Under the pieces are notes generated by a model. It saw only the letters and a list, made by a program, of their open reading frames with translations. It did no database searches and was not told the origin of the DNA. A DNA stretch of 64,000 nt from NCBI GenBank assembly GCA_963377175.1, contig CAUJNA010003777.1:26001-90000 (forward strand), given 5' to 3'. Shown here piece by piece: positions 1 to 64,000 of the stretch (position 1 is the first letter of the stretch; each line of letters opens with the position of its first letter). A program made the position numbers and the translations under genes. The DNA is from Effrenium voratum (Eukaryota > Sar > Dinophyceae > Suessiales > Symbiodiniaceae).

Positions 1-1069
1 GGTGGTACAACTCATCAAAGGGCACCCAATGCCCTTTTCAGGCCCCAGACCCAACCCAAAGAAAAAGCCGGAAGTTTGACGAGTTTGTTTGGGTTCCTGC
101 AAAGAAGGGAATGGGATGGGATATGATTAGGGACCATCGTTGCAGGAAATGAAGTGGGTTCGCCCATTTTCTCCGATCAAGTGTTTTGATTGCTGATGTT
201 CGTGGAATCCCCTAACGTGCGAAAGTACATATACAAGCAGGTAACCTGTAAGGGGAATTTGTCCACTTTGGATCAGAAAGGTCCCCATTTCTGCGGTTGT
301 TGACATGTTCCATTTAGAACAAGAACCACTCTTAGTACTTGGTAGCATTATCTCCAGATCAATCCGAAGTCCACAAGAGGATGAGAGAAGTGAATGGGGT
401 CAGTGCATGTTGGAGATTGACGTTTCAGTCAGGATTTGTTCCTTACTAGGATCCGTGTTGAAATGATGTCACAATTCAAAGTTCACTGAATGTGAGAAGC
501 ATGCAGGAATCAGTCAATCAGAGTTCGCAGTGGCTTCCGATAGATCCGCAGTCCTGGTATTGCATCATCCATATTGGGTCCTTGGGTGGGGGTACATGAT
601 TTCCAAAGGGTTTTCAGGCATCCCTTTGAAACGATGTTTAGTCCCAAAAAGGCACGTTTTCCAGATGTCCGAAGCCATACATTATCATCATCATCAGCAG
701 CAGCATCTTCCGGACCGGGGCACGGCTAGAAGGTTAGCCAGAGAGATGTTCCTGAACCTCCAATAGTGCCTTTAAAAAATGGACCTTACCCACAGTTTGA
801 GCCACCCAAAAAACATATATGGGCCCGACTGCCAGTGAACTGCACTTGTTTCTTGTTGCGGAGAGGATGTCTCTTATCGAAAAAGCCAGGGAAATCCGCT
901 GGTGCAGTGAGCTTGCCAGCTTCTGTGCACCCTTTTCGCAGAACGTCAGTTGAGCACTGTGTTCAAATGAGTCAGTCCAGGCTGCGTTCAAGAGGAGTTC
1001 CCCGTTTCAATTTTCGGCCCCTGGGCCCAGATTGCGAAGGGACTCTGTGTCTTGGTTCAGGACATCACA

Positions 1070-1103
1070 ATGAGCTCACTATTCGCAGGCGAAACGAGCT
1101 CAT
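1070..1103. repeat. GAGCTC hairpin, copy 1
   Basis: ATGAGCTCA and CGAGCTCAT form an inverted repeat around a short loop. A related hairpin lies at 2554-2588, and both are preceded by a similar stretch beginning GGCCCCTGG, so they look like two diverged copies of one small dispersed repeat. Function unknown. Confidence 0.4.
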
Positions 1104-1957
1104 GGTAAAGGTCCCTTGCTTGGGGATGCCTTGTTTCCGGTTGCTGAATTTCAACGAATCGCCCAGATATCCCTCGGCTCAGGCCCTTCATTCTGCCGGA
1201 CGGACGTTTCCCCAGCAACCAGCAACGATATGTGCCTGCGAATACCAACATCACGCTCTACTTCAGCGATGAGGCAGGCCTTTCGCGCTGGTTTTTAGAC
1301 TTGAATCCATGGAGTCCATGAAGCAGTCTATCAAGCAAATAGTCGAAAAACCGAAGATAGTCCGGCCGCCAACGGCGCATAAGCCATAGTGCCAAACAAG
1401 CCAGAGTTGGGTATCTGTCAAAGTAGGGAAACACCGACATGGTTGGTATCCTTTTGGTTTCCCTGCAAAGGCAACCAACAAGTAAAGGGGCTCCCCTCCA
1501 CAAAGGCACCCAATTGTTATGCCAGAAGGAAAGAAGGCTTGAACATGTAGAAATCGAGTTGTAGAAGAGATCAAACCCAAACAACAAGTCATGCTCAGAA
1601 CAGAATGTGTAATTGTTTAGCCCCTTCTAGCTTCGCACCCACGGAACAGGGACACAGGTCGATCGCTAAGGATCCAAACCACCCCATCAGATCCCCCTTA
1701 GTTCCAGAATCCGAATCCGCTTCGAGGAAGCTGACACAGTCCATGTCAAGACCTGTGAGTTGCAGCTTCTTGTTCACATAGTTTGGAGGATTGCTGACCC
1801 AACCTTAACGAAATGAGTGCAACAATCAGGTGACTACGGGTTTGTTTGGGATTAGTCAAGCTCCTTGATGGTTTGGTCACGCTAACCTGGTCCAAGTTCA
1901 TCTCCAATCCAGGCTCCAGACATGGCGGGCTTCCAGTGCCTTCAAAGCATCAATGAA

Positions 1958-2065
1958 CATAGGTGTCCTTTTTGGTTGTTTTGGTAGAAAAATAGATGGC
2001 CCTGGCTTGCCTGATAATTTAATAATCTACCAGGGCCATCTATTTCCCCTAGAAGGACACCTATG
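1958..2065. repeat. two-stem perfect inverted repeat (MITE-like hairpin)
   Basis: An outer 13-bp arm (CATAGGTGTCCTT, 1958-1970) pairs with 2053-2065. An inner 16-bp arm (1990-2005, AAATAGATGGCCCTGG) pairs with 2030-2045. The loop is AT-rich. Both stems are perfect, which suggests a young non-autonomous hairpin element or a foldback sequence. No coding capacity. Confidence 0.6.
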
Positions 2066-2553
2066 ACCATGAATTGTGTTTTCTTGGACCATTAGGGTAC
2101 CGCCTTTTGACATGGAACAATCCGCTGGAGGTCTGGTCTGTTGTTTGAGGATAAACGTTAGCTTTTATCCTTTGGGCCAAAGTGTTCCATTTTTTGAGGA
2201 TTGACTCTTTTTTTTTATAGGTTGGACAGCTTCCAGGATCACCTGATCACAGTCTTGTTTCATCGTCAACTTTTTTGAGAGGTTTGTTTTGGCGCACTTG
2301 CGACGATCGAATCGGTGGAATGGGAGCGCCGTAGGTTCGTGCCGGTGCCGGCAACATCTCCTTCTGCATCAGTCTGGAGGAGGCAGCTCGTGGCTAATTG
2401 GCGGGTTGTGAACTCAGCAAATAAACATGCTGTGGGGCATTCCCTCAGTCAAGCTTTTTTGGGAGGGGGTCTTGACCGTAGCTTGAAAATATCATTTGAT
2501 ACAAGGGTACCGGTTTTTGGCCCCTGGCCCCACGGTCTGCGTCTTGCGCAAAT

Positions 2554-2588
2554 CATGAGCTCACTGATTGGGGGTGAAATGAGCTCAT
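2554..2588. repeat. GAGCTC hairpin, copy 2
   Basis: CATGAGCTCA and TGAGCTCATG face each other across a loop containing a G run. It shares its left-hand context with the hairpin at 1070-1103. A dispersed small repeat is the simplest reading. Confidence 0.4.
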
Positions 2589-3350
2589 GACACACGTATA
2601 GAGAGAGAGAGAGAGAAAGAGTGATCCCCTACTTAGGGATTCCTTTTTTGGTGTGTGTTTAATAGTACTCTGCCCTTGTCAAGCATTCATTTCGGATTAA
2701 TCTGGAGCCCACGTATCAGAGAAATCCCACTTGATTTGCAGAATTGTCCAGAAGGGGAATCGCCCCTGAGCATCTAAACGGCCTTTAAGACCCTGTCCTT
2801 TTGCTCCATTTTTAGAGTATGTTTTGCGGTAGACTACAAGTGGCCTGAATCTGAAAATGGGTGTGTGCAAAAATAGGGGTGCCCCAAAATTCGTGGCTTT
2901 CCTGTTAGATCGCCCTTGCACCCCAGATTTAAAGTTATGGGCACCTGAGCTGCAAATCAGTTGACTTGTCTGCAAAAGCTCTGGTTTGGGGTTATTGGGC
3001 ACCTAATTAATTATGCCTATCATAATGGGTTTTGTTCTGCCGGATCATGTTTGTGCAAATATGTTGTTATGGTTTTGAATCATCCTGTGAAGCAACAGGC
3101 AAGCACACACACACACACATTGGCCATCGGGCCCCAAAAACAGGGCTCGCCATATTCCCCCTTCCGTACCATTGAATGTTCAGCGAGTTTTCATTCGCTG
3201 GGGCGATGCTTGAAGGGGAACTGGGTCTCCTCCAAAACTGTTCTATAATCTAGTCAACATGTAGACTGTGTGCGCAGATGCGGGCCTGAGCGAGTGGGAG
3301 GACCAAGATGTAGACTGGGGAAGGCGTCGGTGACACCTGGGACTTGGCAG

Positions 3351-3754
3351 GAGTGGAGCGAGTCGCGCAAAGTGCGGGCGACATCGCAGGAGGCGGAACT
3401 GGTGGCATTGAAGCGCGAGTTCGAGCGCCTGAAGCCGGTGTGGCGTGGGTTGTTGCCTTCCGTGCTGAGATGGACTGGCCATGACACGGCTCAGCTGACA
3501 GCGGGGAGTTGAGCTGCCTGGACTTTGCAGCTTGTGCTGGCTGAGCTTAGTCTGACTTCAAGGAAGTCCAACGCGAACAGTCCTGCGCTGTTTCTACGTC
3601 TAGGTGCAAGGAAGGCGCTGGACAGCCAGATTTCGCATGGTTTGAAGGCGCTGCTGGCGAGGAGGTTTTTTGGTTTGTGAAAACGTCGGCTGAGATGCCG
3701 AAGGGAAGTATACACGGGCCAGGCTGCAGCTTGCTGCAGGTCGCTCCTTTTGCC

Positions 3755-3786
<32 letters not shown>

Positions 3787-6700
3787 GAATACATATATAT
3801 ATATATATATTCGACACACATACGTACGCTCTCACACACACACACACATACACACGACATACAGTCATACAGACATATATATATATATATATATAGACAA
3901 CTGTATATACAGACATTCAGACATACAGACATACACACATAGGTAATACATACTTGCTTATATACTTATGAATGTACATACATGTCTACCTACCAACTAG
4001 CCAGCTAGCTACCTACCCACCTACCCACCTACCCACATAAATGCAGCATCGATCGAGGACGCGAACACGAGCTGCGTCCTTGGCAGCTTTGCGGACGGCC
4101 ACGTTGCCACTTTGGACGTCTCTCACGCGGAGGTGCAACGGCGGATCGTCACCTGGGCCTTGCCGCAGGCTCGCTTTGCGCTTTGCATGTGGGGATGTTT
4201 CGAGGTGCCCCATATGGGTATGGGTCAAAATTAAAGCACCAGGGGACCGCAGGTTTTGGTCCATGTTTCCACTTACCAGGGTTCCTTTTTGGGCACCTAT
4301 TTTTGACCACAGCCATGTGCCTCAAAACTGGGATGCCTCCAAAATGACGCTTTCCTTTGGGCATAAAGAGGTTCCCAAACAAGAAGGCACATCCATAGTT
4401 TCCTTTGCGGCCGGTGCAATCATCACCTTTTGGCTTACGCTGTTGGAAGAGATTCCTCGCAGGGTAATATTCCGGGGGGATTATAGGGAGCCCTGGTTCC
4501 GAACCAAGGAACATGTGTGGCCAGAGTTGGTAGTTTTCTGCAAAGAGAGGTCCCTGGTCCAAAAAGATGGGTGGTTCCCAGGTTGTTTCCCTCGAGCCCC
4601 TATTTTGAAGCGCGGGGAGGCTTTCAACTCAAACCCAGTTGCATCATGTAAGACATGTTCCTTGGATCAGCTGGGCTTGGTTTGGAGGAGCTGCCCTTCT
4701 TTGGGAGGAAGCTAGGGGGAGGGCGGGGAGTTGAATCTTACTAGGTGCCCCAGTAGTGCTTTTACCCGTTGTTCCTACTAAAATCGACTACAGAAAAAGG
4801 GTACCCTTATTCTGTCCTCTCTAATAACCCTTGCTGGGGTTCCTAGCCCAACAAGGGCCACTCCATGCCTGTGGATTGGAAAGAACGTGGAAGTGCTGAG
4901 CAAAACGGCTGGCTTCAAGGGGTGTACCCCCCGTTGGCTGGGATTGAACGAGAAACCAAAGGGAGAACGAACATTTAGGGGAACCCCCCCCAAGCTAATT
5001 TCCATTAAGCCTCCCCCGGTGAGCCCTCAGAAGTGTTGAACCCATGTTGCGAGAACCCCAGTTCAATGAACTGACATCCCATGTTTCTTGAGGCTTGGCA
5101 ACCCAGAAAGGGTAATTGCAACTGAAGTAATCAACTTGGCTTTAATTAGGAGAGTTTGTAAATATCCCAATGGTGTTTTTCGTCATAACGAGCAACTCAT
5201 TTTGATTGGTCGCTAGCCTGCACCCTTGGAATCGCCCGAAAAGAACGGAAGGACCTTTGAGTCTATGAGCCTATACCCCGACACCTCGCTGATGAGCCCA
5301 TGGAGTCTCCAAACAAGTTTACCTTTTAGGGTGGACCAAGTACGAAATATCGTCTGAGCTTATGGTTGTCTTTTTTGTATCCCAGTGGGCCAAGCAGGGC
5401 TGTACAGATTGTACACTAAGGCTCTTCCTGGGCAACATGAAACCTGGGAGCTGAGCTGGGCCAACGAATCATCCGATTTGACACCCAAAGGACCCAGCCC
5501 TCCATGACACCTCAGGGTGTTTTTGGTGCTGAGAATCAGCTATGTAAGAGACCCAAATCCCAGAGGATCCATTTGAGCTAATCAAAACCCGGTCAGTGAA
5601 TACATGATTTTGGGTGGACCCCTGTAGTGCCAAGTTTTTATTCTGGCGCGTGTGGGAACCAAGTAAATCTGTGCGGGGCTGACATGACGGAGGACTTTGC
5701 TTTTGGGCAAGCGCTCCGCGTGGTGATGCCAGCCCCTGGACTGCATGCTTCAGAGCTGGCGCGTGAATCGGATTGTATACAAAACGAAGGACATCCACTA
5801 AACTCCAAGCGTCCCTTGCTACCCCATGACCCCTTAGCTACATCCTCAGAAGGCACTTGGACCATCTGGGCAAGGGTATTTGCAGGTGGGTTGCTTGGAG
5901 GTGTGGAGGTGGCGAATACAACGTTCATATTAGGGGATTAGTCAATGTGCCCCCACACCTCCGAGCAGCCCACCTTCTAACAGTGCACTTGATCCAGCTC
6001 GGGTCCCAACAAGCTTCCCGTGACACGTGCTCATGTTGTCTTCTTGAAAAGGTTTCTTGTAAACTGTAGACAATGTGTGGAGCGGTCGAACGAGCCCAGT
6101 CCATTTCGCCTCTGCGGGTTGCTACATACTTGTTTAAAGCATCGATCATGCAGATGGAGGAAGCTGCCAGAAGGTATGAGAAAATGGTCCATACCACGGC
6201 AACACCTTTTGGGTGTCTTCCTCACTTCTTTATGTACTTTTTGGGCGGACCATTTGAGTAAGCAACAAGTTCTGAGCGATCCACAGAAGTGAGCAACTGT
6301 GTGCGTGTGTTTCTTGATTGGAAGGGTGGTTGGCAAAAGCTACCGTGGGCTCCGCTTGGATGAAACGAGCTATGGTCCTGTGCCAGGGGTCCCTTAGTTT
6401 CGGGTCAGAAACACCGCCAGTTCGCGTGGATCCTCAAAAAGCTGTCCCCCCAAGCCGAGACTCAAACAAATACAAGCAACTCCCCCTCACTTTCTGTTCA
6501 GAGCAACCTGGCGCTTTTGGGCTGTAGTCCGCCAGAGCAAAAACGTTTGAACGAGGTGCAGGGAGACGTTTGAAAGGGAGCTTTGGGCGGGATTTGGGTG
6601 ACCCTTTAAATGGGTTCGAGCCCAAAACGGTTTTCTTCGGATGCTACACACATGTTTGTCCTTTGGTGCAAGCCGTCGGAGCCCATTTGTTAGAACCCGT

Positions 6701-9700
6701 TTAGGAGGCGTTTGAGAGGGAGCTTTGGACGGGGATGATGGAAGCATTTCCGCACTTTTTATCCATCTTCACTCCGAACACTTTCTGAAAGGGGTCTCAA
6801 ACGGGACCTGATTGCGTGCCAAAAAAACGGAATCCGTGGAACGAACCATTGGATGAGCCGCCAAATAGTTTGCCACCTGGGTCACTCACTTGCATCACAA
6901 CACGCCCAGCTCCATTTGGGGGACTTTTGAGTGGGTACCGAAGACCCAAGCTTGAAGTCCTCAAAAGTATTTTATGTTTTAGGATAGGCTGAAAACACGA
7001 AACAACACATTTAAGCATCATATTGTATGACTACCTCAGACGTGGGCCAAGAAGTAGGGCTGACCAGAGTCGGAGTTTGACGTCCAACGTGAACTCAGGA
7101 GGGCCTTTTTGTGTCCGCAAACACAGAGATGACCATGGAAGAGTATACCGGATACAGCACCTTGGACGGGATTTGGTGGCCCCAGAATATTAATATGCGA
7201 CCCTCACTTCCCGAGTTCTGGACTTTAAGCTTGGGGAAAAAGTTCGGAGTCGTTGGCAAATCCGCTCAGGAAGTGAGATCCTAAGGATGCCTATATATAT
7301 ATGGTAGGCCCCCCTTCCAATACCAAGGGTTTTTCTTGCTTGAACATGCACGTGTTGCAGGTTTTTTGGCATAGATAGCCTTTTGTTTGAGGAAAACCTG
7401 GAGTTGATGCCAACGATGAGAACATGTGTTTGATATTTGTGATGATACATGTACATCTTGCGAGGACACCTGCAATCAGGATGGGGGGGGACTGCAAATA
7501 TCATTAGACAAGTATAATATATATATATATATATATATTGTACCCCCCCCAAACCCGCGCCCAGGAGAATTTAACGATGTTTACAGTATTTTTGGGTGAT
7601 TTCCTGTGCCCACGTCTGCACATTTGACTGTGGCTAAGATTCAAGATTCCCAGGACTGTAAAGCGCTTTAGAGCGCGTTGAAACGTTTTGGGTGGCCCCA
7701 GACTGCGAATCCTGAAACTTGAACCTTAAATCCAACAGTGCTTTAAAGCGCTTTTAAGTGTTTTGGGTCTCCAGCATACGTGAATATGGACACATTTTAA
7801 CATTGAGAGTATGGCAGAACATCACTGTGAAAGAGACCCTGTGTATTTTTCATGTTGTCTAACTTCGCTCTTACACTTTACCTAGCTTTGCTATTGATGT
7901 TATGTTACAAATGAGCTTGCGTTGAAACTGTTGTAGTTTATGACCAACATATGTATGAATTTTGCTTGAACAAGGATCGAGAGGAGGACTGGCAAAGACA
8001 ACCTGCAAGAAAGTATGTCTGGCTCTTTGTATAGCAAGCAAAGTCTTGGGACCCCTCAACCACTTTGCCAAACAACTCACTTCCCTCGTAGCTGCATTTT
8101 AGCCTTCCTTTGAATCGAGCTCACAGGTCTGGGGGACAAGCCGAGGCTGTTGAAGGACACTTGGGGATTGCTTAATTCCAGTTGGTTTATAGTAATTTGC
8201 CTTGTACGTATTTGACTTTGTGTGCATAGGTATGTGTAATATGTGAATCTAATACCATCGTGTGTGTGTGTGGCACCTTTGGGTCCCAGGTGTCCCTAGG
8301 GTTCTTGTTGGGACTGCTTGGGGGCGATGGCCGGTGAAGAATCCCGGGAGGTGTCTCCTCGTATCAGTTTGGATCGGAACTTGCTTTGCGAAAGTATGGG
8401 TCTCCATGGTACTTAGCGGCTTGTACTCAGCCCTCTACTCTCTCACGCAACATTTGTACCCAGCCATCGCTGGCAGATGGTAAGAGTGAGTGAAGGGAGA
8501 AGGACAGTGACAGGTCTCCGGTTCTTTCTCTCCCTTGACCGTGTCAACGAGAGCTTGTCCAAGAGCGAGTTTAGGGGTTGACATCATATGCCAGACCAAG
8601 TGGACACTTGTAGGGGCTGGGTATGGAGGGTTGGTACTCCTGAGTGTTGAAACATCTTCAAGCCATTGGATTCAAAGCCCTTGTTGGCGCAAATCAACCA
8701 AAGGTTTACCCAGGTTTCCAAGGTTAACGCAGGATCTTCCGAAACAAAGTCCAGGTTTACCCAGGTTTCCCCTTTGGGTCTCCCCTTTAAAGTAGCCGGG
8801 GACCTGGTTTTTCCCGAGGCTTTTCGATCCAGGAGGGCGACATAGTGCCGCCTCGCATCATTGCGGTGGAACCCACAGCCGCTTGGTGCTTTTGGGTAAC
8901 TTGGGAATCCGGAGGAAGATACCTGGGGTCTCCTCCTCCGAAATATTTGTTGTTTTTAGGTTTGATCATATCGGGTTGATCAATATTCCTGGCCCCCAAA
9001 TGTCCATGGGCAATGTTTCCCATTTCATGGTGAAAGCCATCCTTTTTAGTGGTTTCCCTAATGGTGACCTTTTGGTCAACCCCCTACATACGAAAGATAA
9101 TCCGAACAGATTATATTCTGTGTACCCCAGATGCGACGGTCAGGTTGCGTGGTAAGAAATTCCCTGGATCGCCATGCTGCTGCTTGTTTGCAGACACTTT
9201 AGCTACAAAACCTATCACAGCTGTTGGGAAACGAATCTTGATTTTCTTAAGAATCTCTCAAGTGTGCAAATTCCACATTGGAGTTACGAGATCAAGAGGT
9301 TGTCCGAGACTCTTGGACCTTGGAGGCAATCTGTGTTTGTTCCCAAATATGAAACTGCCCGGGAGAAAGGTACCGTTCTCGCTACGTTAGACTCCTTGAG
9401 CTCATGCTCGGATTTTGCAAGAAGGGTGCCCAACAAACAGGACACGGGGGTCCCCTTTCAAGCGACTCCAGCGGGTGTGTGCATGATTTCCGGGACCAGC
9501 GTGCTAACCATCGGCTTGGAACTCTTTGCCATTTTGATTTTGCGGGTTTTTGGTTCCGCTGAACCAGCAACAGGTTGGCTTGTTGCAGGTCGGAGCAGTG
9601 TGGCCATCAGGCAACTAGTTTGTGACCTGATGGCAAATGGACTGGCTTGAACCACAAAAAGGCATGGCTGAACCCATGGGGATGTTGAAGCAATAGCATG

Positions 9701-12700
9701 GTTGCAGAAAATCGGTAGATTGCATCTTCGATACCAAGGGCATAGATTTAGGATTGACTGAGGTTGGGCTTCGCCCCGGAAGATCCATCTAGGTCCCCCA
9801 GTAGTGCCCTTTCACCCTTTTTTGGGGGAGGGTTCCCCTACTTAAATACACTACAGAAAAAAGAAGTTGCTACCCTTATTCGAACCTCTCTACTGGAGGA
9901 CTTGGCCATTCGATTTCTATCCCCAACCGCCCCTCTTTCGCCTCCCGGCCTCCCGGCGGTTTCCGGGGCGGCGGTTTCCGGCGGTTTGAGCGGCACGAGG
10001 CGCGCCCGGACGGCCTGGTGAAGCTGATCTTCTCCGAGGCGGTGCTCTTCGAGGGCGCGTTCGGGCGCCAAGGTGCCCCGTCGGAGTCGTCGCTTCATTC
10101 GACGGAACGGGGGCCAAGGGAACGGGTCCCTGTGATTGGTGGCTCCCAGCCATTCATCCGGCTCCTTTGCTTTTTAGCCTTTTACTGTTTAGTGGGGATG
10201 TCCATTTAACCGACTAAAAGTTAAGCTTTTAGCGGGGGATCTGAGGACAGCCTGTGTTTTTGCGGAGGGTGCCCGTAAATATATCTGGGGTGCAAATCCC
10301 TTTGACAGAACACCAACCCCAAGGGGTTGGCCAGATGTTTGGCTGTTGGCTGGTCGTATTTGGTCTTTGACCTGATCGATCCCCCGGCTAGAATTGGCCT
10401 CATTAGGCCTTATGTGGATTATAAATATACATACATATATATATATATATATACTCTACTCTTAACCCCTTGGGGATCTTTGGGGCGCCGGAGAGGGGGG
10501 GGGGTTAGACATCATTTAAGCTCATGAAGCAACATGATCTAATACTGAGCAATATAATGAAATCATATGTGTACTTTGATTTTTCATGGCATCCCCACGC
10601 TGAGATTGTGCGTGCACGTTCTTCTCATCAAGCAGGTATGACGTTTTCTTAGCAGATTGGCAAGCTTCATTGACTTGAGCATCCACGCGTCGATTCCATG
10701 TATATGTCATAGTATATGTTCCACCATGCTGTCGATTGCTCAGACAAATGCAAGTAAGCCAACAATCCACGTTGAGCAGAGTTGTTATCGCGATGTATTT
10801 GCTTAGTCGTCGGGGAAATTATCTTTATGCCGCGGAGGCACCGTGTAGTACCGTGTAGCCAATTCTGATGGAGGAAGCCATGGCGTAGGCAGGTTGCGTA
10901 GGCAGGTGTGCGTAGGCATCTTTAGGCACCCTCCCTTCTGCTTAACACCCGCGGAGGCTCCACGGAGGCAAGGCCAGTGATTCACACACCCAACAAAGAA
11001 GGGATAAAGAGGACATCTTCCATCATTGCGCACAGCTTGCTCTTTCGGGTCAATGCCACCATATTTCATGGTTGCATGTTACGAAACCCTGTTTGGCAAC
11101 GGCCTCCATGTTTGCCTTGTACTCAAGAGCAATTGGCTATGCATCCTTTTGGGACTAAACTATTCGCCTTCAGGGTTGGCTCTCAAAGGTTCTGACATTC
11201 CGGACGCTGTGCTAGGATCGCTGGCTTTGGAGGAAGAATCATCTCAGGCGGGAGAAGCTGGGAGTCTGGCGGGTGCTTCCAGTGTCTTCCAATGCCACAC
11301 TGGTTTTGGTTTCCTGGTTTCCTCCACTGAAGAGATTTCACGGCGCCCGTTTCACAGAGGGAGGGCCCCTTTTCACAGCAAAGACTCTCAACCCGTGTTC
11401 TTTTAGTGTACTAAAACTGCCGCACAGAAATTCCCCCGCCATCGTAAATTCCCAAGTGTGCCCGCTGGCTTTCCGAGAGGAAAACGGTCTTTGAAAAGAG
11501 GCTGTGCACTTCCACGTTTGTCAGTGAGAGGGTCACCATTTAGAGAACAGGCCTACGACTCCGAGCCCCCTCCACCGAACGGTGTCCAAAGGAGGACATA
11601 GGTAGGAAGCACGCCGAGGCCATGGACACAATGCCAGCACTGTCCATTTATGTTGCAACAACCAAGGCAGGCAATTTGGCTCCAAATTCTTCTATGCAAC
11701 CCACCTCCCCGTGTTTGCCACCAAGCTGTCAAGCAAAGGGAGTTGGTTAGGATGTTTCCTTGTAGCGTCCCTCTACAGATTGGGATCTGGACAAATCCTG
11801 TCAAGCTCACCGATGCAGAGGCAAGACAAGCTCAACCATGCTGAAGGTCCCTTTACATCTGGTTTGGGAATGATAGCTTGCCCAGAATGGTGTTCACTTC
11901 GATTTTTTCCGGACCATGCAAATCAGAGGAGTCCCTTCCCCAATCGGAGTTTTCTCAAGGGGAACCCCCTTCCTAGGCTTGTCGCCGGTCGGGAAAGTCA
12001 GACACTGGAGTTCGTTTCCTTTACCGCCCAAAACGACAGAACTATGTTTGGAAGATGGCGCTCAATCAGCAACTAAAAATCAATCAACAACTAAGACAAC
12101 AATCAACAACTCTTTTTTAATTAAACAAATAAAATGTTTGACAACAGTAGAATCATCGGCCAGTAAAATGGGATTTTCTCCCATTTTGGACTCCGAGGCG
12201 ATGGTGCGCTTCGATGCCACTGTGGAGGGAGCTGTGGTGAAGCTTCATGGGCCCTTCAAGACAGGCCCGCTGTTGGCCGCGGCCTGCGCTGGGCCCGCTG
12301 GGGCGGGCCAGACGTCGCTTCACTCGTGCCATGTGCTTGGCTTGTGGTGATTTTTCTTAAAGGTGTCGGGCTCTTGTCATCTTTGGGCTGGAACAAAGCA
12401 GTTGATGTTGTTTGCTCAAATGCCAAGGGTTGGACAAAGTCATAATTGAAATCATCTTTCAGAGAAGGTTGCAGCGGGCCCAGGTGCCCAGGAGTTAGGT
12501 GGGGTGGGTACTACACTCACTTTCCTGGGAAGACATTCAACCCCCCCCCCCCACCCAGCAGACACACCCTTCTAAGAGCCCCTCTTGGCGTTCCACTCTC
12601 TACGGATATGGACAGTCCCGTCGTTCAACGAGGTCAGTCGCTTGCTTCAACCGGTTGGACGCTTCCAAAAGCGGCAGCTGTTTTTTTTTTGTTTTTTCCG

Positions 12701-15700
12701 CGGGTGGAGTAGTGACTGGCCACCGGCTAGGAGTGTGGGGCAAATTAGACGGCGACCTCACACAGGTTTCTTTCGACTCTTCATTTCAAGGCTCATTCCT
12801 TGGGGTTGGGATAATTTGTTTGCCCTGCGCGAAATTGGAGGTCCCCCTATTTTGACACACACCTAAACACACACAACAGGGAGCCTTAGGATAGTTGCTT
12901 CTTCGTTGTCTTCAAGAACTGGACATGGCCGGCCGCTTCAGCAAGGAACCCTACTGGGCGACGCAGTGAGCGCGGGGCGGTGACATTTGTTTCGGGTGAC
13001 CTAGGGAGCCTTGCTGGTTCGATAGGCAAGATAATGACCTCAAACTGTCTGAAACCGCTGTGGCTAGAAACGTGCGTGAGATGTGGGTGTGTCTTCTTTT
13101 GAGGGACTTTGTTTGATGGTCTTAAAAGCAAAAGGAAAACCACCATTTTGAGGGGCCCCATGCCCAAATGTGGAGATTTGGGACCCCAACCACAGGCTTT
13201 AGTTGGTTCCAAAAAGGGGCTCAGGTGTCCCATTCGACACATTTCGAGACACGCCCTTGACTCTGTTGCTTCCTTTTCTTTGCCTTTACAGTACACCCGG
13301 GCCACAAAAGCATTGCCAGACTGGAGGCTTTTGCCCGTTTGACCTTCTAGGTTTCCATCATTTTCCCCGTGCCAGCAAAAGCAAGCACTTGTCAGGGGGT
13401 CGCATCCGTCTGGCCGGAAGGCCATGGCTTCTGGGGCTTTGGGTTCTCAAGTGTGCCTATTTTGGGCCTCAACATCTATTGATCGAACAATAAGGGCCTC
13501 TCACACCGATGCCGAGTTTGCTTACCTCAGATTCCAAGCTTCAAACTTTGCATCAGGTTTCGTCACTTGATCCAGGGCAACAGTTTGGTCTAAACGCCTC
13601 GGGTGACGCATTCTTGGCGTCAGGCGAAAGCTACAGGCTGCGGCAGACCGCTGAACTCATGGACTTGGTGGGGAATCGCGCGCCTAAGCCAAGCTATTGG
13701 TATCTTCTCTTTGGCTAAAGGGATCCCTCACCAGCACCTTCCAAGAATGGTCCATTTGTACCCGAACGCCCTTTCTTGACTCCTGTTGGGTTGGATCTTG
13801 AACCTTTAACCCTAGGCGAATTTGTTGGGGAGAAGTGAGGAATCGCCATCGAGCTTTGGGCGATTGTGCGTAATCGGGCCTTGGGTCCAAGCAGCGGAGC
13901 CTACCTGTAGAACCCGCCGGTGCCGCTTTGGCAACTCTGGAGTTTGTATGGGCAAAGTTTGTTTCCACAGCCACACCGGTTTGGGCCCAAGGGCAACCAG
14001 ACTGAGGTTGGTTAAACACCTGGTGGGGTTTAGCCATAACATGGTCTTGGCCCGACGCTTCGCTCTTCCGTGCTTACGGTGGGTGCTAAATAGAAGGCCG
14101 CGCCCGAAGCCGATTCCCATTGGCAATCAAAGGAAGCGGGTTCTATTGCCTGTACTTGCTTTGACAATCAGTATTCGTAAGGCCTATATACACAGTTATG
14201 CCCATCTTGGAAGACGCAAGTTAGTTGTCAGGCGTTGCTCAAGCGTAATTCGTTCTATCAAGAAACTCAAAGGGATGTGTGATTGTGTTGGATGTGTCTA
14301 GAGCCTAGCGAACACCAGGGCTGATTCGGTCCCTTGAGCCCTGGTTTCAAGGGACCTGCTCATGACACGGTATGCTTACAGTGATCGCTTGCTTTGCCCT
14401 GGTTTTACAGGCACCTCTTTCCCAAGGCTCACAGGGCCTCTTTACAGGCCCCTCATGCTTCGGGGGCAAGTTTTGCGAGGTTTTACTTGGTTTATGAATT
14501 TGGCTCTGTGACCATTCCCATTCCCAGCATCAATTGAGTTCCCTTAGCATTCAGAAAGGAGGGCCCCCTTCTTGAAACACCAGTAGTTTCATGCAGATCA
14601 ACCTGGAACCCAATAAGTAGTTGTACTTGAAGGCATCTGCTTTCGGGGAGCTCCTTCTTGGGTTCCTAAGTCATTTTGCGGAGTATTGCTGCCGGTTTGA
14701 TCTTGGCTTCTATGCACGGCTGGACTGAAAGTGTTTTGATGTGCCCTGGGTGCTTCCTGGGCACTGAACATTCTAATACGAACCCACGTCAAGGTCCCCT
14801 TTAAAGCAAAGTGGGTGTTTCTTCGGGTAACTGCAGGTGTCTTTTTGCTTTTCCCTGAAAACTATGCGAACAGGGAACTCATTTTTAAAAACACCCCAAA
14901 CAAGTCTTCCAGGAAGCGTCCATCAGGTTCAACAAGTCGCAAGCTTCCAAAGCTTGCGAGCTGGTAACAGCCTCCCCATAAATTCGATGAACTACCTCCT
15001 TGTGTTGTGCCCACAAAAGCTGCTCCTCCCATTGAATTCAGCATTCTGTACCTCCCTCTAACGTAGAAGCTGCCAGAAAGTCGTCGAAACATAGGACACT
15101 GGTCTTCCAGCAACCTATCAGGTTCGATGGCTTTGGACCCACTGTTTCCTGGACGATTCAAATGCGTTTTGAAGACCACTTGAGTGGTAAACTAAACGTT
15201 TGTGCTACGTACTTTTAAGCCAATCCACCGGAGTTTCGATTCAGAGCACGAAACTCAGAGCATGGGGTCCGGATAAGGCCATCACCGTGCCTGTGGAGCC
15301 GGACGGTTTCAGCATCAGCGAGGACGTGCGCGGCGATTTGGCCAAAGAACTGTCATGGATCGCTCGGGGAACTTAGAAACCCAGAAAAGGTTGGCTCGTC
15401 TTTTTGAAGTTGGACTCCGTTTGTTTTTTGGGGGGTCCCCTAAAAGAAGGACAACCCCATGGCGAAGACCTTCAATGATTTCTGCACAGATAGGTCCCCA
15501 GACCTTTCCGACAAAGCATGATCCAAGCTTTTTGGGAAAACTAAAAGTTGTCCAAGGAACGAAGCGTCCAGCCCTAAAGCGCCACTCAAATTCACATATT
15601 CATTCACATGCAGCCCTAAGAAGGGGATGTTGCAAGCAAGCAAACAGTCGAGCTTGTTGGGGTCAAACATCCATCGCTAAAATGGGGCCCAATGTGTTAC

Positions 15701-18700
15701 CCGATATTGACCGTTGATCTTCTTCATGAACTCACTTGACCAAAAGCCGGCCTTTCGATGTTTTTTCAACTGTTGATCCATTTCTGGTCATGGCCCCAAA
15801 AGGCCAACCTTATATTTCTGGGTCCCTGGGGCAACTGAGAGAAGGAGTGCTTGCCCTAGGCCCTGAGGCACGCTTGCCGATGCTGCGGGAGGTGCACATG
15901 CACGATACCTTCTTCATAGAGCGGCTTCGGCGAAACTTTGCCTGTGGTTTTGTCACGTTGTTTCATGGGTCAGGTAGCCCTTAGTTGGTGGTTTGGATTG
16001 GTGACGGGATTTGAACCCCTGGTTCTTCTTGAGCGGAAATTAAAAGCTCCCCCTAGCCTCAAAAACACCAATCCCAACCAGCAATGAGGGGCAAGCTGAA
16101 TGGGCGTGTGTGTGTGTGTCAAAACAAGGGAAACCAGGAGTTCTGGGTTTTCCCTTTGATTTCCGTTTAGAACCACCTCAAAAAGGTACCCTCAAAGAAA
16201 GACTCGCAGTCTGCCTTTACAGCGCAGATTCACCGATTCGGGGGGTCAAACGGGCGAAAAACCAAAACATGTTTACTTGGACACCGAATTCTTATTTTTG
16301 GTATCCTCTTAGTGTCAAATCGCTTGGTCGGTGAGATTCAATTCGTTTTCTATTGCCATTGGGGAACTGGATTTAGGACTCCTTTCTGAGGTGATATGTA
16401 TGAATCCGCAATATTATTGCGCCGTCATGGTTTTAATCCGTGGTGTCCCACGGATTACGCATGAAATTTGGGATCCCATATTGTTTTCAACCCAGCCGCT
16501 GGTTTCTGTTTGATGGGTCCCTTTGGCATCTTTTTTTGGTGGACCCACACATGGTGTTTTTCCTGTTTGTTGTTCTTTAAACCCACCAAACAAAGGAGTA
16601 CTCTCAAAAAGGACACCCAAATGCCGTCAACCCCCAAAAGGCTTCCAATTTCTGTTCTGCCTTCCGGGTCACTGGCCTCTTATTTGGGTGCGTTCGCAGG
16701 ACACCTGGACCTCAAAGGGTTGTGACCAAATGGCCCATTTTGGTCGGATGCTGTGGGGTAGAGGAAACCAGCAAAGAGCGCTACAGGCTTCTCCTGCGCC
16801 TATCCCAGCCTCTACCCTCATCGACGCCTGACCCTGAGGGTCCCAATGAAGCGGCTCCGAGGTTCGACGAGGCCGTGGTGCCGTCCAGCACCTTGCGCCT
16901 GGTGTCGAAGCCTCCGGTCTCCTGCGGCCCGGCGTGCGGCAGGATGCGACATGGGTTCGTCCGAGGCTTCAGGTGCATTTCTGGGAGAAACGCACAACTG
17001 GTTTTCCATGGCAGCCATCTCCCTTGTTCCGCCGGCGTTGACATCGTACCCTGCAAAACATGGGTATTTGAACCATAAGGGCATACCGGGGGTCGCAGGC
17101 AGTGCTAAACAGGTCTAACACAGAAACTTCAATCGGAGGCCTCAGAACTGGAGACCTAAAAAGATAAGTGTTGGCTGCCGTTGGTGTGTTTTTTCTCTCT
17201 TTTTTGGCGCTCTGGCTGCGGTCTAAGAAATTTGGCTTCGGAAGATGACTTTTCGTGCATGGGCACCCCCGAATTGCGCCACCCCTTGATCGCCCACAAG
17301 GCTCCCAGGCTTCTCCCCACTCTTCCTCCGTTCTTCTGTCCAGTCTTCGCTGCACCCTTTGCTCCGCCGTTGGCTCCGCTCTTCCCTCCATTTTGTTCCG
17401 CGCTCTTAAAACTTCTCTAATTGCAGTCTGCTGTGTTCGCAAAATGCATGGTTCCTTGAAATCGCTTTTTGCCCGGAGGACGCAGGGCTGCTCGAGTGCA
17501 TTGGTTGTTCTTTAGTCTCGTGAAGTTCCTCACCTGTCAACCCCTAAAAGTGAGCCGGAGTCGCTGGGCCCTGCCGGACTGGAGTTAGTGGCATCTTGTC
17601 ATGGTTGTTGTTGGGAAACATTTTGCATTTTTGCTTGTTGTGGTTTAGGAAATCCCCACTTTACTGCTAAAATTTAGTTTTTTGCTCCCCTTCCAACGTC
17701 AACAAAGCTGTGAACCTGCCATTTTCTGTGGAATACCCTCGCAACTGGGCTTGCTTGCCATGTAGCGATCACCCCCTTGCCCATGGAGCCTTGCAGTTGC
17801 GCAACTTGCAAGCAACTCTAGCTTTCACATTGACTGTCGTTTCAACAATTGCGCGACCAAGCCTCAGAACCCTTGGTGTCCATCACTTTATTGGCCCCCA
17901 ATTAGCAACCTCCACTTAGTCCCCCCACCCCAGTTTCCCCTTGGAAACCCTTGCACTAGGCTTACCATTTAGGAGCCTTCCAGGAGCCTTAGGTCCTTCC
18001 AGGACTTCTTTGCACGGACCAAGCGCTTCCGGCTTCTTTGGGTCTGTCTCTTTCTGAGGTTGCTCCTTTTGCGTGTTGCTAAAGGGCCACCAAACAGAAC
18101 ACCGTTCTGCCATTTTGGGGGCCCCCCCAAAAAAGACACACTTTTACGGCTCGAACGGCATCGACCCGGTGCCTCAGGAGCCAGGTCCTGCTGGAGGCTT
18201 CTGCGGCGCAGCTGCCCACCGCCACCTTCGAGCGCTTGGGCCGAAGGATCAGCCTGGTGCAGGCCAGTCGATCGACGATCCATCGCGAGAGGCGGTTGGG
18301 TGTGGTACACGTCTAGGTCCCCCAGCTAGGTGCCCTTTTAAAGTTTATCTTTTGGATGGGAGGGTTTCTAAGATAGACTACAGACTACAGAAAAAAGGGT
18401 AGCCTTATTCTAACCTCTCTACTGGAGGACCTAGACTTCCTTTGTTGGGACCAGAATTTGGACATCTGTAGGAGTGTTTGTTTTGAACACTCTTGCGAGA
18501 AGTTGTTTGGCATGACCCAACGGGTAGCTCCTGGACGTGCTTGTTTCCGCCCCTGGTCCTGAAATGTTAGTTTGTTCGCTCAGCTTCTGCTGGTTCAAAC
18601 TCTGGCCGTTGATCGGCGCGTATAAAAAAGGTAGCGGTATCGAGTAGTTCCAAACAATGTTCGATGCAAACATGGTTAACCCTTTCCGAATGGTGTGTCC

Positions 18701-21700
18701 TGCAAGCGGGGCCACTTGCACGCCGAACCCGTATTCTGTCACGCTATATGATATTGCCCAATAACGGTTGATCAGTGGCTGCTAAAGGAAGCAGCCCAAG
18801 TCGAAGTAGCCCTCGCTCCCCGAGTTCACGGACTTTATCTGAGTTGGGGTTACCTTCTTGTTTGTATTTCCTGTCGCCAAACAACAGTTTGGACATGTTT
18901 TTGCCAATCCACTTGGAAGTGAGAACCAGAGGGGGCTACATATGTGTCAAAGATCGGGTGACCAATGGTGGTTTCCCTCTTGGTTTCCCTTTCAACCAAG
19001 GAAAAAGGGCAAACTCAAAAAACCCACCCCTAGGGGCCCTTAAATATGAGGGCCTTGAACCCCCAAAGGCCTCAAAGGAGGTCTTGGGCTCCCGCATCGA
19101 TGGATGTTGTCGCGAGGTGGAGCCCCCCGAGCCCTTACTGCCAGGTGCGGCGCGGGATTCGTTTGAAGCCCTAGCATCATTGGGGCCTGGGGGTGTCTTT
19201 AGGAGGGGTCTATGCCAGGAGGCCAGGATAAGACTTATTAAGGGGTTAGTGAGGCCATGGAGCCCCGCGATAGACCCCCCTTAGCATTCCTTGATAACAG
19301 TACATCAAGAGAAACAATTCTGCCAGTTTGATGGCCAGCTCACCGAGCTCACCATGTAGGTCCTTATAGGTCCTTTGCTTGGGGATCCAATTCATAGCTG
19401 TTCGAATACTTGTAGGGTTGGTAGACAGTTGCCATAGAGGACCCTCAAATCGCTATCGACTGGCGCAATTTCCTTGGCCCCAAGGTCAGCCGTCCCTCGG
19501 AGGGTTGGGGTCCAAAGGTCCTGGGCAAAATATGGGGGACCTCGGGTTCCCCATACCACCTCTTTCCGGGGGCCCAAACTTCATCGGGACACTTCAGGGG
19601 AAACCGATCTGATAGGTCAAACGTGATGTCCACATCTTGGATTCCCATGTCAGCCTGAGAGGTGATGGCATGTTGTGTCCAGATCTGTGGGTGTCGAGTC
19701 AGTGTTCGCGCCATTGTTGAAAAGCAATGGTATCTAAATCTGGTATCGCTTTGCCCCAGAAGATGGACGTAGCTTCTGGTCTTAAAACAGGGGAGGCCTT
19801 GGTTAGGTGGTAAAGTGTTTGCACCATAGTGAAGAACCATCAATGTCTACACAAAGGTATGATAATCAGCCCATGCAGCACGGCAACGGTTTTTTTTCCG
19901 CCCACTGTGCCTATTTTGAGACCGGGTTCAGCTAGACGTCACTGCCTGAGGGCTTGACAATGCTTGGTAAATAGCATTGTCAAGCATACAATAGATGGTT
20001 TGATGCGCAATTTTCTTCATTCAGTCTTCCGGGGTTTGTCCGTTTTAGTGCCTTTCTGGAAAGGCTTCATGGAAGGAATGGCGAAGCTACCCCACCATGC
20101 AAGCAACGTGCAACGATGTTCGGCGCTAGTTAGCAAGGGCGCAGTACATACTGTGTGTCATTCCTTTCCACTGGGGTCAGGTCAGTTGACAGCCCGGTCG
20201 GCATTTCGCGGGACCTCGTTAACCTTGTAGAGTACGCACATCACGACTGTGTGCCGAGTACGCGAACAAGCAAACAACAGAGCCAACTTGCTGGTGCTCA
20301 GTTGAACCTGGGGATTCTCTGATTGGAAACCATGTTTTGTTTTGTGGGGGTTGGTCCCTCATTCCCTACCGAGAACCAGCCAGCCAATTCAGCAGGCTGC
20401 AAGCCAAAGACCTCGCCTGGCTCGGCCAGGTGTGGAGTACGAGCTCACAGTGCCCGCTTCCTTTGTGGAGGACGCCGCACCTGGGCAACGCTTCGAGTTT
20501 GGATCCGTGCCTTCCAGAGGACCGAGTTGGTTATAACAGTCTACAGAACCTGTGGGTGTGTTAGGTTCTGCGGGTGAACCTTCTTTCACACCTTATGACG
20601 GATTCTTTCGTAGGGAAAGCTTGTTTCGGGTCGTCCACGTTGCTCAGCACCCTGAACGTGTGTTTGGCCGTTTCTTTTGGAGCCTCTCCAAACTGCTAAC
20701 CCTGGACTGGGTTTTAGACACTTTGGCTGGCTGAAAGCAAACAGGGACGTCCCTTAAGCGGCCGGGTCTTGAAAAGCTGAAAGTGGCCGTCTCTTGAGGT
20801 GGAACACACTCAAACAACATGCCTGGGTTTCTCTGATCAAACCGGGGATCTCGCGGGAAGGTGCCCTACCTCCAAACCACCAAGCCACAGTTTGCGACCG
20901 GGAGAGCACACTGGGAGAAAAATCAGGGCAGAAATAAGCGGAAGCGCATAAAACACATGTGTGAGTGCTTGGAGCTACCTTCTGCGCTGAGGATACACCG
21001 TACAGAACAAAACATGTAACCCCTCTCATGGAACCTGACTGGGGTTCCATGGCATGGACGAGTTCCGTTGGCTTCCAGCACAGCCAACGAACGTCTTGAT
21101 TTCCCAACCCCAAGGGCTCCCTATGCTTGTCAATAGGGAACCACCTCCAAAGTGGTTGGTGGACATGAATCCCCGCCGTAGATGATGTTCACCAAAGGAT
21201 CCATCACCCAAACAGATATTGGACACCAATGTGTCCTTTGTACCCTCCGGCACTGTTTTGTATTTGATGGACGTAGACTAATCATGAAACAGAATCTGAA
21301 CACATCCTCTTGCTGGTGCTTGGGGAATGAGGGAATGAACCCAGGGGTTACAGGAAACGAACCCACCAGTTGGATGGTTTTTCTTGGTCAGACTCCAGTT
21401 CTCATTCCCTGCCGATTTCGCACCGATCGGAAGTTCTCTACCCCTTCTCCCGGGCCTCGGGAGCTCGGCATTGGATGCGCTGAGGTGGGCAACCCTTCGG
21501 CGCACACCTCGATGCAGAGCTACTTGGTGCGGCTCACGCGGGACCTGACGCCGCCCAAGTTGATGGCCGTGACTCTGGATGGCCCGGGGCACAGACGTGT
21601 CTTATGTGTCTTTTTTGGTGGCTCCCTGCCATCCCCTTAGCTTTTTAGCTTTTTAGTGTTTAGTGGTAGTTTTCATTTAACCCACTAAAAGTTAAACTTT

Positions 21701-24700
21701 TAGCGGGGGATCTGAGTGCAGCAAAGTTTTGTTTTGGTTTTCTCGGCGTGGCCGCAGGTCTTGGCGCCAACAAAAAGTTGGTTTGTTTGGTTTTCCGTGC
21801 GTGGTAGGTTGTCGTACCCCAAGGCGGTTGTTTCTGAGGATTTCCGTATTTCCGGTTTTTGGTGGTAGCGTCCCGTGGGCGGTTGAAGCATCTTCATGAG
21901 AGGATCGGTGTGTTTCTTTTTGAAGCCACCTGAAACATTGTCCATGTGATTTCGGTTTGGGCAACTTCCTGCTTAGGATGTCCAATTAAGATTCATAATT
22001 TTGAACGCTGAGACGTGCCTGCCGAGAGTCAACGTGTCCAGTGTGATTTTGCATTACCAGCTTTGCGGAACACAAGAGAGTAAGCAGGGTTTTACTGGCG
22101 CGGAGGTACGGTCTGGTTCTGAGGCTTTCGAATATGGCCAAAGCGCAAGGCTAGAGGTTTGCCGGTGACCTTTCAGCCCGAGAGCCTTTCCCATCACGGG
22201 CCAATGTTGCTGTGGATGTTAGTTAGACAAGATTCAGGAGATGATGGCTGGGGTAGACTTAGGATACATTTTGCACTTTACCAGTGACTCAAAGTGAAGC
22301 AAACAATAAAATATGAATTCTACAACTTGGCCTAACTCTAATCATGATGGGACACTCACAACTTGAGTTGGAGATGTTAGAAGACAATGACCGAGTAGTC
22401 ATAGGGATGGACATCAATCACTGTAGTATCACAGGACCCCCAAGCAGGACTCAACATCTCCCTTTGGGGGTCCTCAGAATGGCTTTTCGGATATTGCTCC
22501 TTTGGGCAATTTCAATATTCGCCTAAAAGGGGCCATGTAAAAGGCCCGTTTTAGCACACATATGTTCCACACATTTGCCGAATGTCAGACAACCTGTGCT
22601 ACCATCCAAACGCCCCACCCCCCTACCCCAAAAAGAAACAACTACCCGGGTAGTTTTTGCCACTTTTACCACTACCTCGAAGGGGGTACTCAGTGGGCAC
22701 TCACTCTCAAGTTTCCGACTTGATACTTGTTGTGCAAACCATTTCATTGTAAGACACAAAGTTCAGGCACGTTTTGGCAGTAGGAAGTGATACTCTTTGT
22801 GACTTCCCCGTCTCCAGCGTCCGCTGCTTGTGTTATATTTTCGGAGGTCAAGGCGCGCCCATGAGCGACTTCCACCAGGATGAGGGGGGGGAAGGGCTGC
22901 ACCTCTACTTCTCCGAGGCGCGGTACGGATCCCAGACACCCACCAGCTACGGATCCCAATCGAATGGCTTTCCTTTTTCCCATGTCCGGTGCCCGAGGGC
23001 ATCACGATGTCGCAAAAGGGCGACGTTTTTGCAACGTCGCCCATGAAGATTTCTTTCGTATACTTTTTGGAATCGCCCGGTAGACCTTTTGAAATCAATG
23101 TGCTTCCCATTAAACATACAAAAGGTGATCGACCTGTTGCTCAAAAAGGGAAGAGCAAGCGCACGGGAAAATGGCCGCAAGTCGGTACGCCCCCAGACAC
23201 CTGGTGCGATTCCTTTTCCCAACTTGTTTGGGAGAGGGTGTCGCTGTAAAGTCAGCTTCCTTTTGCAGTTGGCTTGGAAAGTCGGCAACGGGAACCCAGG
23301 ATCAATGAATGCATCAGGTGACCGAGGATTAACCCAGGTACTTGGTGGGGACCGATGGAACTTTGGGGGAGCCACACCCCTATTCCAGACTGATTTGTCC
23401 GGGGTCAACATGAGTCCAACCACTGTGGATGCACCAAGTCCGCTTTGCACCAGTTGGTAGGTGGTTTACCAACCAGATCCCCCCAGTAGTGCCCTTTGAC
23501 CCTTTCTTTTTGGGGGGGCGGGTTCCCCTACTAAACTGGACTACATAAAAACATTAACAAAAACAAAAACAAAAAAAACAAAACACCAAAAAAGAACACA
23601 TCGGGCACCCTGATTCTACCCTCTCTGGACGACCGGATCCCAACGAGTATTCTTTCGGATGGATCCCAACTCACTGGTGGGAAGTCAGCACGTCCCATTG
23701 GCGAGAGGCTGAAGAATTCACGGGGAGTCGTCCCACAAAAAGAAAAGAACCGAGTGGTCTAAATCTCAGTGAGTTCTAAGGGTCCCTTTCTGCCTCCGGA
23801 AAAGGTACCTTGGTCCCTTGGCTGGGGTCTCCTCTGGGCAGTCTAAAGGACTTGAATAGTTAGAATCGGGTCGTGGGCTGCTTGAAAGCCATGTTTGGTC
23901 CTGGTTAGCGGGTTGAAGCATTTGCAACTAGTTGTTCCCTTGCATTCCCCTCAGCATCCCTCGCAACAAAAAACAAGCAGCCAAAAAAAAGCTCGGACAC
24001 GCGGTTGGGTTCTCCAGGTTGGTTTCCCTTGTAACCCCAAATTCGAGACAACTTGGCTCTTTGGTTGATCCTTCAGGGGAGGGTTCCAAAAGGCAAAGCA
24101 AACCGGTTCAGCAGACGCCAGACAGAAACAAGGCAGGAAGCCAAAAAACCTGAGGTTAGATCATCTAACTGGTGCGATAGGCAGGGTGGGAATGAACCCA
24201 TTCCCCTGAAAGGAAACCACGAAGGATGGTTTATAAGGGTCATTCCATTTCTCATTCCTTGCCTATCGCACCAGGAAAAGGCTCCCACACCTTCACCGCA
24301 GGCCCTGCGGCCTCTCGCGTCGGGCACCGCCCTGCAACTGGCGCCCAGTGACGGCGCCGGCCGCTGCAGTGACGGCGCCAGCCGCTGCCTGACGTGGCGC
24401 GGCGGAGAGGGCGGGTCTCAAATACTGTGGATGGACGGAATCCACCAGCTAGGAACCCCTAGAATGATGATTTCCCTGTGAATGCCAACAAACAATGGTT
24501 TTTCATTGTTCCAAAGTGGTGCAGGATTTGGTCCATCCACAGTAGGACTCAGAATCCGAAGGTTGGTTTCCTTGTGGTGTTCCTGTCACAAAAACGGGGC
24601 ATTTGGGTATAGCGGGTATATGGGAGTTTCTCAAAAGAGACCCATTCCTGAAGGCTCCTTTTGGTTTTCCTCAACCCAAAAAGGGTACCTGTTTGGAGTT

Positions 24701-25210
24701 TTCTGGGAGCTATCTTCCCCCCCATGGTTTCAATAGCACAGATATGGGCTTCCCTTGTATCAACGAGGGGTTGTGCCTCCCATTTCGGCTCCCGACCAAA
24801 AAAGGGACTTCTCCCCCGATCAGAAGTCAGCCAAGAGCCGATTAATCAACTGGATGTCTTTTTGTGTGTTTCTTGACCCCCTGAAATAGCTTGTTTCCTT
24901 GGAGCTCCTCTGAAAACCATCCAACCACGGGTCGACTTTTTTGAGAACCCCCATGCGAGCAGCGCCCATGACAATCGAACTGGCCGGCTTGACGGATGCC
25001 GAGAATGCAAGGGCCAAGCCGCAACCGCTGCTTCCGTCACCGACAGACATGCATGAATCGAAGACATATACTGTACGCATCGTCAGTCATCATTGCCATC
25101 AAGCAATCGTCATCCTCGGATCGCTGTTTCATGAACTCGCCGCACCATACAGATGGATGAATCATGAGTGGCTGTGCCGTGAATACTCAAACAAATCGCT
25201 GATGTATTGA
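3351..25210 (+). CDS. candidate multi-exon host gene, Ig/SbsA-like segments (exon chain)
   Basis: A chain of short, GC-rich, splice-bounded open stretches. Approximate exons: 3351-3437 (coiled coil, EAELVALKREFERLK), 4047-4168 (VLGSFADGHVATLDV), 9991-10072 (VKLIFSEAVLFEGAFG), 12198-12310 (AMVRFDATVEGAVVKL), 15262-15349 (AITVPVEPDGFSISED), 15856-15936, 16838-16940, 18174-18300, 19080-19144, 20428-20516 (VEYELTVPASFVEDAAPG), 21451-21589, 22850-22925 (GLHLYFSEA), 24297-24400 and 24957-25210. The IFSEAV/YFSEA pieces recall SbsA-type bacterial Ig domains, a family seen in large extracellular or surface proteins. That comparison is from memory and weak. Each piece has an AG before it and a GT or GC after it in most cases. 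I cannot prove that all exons belong to one gene; two or more genes are possible. Function unassigned. Confidence 0.35.
3755..3946. repeat. compound microsatellite (TC)n(TA)n(CA)n(TA)n
   Basis: Runs of CT, TA, CA and TA alternate from about 3755 to 3895, followed by ACAT/AGACAT-rich sequence. This explains the low-complexity open frames on both strands here, which are not genes. Confidence 0.85.
4740..4848. repeat. MITE-like family 1, copy 1
   Basis: Begins TAGGTGCCCCAGTAGTGC, contains GACTACAGAAAAAGGGTACC and CTTATTCTGTCCTCTCT, and ends near CTGGGGTTCCTAG, so the ends are inverted repeats of each other. Three further copies lie at about 9787, 18311 and 23474, all inside introns of the upstream host gene. 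Confidence 0.6.
7508..7542. repeat. (TA)n microsatellite
   Basis: A run of TA dinucleotides followed by a C run. No gene evidence around it. Confidence 0.8.
9787..9905. repeat. MITE-like family 1, copy 2
   Basis: Begins CTAGGTCCCCCAGTAGTGCC and continues with CACTACAGAAAAAAG, then CTTATTCGAACCTCTCTACT and GGAGGACTTGG. The terminal inverted repeat is slightly decayed compared with the copy at 18311. Confidence 0.6.
10169..10248. repeat. small dispersed repeat family 2, copy 1
   Basis: TTTAGTGGGGATGTCCATTT is followed by GACTAAAAGTTAAGCTTTTA and GCGGGGGATCTGAG. The TTTAGTGG and GACTAAA parts are roughly inverted, giving a foldback shape. Copies at about 21639 and 30413 share most bases. Confidence 0.55.
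10429..10453. repeat. (TA)n microsatellite
   Basis: A short alternating TA run inside a host intron. Confidence 0.75.
18311..18436. repeat. MITE-like family 1, copy 3 (intact terminal inverted repeats)
   Basis: The best-preserved copy: GTCTAGGTCC at the left end and GGACCTAGAC at the right end are a perfect 10-bp terminal inverted repeat around a 126-bp element. The interior has the family signature (GACTACAGAAAAAAGGG, CTTATTCTAACCTCTCTACT). It lies directly behind an exon candidate, so it sits close to a splice donor. Confidence 0.7.
21639..21717. repeat. small dispersed repeat family 2, copy 2
   Basis: TTTAGTGGTAGTTTTCATTT, CCACTAAAAGTTAAACTTTT and AGCGGGGGATCTGAG in the same order as the copy at 10169. 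The CCACTAAA and TTTAGTGG parts are complementary, so the transcript could fold back. Confidence 0.6.
23474..23640. repeat. MITE-like family 1, copy 4 (expanded by A-rich insert)
   Basis: Starts AGATCCCCCCAGTAGTGCCC and ends CTCTCTGGACGACCGGATCC. Compared with the other copies, the central ACTACA-AAAA part is enlarged by an A/C-rich simple repeat. Confidence 0.5.
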
Positions 25211-26757
25211 TTTCTTTGTTTATGAAGCATCAACGAAGCCTAAACAACAATTCTCGTTAGTCATCCATGCCGAATCAACGATGCATCATCAATTAGTCAT
25301 CAATGACCTGGTTGATGCAGTAACTTGTCACAACTACACAGAGACCAAGAGACCAAGCGACCCTAAACAAGGAAACTTTCGTGCCCGAGGACTTTTGGGC
25401 CCCGAAGGATTCCTTGGGACTGAGTTCTTCGCTGAGGAACTGCACAATGCCTTGCGGCTATATGCCGGCGGAGCATGGCTTATCCATCAAGTCTGCAGAC
25501 GTGGAGATCAGGCGGGATCAGTCACCTGCCTCCAAATCGATCTTGTACTTTGAGGTCCCAATAAGCGGAATCTGCACATTACATACTATTTCCTACGAAC
25601 GCCATGGCCCAAGAGTGGATCCAACAGGGCGAACTGGGGGGGTGGCTTGGCCATCACCAGAAGTAAACCATAGCCCCCCTTCGGCCAGCCCCGGGGTTTG
25701 GACTAGGGGTATTATGCCTTTGCACTTTTTGATGTACCCTTTGAATCCCTTTTTGAAGAAAGAATCCCCTCACTTTCAGTGCGCACCAAAAGCAACCAGA
25801 AGAGTGTTGAGGTCCATGGCTGGTGATGCTAGTGCAAGATGTCGCAACCGAGGCAACCAACAAAATGTCTCTTATTGGGAGACAGACTCCGCACTTACAG
25901 ATAAACTAAAGTGTTCTAGAATTTGCATACACAGATGTATCACATTTTTCTATATAAAAACAAATATAGTTATATATATATATATACATCATTCTACACC
26001 CCGTATATATGGTCTCGTGCACCGCGTTGATTGAAGACACCGAAACAACCGCAAGAGATTCTCATTTCTCCACTTCTTGGGCTTGAAGGCGCTTGGGACT
26101 TTTGAGCCTTTGAAACTTTAGTGGTAAGCAAACATGTCTGAGTTTCTCATGAGTGCTTGAAGCAATACCCTCATCCCTCGCCGTGTGTGGTTGGTTCTCC
26201 AGTGAATAACAGTGAACCCGAAAAGGATTCACTCTTTTTCTACCAGGTCGCTGGTTGCAGCTGGCTTGAATACGACAAACACATCTGCCAGGGGAGCCGT
26301 GGCGATGGTGCGGAAGGCTCACTTGCCCTTCTTGGAGTTCGGGCGCGGGTACAGGCCGGGCATTGTTGTGATATGTGGCATCAAGCATATGCAGTCATGC
26401 TAAATCATGTTGGAACTCCAGATTTTGGTTGTTCATAGTTTGGTGTATTGGTTAATAATCCAGTATTGCCAGACTTCACTCATTTAATTAAATGTATCTT
26501 TCGACCAGCAAACATGAACTGAACTGGACATAACGGTGCCCTCACACAGAGCGACCTTTCACCAAACAAGTGGTTTGCTGCAAGTTCGCTTTTGGCTTCC
26601 TTTCAGATATGCTTTTGCCTTATAAGTTTCTTAGCACCATTCAGCCCCAAAATTAGCATTGCTCAAGCACATGAAATCAAAAGGGTTTGTCAAACTTTGA
26701 TTCTTTTGGTTCCGGGCTTCGAACTTGGTGTCCTTGGCTCAAGCTTCGGTTCTAGTC
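25211..26757. other. intergenic stretch between two host genes
   Basis: No splice-bounded exon is evident. It contains a (TA)n run at about 25973-25988 and stop-rich sequence in all frames. It probably holds the 3' end of the upstream gene and the promoter of the NAD(P)-binding gene, but no promoter motif can be recognised with confidence. Confidence 0.4.
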
Positions 26758-29700
26758 ATGGCGAGACGTCGCTCGCCTGCCGCGGCCCTGGCCCTGGCCT
26801 TCGTCCTTTGCTTGGCGCAGCTCGCCTTCGTGCCGAATGCCGCGTCGAATCAGCGCCTGGAATCCTCCGAGCGCGCTCCGCGCGAGCGGGAGGCCTGTGG
26901 AAGCCGCGTCTTCTCGTCTTGTTTCGAAAGGCAACTTTCTGTGAGTCGCCCTTGGGGAAGGCCCTCCTCACTAGTAAAGCAACAGGTGCTAAATACTTCG
27001 CACACATGCATGGTTCTCCCATGCTCGTGAGGCAAATTGGTTGAGTACCCTGCGACCCCACTCTAGTTATCCAAGGACCCTTGTAGCTCACATGGGGAGC
27101 GGGATCCACTTTTGGCATCACAGGCCGTTTTGTCAACTTTCCACAGGTCGGGTACCGGCGTGGCCTGGTGATGGGCGGCCTGTTGCTGGCATCGTCCCCC
27201 ATGGAGGCGAGGGACGCTCAGATTCCGGGGTCTCAAAATGTGCCCTTTTTGGGGTGTTCAAACATCACCTGCTCAGTCAATTTCAAGCGGAGTTACCTAT
27301 GAGTGTGGAGATGTTTGGGGATACGCAACCCTGGTGCTGTGCAAGACATGTGAGGAGCGCCCAAACTCACTGATGGCCATGTAGGAGGTGACTGTGGGTA
27401 TCTGGCTTCATGGGGGGTAATGATAGTTTTTCTCCACCCCCTAACCTTCATGGCATTCTTCGTAAATTCAAAGAACTGGATTTGAGTGTGTGCCAGTGTA
27501 AGCACTGAACATGCCGACACCAGCCTCAGTCATGAGATGCTTGATTTGAGACCCTTGCAACAAGCGAGCCAGCCAGCAACACAAGCAAGCACAAACACAC
27601 CAACAAAAAACACAAAACAGACAGACAGACAGACAGAGACAGAGACAGAGACAGAGACAGAGACAGAGACAGAGACAGAGACAGAGACAGAGACAGAGAC
27701 AGAGACAGAGACAGAGACAGAGACAGAGACAGAGACAGACAGACAGAGACAGAGACAGAGACAGACAGACAGACAGACAGACAAGCAAGCAAGCCAGCAA
27801 GCAAGCAAACAAGCAAACAAACAAACAAACAAACACACAAACACACACACAAGCAAACACACACAAACAAACACACACACACACAAACAAACACACAAGC
27901 AAGCAAGCATTACAGAACAAGGCGAGTTTCCAAATAATGACAAATCAAACAGATCGTGAGACATAATCTGGACAATTAGACACACGCATTCTTCCTGTGG
28001 CTTGCAAGCCAAATCCATCGTAGGAACCATACATATCCTTTCTAGATAGAAACAATTCCGCACTGGCTTAGAGTGGCTTTCTTCCATTTACACTCTCTCC
28101 CACTAACATGGCACCTGTCAAAGGGTTCCTTGAAGCGGACCTTTTTTTTGCAGGTATCCCACAAATGCTATGTTGGGAGCAGGGGTGGAAAAAAGCATCC
28201 GGCACTGGCTTAGATTGGCTTGTTCCGTTTACCAGGCAAACCCCATGGATTTGGTTTTAACGGGTCGCCTAACGTTGAGGCGATGGCAGCTCCCAAGACC
28301 ATCCTGGTGGCCGGAGCCACGGGGCAGACGGGGCGGCGCATCGTGGAGCGGCTCAGCAAGACGGACTCCGTGGCTGGACGGCGAGCTGGGTGGATTTGTG
28401 TTCACCCGCCTCGGGTCGTTCACTGGGCCCTTGTTTTTTTTCTTTCTTTTTTTTTGGGGGCGGGGGGGGGGGTTATCAAAGTCAGCAAATGGGGGTGTTT
28501 CCCGAAAAATCCTACCCCCGCCCCCCGATAAAGGTAAAATAGAGGGGGCAGGTGAACTGTGCAACATGTGTGCTTTGAAGGAAGGTTGAAAGTTAAAGGT
28601 TAAACCCGTTTATGGTCCCACATAATCCCACTGGTCAACCAAAAAAGTAACATGTTGCACGCCCAGGTGGCAGTGCTCGGGGGCGTGCGTGATGTGACGA
28701 AGGCGCAGAAGGAGCTGAGCAAGTCGCGCCTCGGTTTCGTTTTACGAAGCGCGAGGTTGAATTGCAAGGGGCGGGTGTGGCTCCGTGTCAAAACAGGAAA
28801 ACCCAAAGGGTAAGTGGTTGCATTTTGATGGGTTCTCGAAACTACTTTTGGGGGTCGAATCCCAGGTGCCCAGCATTTCACTGGTCATTCGGTAAGAAAG
28901 TTGTCGCTTCTTGCAACGGGTCGCCACTCCCCCTCTGCCTTCTCCCTGGGGTTCCTCCAAACAAGCCTGCAAAGGCCGTATCTTTGGGGCAACCCGGAAT
29001 CTCCAAACACCTTGCTATTTTTTGACAGGCAGAATCTGAACACGTGATTTCTGTGGCTGCGCCTTTTGTTGTGGGGCCAAGTTCTGGTCCGGTCAACGGG
29101 TTTCTCACTTCCGGGATACCCAGGTCCATTGCCATCCGGGGCGCCATGGTGGACGAGGTCAAAGCGGTGGACACCACGGGCGTGTCCTTGAAACCGCTGG
29201 ACGTGGCCAAGGATTCGGTGGACAAACTCGCGGAGACCTTGCCACCAGATCGCAACAAGGGGTGGGGGGCTACCCCAACCCGCTTGAAGTCGGCTCGGCA
29301 AAATTGGGCGGACATTCTTTACATATCTGTGATGTAACAAGACCTGCTGGCTCGTTACATACCCCGCTTGCATACCTTCGCTACCTACCTTACATGAACA
29401 AAACCGCCAGGGGGCTTGGTGGTTGCCTGCCCCTTGCTGCATACCCCAACACATACCCAGACTCTCAGTGGTTTCCCGTGAGTGCCGGCACGCTTTCGCA
29501 GGACATACCTGTGAAGAGCAAACTTAAAGAGACTTTCAGGCACTGTTTTCCCGTTACACACTTACGTAAGAAGGAAAGGTCATGGCCCTCTGGAGGCCAA
29601 TAAATCAATCAAACCCTGGTTGAACAAAACAGACAAATGATAAACCCGCAGTCATACCCTGGTTTGCTCAGTTGGTAAATGGCTTTCCGCAGCCTGGGTG

Positions 29701-32255
29701 TCAACCAGTGAATCGCAGCTACCCGTGTGTGCCATGGTCAGACCTCACGTGGGTCAGAATCACGGTTCCTCTAGGAACCCTCACATTGGTTTCCGATAGC
29801 CCTTAGCGGGGGGGCGCCGCAACAGGTTTGAATTTCAGGCAGTTTCAGGCAGAAACAAAGCAGCCCAACAAACCGGAGGATGTGCTGTGAGGTGTGCGCC
29901 AACCACAAAAACAGAACTGCCTGAAATTTCCCGACCCGCCCCGGCTGAGGGCCGGCCGCCAAGTGGTCTAACATCTCCAGAGCTTGATCAGTCTTACCGA
30001 CCCAAGTAGAGGGGTCTTCTGACTGTGGCACATTGAACTCACTCGAGCAGCGCCCAAAACTATTTCCTCTTCGCCCTTTTAGTAGAAGGTTCTACTATTT
30101 GGTTGTTCAAGGCTTGCAGCGTCGCTGTATACTCATACTCATACCCCGGTTTGAGACCTGACCTCAATCTACAAGAGCCGTAGCAAGAGAAATCCACCGG
30201 AAGGTCATGACACTTCATGGTCCTCAGCTAAACTTGGCAGCCAACAAGGCCTTGAGACCCCGCAAAAGCGTACAGTCCGAATCTTTCCTCGCGAGCGGTG
30301 GGGGCTTTAGCCTTGGCTCCAGGGAAGCCGCTGAACTGGAATACAGCTTGCATCATTCAAGGGTACTTGAAGCCCAAGCAATGAACCTTGGTGGCCAGCC
30401 GTCCGGTTCCATAGCTTTATAGGCTTTTAGGGTTTAGTGGTGGTTTCCATTTAACTCACTGAAAGTTAAACCTTTAGCAGGGGATCTGAGGGCAGCCCAG
30501 GATCGGGGAATGATGATTGTAATACTTCACATTTAGATCCAGCTTTGCATATAGTGTTCAAAGAGAATCGCGCAACTTGAAAACGAATATCCGCAAGGCC
30601 GATGGGATTTTGGTTGCCCAAAGAAAGTCGGGGTGTGTGACTTGCCCCTAGGTCCTTGTGAGGCCCCAGGACCCTTAGTAACTATTCACCTCAACTCAAC
30701 TCGCTAGTAACTCAACTTACAACTGTCCGAAACTATTGTGCCACTAAACAACTGAGTACCCCGCCCCTCACCCGCCCCACTGCCAAATGCGCGAAAGAAT
30801 CCATTGTATTCCAACACGCGCATTGGCAAACAACCTTTTCATGTGTGTCTCGCTGCCCAAAGAACATGCGGCCTGCCTAGAAAGCAGACCATTTACTCGT
30901 AACTGGTTTTGGTTTGGTGGATGAAACATGGGCAGCCCGAAGAAGGTCTCCCTTCTGCACCAGGGTTTACAGGGTTGTACCCTTGGGGATCCAAGCATAA
31001 GTGAGGTTTCTGCCTTTTTTTCCAGATTATCCAGCACCATCCAAAAATATGACTGATGTCCAAGTTCAAGGAAACGTGATGCTTCTGGTTTGACTGATAC
31101 CCAGATTCCATCACACTTCTAGGGGTTGATTCTCATTCTTTTCAAACTCTTTCCAAGAAAGGAGCCTGGAAACAAATGGGCAAAGTCCCCACTAGCACAC
31201 TCCGCGCAAGGTCAATCAAACAGCTCACGGCAATGCCCTTCAGGAGCGGCTGCGACGCTTTGGTCATCGCCACCGGCTTTGTGCCCGGCAATCCCTTCGC
31301 CATGAACGAGGAGGCAAGTGCTGGGGTTCCCTTTGGCCCCAGACCTATCGCCGATGTTTTTCCATGTGGAGGGGGTTCCCCGGAGGGCTTCCCTATCAGG
31401 AGAGACAAAAGGGTGCCCTGGTTCCCTTTGGCCACAGACTGCAGGTGGAACGTGTCGGGTCGGTGGCTCACGGAGGGGCACGCAAATTCCAACGATTCCT
31501 TGGCCTAGGGGGTTTGCACCAAGGTTGGGCCGCCTCCTTGTTTTTAATTGTGTTGAAGCGACATGGTTTGAACAACCCCTTGGGTGTCCCTTTCAAGGCA
31601 GCCAGGGTCTTTTGGGAAGAACACAGTTTGCCCTATGCACCGTTTCTGAGGCCCACAAGGTGGACAACCTGGGCACCAAGGCTCTGGTGGATGCCGCGAA
31701 GAAGGACACGCTGGGACACTGAAAACCTCTGCAGTTGGGCGTGGGTGATTCCCCAAACGGCGATGTGGGCGTGTCTTTTTCTGAGGACACCCTTTTTCGT
31801 GGAAGGGAAACCAAAAGGACAACCGTTTGCACCATTTTGGGGGGGTACCATCTAGAACAAGACACGTGTTCGTTTTGGTCCTTGGGTTCGGGGATGATTC
31901 CAAGCCCCATGCGACACCAAACCTGGGTAGGTGTATCAACATGAACAGAATTCGCGCACATGACTTGCGTTTCACTTTGCGGATGTTCTTTGATTGTCCC
32001 CCTCCACCAGCAAGTCTGTCCGCTACTGGCTCCACTGGTTTCTGGCCGCACCTTCCCAAAGCCATGGAGATCAAAGCCAAAGAGAAAGCTACCCCCACCG
32101 TCCATAAAAGTCCATGCGCCCCGTAGGCCGGGGTGGGCAAAGTGGTGATGGTGAGCTCCATCTTGACCAACGGCCGCGGCTGGGGCCAAGAGAATTCCCC
32201 CGGCTTCCAAGTGACCAACGCCTTCGGCAACGTCTTGGATGAGAAGCTCGAGGCA
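26758..32255 (+). CDS. plastid-type NAD(P)-binding atypical SDR protein (3' end beyond window)
   Basis: Eight exons are visible: 26758-26892, 27147-~27220, ~28280-28369, 28667-~28740, ~29124-29241, 31244-31313, 31651-31704 and 32127-32255. The start is an ATG giving MARRRSPAAALALAFVLC, a signal peptide, then FVPNA like the FVAP motif of dinoflagellate plastid presequences. A second hydrophobic stretch in exon 2 follows a twin Arg (YRRGLVMGGLLLASSP). The mature part opens with TILVAGATGQTGRRIVERL, the glycine-rich Rossmann fold of NmrA-like/atypical short-chain dehydrogenases. GCDALVIATGFVPGNPFAMN and KVVMVSSILTNGRGWGQ follow. Introns of 254 nt to about 2 kb use GT, GC (31314, 32256) and GA (31705) donors. 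Exon 8 ends at VLDEKLEA; the expected next piece, with the rest of the substrate side, is not in the window. The intron after exon 8 holds a 30.4-kb mobile element. Substrate unknown. Confidence 0.82.
27600..27910. repeat. (GACAGA)n / (AAGC)n / (CAAA)n compound microsatellite
   Basis: About 170 bp of ACAGAG hexamer repeat is followed by AAGC, CAAA and CACA runs. It lies in intron 2 of the NAD(P)-binding gene. Long open frames here on both strands are repeat artefacts. Confidence 0.9.
30413..30494. repeat. small dispersed repeat family 2, copy 3
   Basis: TTTAGTGGTGGTTTCCATTT, CACTGAAAGTTAAACCTTTA and GCAGGGGATCTGAG match the copies at 10169 and 21639. It lies in an intron of the NAD(P)-binding gene. 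Confidence 0.55.
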
Positions 32256-32424
32256 GCCCTTCGGCTCAAGAGCCGGACCACTTGCGCCCAAAACCGGTTC
32301 CCATGATGAAGCTTGTGCCAAGGCATCTGGGGTTTTCATTTGTATCTGGTGTTTTCATTTTTTTGCAGTTGGCATTTGGTCAACTCCCACTGGCAAGAAT
32401 GCCAACGCATGAAGATCTTTTAGT

Positions 32425-32634
32425 GGAAAATGTGAGCCCGTTGGCACAGCGGGTTCACTCTTCCACTGCCACCAGTGAAACCTCATGCACACTGTAGAAG
32501 CTGAGCCCCAACGATCCACATGAATCAGTGAAGGAGCATGACTCTAAAAGGAAAATGCGAGCGCGTTTGCACAGTGGGCTCACTCTTCACTGCCACCAGT
32601 GAGACAGATGCATACTGTGGAAGCTGAGCCCCCC
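32425..32634. repeat. subterminal tandem repeat, left (2 units)
   Basis: Two imperfect units start at 32425 and 32550. Both open with GGAAAATG and contain CACTGCCACCAGTGA and GTAGAAGCTGAGCCCC or GTGGAAGCTGAGCCCC. CACTGCCACCAGTG is itself a short inverted repeat. Paired subterminal repeats close to transposon ends are typical recombinase or transposase binding sites. Confidence 0.6.
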
Positions 32635-33133
32635 ATGAAAAAAATGAATGGGTGCAGTAAAGTGTCATGACTTTTTCAATACCAAGCGCTGGCACCCAGG
32701 ACACCACAGCATTTTTCAAACAAAATCAGTGCTTTTCATAAAAAGGGTATGTATTTATTCAAGCTTGCAGGCTACATTTTTCCAACTGGCAGCCAGCTAG
32801 CTGTTTGCCAGTGTCACACTTGCTTGATGATGCTTGGCTGCCAGCTAGCTGGCAGCCAAGTATTTGGCCAAGAATTTGGCTGATGCTGTGGCCGCCTGAG
32901 TCCAGAAGAAGTTTCAAGCAGATGTTGTTCAACTTTCTACCGCTGCTTGGTGCACCCCCAGATTGCCTGATGGCCCAGAGTGCCAGTATCAGGAGCCGGC
33001 CAGCTGCTCACCTTGCATCAAGTTGCTTCAAGCTGCCACCAGCAGCATGCTTTGCAACAGTCAGTTTCACATGTGGCAGTTAGACACCAGCAAATCTTTT
33101 ACTTCTCACGCACGCAGTGACATGAAATCAGAA

Positions 33134-34576
33134 TCATCCTTCTTGAAGATGTGGCCACTTCCCAGGACTGAAGCCTTTGCCCTTGCCGATGGAGGTCATC
33201 ATTCTCTTCAGGGCTGCTTCCTCAGGGCACAGTTTTGAGATTGTAGGCTTGAGAGCACGCTGGGCAATGTTTGTACTGAACAAGTAATGCCCTGGTTGGG
33301 AATCTGGAGTTCTACTTTTGGATTTACTGAAGCCCAGGGGCGCTCCTTTGGGGTAAATGGAAAGCCCCTTGGTTCAAAGTCGAGCCCAGCAAAGACCAAA
33401 CCAGACCAAAAGTGGAGCCCTAGAATGCTTTGTTGTTTTTGGACTGGCCTCACGAGTGCGTTGGCCTGCAGTCTGATTGGCCTCATTGGTCTGCAGCTCC
33501 TTCTCCAGGATACGCTTCTCATGCTCCTTCCGCTCCTTCTGCTCCTTCTGCTCCTTCTGCTCCTTCTGCTCCTTCTGCTTGCTTTCTTCTTTCCTCTGCA
33601 GCCTCTTCTGGTTGAACTTGTCGAAGGCTTTCTGCATCTTCTCCTCCAGTGCCGCTGTGCCATGCTTCAGCGACTTGATGTTTCCACCTTTGCCGGAGCT
33701 CTCCTGTTTCTTCACCAGTGTTGTAGCCTTCAACTTCTTCACCTCCTCGCCTTTCTCTTTTTGCAGGGTCTTCTTCTTCTCCGCCAGCTCCTGCACCTCC
33801 TCATCTTTGATCTTCTTTTGCACTGGCTTCTTCACCTCCTCGCCTTTCTCTTTTTGCAGGGTCTTCTTCTTCTCCGCCAGCTCCTGCACCTCCTCCTCTT
33901 TGATCTTCTTTTGCACTGGCTTCTTCACCTCCTCGCTTTTCATCTTCTTCTGCCAGGCCACCTCCTCGCTTTTCATCTTCTGCTTCACCGGGAACTTCTT
34001 CACCGTCTTCTCTTTCAGTTTCTTCTGCTTCTCCTTTTCCACACGGCCTTGCTTCATCCTCCCTTTCCTTTCCACAGGCTCCTGCTTCATCTCCACCTCC
34101 ACCTCCTCCATCTCCATGTCCGCCAGCTCTGTCGGTGGCCCGCCGGGCCCTGTGGACGCACAGCTGTGCGATGAAGGGCTGCATGGTTCCTGCTGCCACA
34201 TTGCAGGAGCTCTGGGCGGGCGCAGCCACCTAGTAGGTGGTGGGTGCAGAGGAGCTGAAACAACACGGCTCAGCAACCTAGCAGGTGGCGGGTAAGAGGG
34301 ATGCTTTGGAGTTGGAGCAGAAGGCCTCAGCTCCTTTGGGGTTGGAGCATCAGGGCTTGGCAACGGGTAGCTGCTCGGCAACCTCATGGCGGCCACTGCC
34401 TTGCTGAAGGCTCCAGCTTGGAGTCGGGGCGCGCGTTGCGGCTCAGGAGGGGGCAGGGACCCTCTGGGTGGCACGACAATGGGCACCGCAAGGCGTTGCG
34501 GCTCAGGATGGGGCAGGGACCCTCTGGGTGGCACGACAATGGGCACCACAAATGTTGCAAAAGCAGTGGGTATCAT
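33134..34576 (-). CDS. TIR-borne Lys/Glu-rich coiled-coil protein, left copy
   Basis: The first exon starts at the ATG at 34576. It encodes a Pro-rich N-terminal part of about 140 residues with a direct repeat (VPIVVPPRGSLP twice). A charged coiled coil of about 200 residues follows, with a duplicated block (KKPVQKKIKEEEVQELAEKK) and a run of KEQ triplets. A short intron of about 39 nt then appears to lead into a conserved tail (LKPTISKLCPEEAALKRMMT) ending at the stop at 33134-33136. Translation of the tail stays open in a frame different from the 400-aa frame, which supports splicing. The right TIR carries an almost identical gene. Function unknown; a DNA- or end-bridging structural protein is a guess. 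No enzyme motif is visible. Confidence 0.6.
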
Positions 34577-35145
34577 GCCTGCCAGACCGCCTGCTGTGCT
34601 TGAGAATAAAAAGGCAATGGAAGACTAAGAATGAAGAAAGGCAATGGAAGACTGAGAATGAAGCAATGAAACATATTACAAGCCCTAAACCAACCTTTGC
34701 TCCCTTTGCAGAAGGCATCAAAAGGCAATGGGCAACGCTCTGAGGCTTTGGCCTCTTCTCCAGAGGCTGGCTGCTGGAGGCTGGCTGCCAGCAAGCTGGC
34801 GCCAGCTGCCAGCTAGCTGGTGCCAGCTGCCAGCTAGCTGGTGCCAGCTGCACATTTCGTGTTGCCTTGGCTGGCCACCAGTGAGATGGCAAGTCAGGGG
34901 CTGGCAGCCAGGGCTGCTGCTGGCAGTCACTCATCCATGCGCAACAGGTCTTGGCAGTGGAGGAGTGCAAAGTCCTGACAGTGGGCAGCCAGGCCCCAAG
35001 CTGTGTGACTGCAGCAGGAGTGTTTCAGGGGAGTCCTGCCTCCCTGTCAAATTCGTGCCTCAGGCAGCGAAGCCTGGCCAGGCACTTGCATGCAGCAGTG
35101 AGCTGTTGTGGGCACTGATCTGAGTCAGAGTGATGTCAGGCACGG

Positions 35146-35219
35146 CCTGGCGGCCAGCTTGCTGGCCGCCAGTGCCACGTCTTGCCTTCCAGGCCGCCAG
35201 CTTGCTGGCGGCCTGGAAG
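35146..35219. repeat. paired palindromes near the inner edge of the left TIR
   Basis: GGCGGCCAG-CTTG-CTGGCCGCC at about 35148-35170 is followed by a 15-bp-arm hairpin at 35186-35219 (CTTCCAGGCCGCCAG and its complement around CTTG). The same pair occurs inverted at about 59845-59920 in the right TIR. They belong to the element-wide CCAGC-nn-GCTGG family. Confidence 0.7.
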
Positions 35220-35551
35220 AAGGCAGCTCTATTTTGCGCCCCTCACTTCTGCTAGGCAGGTCACGGGCCGTGGGCTGTTGGGTGAAACCGATCACGGGCT
35301 GTTGGATGAAACCGATCAACCGATCGCGACACGGGCAGGAAGTCATGAAAGCAAGGAAGTAAACTGCCATGAAGTAATCTAAGAGGCCTAAAGATTACTT
35401 TTTTTGTGCGCTCCGCTAAGATTACTTTTGTTGTGCGCTCAATTTGTGTTCTCACATTGCACTTGCATTGCTCCCAATGTTCCTCTGGCTCTCAGAAAGC
35501 AGCCATCTCAACAAGTAATCATTGCGTTGACTTGTTGAGGCTATTTGAGGC

Positions 35552-36515
35552 TCACTTTTTCTGCTTCTTGCGTTTGACCAACTCACATTCAATGGCCTTC
35601 TTTTCGAGGAGCAGCTCATTTGTGGTGCAGTCTGCCCACTTTTTTTTCCCTTGTTTGTAGGCCTTATTCTTTGCCCCTGCTCTGTCACACGCTTCCTTGA
35701 CATCGTCCATGGTCAGTCTTCCATATCGAAGATGTACTTTGACAGAGCCAGGTGCATGTCGCCTAAGTTGTAGTGCATTCTGTGCAGAATTGAATGACAC
35801 TTGCTTGCAAGCCAGCGTCACTGAGCCAAGCGCGCGTATTTCATACTCATTGCCAAGCCCACGCCTTCACCCATGAGCTCTGTAATTAGTGTAGCCCGGC
35901 CTGTCAGCAGACAAGCGCGCTAACTGCCTGCCTAGCAAAAGACAACTGCAGAACCAGGCCTGAGTGCGGACGTAGGCGCGCAACATCAGGTGAGTGTTTT
36001 TTCCCCTGTCGCTGCAAACTTTGCAAAAACAGCGGGGCGCACCGCTTCACCTGTGTGTACACTGCATGGTAGCATAAGTGCGGTGTCTTTGATTTTTGCC
36101 GGCTTGGAAACATCCAACCGGTTTTGGGCACTGTGTACTTTTTCTCAAAGGTCACCTTCTTCAATCTTCCCTTGCCATGCTTGTGCCGCTTGGTCTGGGA
36201 AACTGTCAGTCCATCTTTCATGAGCTTCTTCACCCAGCCAATGTGTTGCTTCCTGATGTACACATCTCCAGGAGATTTTTTTGCTCCGCGGACCTGTCCA
36301 GTGACGGAGATCTTGGGCACATCGCCTTGCACGTTGATGTCCTCCACTTTCAGGGCCACAGCTTCTCCTGTTCGAAGGCCGAAATAGCCTGTGAACGCCA
36401 GCACGACTTGGAGTCGAGCACCGCACATTTTGCCAATGAATTTGAGCCATTCTGCCCACAAACGAACTGAAAGAGCTGGTGCTTGTCCTGTTTTTATCTT
36501 CTTCATAGGCGCCAT
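35552..36515 (-). CDS. tyrosine recombinase (phage-integrase fold), three exons
   Basis: Exons on the minus strand are 36515-35960, 35900-35834 and 35762-35552, joined by GC-AG introns of 59 nt (35901-35959) and 71 nt (35763-35833). The product is 277 aa. Box I is GYFGLRTGEAVALKVEDI with its catalytic Arg. Splicing restores box II as VARLRPHSGRATLITELM, the H-x-x-R motif, which is destroyed if the first intron is read through. The second junction gives MKYARHAPGSVKVHLRYGRL, where the Tyr of RYGRL is the likely nucleophile. These are hallmarks of the tyrosine recombinase family, which cuts and rejoins DNA through a 3'-phosphotyrosine. A Lys-rich tail follows. It lies just inside the left TIR and points at it. 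The N-terminal DNA-binding part of typical members is missing or lies in unseen upstream exons; the ATG at 36513-36515 may be internal. The class (Crypton, DIRS-like or new) cannot be told. Confidence 0.85.
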
Positions 36516-37408
36516 GGCAACTCAATCTGCACAGGCAGTGAACGGCCCTTTAGTTAAACATGTGACCGGTCAACGTTGCATGCTGCTCTTACCACCCCAG
36601 CTGCTGGGTCCAACGCACTTCAGCTGCTTGGTTTAATGCAGTTGCTGTTTCAGCTGCTTGGTTGAATGCATTGGCTGTTCACAAAACGCAGGCCAGCAAC
36701 TCCAAGGTGAGTCCATGAGTCTATGCGCAAACAGCACATTGCAAACTGGACACCTCTCACAGCTCTTCATCTCTACAAATTGCAGCCTTCACAACCATGG
36801 AGACCAGCAGGGCTGCCAAGCCATGCGCACATTGGCCGGTATTTACAGTTTGGCGATTATTAATCCAGCCCACAGCATGCTTGGAGGAGTCCAAAGCAAG
36901 ACCAATTTCTAGCAGCTAGCAACAGTTCCCAGGTTCAACCCAGGGCAAGGGGGGCAGGGCGTTGCATAAATGGTTTCTGAAAGGTTTTGGTTCAGATACA
37001 GGTCTGCTGGAAACCCTTCTTGGATGCTGTCGCTCTAGGTGTGGCAAGGGTTGCAGAAGAAGAAAAAACACAATTGGCAGCCATTCTGCATCATGCTTCT
37101 TGAACAAGTTGCACGGAGGTCTCCGCTGTGCACAGCAACATTGGGATCAATTTTACAATGTCAGTGCCTGAGTTCTTGCTGCATGCGTTGCGTGATTCAT
37201 TGGGTGCTCATTAGCAATTTGCTGATTCACACTGCTGCTGATCGCGGAGATCAAGTGAGTGACAAAGTTCAATTTGCTTCCAATGGACAGCTCACAGGGT
37301 GGCACTTGCCAAAGCATTCTCACAAACACTTTCAGAAGAAGACTCACCAGCACAACAAACTGCATGTAACAACCACTCAGGAGTCAGTCTGATTGCAGGC
37401 TGCCAGCC
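36516..37408. other. element interior without supported gene
   Basis: No splice-supported exon is visible on either strand. A diffuse CAGCTGCTTGGTT repeat occurs around 36600-36680. Upstream exons of the recombinase could lie here on the minus strand, but I could not find an N-terminal DNA-binding segment. Confidence 0.4.
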
Positions 37409-40400
37409 ATGTCGGGTGTGGCGTCCTACAAGAAGTGGACAGGGACCTCAGAAGCTGAGATAGCTCTTAGGCGCAGGCTGGAGCTATGCTTGGGCTGCAG
37501 GAGCCTGAGCTGTTTGACATGTCTTGCAGGCTGGACGCGAAAAATGCCAAAGAATCGAGAAGAAAAGAAAGGAGGAAGGCAGAGAAGGCAGGGCTGGTCT
37601 TGCAGCAGTGCTTTTTAAAGCAGAAAACATTGGACAGGAGGCAGCAGAGGCCAAGGCTGGAGCCTCAGTTGTCATCATGCTTTGGACAAGATGATTGAAC
37701 AGAGGCCGCTGCAGGGGTGAGCAATCAGGCCTGAGCTTTCCACACATTTGCACATTGACTGCCAGCTAGCTGGCAGCCAATTTCCTTTTTTCATGATAGC
37801 ATTTAATTTTGGCAGCCAGCTAGCTGGCAGCCAGTAGCCAAGTTTAAGTCATGAAAACATCTTGAATTGAACTAACATGCTTCCTCAGGCAACTGGCTCC
37901 GCAACGGCATCACAGCCAGTTTGCCAGGCCTGGCGCTGTGCAATTATCCCTGAAATATGATTGGCTTAAGAAAAGCTTCCTGAACTATGATTCTGATTGT
38001 GGTTCTGATTCAAACCAGTTCACAGCCTGCAGGCAGAGCAGGAAGCAGCATCGCAGGCCACAGCCAACTGCAGAGCTGAGATCACCAGAGTGTATCATTC
38101 TGGCAGCCAGCTGGTGTGTGAGTGCTGCTCATGGGAGAGCATCATCAGGCAGTGGCAGAGCTGGACGGCAAGGCCTTGGCCAACAATCAAATCTTGCTGC
38201 ATTCATGTTGTGAATGCCTTGGTTGCTCTTCAAGGCAACTTCCCAGGCGTTCATGATGTGTTAGCCCCAGATTTCACAGTCAAGGTTTCAAACACCTTGC
38301 GCCTCAAACATGGTTGTTTTGGGCTCTTTTGAGCTCAAAAACCTCTTGGTGTAAGGGTTCCTACGAACAGCTCCAAAAGCAATGTCATTTTCTGGCAGCA
38401 TACCCTGTGTGCTGGCACCCGGCCATGCAGCCATGTTTCCCAGAACACAAAACGCGGTCAGAACCTTTGCAAGTTAGTTCATTGCAAACCTTTCTACTGT
38501 TGGCCTAACATGCATTGGATAAGAGGGAGGGCGCTGGAGCATAAACTCGTTGCTTGCAGGCCAGCCAAGGGCTGGGCAGTGAGGCCTGGGCGTTCCACAC
38601 ATTAAGGCTGCTTTCATTGGCTGCCAGCTAGCTGGCAGCCAAGTGCCAATTTTTGTTCATGATAGCATCTCATTCTGGCAGCCAGCTAGCTGGCAGCCAG
38701 TTGCCAAGTTTGGATCATGAAAGCATTGTGAAATGAACTAACGTGCTTCTTCAGGCAGCTGGCCCCCCAACGGCGTCACGGCCACCTTGCGAGGCCTTCG
38801 CAATGTGATGTGTTGTGATGTTTTGATATGTTGCCTGCCATCCCATGCTTTTTTACTTTGCAGTCGGAAACTTAGTCAAGAACTGGCAACAAACGCCCTT
38901 TCTATTGAAGGCAGGCGCATGGATTGCTTCCGTTTTTTGTTGCACCGACTAAAAGGGTTTTGACTGGTCTGGTGCAAAAGCAGGCTGAACCTGACTCAGT
39001 TCATAAGAAGGCACGGCTTCTCAGGCCCATTGGAATCCTTTGCGTTTTGCTATCCTGAGGCACCGCCTGATGGTGACAAAGAGGCCGCATGGGCATCTCA
39101 CACTCTCTCTGGCAGCCAGCTAGCTGGCAGCCAGTGCATGTTGCCCATGAGTTTGTAGCGATCTTGCTCATGAAAGTGCTAAGTCTTGCACCTGACAGGT
39201 CTCTGGGGAAGACATGGGCAAGGGCAGCCAGGAGTCATGGGTGAGTGTAAACTGGGAAACTGGGCAGGGCTTCAGCAAGGGCAGGAAAGATTGTTTTGGA
39301 CCGGGTTTGCAAAAGAAGCGCTTGAAACGTTGTCCTGCACGCTCATGTGTCATGAGACCAGTTCACAGCCAGGACGTGAAAGCAATGCAGCTACTCGAGC
39401 AACTGCAGAAGCGGTACAAGGCTTGCGCTGCTTTTGAGATGGGTGACCTCATAACGACATGAGGCCCAGCAGGTTTCAAACAGTGCCAAAAACCATGCCA
39501 TTTCTCTGGCAGCATGCCATGTGTATTGATTGGAGCCCTTGTTGTGGGCTGGCTTGGTGAAGATGCAGCTGCGTTTTTTTTTATCCAACGCCTTTCAGGT
39601 GCCCCTAAGTGAAAGCTTGTGGCAAGCAATCTATATGCCTGCCATGACTGAGGAGGGCCGCCCAGGACCTGCCCAAGCCTCAGAAGGTCATCAGTGAGAA
39701 AAGCCATGCAAAAACAAAGCAATCAGATGCATTGTTTTTCATGAGGCACACGATGCTTTCAGTCCACAACACATTCTGGCTGCCAGTTAGCTGGCTGCCA
39801 ATGAACATGAATTTGCATTTTGTATTCAACAGATAGACTTGCCTTAAGCATGTGCATGGCCTCTTTTTCACACATTGATGCTGTTTTCATTGGCAGCCAG
39901 CTAGCTGGCATGCTGGCAGCCAGCCAGCTGGCAGCCAGTTGCCAAGTTTGGATCACGAAAGCATTGTGAAATGAACTGACATGCTTTCTCAGGCAGCTGG
40001 CCCCCCAACGGCATCACAACCACTTTGCGAGGCCTTTGCAATGTGATGTGTTGTGAAGTTGTGATGTTTTGATGTGTTGCCATCCCATGCATGGTTTCTT
40101 TGCAATTCAAAACTTAAGTGCTGAAGAACTGCCCAATCTGAGGCTGGCAAAAAACGCCCTGCACCTGTGGAGGCAGGCACATGGTGGCGCCTACTGAAAC
40201 GGTTTCACTGGCTCGACAGCAGGCGGAAAACGGCCCAGATTTGAAGAAGGCAGCTGGGCATCTCACACTTTGTTTGGCAGCCAGCTGGCTGGCAGCCCAT
40301 GCATGTTGCCCATGAGTTTGTAGCGATCTGGCAGCCAGCATCTGGCAGCCAGGCACCAAGTCTTGCCCATGAATGCTAAGTCTTGCACCCGACAGGTCTC

Positions 40401-41029
40401 TATGGAAGACATGGGCAAGGCCGCCATGCCTGAGGACAGCCAGTTTGCATGAGTCATGAATGAGTGTTTGCAGCACATGGCGCATTGCAGTTGCGTATTT
40501 GGCTGAGCTGGCTGGCAGCCAGAAGTGGTTGCATGGACGGCTCAGCCATTTCTGGCTCAGTAAGCCATTGGCAATGAGTGCAGTTCGGCATGGCTCACAA
40601 TCAAGGTCACCACATGTGGTGGCCAGAGGAGGTGGCCACGTTGCGGTCAGACGATGGAGAGCAGGAGAGGCTCCATGCAGAAGAGGGCCGCCCGCTGGAT
40701 GAAGGTCAAATTGGCGGTGATTGGTTGAGTGGTATCTCGCACCATTCAGCTTGCAGCTTTGGGCTTTGAAGGGCAGTGACATGTCAGCAGTGCAGGAACT
40801 TCCTGCACTCACGACGATGTGCGAATTCAAGCTGTTGGAAGTTAGTTGTGTTGAGTGGCAACTTTCCTTTTGTGAATTGCCTGGAGATTTTGTGCCCAGC
40901 AGCATCGAGCGCAGTGGATCAAGAATGTGCAGAGCGTGGATGAGGTGGTGGACATGCTGAAGGTTTTTCAGGAGACCAAAGAGGCTGACATCTCTGCACT
41001 GTTGGAGTCAGCGCAGGGGGCTCAATGAG
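37409..41029 (+). CDS. low-confidence multi-exon gene(s) in the element
   Basis: Exon-like pieces on the plus strand: 37409-~37480 (ATG, MSGVASYKKWTGTSEAEIAL), ~37527-37605 (DAKNAKESRRKERRKAEKAG), ~39205-39235 and ~40385-40445 (paralogous VSGEDMGKG and VSMEDMGKA), ~40578-40710 (MWWPEEVATLRSDDGEQERL) and 40904-41029 (QWIKNVQSVDEVVDMLKVFQ ... ending AQGAQ, stop). The last piece is a clean amphipathic helical exon. Connections between pieces are unproven. The region has been internally duplicated, so some pieces may be dead copies. No known domain recognised. Confidence 0.3.
37741..40450. repeat. triplicated segment with CCAGCTAGCTGG palindromes
   Basis: The order palindrome, GTTTGGATCATGAAAGCATT-like text, CAGGCAGCTGGCCCCCCAAC-like text occurs at about 37.74-37.95, 38.62-39.25 and 39.89-40.45 kb. 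The second and third copies also share the downstream GACATGGGCAAGG block. CCAGCTAGCTGG cores lie at 37762, 37816, 38624, 38682, 39116 and 39897. This looks like segmental duplication inside the element. Confidence 0.65.
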
Positions 41030-41061
41030 AAGCGCAAGGGACCTGACTGCCTGGCATCAAC

Positions 41062-41092
41062 AAGGAGCTTCACAAAATTTGTGAAGCTCCTT
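41062..41092. terminator. perfect 15-bp-arm hairpin after a stop codon
   Basis: AAGGAGCTTCACAAA and its exact reverse complement flank a single base. It starts 33 nt after the stop codon at 41027-41029. A role in 3'-end formation or mRNA stability is an inference; eukaryotes do not use Rho-independent terminators, so it may simply be a foldback repeat. Confidence 0.45.
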
Positions 41093-41208
41093 AAATATTC
41101 AAGCAGATAGATCATGAAAACCCTTGCCAGATCTTGTTTGGGGCTCCTTGTGCAGGCCGCCTGGCACTGGCAGAAGCAATGTAGATTGAAATAATTCTGG
41201 CTCTTCAG

Positions 41209-42034
41209 GTGCCAGTGCCAGTGCCAAACGTCATGAGCAATTTGCCAGATCCTCCAGCTGCGCAAGAAAACAGTTTGTCCAGCTGCGCAAATCCGCAAGT
41301 GCACATGAGCGCGCGTATTGTGAGTTTGTTTGTGACCAGGAGCCTTCCACAACAGCTGCCATGAACTCAGATTCAACTTGACCGCTTCGCTTTGCTGTGG
41401 TCTTGAGGTTGAGGGGGCCAATGCAGAGGCTGAGGCCTGAGCATCCTGCAGATTTCTCATGAAGTGTTTGCTTCAGTCTGGCAGCCAGCTAGCTGGCAGC
41501 CAGTGTCCCAGGCTTGTTCATGAAACCGCTTCTTTCAGGTGCCTGTCCTGGTGGAGTCCTCCTTGCCCTCCTTCTCCCCAAAGGTAGGCAGCCAGCAGGC
41601 TTTCCTAGCTGGCTGTTTCTTGGTGGATTTCAATCTGTTTTGCTTGCCTGCAATGTGACCACACCTCTGCACAGGAACAAAGGCAAGAAGAGAAAGATGA
41701 TGAAGAGGGAGAAGAAGAAGGAATGGAGGACTGCAACCTGTTTGCCAGAATGCATTGAGTTGATTGTAAGAGGGCAACCCTGCAGGAAAGCATCGCGCCT
41801 ACATCGCCAGCTGATGAAATAGTGGAGGCGGTGGCAGATGCTGTGGTGGTGATAGAACATCCGGCCACGCCATCGGACATGTCTTGGGCTATGACCAATT
41901 TGGCACTGCTCTTGCCAAGCGTGCGGAGAAGAAGTGAAAAGTGCGAACGCGCTGGAACAATGTGCATGGCAATGGGCGCTCATGTCACTGCAAGGGAAGT
42001 CACAGGGCTTTGCAAACAGTCTCACCTGGGCTGA
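41209..42034 (+). CDS. small acidic protein, four exons, function unknown
   Basis: Exons: 41209-41319 (ATG at 41233, MSNLPDPPAAQENSLSSCAN), 41539-41583 (VPVLVESSLPSFSPK), 41675-~41733 (EQRQEEKDDEEGEEEGMED) and 41786-42034 (ESIAPTSPADEIVEAVADAV ... stop). Acceptor AG and donor GT bases sit exactly at the phase-0 ends of the first two exons. The third junction needs a GC or GA donor around 41729-41735. A strongly acidic central block and Pro/Ser-rich ends suggest a disordered protein. A CCAGCTAGCTGG palindrome lies in the second intron, at 41485. No family recognised; real coding status is moderately supported by the phase agreement. Confidence 0.45.
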
Positions 42035-42354
42035 GGCAGCCTCAACTGGAGTTCATTAGCTTCCAGGCGCCCAGTTGGCTGGCAGCCATGTCATGTCATT
42101 GTCAGTGCCAGCAAGAGTAACCACAATGGCCATGCAACAACATCAATCATCACTGCCATGAACAGACATTGCATTGCCAATGCGGCAATTGCCATTGTCA
42201 TTGCCGTCATCATTCAGCATCATCCTCCTCCTTTTTCTCCTCCCCATCCTCCTGATCACTGTCATTTCCATGACCACCAACAATATTCTTAGATACCTGG
42301 GCCGCCATGTTCATGACCATAATCCTCATCACCGCCCACGCTATCAGTTTGTGT

Positions 42355-42355
42355 T

Positions 42356-42392
<37 letters not shown>

Positions 42393-42500
42393 CCTGAGTC
42401 ATCATCATCATATCATCATGATCATCAACATCATCATCAACATCATCTTCAACATCATCTTCATCATCACCATCATCATTACCACCACCATCATCATCTT
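42355..42500. repeat. (CAT)n trinucleotide repeat
   Basis: About 145 bp of CAT/CAA triplets. The His-rich and Met-rich frames on the two strands are repeat artefacts. It directly abuts the hairpin array that follows. Confidence 0.85.
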
Positions 42501-44537
42501 TGCGCACAGTAGGCGCAGCGCATCTGTAGAAGTACCATGACATATATATACCTGCAGAGTTGCATGCGCAACTCTGACACCCATGTTGTGGACAACACCT
42601 TTGCCAAAGTGAGTCACACCACTTTTGCGCACAGTAGGCACAGCGCATCTGTAGAAATACCATGACATACTCTTGCAGAGTTGCATGCGCAACTCTCACA
42701 CCCACGTTGTTGACAACAGCGTCGCCAAAGTGGGTCACACCACATTTTGCGCACAGTAGGCGCAGCGCATCTGTAGAAATACCATGACATAACCTGCAGG
42801 GTTGCATGCGCAACTCTCGCACCCACGTTGTGGATCAACACCTTTTGCCAAAGTGAGTCACACCACATTTTGCGCACAGTAGGCACAGCGCATCTGTAGA
42901 AATACCATGAATTCTCCTACAGAGTTGCATGGGCAACTCTCGCACCCACGTTGTGGACAAGCCTTCTCCAAAGTGAGTCACACCACTTTTGCGCACAGTA
43001 GGCACAGCGCATCTGTAGAAATACCATGACATACCTGCAGAGTTGCATGCGCCACTCTCGCACCCACGTTGTGGATCAACACCTTTTGCCAAAGTGAGTC
43101 ACACCACTTTTGCGCACAGTAGGCACAGTGCATCTGTAGAAATACCATGAATTATCCTACAGAGTTGCATGGGCAACTCTCGCACCCACGTTGTGGACAC
43201 GCCTTCGCCAAAGTGAGTCACACCACTTTTGCGCGCAGTAGGCACAGCGCATCTGTAGAAATACCATGACATACCTGCAGAGTTGCATGCGCAACTCTTG
43301 CACCCACGCTGTGGACAACACCTTCAACGCCGAAGTGAGTCACACCACTTTTGCGCACAGTAGGCACAGCGCATCTGTAGAAGTACCATGACATATACCT
43401 GCAGAGTTGCATGCGCAACTCTGACACCCATGTTGTGGACAACACCTTTTGCCAAAGTGAGTCACACCACTTTTGCGCACAGTAGGCACAGCGCATCTGT
43501 AGAAATACCATGACACACCTGCAGAGTTGCAGCGCAACTCTCGCACACACGTTGTGGACAACACCACTTTGCCAAAGTGAGTCACACCACATTTTGCGCA
43601 CAGTAGGGCAGAGCGCATCTGTAGAAATACCATGACATACCTGCAGATTGCATGGGCAGCTCTCGCAAAACACGTTGTGGACAACTTTCAACACCTTTGC
43701 CAAAGTGAGTCACACCACTTTTGCGCACAGTACGCACAGCGCATCTGTAGAAGTACCATGACATATACCTGCAGAGTTGCATGGGCAACTCTCACACCCA
43801 CGTTGTGGACAACACCTTTGCCAAAGTGAGTCACACCACTTTTGCGCACAGTAGGCACAGCGAATCTGTAGAAATACCATGACATACTCCTGCAGAGTTG
43901 CATGCGCAACTCTCACGCCCACGTTGTGGACAACACCTTCGCCAAAGTGAGTCACACCACATTTTGCACACAGTAGGGCACAGCGCATCTGTAGAAATAC
44001 CATGACATACCTGCAGAGTTGCATGCGCAACTGTTGCACCCACGTTGTGGACAACACCTTCGCCAAAGTAAGTCACACCACTTTTGCGCGCAGTAGGCAC
44101 AGGGCATCTGTAGAAATACCATGACATACCTGCAGAGTTGCATGCGCAACTGTCGCACCCACGTTGTGGACAACACCTTTGCCAAAGTGAGTCATACCAC
44201 TTTTGCGCACAGTAGGCGCAGCGCATCTGTAGAAATACCATGACATACCTGCAGAGTTGCATGCGCAACTCTCACACTCATGTGGACAGCACCTTTGCCA
44301 AAGTGAGTCACACCACTTTCGCGCACAGTAGGCATAGCGCATCTGTGGAAATACCATGACATACCTGCAGAGTTGCCAACTCTCCCACCCATTGCCATGT
44401 TGTGGACAACACCTTTGCCAAAGTGAGTCACACCACTTTTGCGCACAGTAGGCAGTGCATCTGTAGAGATACCATGACATACCTGCAGAGTTGCATGCGC
44501 AACTCTCACACCCACGTTGTGGACAACACCTTTGCCT
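42490..44537. repeat. tandem array of ~17 units of ~120 bp, each with conserved hairpins
   Basis: Units start near GCGCACAGTAGGCACAGCGC and contain CATCTGTAGAAATACCATGA. I count 17 occurrences of that landmark from about 42517 to 44457. Each unit can form a stem AGAGTTGC/GCAACTCT around a 4-nt loop, a stem GTTGT/ACAAC, and a stem AAAGTG/CACTTT spanning the unit boundary. Loops vary (ATGC, ATGG, AGC or deleted) while most stems are kept. Frames on the minus strand stay open across units but shift between them, so they are not taken as protein. Confidence 0.88.
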
Positions 44538-46430
44538 GAAGCCAGCAGCCAACTGCCCTGACAGGTCCTGGGCTGTCAGCCAGCTTGCTGGTTGCCAGCA
44601 GCAAACCAACTGAGGCCATTTACTGACAGTTAGCCTGTTGGTAGCTTAACCGATGTATATTGGGACACGCTGTGCAGGCCAGGTCTTCACATTCAAAGCT
44701 GCGAGCCAACTCACAGGGCACCCAGGCCACCAGCTTGCTGGCGGCCAGCAGCCTGCTGCCCCGACAGGCAGGCTGGCAGCCAGCTTGCTGGTTGCCAGCA
44801 GTTAACTGAGACCATTTGCTGACAGTTGCCAGCTTGTTGGTAGCTTATGCCTTAAATGTCAACCGATGTATATTGGAAGGTTTTCACATGCAAAGCTGCA
44901 AGCCAACTCACAGAGCATCCAGCTGCCAGGTGCTGTCAACGTGCTGGAGCATCCCAGACTGGCCACCAGCTTGCTGGCGGCCAGCAGCCTGCTCCCCGGA
45001 CAGGCAGGCTGACAGCCAGCTTGCTGGTTGCCAGCAGCAAGAGGCCATTTGCTGACAGTTGCCAGCTTGTTGGTAGCTGCCTTAAATGTCAACCGATGTA
45101 AATTGGAACATGCAGTGCAGGCCAGGTTTTCACCAGCTGCCAGGTGCTGGCAACGTGCTGGAGCATCCCAGACTGGCCACCAGCTTGCTGGCGGCCAGCA
45201 GCCTGCTGCCCTGACAGGCAGGCTGACAGCCAGTTTGCTGGTTGCCAGCAGCAAGCTAACAGAGGCCATTTGCTGACAGTTGCCAGCTTATTGGTAGCTG
45301 CCTTAAATGTCAACCGATGTATATTGGAACATGCAGCGCAGGCCAGGTTTTCACCAGCTGCCAGGTGTGCTGGAGCATCCCAGACTGGCCACCAGCTTGC
45401 TGGCGGCCAGCAGCCTGCTGCCCTGACAGGCAGGCTGACAAGCTTGCTGGTTGCCAGCAGCTAACTCAGACCATTTGCTGACAGTTGCCAGCTTGTTGGT
45501 AGCTTATGCCTTAAATGTCAACCGATGTATATTGGAACACGCAGTGCAGGCCAGGTTTTCACACGCAAAGCTGCGAGCCAACCCACAATCCATCCACCCC
45601 CAGGTACTGGCAACGTGCTGGAGCATCCTGGACTGGCCACCAGCTTGCTGGCGGCCAGCAGCCTGCTGCCCCGACAGGCAGGCTGACAGCCAGCTTGCTG
45701 GTTGCCAGCAGCAAGCTAACTGAGGCCATGTCCTGACAGTTGCCAGCTTGTTGGTGGCTTATTATTATGCCTTAATTGGAACACGCAGTGCAGACCAGGT
45801 TTTCACATGCAAAGCTGCGAGCCAACTCACAGGGCATCCAGCTGCCAGGTGCTGTCAACGTGCTGGAGCATCCCAGACTGGCCACCAGCTTGCTGGCGGC
45901 CAGCAGCCTGCTGCCCGGACAGGCAGGCTGACAGCCAGCTTGCTGGCAACCAGGCCATTTGCTGACAGTTGCCAGCTTGTTGGTTGGTAGCTTATTATGC
46001 CTTAAGTGGAACAGGCAGTGCAGGCCAGGCTTTCACATGCAAAGCTGTGAGCCAACTAGCAGGGCACCCAGCTGCCAGGTGCTGGCGACGTGCTGGAGCA
46101 TCCCAGACTGGCCACCAGCTTGCCGCCGGCCAGCAGCCTGCTGGCGACTGGCCACCAGCTTGCTGGCGGCCAGCAGCCTGCTGCTCTGACAGGCAGGCTG
46201 ACAGCCAGCTTGCTGGTTTCCAGCAACAAGCTAACTGGCCTCTTGCTGACCCGGCTGCCAGGTGCTGGCAACGTGCTGGAGCATCCCAGACTGGCCACCG
46301 GCTTGCTGGCGGCCAGCAGCCTGCTGCCCTGACAGGCAGGCTGACAGCCAGCTTGCTGGTTGCCAGCAGCAAGCTAACTGGCCTCTTGCTGACAGGTGCC
46401 AGCTTGTTGGTAGCCCGTGCCTGACATGTC
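44537..46430. repeat. tandem array of CCAGCTTGCTGG-rich units (~210-250 bp, 8-9 copies)
   Basis: Each unit carries GACTGGCCACCAGCTTGCTG, GCGGCCAGCAGCCTGCTGCC, CAGGCAGGCTGACAGCC and, in most copies, TTAAATGTCAACCGATGTA. Copies of the first landmark lie near 44961, 45172, 45383, 45633, 45876, 46107, 46150 and 46290, with a partial one at 44728. The core is the same near-palindrome found in the TIRs. Confidence 0.82.
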
Positions 46431-46919
46431 ATGCCCAGGTTTTGTAAAAAAAAGAAAAAGAAACATCCCTGATTGGAACTGTGAAGTCCCAGGCAGGCAG
46501 AAGTGAGCTTGTCTGGTGCTTCCAGGTGCCGGGCTGTCAGCCAGCTCACAGGCAGCCACGTGCTCACCTGCCATTGCAGCCATCAGCTCAGCTTGCTGGG
46601 TGTGTTTCGCTGTGGCAAGTCTTTTCTGAATGCTTCTCTGATCTTTTCTGTCCATTGTAAGATCTTGCCTGCATGTACCTCTTTCCATCACAGTCTGTTA
46701 AGGTTTGGCCTGCCCTGCATTGCAGGGCAGTTGCACTTTGAAGGTAGGGCTTGAAACATGCATTTCTGTAAAGTCGGCAGCCAACAAAAGCCAGCAAGAT
46801 TGCATGAGGTGAGGTACTACCTACTAGCAACAGCCATGAGTTGGCAGCCAGTTATTGCAGGCAGCACTGGGAGACAACTAGCTTGTAGACCCTGTAGTTT
46901 ATGGAGCCATTGGTTTTGG

Positions 46920-47930
46920 AATCCATGTAACCGTGGCATCCATGCAACCGTAGGTCTGGACATCCTGCAACCGTAGGTCTGGACATCCATGCAACCGTAG
47001 GTCTGGACATCCTGCAACCGTAGGTCTGGACATCCATGCAACCGTAGGTCTGGATTCCCATGCAACCGTAGGTCTGGACATCCATGCAACCGTAGGTCTG
47101 GACATCCATGTAACCGTAGGTCTGGACATCCATGCAATGATAGGTCTCCACATCCATGTAACCGTGATTCTGGTAATCATGTGTGCAACAAGGATGTGGC
47201 AGGCCAGACCGATGGCAACTGAGGATTGCCGTAGGCGTGGGATTTGGGGCATTTAAGTAAGACAGAGGTTGTGGCTGGACCTTGATAGATACTGGGCCCC
47301 TGCCCAGGACAAGGGGGGCAACCCTGTAAATACCTCTCCCCCCCCCCTGAACCCCAGAAATGACATGGCAACTCTGAGTTGCCATGTGATTTGGGGGGGC
47401 TGGGCGCTGCATGGGGGCGCCCAGGGCTTCAGCCAGGTACCCTGCACCCCCCCCAAATCACATGGCAACTCAGAGTTGCCATGTCATTTCTGGGGTTCAG
47501 GGGGGGGGGAGAGGTATTTTCAGGGTTGCCCCCCCTGTCCTGGGTGGGCCCAGTGTCCCCCAAGGTCCAGCAGTCAGTCTTGGCTGCCACAACCCCTGTC
47601 TTACATCCCGCACCTACGGCAATCCTCAGTTGCCATCGGTCTGGCCTGGCAAAGCCCTTTAAGCTAAAGGAAATTAAATGCCTGGCCCCTGAGATCCAAC
47701 GCCTATGGCAAGCCTGAGTTGCTATAGGTCTGGCCTTGCATGGATTCCCAGACCTACGGTTGCATGGATTCCCAGACCTACGGTTGCATGGATTCCCAGA
47801 CCTACGGTTGCATGGATTCCCAGACCTACGGTTGCATGGATTTCCAGACCTACGGTTGCATGGAATCCCAGACCTACGGTTGCATGGGTTCCCGGTTGCA
47901 TGGATGTCCAGACCTATGCTCACATGTTCT
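46920..47930. repeat. ~1-kb imperfect palindrome with minisatellite arms
   Basis: The left arm holds about ten copies of a 22-24-bp unit (CAACCGTAGGTCTGGACATC). The right arm (47735-47930) holds eight copies of the same unit inverted (CAGACCTACGGTTGCATGG). Between them, 47211 pairs with 47638 and so on about a centre at 47,425: GATGGCAACTGAGGATTGCC opposes GGCAATCCTCAGTTGCCATC, and two CCCCAGAAATGACATGGC blocks face each other. The whole forms a cruciform-capable inverted repeat. Confidence 0.85.
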
Positions 47931-48166
47931 CTCCTTCCCCCTCGCATCAGGTGAGGTATTAAATTACTGGGGTAATTGTTCAAAGAAGTTCTTTGCAGCT
48001 GCGATTCACGTATGAGGCTTGACGTCAGCAGGGTGGCGCCTCAGCTTCAGCTGCAATCACACGTGTGAATGGCTGGGCTTTCCTGCACGTTGAAGTTTTT
48101 GCGAGAACTGGAATTAAATGATAGCATTGGCCCAAAGCAGCTTTTTTGCGCTTTGGGGTTGGAACC

Positions 48167-51100
48167 ATGGACAACATCAAGGCAGCTCTCAAAGCACTGC
48201 TGGAGGAGCATTATGTGCTTTCAAGATTCAGGTTGAATTTTCAGACGCTCTGTATTTGCAGGAGTGCCAGCTGACCAGGGCCAGCATCACTGAGAAGGTG
48301 TGCGCCCTGCAGCTGCCCACTGAGAAGGATGAAGTTCTTCAAGAGCTGGAGACCATGCACAGCAAGCTGGGCGGGTCAGGCTCCAGGGCATGGGCTGAGA
48401 ATCTGGTTGGTTCCACTGATCCAGGACACGTGCCTTGGATGCTTTTGCATTGTATGAGTTTGTGTACCATTGTGCAAGTATTTTTTCTGACCTTTACAAT
48501 CCTTTGCACTTGCTTTGCTTGAGGTCACGGTGCATGCCTTCAGCTACGCACCAGAAAGTCTCTGGAGCGGACCCAGCGCAGAGGCCAGCACGGTCATCTC
48601 CATCACTGCCTCCATCCTGGCAATTGGATACCGTGCAGAGGAAGTTATTTGCATCCGTGGCGGAACGCATTGCGCAGAGCCCTGCCGCTTCGGACATTTG
48701 CTTTTTGGAGACGGAATGAAAAGAGGCCTTGCTGCCAAATTGAGCTGGGTGCTGCTTCGCGGGCAGTGTGCTAATGGTGCTTTGGGCGCTGACGGATCAG
48801 CCCTCAAAGTGCTGGAGAGCTTGGTGAGATTGCCAGCCCTTGAGTTGAAACTGTGAGCCTGACGGTTTTATTTTTTGCAATGATAATGATTTTGTGCGTT
48901 GTCGATTTGGGTTCCTGCATTGCATCACAGGTGCAGATGGATGCTGATGGCAGCAACCTCACCCCCACGGAAATGCTGGTGAAACAAGCAATTCGCCAAA
49001 ATATCCGTGGGCATATGACACAGCCTCTATCGATGCTTCAGTGGACACACCTTGTGCTTCAATCAGCCTTTCCTGCAGGCAGGCCTGCAGATGCCCTTGA
49101 GTGGAAGGATCCAGGCCGCCGAAAGGAAGTCGGCCGAACCCTATGCCGCACGTTCGAGAACCTGCTGGCAGGCTACCACAGTGGCATTGAGGCACAAGGC
49201 ATCGATCTTGATGGACCTATCGTTCTTCAGCTGAGGCATTGATCCAATCATGTAATGTTTTTTTTGCACTTCATGTGTATTCAATTACTTTGGCAACTTG
49301 CAGCGAGCTTAGGCTAAGAAGGCCAGACGTTCCCGGCGACTGAAGTCAGGGTCAGCCCCGGCGGCATCAGCAGACGCGGTGTCTACTGTGGACCCCAGCG
49401 AGGTGAAGCTGGGCACCAGCCGGCAGGCTGCCATTCGGGCAATCCTGGCAGGGGTGACTGAGGAGAGCTTGAAGCTCATGGAGAGGCATGTGAGCCTTGT
49501 GGGAGGTGCTGCAAAATCCGCAATTTGTGAGGCCATGATCTTGTGCAAGCACCTGTGGCCCTTCAGCAGCCCGCCAGATGCCTTCACTCCAAGCCAGGCA
49601 GAAGAAGTGGCCCGGAACGCGGGCAAGAAGGCCCGCCCAGCAAGTGGCAGCAAGCGGCAGCTGACCCATGCGCAGCTGGACTACCACAGGCCGCTGCAGC
49701 CTGAGGAGCACAACTTGCTCATTCAGAAGCTGTTGGCAACTTTTGAGGAGGAGGTTTCCACAGTGGTCAATGTGGCAAATCACAGGCCAACGCCGGACAT
49801 CATTGCAGTGGCCCGCTTTGTCACTCAGCATTGGCAGCACTCCATCAGGCATTGCGCAGAGACTGACCTCAACAAGGACCAGTTGTCCATGGTTCAAGAG
49901 GCAATTTTGCAGGGCAATGCGACTTGGCTCATTGCACATTTGAATAATATATCATGCAGCTTGTCAGAGCATCCAAATTGGGCGCTGAGGCCTTGGACTC
50001 CCAGATTTGTGGCGCACTGCGCAAGGGCTGGCCATTTGAATTTCACATGGCGATGCTGCCTGATGCTGCTCACCTTTCCAACATCCAAGAGACTTCAGCG
50101 GAGAACCTGCTTGAAGAGGCTGAAGCTGCAGATTGGGCCTCCAGGCTGACCCTGTTCAAGACCCGCCTCCTAGCAGATCAGCAGACCTTGACCGCAATTG
50201 GGGACGCGTTTGACAATCTGAAGGATGTCTTGGACTGGCTGAGCATCCAGAAGAAATTAGCAACAGCTGAGGAAGCTAAGGAGCTGGTCAATGACTTCCA
50301 AAAGCAATCATTCCCAATTTTGGAGGTTCGAGATATTGGCGAACTCCCTGGCGCTTATGCTGATTCTCGCTCACAGCCCGCAGCAGGCGCCAGAGAGTTG
50401 GCCACCCAGCTGCAGATGTGTAACAGCTTTGCTTTGCTGCGCGTTAAATTCTTTGACATGTGACCTTGCTCATTGCCTGTGGAGGTGGTCATCATGTATG
50501 ACATGTCAGTCCCCAATGCGCGGAATTCCTTGCTACTTCCACGGGTTGCCCAGGCTTGCAGCAACCTTTGCAAGATGTCTGGTGCAGGGAACTGCGTGCT
50601 TCTGTTGACAGCCCCAAGCAGGGCCAGAGAGGAAAGTGGCGTTGACGTTGAATTCTCGCAGATGCTTGCAAAGCATGGTTTTGCAAATCAGATCCGCTGG
50701 TTCCAAGTTCTCGATGTTCCATGTGAGGAGCAGCCCAGCAGCAAAGGTTTAGATGTTCAGTAGATGTTCAGTAGGTGGAGTCAGAGCATATTTGATTGTC
50801 TTCAGATGCGCTCAGGTCCAAATCCATGACCACTTGGGACTTCTTCACTCATGGCAGGGCATGCGTCCTTGGCACCGACAAGACGCCTTTCAATGTGTTT
50901 GCTGAGGGGTCTGAGCTCTTTCGGACTGGTCGTGTGCCGAACGCGACCATCATCAGCAACTCTGACATTGTGCCCATTGTTGCGCAAGCTGATGAGCTGG
51001 ATGGCACGGACATGCGCATCACTGCAGCGACCCGAAGCGCCCAAAGAGGTCCAGAGGCTTCTGCTGCCTTGCTGGGCCAGCTGTTGACAACGTCCAAGCT

Positions 51101-52536
51101 TATGAAGGTGCCCTTGCTCAAGGACACCGACCACCTCAACATTGTGGACATGAACGCGCATTCAGGCGACAGATGTTTGGGGTCATTATCTGTGAGGCAG
51201 ACTCTGCCTTGCAACATGACCCACCACTTGGTGCAGTGCACCGCAGTCAAGGCTTCTGCCCAGTCAGTGCAATGGACAGTGAAGCGGCTAGGCACGACGC
51301 TGGCAAAGCAGTGGCTCCGTGGCGACATCGTCTTGAAGAACGCTGCTGGCCAGCCTTGTAAGGCTTGCAGTGATTACTCTGCAATCACTGCAGAAGATGA
51401 AGAACAGTTGAAAGCCAGACCAGGTGTGTGGGAAGCTTACCGTGGGGTTTCCAGCATCCAGTCGAAGCTGAAGGTGGTTCAGATTCATGGAAGCAATGCC
51501 ATCATCAGCGCTGCTGTGCAGCAGGAGTTTGCTGGTTGCCCTGCTTCAGTGAGGGCTGAGATGGACGACCTGCAGAAATTGTTCACAGAGAACTATGGAG
51601 ACTGCCTCAAGGGCAAACTTCCCAGCACAACTGGCCTGCCAAGCACAACGCCGGAGGATCCAAGGGCAGCCATCAGCGTTGGCCCACCTATCGCCCCTAC
51701 TGAGATGAAAAGCACTGAGACTGAGGAGGGTGTCAGGAAGGCGTACCAGATCACTGTGGAGTGCAAGGCGTTTGATTGCAAGGGAGTTATGATCCTTGGT
51801 GATGACCTTGGGAATGTGTACCTGGTGAGCAAGGACTGTCAGTGCGCTGAGCTTTTTCTTGCAATGAAAACTTGTTTTTGGTTGCCATTGGCATGCAGGA
51901 GGCTGCAGTTCTTCCTCGTGGGTCACGCATTGGAGGCATCGGGTCTGGCAAGGTTAAGCAGCTAGAGCCTGATGCGCAGAGCTGTGGCCCCGTCTTTGAG
52001 TTGAAAGATGACAAGGCAATGATTGAGGTCGCTTGGCATGAACCGGTTTAGGCGATATAGATTCTGATATTATCCTTAACTTCTGGCCTGCCAGTCTGTT
52101 TGCCCAGGTTGGAGCCTCTGGCGCCAATGAGGAAGATGAGTCAGCTTCACAACAACGGGGGTCATTCTACATGGTGTGCAAACACCTGCAGAAGAATTGC
52201 GTGGAGCCTATCACATTGACAGGGCACACAATTTCCATGTCTTCAGCAGCAAACACCCATGGCTATGAGCTGGAGAAGAAGAAAGAGCAATGGGCCTTCT
52301 GCTGCAAGGACAACACCCCAAACAGCTGGTCCAGCGGAAATGCCTTGAGAAACATGGCCATGAAAGGCCGCAAGGTCAAAGAGCCCTTTGCGTGGCTTTG
52401 GCGCTGCGCATTTGATGCAACGCATGGCCGGCTTTCAGCCAAGAAACCATTTTTGACCACAACATGTGATATGAAGTTGCCAGCCAAACAGCCCATCAAG
52501 GTGACTTGTGATGAGGCTGCTGCTGCAACTGCTTAG
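48167..52536 (+). CDS. large multi-exon cargo protein (~1000 aa), unrecognised
   Basis: The firm part has phase-consistent exons 49313-49900, 49960-50415, 50485-50746, 50806-51824, 51899-52045 and 52108-52536 (stop). Introns are 59-74 nt with GC (49901), GT (50747, 51825, 52046) and one GA-like donor. The exon at 48931 and the pieces at 48167 (ATG, MDNIKAALKALLEEHY) and 48263-48450 probably form the 5' end, but the junctions are unresolved. Visible traits: a basic KKARRSRRLK stretch at the start of the firm part, helical segments, VVIMYDMSVPNARNSLLLP, IVDMNAHSGDRCLGSL, and GGIGSGK near the end. No family assigned. Codon phase is preserved across five junctions, which is strong evidence that it is translated. 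It lies head-to-tail with three further plus-strand genes. Confidence 0.65.
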
Positions 52537-52840
52537 CGGACGCTCAGCGAGTTGCAGACATCAATGTAGCATGCGCTGAGTACCAGTGTGAGACCTCGGA
52601 TGTGAACGGGAGACAAAAGGTTGTGCATGCGCTCGAGTGTTTTTGTTGACACTTCACTTTGCGTTAGTGTTGCATTGCTGAGGTGGTGGCAACGACAGGC
52701 CTGGCATGCGGGCTGCTTATCAACCACAGTGCCTGTTTTTGTTCTAGATTTGCACGGTGTTCTTGAAAGCTGTGCGCTTTTTCCTGAGAGCCATTTCCGG
52801 CCAAGTACGTCTTTTGCCTCCGTTCTCGACCACCATCATT

Positions 52841-53641
52841 ATGGCTGCAGGCGCTGCAGCATTCGAGTGCTTGTGGGGGCCGGCCCCATCACCAAAGGAG
52901 AGTGTCAAGAAAGATGAGGCATCACCGCCATCTGAGAAGCTCACCGTGAGCATGAACTTGCATTGGCTCGGTCAGCCAGACTTGGAACTGGAGACACCAT
53001 CTCCACCAAAACAGCGTTCACTGTGGGACATGCTGAGCTCTTGCTCCAAGGAGTTGTCCGCTGAGCCTCAACGTCTCATGATTGAGGACGCTGGTGCTGT
53101 GCAAGGGAAGCAGCTGATGCTCACTGAGACTGATGGCAGCCTGGCATTGACTGATCAGGGCTGCTTGGCGCTCACTGATGGGAAGCCACATGAAAGTGAT
53201 CCAGCAGGAGTACAAGCACCTGTGGTCAACCTTGGGCAGCAGCAAGGGCCTGGTGAAGCCATTCAAAGGGATCAAGCAAAAGAACAAGTGCCTGCAGTCA
53301 ACCTTGGGCAGCAGCAGAAGAGGCCTGGTGAAGCCCTGGTAGAATCAAAGGCCAAGAAGGGCAAGATGGAGAAGAAGGAGAAGAAGACATTTGCAAACAG
53401 GGCTTGTCCCAAAAATGTGGAGTCTGAATCCTTCTACAAGTGGGTCGCTCTCAAGAAGACCTTCGAGCTGGTCATTATGCCGGTCATGCCACTAAAGGGC
53501 AAAAGGGCGGTTGCAGAGGACAACTTCTGGAGAAAGTGCGCCAGCCAATGGCAAGGCACCCTGGATGCTGCCGCATCGGACTGCTTGGCGCATAAGTTGG
53601 CGCATGAATGGATGGCAAAGGTAGATTTGGAGAAGTTGTAG
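52841..53641 (+). CDS. Lys-rich cargo protein, single exon, unknown
   Basis: The ATG at 52841 gives MAAGAAAFECLWGPAPSPKE; 266 aa run to a stop at 53639-53641 without an intron. The middle has a direct repeat (VNLGQQQ...PGEA twice, about 28 residues apart), then a basic stretch (KAKKGKMEKKEKKTFANRAC). The C-terminal helical part (FWRKCASQWQGTLDAAASDC) may be a small folded domain. A longer frame opens upstream at 52757, but the context favours 52841. No known domain recognised. It lies 300 bp after the large unknown gene and 470 bp before the methyltransferase gene, on the same strand. Confidence 0.55.
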   Translation: MAAGAAAFECLWGPAPSPKESVKKDEASPPSEKLTVSMNLHWLGQPDLELETPSPPKQRSLWDMLSSCSKELSAEPQRLMIEDAGAVQGKQLMLTETDGSLALTDQGCLALTDGKPHESDPAGVQAPVVNLGQQQGPGEAIQRDQAKEQVPAVNLGQQQKRPGEALVESKAKKGKMEKKEKKTFANRACPKNVESESFYKWVALKKTFELVIMPVMPLKGKRAVAEDNFWRKCASQWQGTLDAAASDCLAHKLAHEWMAKVDLEKL

Positions 53642-54112
53642 TTTCAGCAATTGCGCTGGGGTGTGTGAATAGATCACACCGGGGTTTGCGCTCTTGCTTT
53701 GTGGCATTGCAGTTATGACAAGCCAGGGGTAATCACTGCAACATTGCGGCAGAACAAAAAGTAGTCAGAGAGCCAACAATGCTTTCATATTCTTGCTGAT
53801 TGACCACGGTTCATGGGTGGATGATGCAAGTGCACGCTGACCGGACAGGTGGATTCGCACGAACCCTGGCTACACCCAGGCTCACTGTCACACGCTGAGG
53901 TTTTGCTTTGCTGCAAGAGTCCTGCCATGTATCGCCTGTTGCCTTTTACTGCTCAACCATGGCAAAGGTTCATTGCAGGACATATCCACCGTCAAGTTAA
54001 CTCATTGAGCATGATGTCCTCTTCAAACAGGTCAGCAATCAGGACTCAGGCACTGCATGTCATTTACATCCACGCTGAGTGCACTAAGTGACTAGCCAAG
54101 ATGGCTTGAGTG
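53642..54112. other. spacer without supported gene
   Basis: No splice-supported frame. It probably contains the 3' end of the upstream gene and the 5' region of the methyltransferase gene; no regulatory motif recognised. Confidence 0.4.
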
Positions 54113-56143
54113 ATGTCCAGCACCAGCACAGAAGGCGAACCTGAGGGAGAGAAGCCTCAATGTCCACCAGCTGGCAGGGCCAGGGGTGGGAAGGGAAAGG
54201 GCCGAAGTAAGGCAGCCAGTGCTGGCCAAAAAAAAGGCAGCCTGAAATGCAGCAAAGTGGAACAGTTGAGGCCGCTGGAGAAGTGCGAGTCAGAGCCTGG
54301 CAGCAGCACTGACACTTCCCAGAGTGAAGAGACAAAACGCATTGCTCAAGCATCAGCAGCTTGGCAAGCTGCAACTGCAAAGGGCAAGAAAAGAACAGCC
54401 CAGCAGGTTGCAAGTGATGAGAGCAGCAGCCTGCCAGAGCAATCTGCTGCAACTTGCGGTGTGGAGCTGCTGGAGTTCGGGAAGTGGGTGATGGAAAAGG
54501 TGCTTTCTGCAGATGAAAGCAATTTGCTGGCCAGGAAGCATGCTGAGGAGGAAGCTTGGCTTGCCAAATGCATTTCAAATTGCAAGCGTTGCAATGCTTT
54601 ATATTCCTTTCTTTGCTTGCCTGACCTGTCCTCAGGAAGTGACCATTGCTGAGTTCTGCGCAGGCATGGCCACAGGCACAATTGTGTGCAGGGCCTTGGA
54701 GCAGCTGATGCAGGATCAAGGTCATCGCATCAAGTGCTTTACGAGCTTCTACACAGAAGCAGTTGGTTGGAAACGACAAGTCATCCAGCAAGTTCACAGT
54801 TCCTGCCACAAGGGCACTGAAGCTTGCATTCTGAATACCACAGGAGAAGTTGCGCACAGGCTGAAGCAAGGCATTGCCAACTACAAGTGCGCCATAGCAA
54901 TCAAAGCAATTGAATGTGATGATATAAGCCAGTGCAGTGGTACCCAAAAAAGCGCACCTCCCCAGCATTTCATTTAAAGACTCAGGAGCAGAAGATTATG
55001 AGTTTTGCGCAGTAGCATGCTCAGCCAAGCCAAGGTATTGGACGAAGAAGGTTCCAGCGGAAGAAGTTTCATGCAGTTTGTGAGGTTCCTGCAGGAGTTG
55101 CGATGGGAGGATCGGCCGCAGTGGATACTGCTGGAGTGTGTAAGCAACCTTGCCAAACAACGATCCTGTGTGCAAGAACGTAGCACCACTGTTGTGACGG
55201 GAAAGCTGGCAGAACTTGGCTTTGAAGGGCAGTGGAAAGCGCCTCTTCTGAAAATGGTAGTATCAGCATTGATGGCACATGTTGACCACTAGGCGGTTTG
55301 CAATCCGAGGTGCTTGACTCTCGTTTTTTCGGCATTCCTGCTTCAAGAAGCAGGGCCTGGGGTGTGTTCACGCAATGTCGTGCTGGAGTGGGTGCAGACG
55401 GCAGAAAGCGCCAGCAGACACTGCTGCAACAAGTCTGGAGTTTCGTGATGAGATGCCAATCCAAAAATCCACAACCTCTCAAAGAAGTTTTGGAGCAGGC
55501 TGGCTTTCACTTCAGCAAGGAGGCAGTGTCTATGGAGATGGAGAAAAAGAGGCTGCCTGTTCGCAAAAATGCTTCAACAAAGTGGAAGACCCAGCACGTG
55601 CAGTTTGCAAAAGTGGCTTGCACTTGATCAGCCAGTTTTTGTTCAGTCTATTGTACGTTCTTTTTGTCAAAGGCCCATTCAAGATTCTTCCTTTCTTGCC
55701 AGGCAAAGTCCTTGAACTTGGATCATGAATTTTGGCGAAGCCTTCGGGAGCAAGGGCAATCTCATGGCTTGACAGAGCGAGAGACTGATTTGGTGGTGTT
55801 GAAGGCTGCCAGCTGGTGCAAAGGGCGCCCTCCTGAAGTTCTGCGCAACCATCTCCTTGTGTGTGCTGTTGGGGATTCCATCGTGCGGGCCAAGTTCTCC
55901 CAGACACACCCCTGCATCCTGCCATCCAAGAAGTACGTTTACTTGTGCAAAGGGCAGCTGCACATGAACCAGTCCTGGCGCGTTCCTCTGATTCTGCAGG
56001 GCCTGGGTTGGCAAGAGCTAACCCTTGCAGGGCTGACAGACAGCTCTTTGTCACTGAGCCATGCCCAATGGCAAGATTTGGCTGGGAATGCTTTCACAAG
56101 CAATGTTTTGCTGGCTTTGCTGGTGGCCGTGCTGTTGCACTAA
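54113..56143 (+). CDS. C5-cytosine DNA methyltransferase-like protein
   Basis: Starts at the ATG at 54113 (MSSTSTEGEPEGEKPQ), a disordered Lys/Ser/Glu-rich N-terminus of about 160 aa. An intron of about 28 nt ends at 54635. Motif I follows as VTIAEFCAGMATGT, and a SAM-pocket Glu in SFYTEAVGWK. Near 54911-54955 comes ECDDISQCSGTQKS, in the place of motif IV, with Cys-Ser instead of Pro-Cys. Next are QWILLECVSNL (motif VI, Glu kept), RFFGIPASRSRAWGVF (motif VIII, R-x-R kept), HPCILPSKKYVYL and LAGNAFTSNV (motifs IX-X), then the stop at 56143. This order is that of C5-MTases, which transfer a methyl group from SAM to cytosine. Exon joins around 54970-55010, 55240-55310 and 55625-55705 need splicing and are not fixed. 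The unusual motif IV makes catalysis uncertain. Related enzymes are known as cargo of dinoflagellate retrotransposons; here it lies in a TIR element. Confidence 0.75.
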
Positions 56144-56512
56144 GTTCAAGATTGCAAGCAAGCTTTCACGGAAAAAATCTGACTGATTGCATGCCCAGTG
56201 GAGCTGCTTGTTGCTACTACTCATGTACATTTGCTTGTCAACGCCTGGCAGGCCCAGTGTGAGATCACTATTCAGAAGGCACTGCTTGCATGCAGTTTGG
56301 CACGCTTGCGCGGGTTGAATAAATGCACTGTGCTTGGAAACAATCACATTGCTCACAGCGGCATGAAGGCTAGCAGTGAAGCAATGTGGCAATGTGCAAA
56401 TCATGGAAAACATTGATTGTTGGTGTGCAGAGACATGGAGACTGAGCAGGCATTGCAGTAGAAGTAGCAAGGCATGGAAGATGAGTAGCCTCAGCATGGC
56501 TGAACACGTGCC
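56144..56512. other. spacer without supported gene
   Basis: Only short overlapping frames. It separates the methyltransferase and DUF7869-type genes; no regulatory motif recognised. Confidence 0.4.
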
Positions 56513-59200
56513 ATGGAAGATGAGTCTATGTCTTCAACAGGCACTGAGTCCAGCCAACCTGCAAGGAGGCCCAAAGCTAAAGCCAAGCGCAAGCCAGTCA
56601 ATAATGCTGTGCGGCAACCTGCAACCAGCAGCACGTGGTCTGCATTTGCGCTCCTTTACTGTAACAGTCTGAGCTTCATATGTGAACAGCTAACTTGAAT
56701 AATAAACGTCCATCCTGAGCTGAGGTTGAAGTTCAATGAGGATTTGTTACTTGCACGAGCAAGCCAGAAAGGATGCCTGCATTGTGGACACCAGTGCTTG
56801 GAGCTTGTTCAGCCATGCCTTGAACAGTTGAAAACATGGCGGGAACAGTTTGGCCGCATGGCCAAGGATGTCCAGGACAATGAAATTTTGTGGATTTTTC
56901 GAAATCGCTCTGGAAGCAGACCTGCCACTGCGGCCACAGAATCAGAAGCTGTCAAAGAGAATGCGGCCACAGACTGTAAACAAGATGCAAGTTCTGGAAC
57001 GGACACGGAGAAGTCTGAATCTAGCAGTGACAAGGCCCCCAAGTGGAGATTACATGCTGGCAGCAGCACTGAGACAGAGAAATCTGGGGCAAGGAGTGCA
57101 CCATCCCTTGTGCGCAGGTTCAAGAAGACTCTTGACATATTTATGATGTGACCTTTGTTGTTTGTGTTGCATCACAGCACAATCTGACCCTTTGCGGCCA
57201 AGGCGACGGGTGCAACGGCTGAAGACCAAGCAGCCAAGCATTCAACTGGAAGGCATCATCTCATCAGTGAAGTCCTTTGTTTGCATCCACACTGCCAAGA
57301 AATGCTTTGGCATTGGCTCCTCTAGATTGAGCAGGGTTGCTTGCCTGCAAGGAGTACAAAATTGGCCTTGCAATGTGTCGTCATGCCTGGCTGGCCAAAA
57401 GGTTCTACAAGGACTGCCTGACCGGCGCAGAAAATCTGAGAGAATGCCAGTGGTCAAGGCTGCCTCACAGCTGGATGTGTGCCTGCGGTTTTTGCAACAG
57501 CGACTGGGCTCCACACAGCTCACTGTGCACATGGTGCGTCATATTGCTGTCATGTTATGTCATGTTTTTTGTACAGCAGAATGAGCTGAGGATATATCAT
57601 TTCCAGGGTGATAGTCTACCAGACCGCTTTGAATTTCAGAACCAGGACCGCGGCCGAATGATTGCAGCTCCAACCAGCCGCAGGGTGCCTGTGAACGACT
57701 CAGACTCAGAGGATGCCAGTGCAGGAGCGCAATGTGTTTCCACTGTGGCAGCAGAAGAGAAAGAAGCTGATGCCAGGGCAGTGGCTTTTTTGGCAGACAA
57801 CGCTGTGGTCACGGACTGTCCCATGCGCCACAGCGTCGATACGTTGGAGTGATGAAACCCATTACTTTATTTCACATGCTTCGGAGTTGGTGTGCAGACC
57901 ATGGGTTGGAGCCATCTCCCAGCTTCACCAGTTTCCGCCGCGCTTTGAAGCAGAGCCGCCCATGGTTGTCTTTCAGAAAGTCCACAGGGCAACATGCCTG
58001 TTGTGACAGCTGCATGTATTTCAAGAGGAAGCTCAAAGAGCGGTGCAGCATTGAGGAGCGCCAGAACACCATGCAGGATTACTGCTCCCACTTGATGGAC
58101 AATTGGAGGGACAGACAAGCAGACGCTGCATGGGTTGCACTCAGCATTACAACTGCAATGGCAGGGCCGCCGTTTCAGGCAAACAGCGTGCTTGTGCTGA
58201 GAGCTGATGGCCTAGACCAAGCCAAGCACAAGATTCCACGCCTTCACCAACCTTGCAAATCAGTGGAGAATCTTCTGAGGCCATGCTGCCATATACAAAT
58301 GACATGGGCCCACGGACATGGATTCATGTTTGGGGTAGGAGACCCAGACATGAAGAAGAACACAGTTAGCAACGTTGACTGCCTTGCAAGAGCTCTCAAC
58401 CAGATCCATGAACACCACGGTGCCATCCCCAGACATATCTATTGCATCATGGACAACACGAGCCGGGAAAATAAGAATCAGAAAATGGTCAAATGGTGGT
58501 TGAAGTTGAAGGTATTCAACATCGTGGACCATGCGTACATGGGTTTCGCCATGAAGGGCCACACCCACAATGCAATAGACGCCTTGGGAGGAGCCGCTTG
58601 CGTTTCCACCAGCACAAAGGTGTTCGACACCCCAGAGCAATTGCAAGAGATCTATCAGCAGTTTTTGCAGCGAACGCGATTTGAGACAAGTCTTTATTTC
58701 AAGACAGCCTTCAAACACGATGAGGCTGCAGATTGGGAGACCTGGTTGCAGGACATGCCGCTGGACTTGAGCTTGTTAACCGGGCCTCGAGCCCCTCATC
58801 TTTTGCACATCCTGTCACGCTCTGCACTTACAAAGGACGATCTTTCAGCAGAACACCAGACATCATTTGAAGGTGCCCCTCCCCCTCATCATGACGACGT
58901 GATGCTAGCAGTTCATCACAAGATGAGCGACCAGCGCCCATATCAACTGGCACTGCTTATACCTGGCTCGCACTTGCCTTCTTGCGTGGCACTTGTTCAA
59001 GCGCCTTGGCTTGAAAAGACAGCAGGGCATATTCCAGGGATGGAGGCAGGTAGGCAGGGTGGTTGAAGTCAATCATTGCAGGACAGCCATCGGGTGTGCA
59101 AGCGCGACGTGACATTCCCATGAAAGAGAGAGAAGAACTTGCACGGAAAGCTGATCAAGCTCTTGCCAATCATGTGCCTTCGCCTGCATGTTGGTGCTGA
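56513..59200 (+). CDS. DUF7869-type transposase-like protein
   Basis: Exons: 56513-56637 (ATG, MEDESMSSTGTESSQPARR), 56725-~57149, 57178-57335, 57402-57533, 57607-57777, 57834-59049 and 59082-59200. Phases agree at most joins; donors are GT, plus GC at 57778. Introns are 56-87 nt, except 32 nt at 59050 and an unresolved very short one near 57150. Splicing gives the family-like core GIGSSRLSRVLQGLPDRRR, then GDSLPDRFEF, RRYVGVMKPITLF and a Cys motif (CCDSCMYFKRKL). The RNase H-like segment follows: RADGLDQAKHKIPR, MDNTSRENKNQ and GHTHNAID. The Asp/Asn-rich D...DN...GHTH.D pattern matches proteins annotated as DUF7869 in dinoflagellates, from memory. A DDE-like nuclease role is an inference. 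It is the last gene before the right TIR. Confidence 0.72.
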
Positions 59201-59651
59201 GCGCTGGAGACTAGCGGTGTGCTTGTGAGTGGGTGGCCGGCCTGAGGCAATCAGCAAGGAAGCACATCTGTTCCTCACCGGATGGATTCAAGGTACCCGC
59301 CGCAGGGCACCTCGTCCATCACATTACAGCTTTTTGGAAGCAGCACCTCTTGCACGTGGAGCTCAAACACCTCTTGCACGTGTGAACCCATTCCAGCAGG
59401 ACGCGCCCAGACCTGTCCAGGTTTTACAGAATGATGGCCATATCGCACGTCATGCTTCTTTGCTTGAAATGGCCCAGCTGTTGTTTTTGCCTTGTGGTTT
59501 TGCCTGATTGGCATCGAGGCTGCAATGCAAGCAACATCTGATGGCTCTGACAATGAAGCAGCATGCCAGGTGATTGACGATTGACAGTGGAATTACTGCA
59601 GGATCTCAGGAAGTAAGCTTTCCAGAAAATGTTGACCATGGACAGCAACAT
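59201..59651. other. spacer before the right TIR, possible short frame
   Basis: A 92-codon plus-strand frame (59229-59507) could be a further exon or a chance frame; it contains a short direct repeat (ARGAQTPLARV). No domain recognised and no clear splice support. Confidence 0.3.
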
Positions 59652-60488
59652 GAGCGCACAAAAAAAGTAATCTTTAGGCCTCGTAGATTACTTCATGGCA
59701 GTTTACTTCCTTGCTTTCATGACTTCCTGCCCGTGTCGCGATCGGTTGATCGGTTTCATCCAACAGCCCGTGATCGGTTTCACCCAACAGCCCACGGCCC
59801 GTGACCTGCCTAGCAGAAGTGAGGGGCGCAAAATAGAGCTGCCTTCTTCCAGGCCGCCAGCAAGCTGGCGGCCTGGAAGGCAAGACGTGGCACTGGCGGC
59901 CAGCAAGCTGGCCGCCAGGCCGTGCCTGACATCACTCTGACTCAGATCAGTGCCCACAACAGCTCACTGCTGCATGCAAGTGCCTGGCCAGGCTTCGCTG
60001 CCTGAGGCACGAATTTGACAGGGAGGCAGGACTCCCCTGAAACACTCCTGCTGCAGTCACACAGCTTGGGGCCTGGCTGCCCACTGTCAGGACTTTGCAC
60101 TCCTCCACTGCCAAGACCTGTTGCGCATGGATGAGTGACTGCCAGCAGCAGCCCTGGCTGCCAGCCCCTGACTTGCCATCTCACTGGTGGCCAGCCAAGG
60201 CAACACGAAATGTGCAGCTGGCACCAGCTAGCTGGCAGCTGGCACCAGCTAGCTGGCAGCTGGCGCCAGCTTGCTGGCAGCCAGCCTCCAGCAGCCAGCC
60301 TCTGGAGAAGAGGCCAAAGCCTCAGAGCGTTGCCCATTGCCTTTTGATGCCTTCTGCAAAGGGAGCAAAGGTTGGTTTAGGGCTTGTAATATGTTTCATT
60401 GCTTCATTCTCAGTCTTCCATTGCCTTTCTTCATTCTTAGTCTTCCATTGCCTTTTTATTCTCAAGCACAGCAGGCGGTCTGGCAGGC

Positions 60489-61931
60489 ATGATACCCACT
60501 GCTTTTGCAACATTTGTGGTGCCCATTGTCGTGCCACCCAGAGGGTCCCTGCCCCATCCTGAGCCGCAACGCCTTGCGGTGCCCATTGTCGTGCCACCCA
60601 GAGGGTCCCTGCCCCCTCCTGAGCCGCAACGCGCGCCCCGACTCCAAGCTGGAGCCTTCAGCAAGGCAGTGGCCGCCATGAGGTTGCCGAGCAGCTACCC
60701 GTTGCCAAGCCCTGATGCTCCAACCCCAAAGGAGCTGAGGCCTTCTGCTCCAACTCCAAAGCATCCCTCTTACCCGCCACCTGCTAGGTTGCTGAGCCGT
60801 GTTGTTTCAGCTCCTCTGCACCCACCACCTACTAGGTGGCTGCGCCCGCCCAGAGCTCCTGCAATGTGGCAGCAGGAACCATGCAGCCCTTCATCGCACA
60901 GCTGTGCGTCCACAGGGCCCGGCGGGCCACCGACAGAGCTGGCGGACATGGAGATGGAGGAGGTGGAGGTGGAGATGAAGCAGGAGCCTGTGGAAAGGAA
61001 AGGGAGGATGAAGCAAGGCCGTGTGGAAAAGGAGAAGCAGAAGAAACTGAAAGAGAAGACGGTGAAGAAGTTCCCGGTGAAGCAGAAGATGAAAAGCGAG
61101 GAGGTGGCCTGGCAGAAGAAGATGAAAAGCGAGGAGGTGAAGAAGCCAGTGCAAAAGAAGATCAAAGAGGAGGAGGTGCAGGAGCTGGCGGAGAAGAAGA
61201 AGACCCTGCAAAAAGAGAAAGGCGAGGAGGTGAAGAAGCCAGTGCAAAAGAAGATCAAAGATGAGGAGGTGCAGGAGCTGGCGGAGAAGAAGAAGACCCT
61301 GCAAAAAGAGAAAGGCGAGGAGGTGAAGAAGTTGAAGGCTACAACACTGGTGAAGAAACAGGAGAGCTCCGGCAAAGGTGGAAACATCAAGTCGCTGAAG
61401 CATGGCACAGCGGCACTGGAGGAGAAGATGCAGAAAGCCTTCGACAAGTTCAACCAGAAGAGGCTGCAGAGGAAAGAAGAAAGCAAGCAGAAGGAGCAGA
61501 AGGAGCAGAAGGAGCAGAAGGAGCAGAAGGAGCGGAAGGAGCATGAGAAGCGTATCCTGGAGAAGGAGCTGCAGACCAATGAGGTCAATCAGACTGCAGG
61601 CCAACGCACTCGTGAGGCCAGTCCAAAAACAACAAAGCATTCTAGGGCTCCACTTTTGGTCTGGTTTGGTCTTTGCTGGGCTCGACTTTGAACCAAGGGG
61701 CTTTCCATTTACCCCAAAGGAGCGCCCCTGGGCTTCAGTAAATCCAAAAGTAGAACTCCAGATTCCCAACCAGGGCATTACTTGTTCAGTACAAACATTG
61801 CCCAGCGTGCTCTCAAGCCTACAATCTCAAAACTGTGCCCTGAGGAAGCAGCCCTGAAGAGAATGATGACCTCCATCGGCAAGGGCAAAGGCTTCAGTCC
61901 TGGGAAGTGGCCACATCTTCAAGAAGGATGA
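60489..61931 (+). CDS. TIR-borne Lys/Glu-rich coiled-coil protein, right copy
   Basis: Almost identical to the left-TIR gene; one Val replaces Ala (NEVNQ against NEANQ). Exon 1 runs from the ATG at 60489 to about 61658 and exon 2 from about 61698 to the stop at 61929-61931. A 39-nt GT-AG intron joins them in phase; a GC donor at 61637 is an alternative. The tail exon reads LFSTNIAQRALKPTISKLC and ends WPHLQEG. The gene is transcribed outwards, towards the element end, as is its partner in the left TIR. Its complete retention in both TIRs suggests selection, or simply recent duplication. Confidence 0.6.
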
Positions 61932-62426
61932 TTCTGATTTCATGTCACTGCGTGCGTGAGAAGTAAAAGATTTGCTGGTGTCTAACTGCCACATGTGAAA
62001 CTGACTGTTGCAAAGCATGCTGCTGGTGGCAGCTTGAAGCAACTTGATGCAAGGTGAGCAGCTGGCCGGCTCCTGATACTGGCACTCTGGGCCATCAGGC
62101 AATCTGGGGGTGCACCAAGCAGCGGTAGAAAGTTGAACAACATCTGCTTGAAACTTCTTCTGGACTCAGGCGGCCACAGCATCAGCCAAATTCTTGGCCA
62201 AATACTTGGCTGCCAGCTAGCTGGCAGCCAAGCATCATCAAGCAAGTGTGACACTGGCAAACAGCTAGCTGGCTGCCAGTTGGAAAAATGTAGCCTGCAA
62301 GCTTGAATAAATACATACCCTTTTTATGAAAAGCACTGATTTTGTTTGAAAAATGCTGCGGTGTCCTGGGTGCCAGCGCTTGGTATTGAAAAAGTCATGA
62401 CACTTTACTGCACCCATTCATTTTTT

Positions 62427-62636
62427 TCATGGGGGGCTCAGCTTCCACAGTATGCATCTGTCTCACTGGTGGCAGTGAAGAGTGAGCCCACTGTGCAAAC
62501 GCGCTCGCATTTTCCTTTTAGAGTCATGCTCCTTCACTGATTCATGTTGGGGCTCAGCTTCTACAGTGTGCATGAGGTTTCACTGGTGGCAGTGGAAGAG
62601 TGAACCCGCTGTGCCAACGGGCTCACATTTTCCACT
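62427..62636. repeat. subterminal tandem repeat, right (2 units)
   Basis: Inverted counterpart of the repeat at 32425-32634; the motifs GGGGCTCAGCTTC and TCACTGGTGGCAGTG each occur twice. Confidence 0.6.
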
Positions 62637-62937
62637 AAAAGATCTTCATGCGTTGGCATTCTTGCCAGTGGGAGTTGACCAAATGCCAACTGCAAAAAAA
62701 ATGAAAACACCAGATACAAATGAAAACCCCAGATGCCTTGGCACAAGCTTGATGGCCATTTTTAAGTAGGTGGTGCGGTTCCCAGTTTTTTTTTGTAGAG
62801 CCTATATAAATCTGACCCGGGTTCCGCTTATTTTTTAGTTGCTGTGTGTCTTGCAACATAACAACACAACATGTGTGGGGCCGACGGGACTAAATATGCG
62901 TTAGTAGGCATAATGTGTGGCTTCTAGTGCTGCCATG

Positions 62938-62938
<1 letters not shown>

Positions 62939-62978
<40 letters not shown>

Positions 62979-63093
62979 TGCGTGTGCGTGTGCGTGTGCG
63001 TGTGCGTGTGCGTGTGCGTGTGCGTGTGCGTGTGCGTGTGCGTGTGCGTGTGCGTGTGCGTGTGCGTGTGCGTGTGCGTGTGCGTGTGCGTGT

Positions 63094-63126
<33 letters not shown>

Positions 63127-63291
63127 CGTGTGCGTGTGCGTGTGCGTGTGCGTGTGCGTGTGCGTGTGCGTGTGCGTGTGCGTGTGCGTGTGCGTGTGCG
63201 TGTGCGTGTGCGTGTGCGTGTGCGTGTGCGTGTGCGTGTGCGTGCGTGCGCGTGCGCGTGCGCGTGCGCGTGCGCGTGCGCGTGCGCGTGC

Positions 63292-63350
<59 letters not shown>

Positions 63351-63371
63351 TGTGTGTGTGTGTGTGTGCGT
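62939..63371. repeat. (GT)n/(GTGTGC)n/(GC-GT)n alternating purine-pyrimidine microsatellite
   Basis: About 430 bp of almost perfectly alternating purine and pyrimidine, passing from GT to GTGTGC to GTGCGC to GTGC units. Open frames in several registers on both strands are artefacts. Such tracts can adopt Z-DNA. It lies 190 bp outside the right end of the giant element. Confidence 0.95.
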
Positions 63372-63616
63372 TCTGCTTTAAATTGCTGCGGGGCCATCAT
63401 GGTACAGTCTAAGATGCTCGTGCATAACCAAGACAATGACTCCTTGCAAGGCTTAAGGCTTGCTAGTGTTTTCTTTTGCCAAATGGTTACTCACCATTCC
63501 GTCCGGTAACCAGCAGGGACCTTTGAAAGTGAACCAAGGAACCGGAGAGGCGAGGCCCAGATCGAAACTCAACCAATTAAATTCCAAGCCTCTCTCAAGA
63601 CGGCTATAGAATACAG

Positions 63617-63619
63617 GTG

Positions 63620-63651
<32 letters not shown>

Positions 63652-63653
63652 CA
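63617..63653. repeat. (TA)n microsatellite with GTATA ends
   Basis: An alternating TA run bounded by GTGTATA and TATACAC, so it is also self-complementary. Confidence 0.8.
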
Positions 63654-64000
63654 CGGGGCTTTTTAATTTTTCAATTCTGTGTTGCCTGTTGGTTTCCGGG
63701 CATCGTTTTGGATTTGTACCTATGGGCATCACGAAGCCTTGTGAGGGCATGAGCTGGACGGACCCAGTCTTTGATTTTCGGCGGATTGCTTTTCCAGCGG
63801 CTATTTGAACATGCTTGAACAGCACTTTGATTCCTTAGCTGCAGCACTTTGTTGGCTGAAGCGCTTTCACATGCTTGCTACATGTTTCAAAAGGCTTGCG
63901 CAAGCACTCGGATGGGATTCAATTCGGCCCCCAGCCCCGCGTTCACGAGAAGGCCCCAGCGCTTCCCCGCGCCCCCAACTTCCCGGGCCGCGCGTGCGTC

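Follow-up and report, generated by a model that had tools for sequence, protein, structure and literature searches.

In bacterial Tn3-type transposons that encode a tyrosine resolvase (TnpI in Tn4430), a single element bounded by terminal inverted repeats (TIRs) carries both a DDE transposase and a tyrosine recombinase, and the target duplication is 5 bp long. Tyrosine recombinases also occur in the yeast 2-micron plasmid, where FLP accompanies identical inverted repeats, in Cryptons, which have the recombinase as their sole mobility gene and are without TIRs, and in Starships, whose captain recombinase belongs to DUF3435. In the relevant passages of PMC12730594, KDZ and other fungal transposons are described as carrying TET/JBP dioxygenases and Zisuptons as having 8-bp target duplications; the term 'tyrosine recombinase' is absent from the main text of that paper. 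The passages of PMC5890265 on dinoflagellate retrotransposons describe cytosine methyltransferases in SymbioDIRS-Dnmt3 and SymbioLINE-Dnmt, one type of which also has a tyrosine recombinase, and polinton-like viruses, in the portions of PMC12721341 that treat them, are 15-40 kb in size with TIRs and often a tyrosine recombinase.

Here we analyse a window of 64,000 nucleotides from the dinoflagellate Effrenium voratum, which probably contains a single, full-length member of a so far undescribed group of giant DDE DNA transposons. An earlier note on this DNA knew of no described class in dinoflagellates combining a transposase-like gene, a tyrosine recombinase and a methyltransferase-like gene, and no description of such a combination was found among the top-ranked literature matches. 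The element spans 32309-62750 (30,442 bp) and has long, near-identical inverted ends, which BLASTN self-comparison and MAFFT delimit as a left arm at 32309..35413 (+; 3105 bp) and a right arm at 59652..62750 (-; 3099 bp). These lengths, and the roughly five differences between the arms, had already been read from the letters and are confirmed: comparing the window with itself by BLASTN gave 99.6% identity over 3106 columns (32309-35413 versus 62750-59652), and MAFFT resolved the differences into 3 substitutions plus two indels, of 1 and 7 bp. The 4-bp sequence GATG is repeated in direct orientation, without mismatch, on either side of the element (32305..32308 and 62751..62754), whose left end opens with a conserved terminal signature (32309..32361, +) composed of a 14-bp tip starting AAGC followed by two 19-bp tandem repeats.

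A search of the genome (1.16 Gb, 3699 contigs) for the same ends, the check that the earlier note had proposed, found that they recur, in C225 and C3678 and more distantly in C3253, C957, C779 and C1129; the terminal signature is common to the window element, all of these copies and C3204. Both ends were read in five further elements (C225, C3253, C957, C779 and C1129), with sizes of 20.6-61.5 kb, among which C225 (20,638 bp) has ends closer to those of the window element than the other four. At C3678 one end was found, with a 5-kb run of N beyond it, and at C3204 one end was read, with arm homology absent from the 10 kb in which the far end of a 61-kb element would fall. The end signature was not found in small stretches at the predicted positions in C1891 and C3135, and C3238 and C3074 have only short pieces in common with the element. 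Inverted repeats with conserved tips, as in class II TIR elements, are thus present in several copies, and the fixed-length duplication of that class is exact in three of the six elements with both ends read (GATG, CATT and TTCG, which are unrelated), matches only crosswise in C957 and C779, each bearing the other's duplication, with ATTT and CACC as the crossed sequences, and was not recognised in exact form at the ends of C3253. Recurrent ends with 4-bp target duplications bear out the DNA transposon-like nature that had been suggested for this locus. Arm length differs by family (1.4, 3.1 and 17.8 kb).

The shortest of these elements, C225, is a deletion derivative, which is without methyltransferase and transposase but keeps the recombinase exons, the ends and the duplication, suggesting that it was mobilised in trans or that the deletion came after insertion. 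A nested insertion in the window at 53325-59640, the part missing in C225, was considered and rejected, since C3253 has the methyltransferase and DUF7869 at the corresponding place, this pair is kept at most methyltransferase loci (19 of 25), and C3678 retains the adjoining ~100 bp beside its arm; it is therefore C225 that was deleted there. Comparison of the window copy with C225, assessed by eye on counts per 300-bp block, revealed no codon periodicity and many frameshifting indels, which indicates decay of one copy or of both, with C225, the shorter of the two, as the probable candidate.

The gene noted earlier as transposase-like corresponds to DUF7869 in Pfam, with a main ORF at 57771..59063 (+; 431 aa) and a conserved C-terminal exon at 59247..59336 (+). 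A structure model of one relative, P0004, has an RNase H/DDE transposase fold resembling Mos1 among the folds listed, and its aspartates are invariant; the fold and acidic triad are predicted on this relative only, and the predicted DDD codons of the window gene lie at 58206-58208, 58452-58454 and 58578-58580. Above cut-off, Pfam gives DUF7869 alone for these proteins, with no other transposase family, and DUF7869 is not named in the literature searched. Taken with its linkage, the predicted fold and invariant residues make it likely that DUF7869 is a DDE-type transposase acting on the element ends with a 4-bp stagger.

The recombinase gene (35555..36521, -), which encodes 279 aa after splicing out two predicted GC-AG introns (35959-35901 and 35833-35763), adjoins one arm, as in all elements whose arms were read. 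The catalytic positions R, HxxR, H and Y are all present and the spliced model scores 34.1 bits against Pfam Phage_integrase (cut-off 27.1), whereas unspliced exon 1 alone scores 23.6 bits; the gene was correctly recognised as a tyrosine recombinase and is intact once the two predicted introns are removed. Its profile had no match among PDB sequences. The methyltransferase-like gene that had also been noted is present at 54645..56137 (+) in several exons and is C5-cytosine methyltransferase-like: against Pfam DNA_methylase the window exon scores 21.6 bits (cut-off 22) and the C3253 copy 24.5 bits. The canonical PCQ of the PC motif was not seen by eye on the provisional exon structure, and the C3253 ORF had a single match among PDB sequences, to SNF2 at E 0.69.

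Recombinase, methyltransferase and DUF7869 recur as a set across the genome. In constant orientation, DUF7869 lies downstream of the methyltransferase at the 19 loci already mentioned (0.14 expected), and the recombinase lies upstream at 13 of the 25 (0.06 expected) and is divergent from the other genes at every linked locus.

With the Mos1/mariner class of DDE transposons, which have the retroviral-integrase fold, this element has in common a predicted RNase H-like core, invariant acidic residues, TIRs and short duplications; it differs in having no other Pfam transposase match, a size of 20-61 kb in its group, 4-bp duplications, arms of 1.4-17.8 kb, and a linked recombinase and methyltransferase. 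Like Tn3-type transposons with a tyrosine resolvase it holds a DDE-type transposase and a tyrosine recombinase within TIRs, whereas it is far larger, has a eukaryotic-type gene with introns and duplicates 4 bp. Like the 2-micron plasmid it pairs a tyrosine recombinase with inverted repeats, but it is integrated, TIR-bounded and equipped with a putative transposase. Its long TIRs and DDE-type gene separate it from Cryptons, and its recombinase, which at E<=0.1 matched only Phage_integrase and, below threshold, DUF1317, separates it from Starships. KDZ and other fungal TET/JBP transposons resemble it as DNA transposons with an enzyme acting on cytosine methylation, with a dioxygenase there and a methyltransferase here, and with 8 bp duplicated by Zisuptons versus 4 bp here, as far as the relevant passages of PMC12730594 describe them.

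From this anatomy we infer the roles of the enzymes. Of the insertion step, the ends and the duplications are observed; DUF7869 would bind the 14-bp tip and the two 19-bp direct repeats and join the ends to the target at positions staggered by 4 bp, so that 4 bp, differing in sequence from site to site, are duplicated. The recombinase would work on the element's own DNA, resolving a replicative cointegrate or recombining the two arms and having no part in target choice, a role whose chances we consider roughly even. The arms of one copy, which resemble each other, may stay alike through exchange between them. Somewhat more doubtfully, the methyltransferase might mark element DNA so that a methylated genome tolerates or silences it. 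More tentative still is the proposal of a two-enzyme eukaryotic superfamily, in which replicative insertion by a DDE enzyme would be followed by a recombinase resolving the product or recombining the arms, this exchange keeping arms of 1.4 to 17.8 kb near-identical, while a self-encoded methyltransferase marks the DNA. If the main reading is right, the Pfam domain DUF7869, which has no assigned function, would supply the transposase for a whole group of giant elements, eukaryotic DNA transposons in which a DDE transposase is linked to a tyrosine recombinase and a cytosine methyltransferase; how elements with multi-kilobase arms move and keep them identical, and whether host methylation is affected, would become testable.

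It is improbable that the tyrosine recombinase is itself the mobility enzyme, through Crypton-, Starship- or Tn916-like circle integration, with DUF7869 and the methyltransferase as cargo. Such an arrangement would suit the intact state of the window's recombinase, its closest solved folds (among those listed, conjugative-transposon and Xer/phage integrases), the survival of recombinase exons in C225 where DUF7869 is gone, and the 22 of 34 recombinase loci with no DUF7869 match within 40 kb. It is opposed by duplications that are 4 bp long and unrelated in sequence, as a DDE staggered cut predicts, by ends that are TIRs with repeated subterminal motifs, and by eight loci where methyltransferase and DUF7869 have no recombinase match nearby.

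Far less probable is that the element is a DNA virus, Polinton-like or other, that became endogenised, even though its size (20-60 kb), long TIRs and tyrosine recombinase are also seen in polinton-like viruses, for example in Oxyrrhis (in the portions of PMC12721341 concerned). Among 105 window ORFs scanned with Pfam, none matched a capsid protein, a packaging ATPase, a protein-primed PolB or rve, although multi-exon genes could hide domains, and 66 C3253 ORFs returned only DUF7869, Phage_integrase and DNA_methylase, although introns could hide short domains; relatives of DUF7869 or of the recombinase were not found in IMG/VR, and the matches in PHROGs were to an integrase, in one weak case to a DNA methyltransferase, and to families that bear no functional name. 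A viral origin was rejected because these ORF scans showed no hallmark genes and IMG/VR no relatives. A DIRS-type retrotransposon with a methyltransferase is at least as unlikely: Symbiodinium DIRS elements do bear a tyrosine recombinase and a DNMT, with A-coding-B-A-B repeats in the passages of PMC5890265 describing them, whereas here there are clean TIRs and 4-bp duplications, and ORF scans of the window and C3253 gave no Pfam match to reverse transcriptase or RNase H, on which a retrotransposon was rejected. An assembly palindrome has equally slight prospects; the cross-matched flanks of C957 and C779 could be mis-joins between near-identical copies, whereas arms of unrelated sequence and different lengths flank the recombinase and DUF7869 in three families, true duplications border three elements with recurrent ends, and the arms of C225 have diverged.

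Returning to the transposon itself, each arm contains an ORF of 400 aa (416 codons stop to stop) that is Lys/Glu-rich in part, at 33374..34576 (-) and again at 60489-61691 (+), with no Pfam match. The multi-exon 'gene B' (48560..52506, +), likewise without a Pfam match, is collinear with C3253 at 31-71% identity by exon, and a protein search returned one protein at 99% identity. Internal tandem-repeat arrays, with a unit of ~120 bp and others, occupy 42495..46431.

The transposon-like element of this window probably represents a new superfamily of DDE transposons bounded by terminal inverted repeats. Its arms were found to lie at 32309-35413 and 62750-59652, exactly as placed by the earlier note, and the approximately five differences counted there by eye resolve, on alignment, into three substitutions over 3098 aligned bases and two indels. 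The presence of GATG directly outside each end defines an element of 30,442 bp with a 4-bp target duplication. Just beyond its right end lies a long GTGTGC-type simple repeat array (62940-63371).

The earlier note had also proposed a search for these ends elsewhere, and our search of the 1.16-Gb genome located a second element with both ends present on contig C225 (524798-545435; 20,638 bp; flanked by CATT on both sides), together with a single arm on C3678, beyond which lies a 5-kb run of N. The C225 interior is collinear with window positions 35196-53324, differing by 219 substitutions over 6351 aligned bases in a first segment and by 315 over 4852 in a second, the latter including a poorly aligned stretch at approximately 47.8-48.4 kb. 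Many indels separate the two copies, their substitutions displayed no codon periodicity when judged by eye, and the segment corresponding to 53325-59640, which carries the C5-cytosine methyltransferase-like gene and the DUF7869 gene (a predicted DDE transposase), is missing from C225. This copy is most plausibly a deletion derivative undergoing decay. The left arms of the two copies differ by 151 substitutions over 2732 bases, such that the window arms are far more alike mutually than to the arms of another copy. C225 keeps one such tract in its mosaic arms, a block of 289 bases identical between them and 5.4% divergent from the window; in most blocks its two arms are no closer to one another than to the window. 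This pattern would be expected if one arm had served as the template for copying or conversion of the other, with decay following.

Matches to the tyrosine recombinase were found at 38 sites in the genome, many of which group as apparent near-identical copies. Reading around a match with 53% protein identity located a 61,465-bp element on C3253 (159953-221417), with arms of approximately 17.8 kb (pieces 98.6-99.7% identical, the left arm carrying one 133-bp insertion) and a 26-kb interior. Translated comparison revealed that it shares with the window both gene order and strands: recombinase (-), the multi-exon gene B (+; window 48560-52506), methyltransferase (+) and DUF7869 (+). A third family comprises elements on C957 (376494-409297; 32,804 bp; 1439-bp arms one base apart), C779 (166224-199050; 32,827 bp) and C1129 (19400-46177), the last two delimited by their ends only. 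In all six elements the two ends are identical over the first 53 bp, and a common tip pattern is kept across families, in which a 14-bp end opening with AAGC is followed by two 19-bp direct repeats that end with TTTCATTT. Past approximately 60 bp, the only similarity found between window and C3253 arms was a single translated match (26 residues, 28 bits).

Linkage of these genes extends across the genome. After recombinase loci were collapsed by hand to 34, a DUF7869 match was found within 40 kb at 12 (0.19 expected under uniform placement), always in the divergent orientation of the window (12/12). Similarly, among 25 methyltransferase loci, DUF7869 lies downstream in the same orientation at 19 (0.14 expected) and the recombinase lies upstream on the opposite strand at 13 (0.06 expected), with both present at 11 loci and either at 21; the counts of 12 and 19 are not independent, because copies within families are related by descent. 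At least four groups defined by recombinase identity contribute: the window, C3253/C1891, C957/C779/C1129 and C3434/C2800. Counting against universality, 22 of the 34 recombinase loci lack a nearby DUF7869 match, two methyltransferase loci have a recombinase and no DUF7869 match (C1114, C3321), four have neither (C322, C1109, C3145, C3132), and eight have DUF7869 with no recombinase match nearby (C284, C3475, C3478, C3378, C231, C2236, C3239, C3140), although such absences are weak evidence because the linkage searches score best candidates only. In the last six of these eight the methyltransferase lies approximately 10 kb from DUF7869, and they possibly constitute a sister group of elements.

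Exact 4-bp duplications, none longer, flank three of the six elements with both ends read: the window, C225 and C1129 (TTCG). The flank of C1308 is the same as that of C1129, and C1308 was left out of this count because it is probably a second contig of that locus. Neither C957 nor C779 has a 4-bp duplication of its own at its ends; read from the recombinase end, their flanks are crossed (CACC...ATTT and ATTT...CACC, respectively), a pattern that would result if two near-identical insertions had undergone reciprocal exchange, or from an assembly swap. The C3253 flanks (CTTT...CTAG) do not match, and the one end read on C3204 also abuts CTAG.

The duplications, tips and linkage, combined with the predicted fold, favour a division of labour in which DUF7869, as a DDE-type enzyme, probably catalyses insertion with a 4-bp stagger, and the recombinase would act either on intermediates, resolving a replicative cointegrate, or between the arms. 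TnpI resolves the replicative cointegrate of Tn4430 and FLP acts between inverted repeats in the 2-micron plasmid, and the recombinase may resemble the former in the one role and the latter in the other. The methyltransferase may mark new copies. As de Mendoza et al. (PMC5890265) describe, Symbiodinium LINE and DIRS retrotransposons carry methyltransferases and CG methylation is widespread, which lends this role plausibility in general but is no evidence on the window element.

Among the top-listed papers of literature searches that covered few subscription journals and preprints, we found no description of inverted repeats combined with a tyrosine recombinase and a methyltransferase in dinoflagellate or giant elements; the same literature likewise yielded no description of a DDE-tyrosine recombinase combination and no paper on DUF7869. 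Giant transposons (PMC6431247), TET/JBP transposons (PMC12730594) and an Oxyrrhis polinton-like virus (PMC12721341), each represented by excerpts, are different systems. An unpublished or database-only entry, for example in Repbase, is possible.

Each window arm contains an open frame of 400 aa, one part of which is repetitive and rich in Lys and Glu (33374-34576, -; 60489-61691, +), and its gene would thus occur twice per element; no clear counterpart was found in the C3253 arms beyond one weak 26-residue match. Between the recombinase and gene B, 42495-46431 and 46966-47884 hold large tandem arrays, including one of an approximately 120-bp unit also present in C225, and a 0.9-kb imperfect palindrome; C3253 has arrays and a palindrome of its own. 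Two GC-AG introns, both very short, are predicted in the window recombinase gene (-) at 35959-35901 (59 nt) and 35833-35763 (71 nt), the first of which is not present in the C3253 paralogue, therefore indicating intron gain or loss inside a mobile element.
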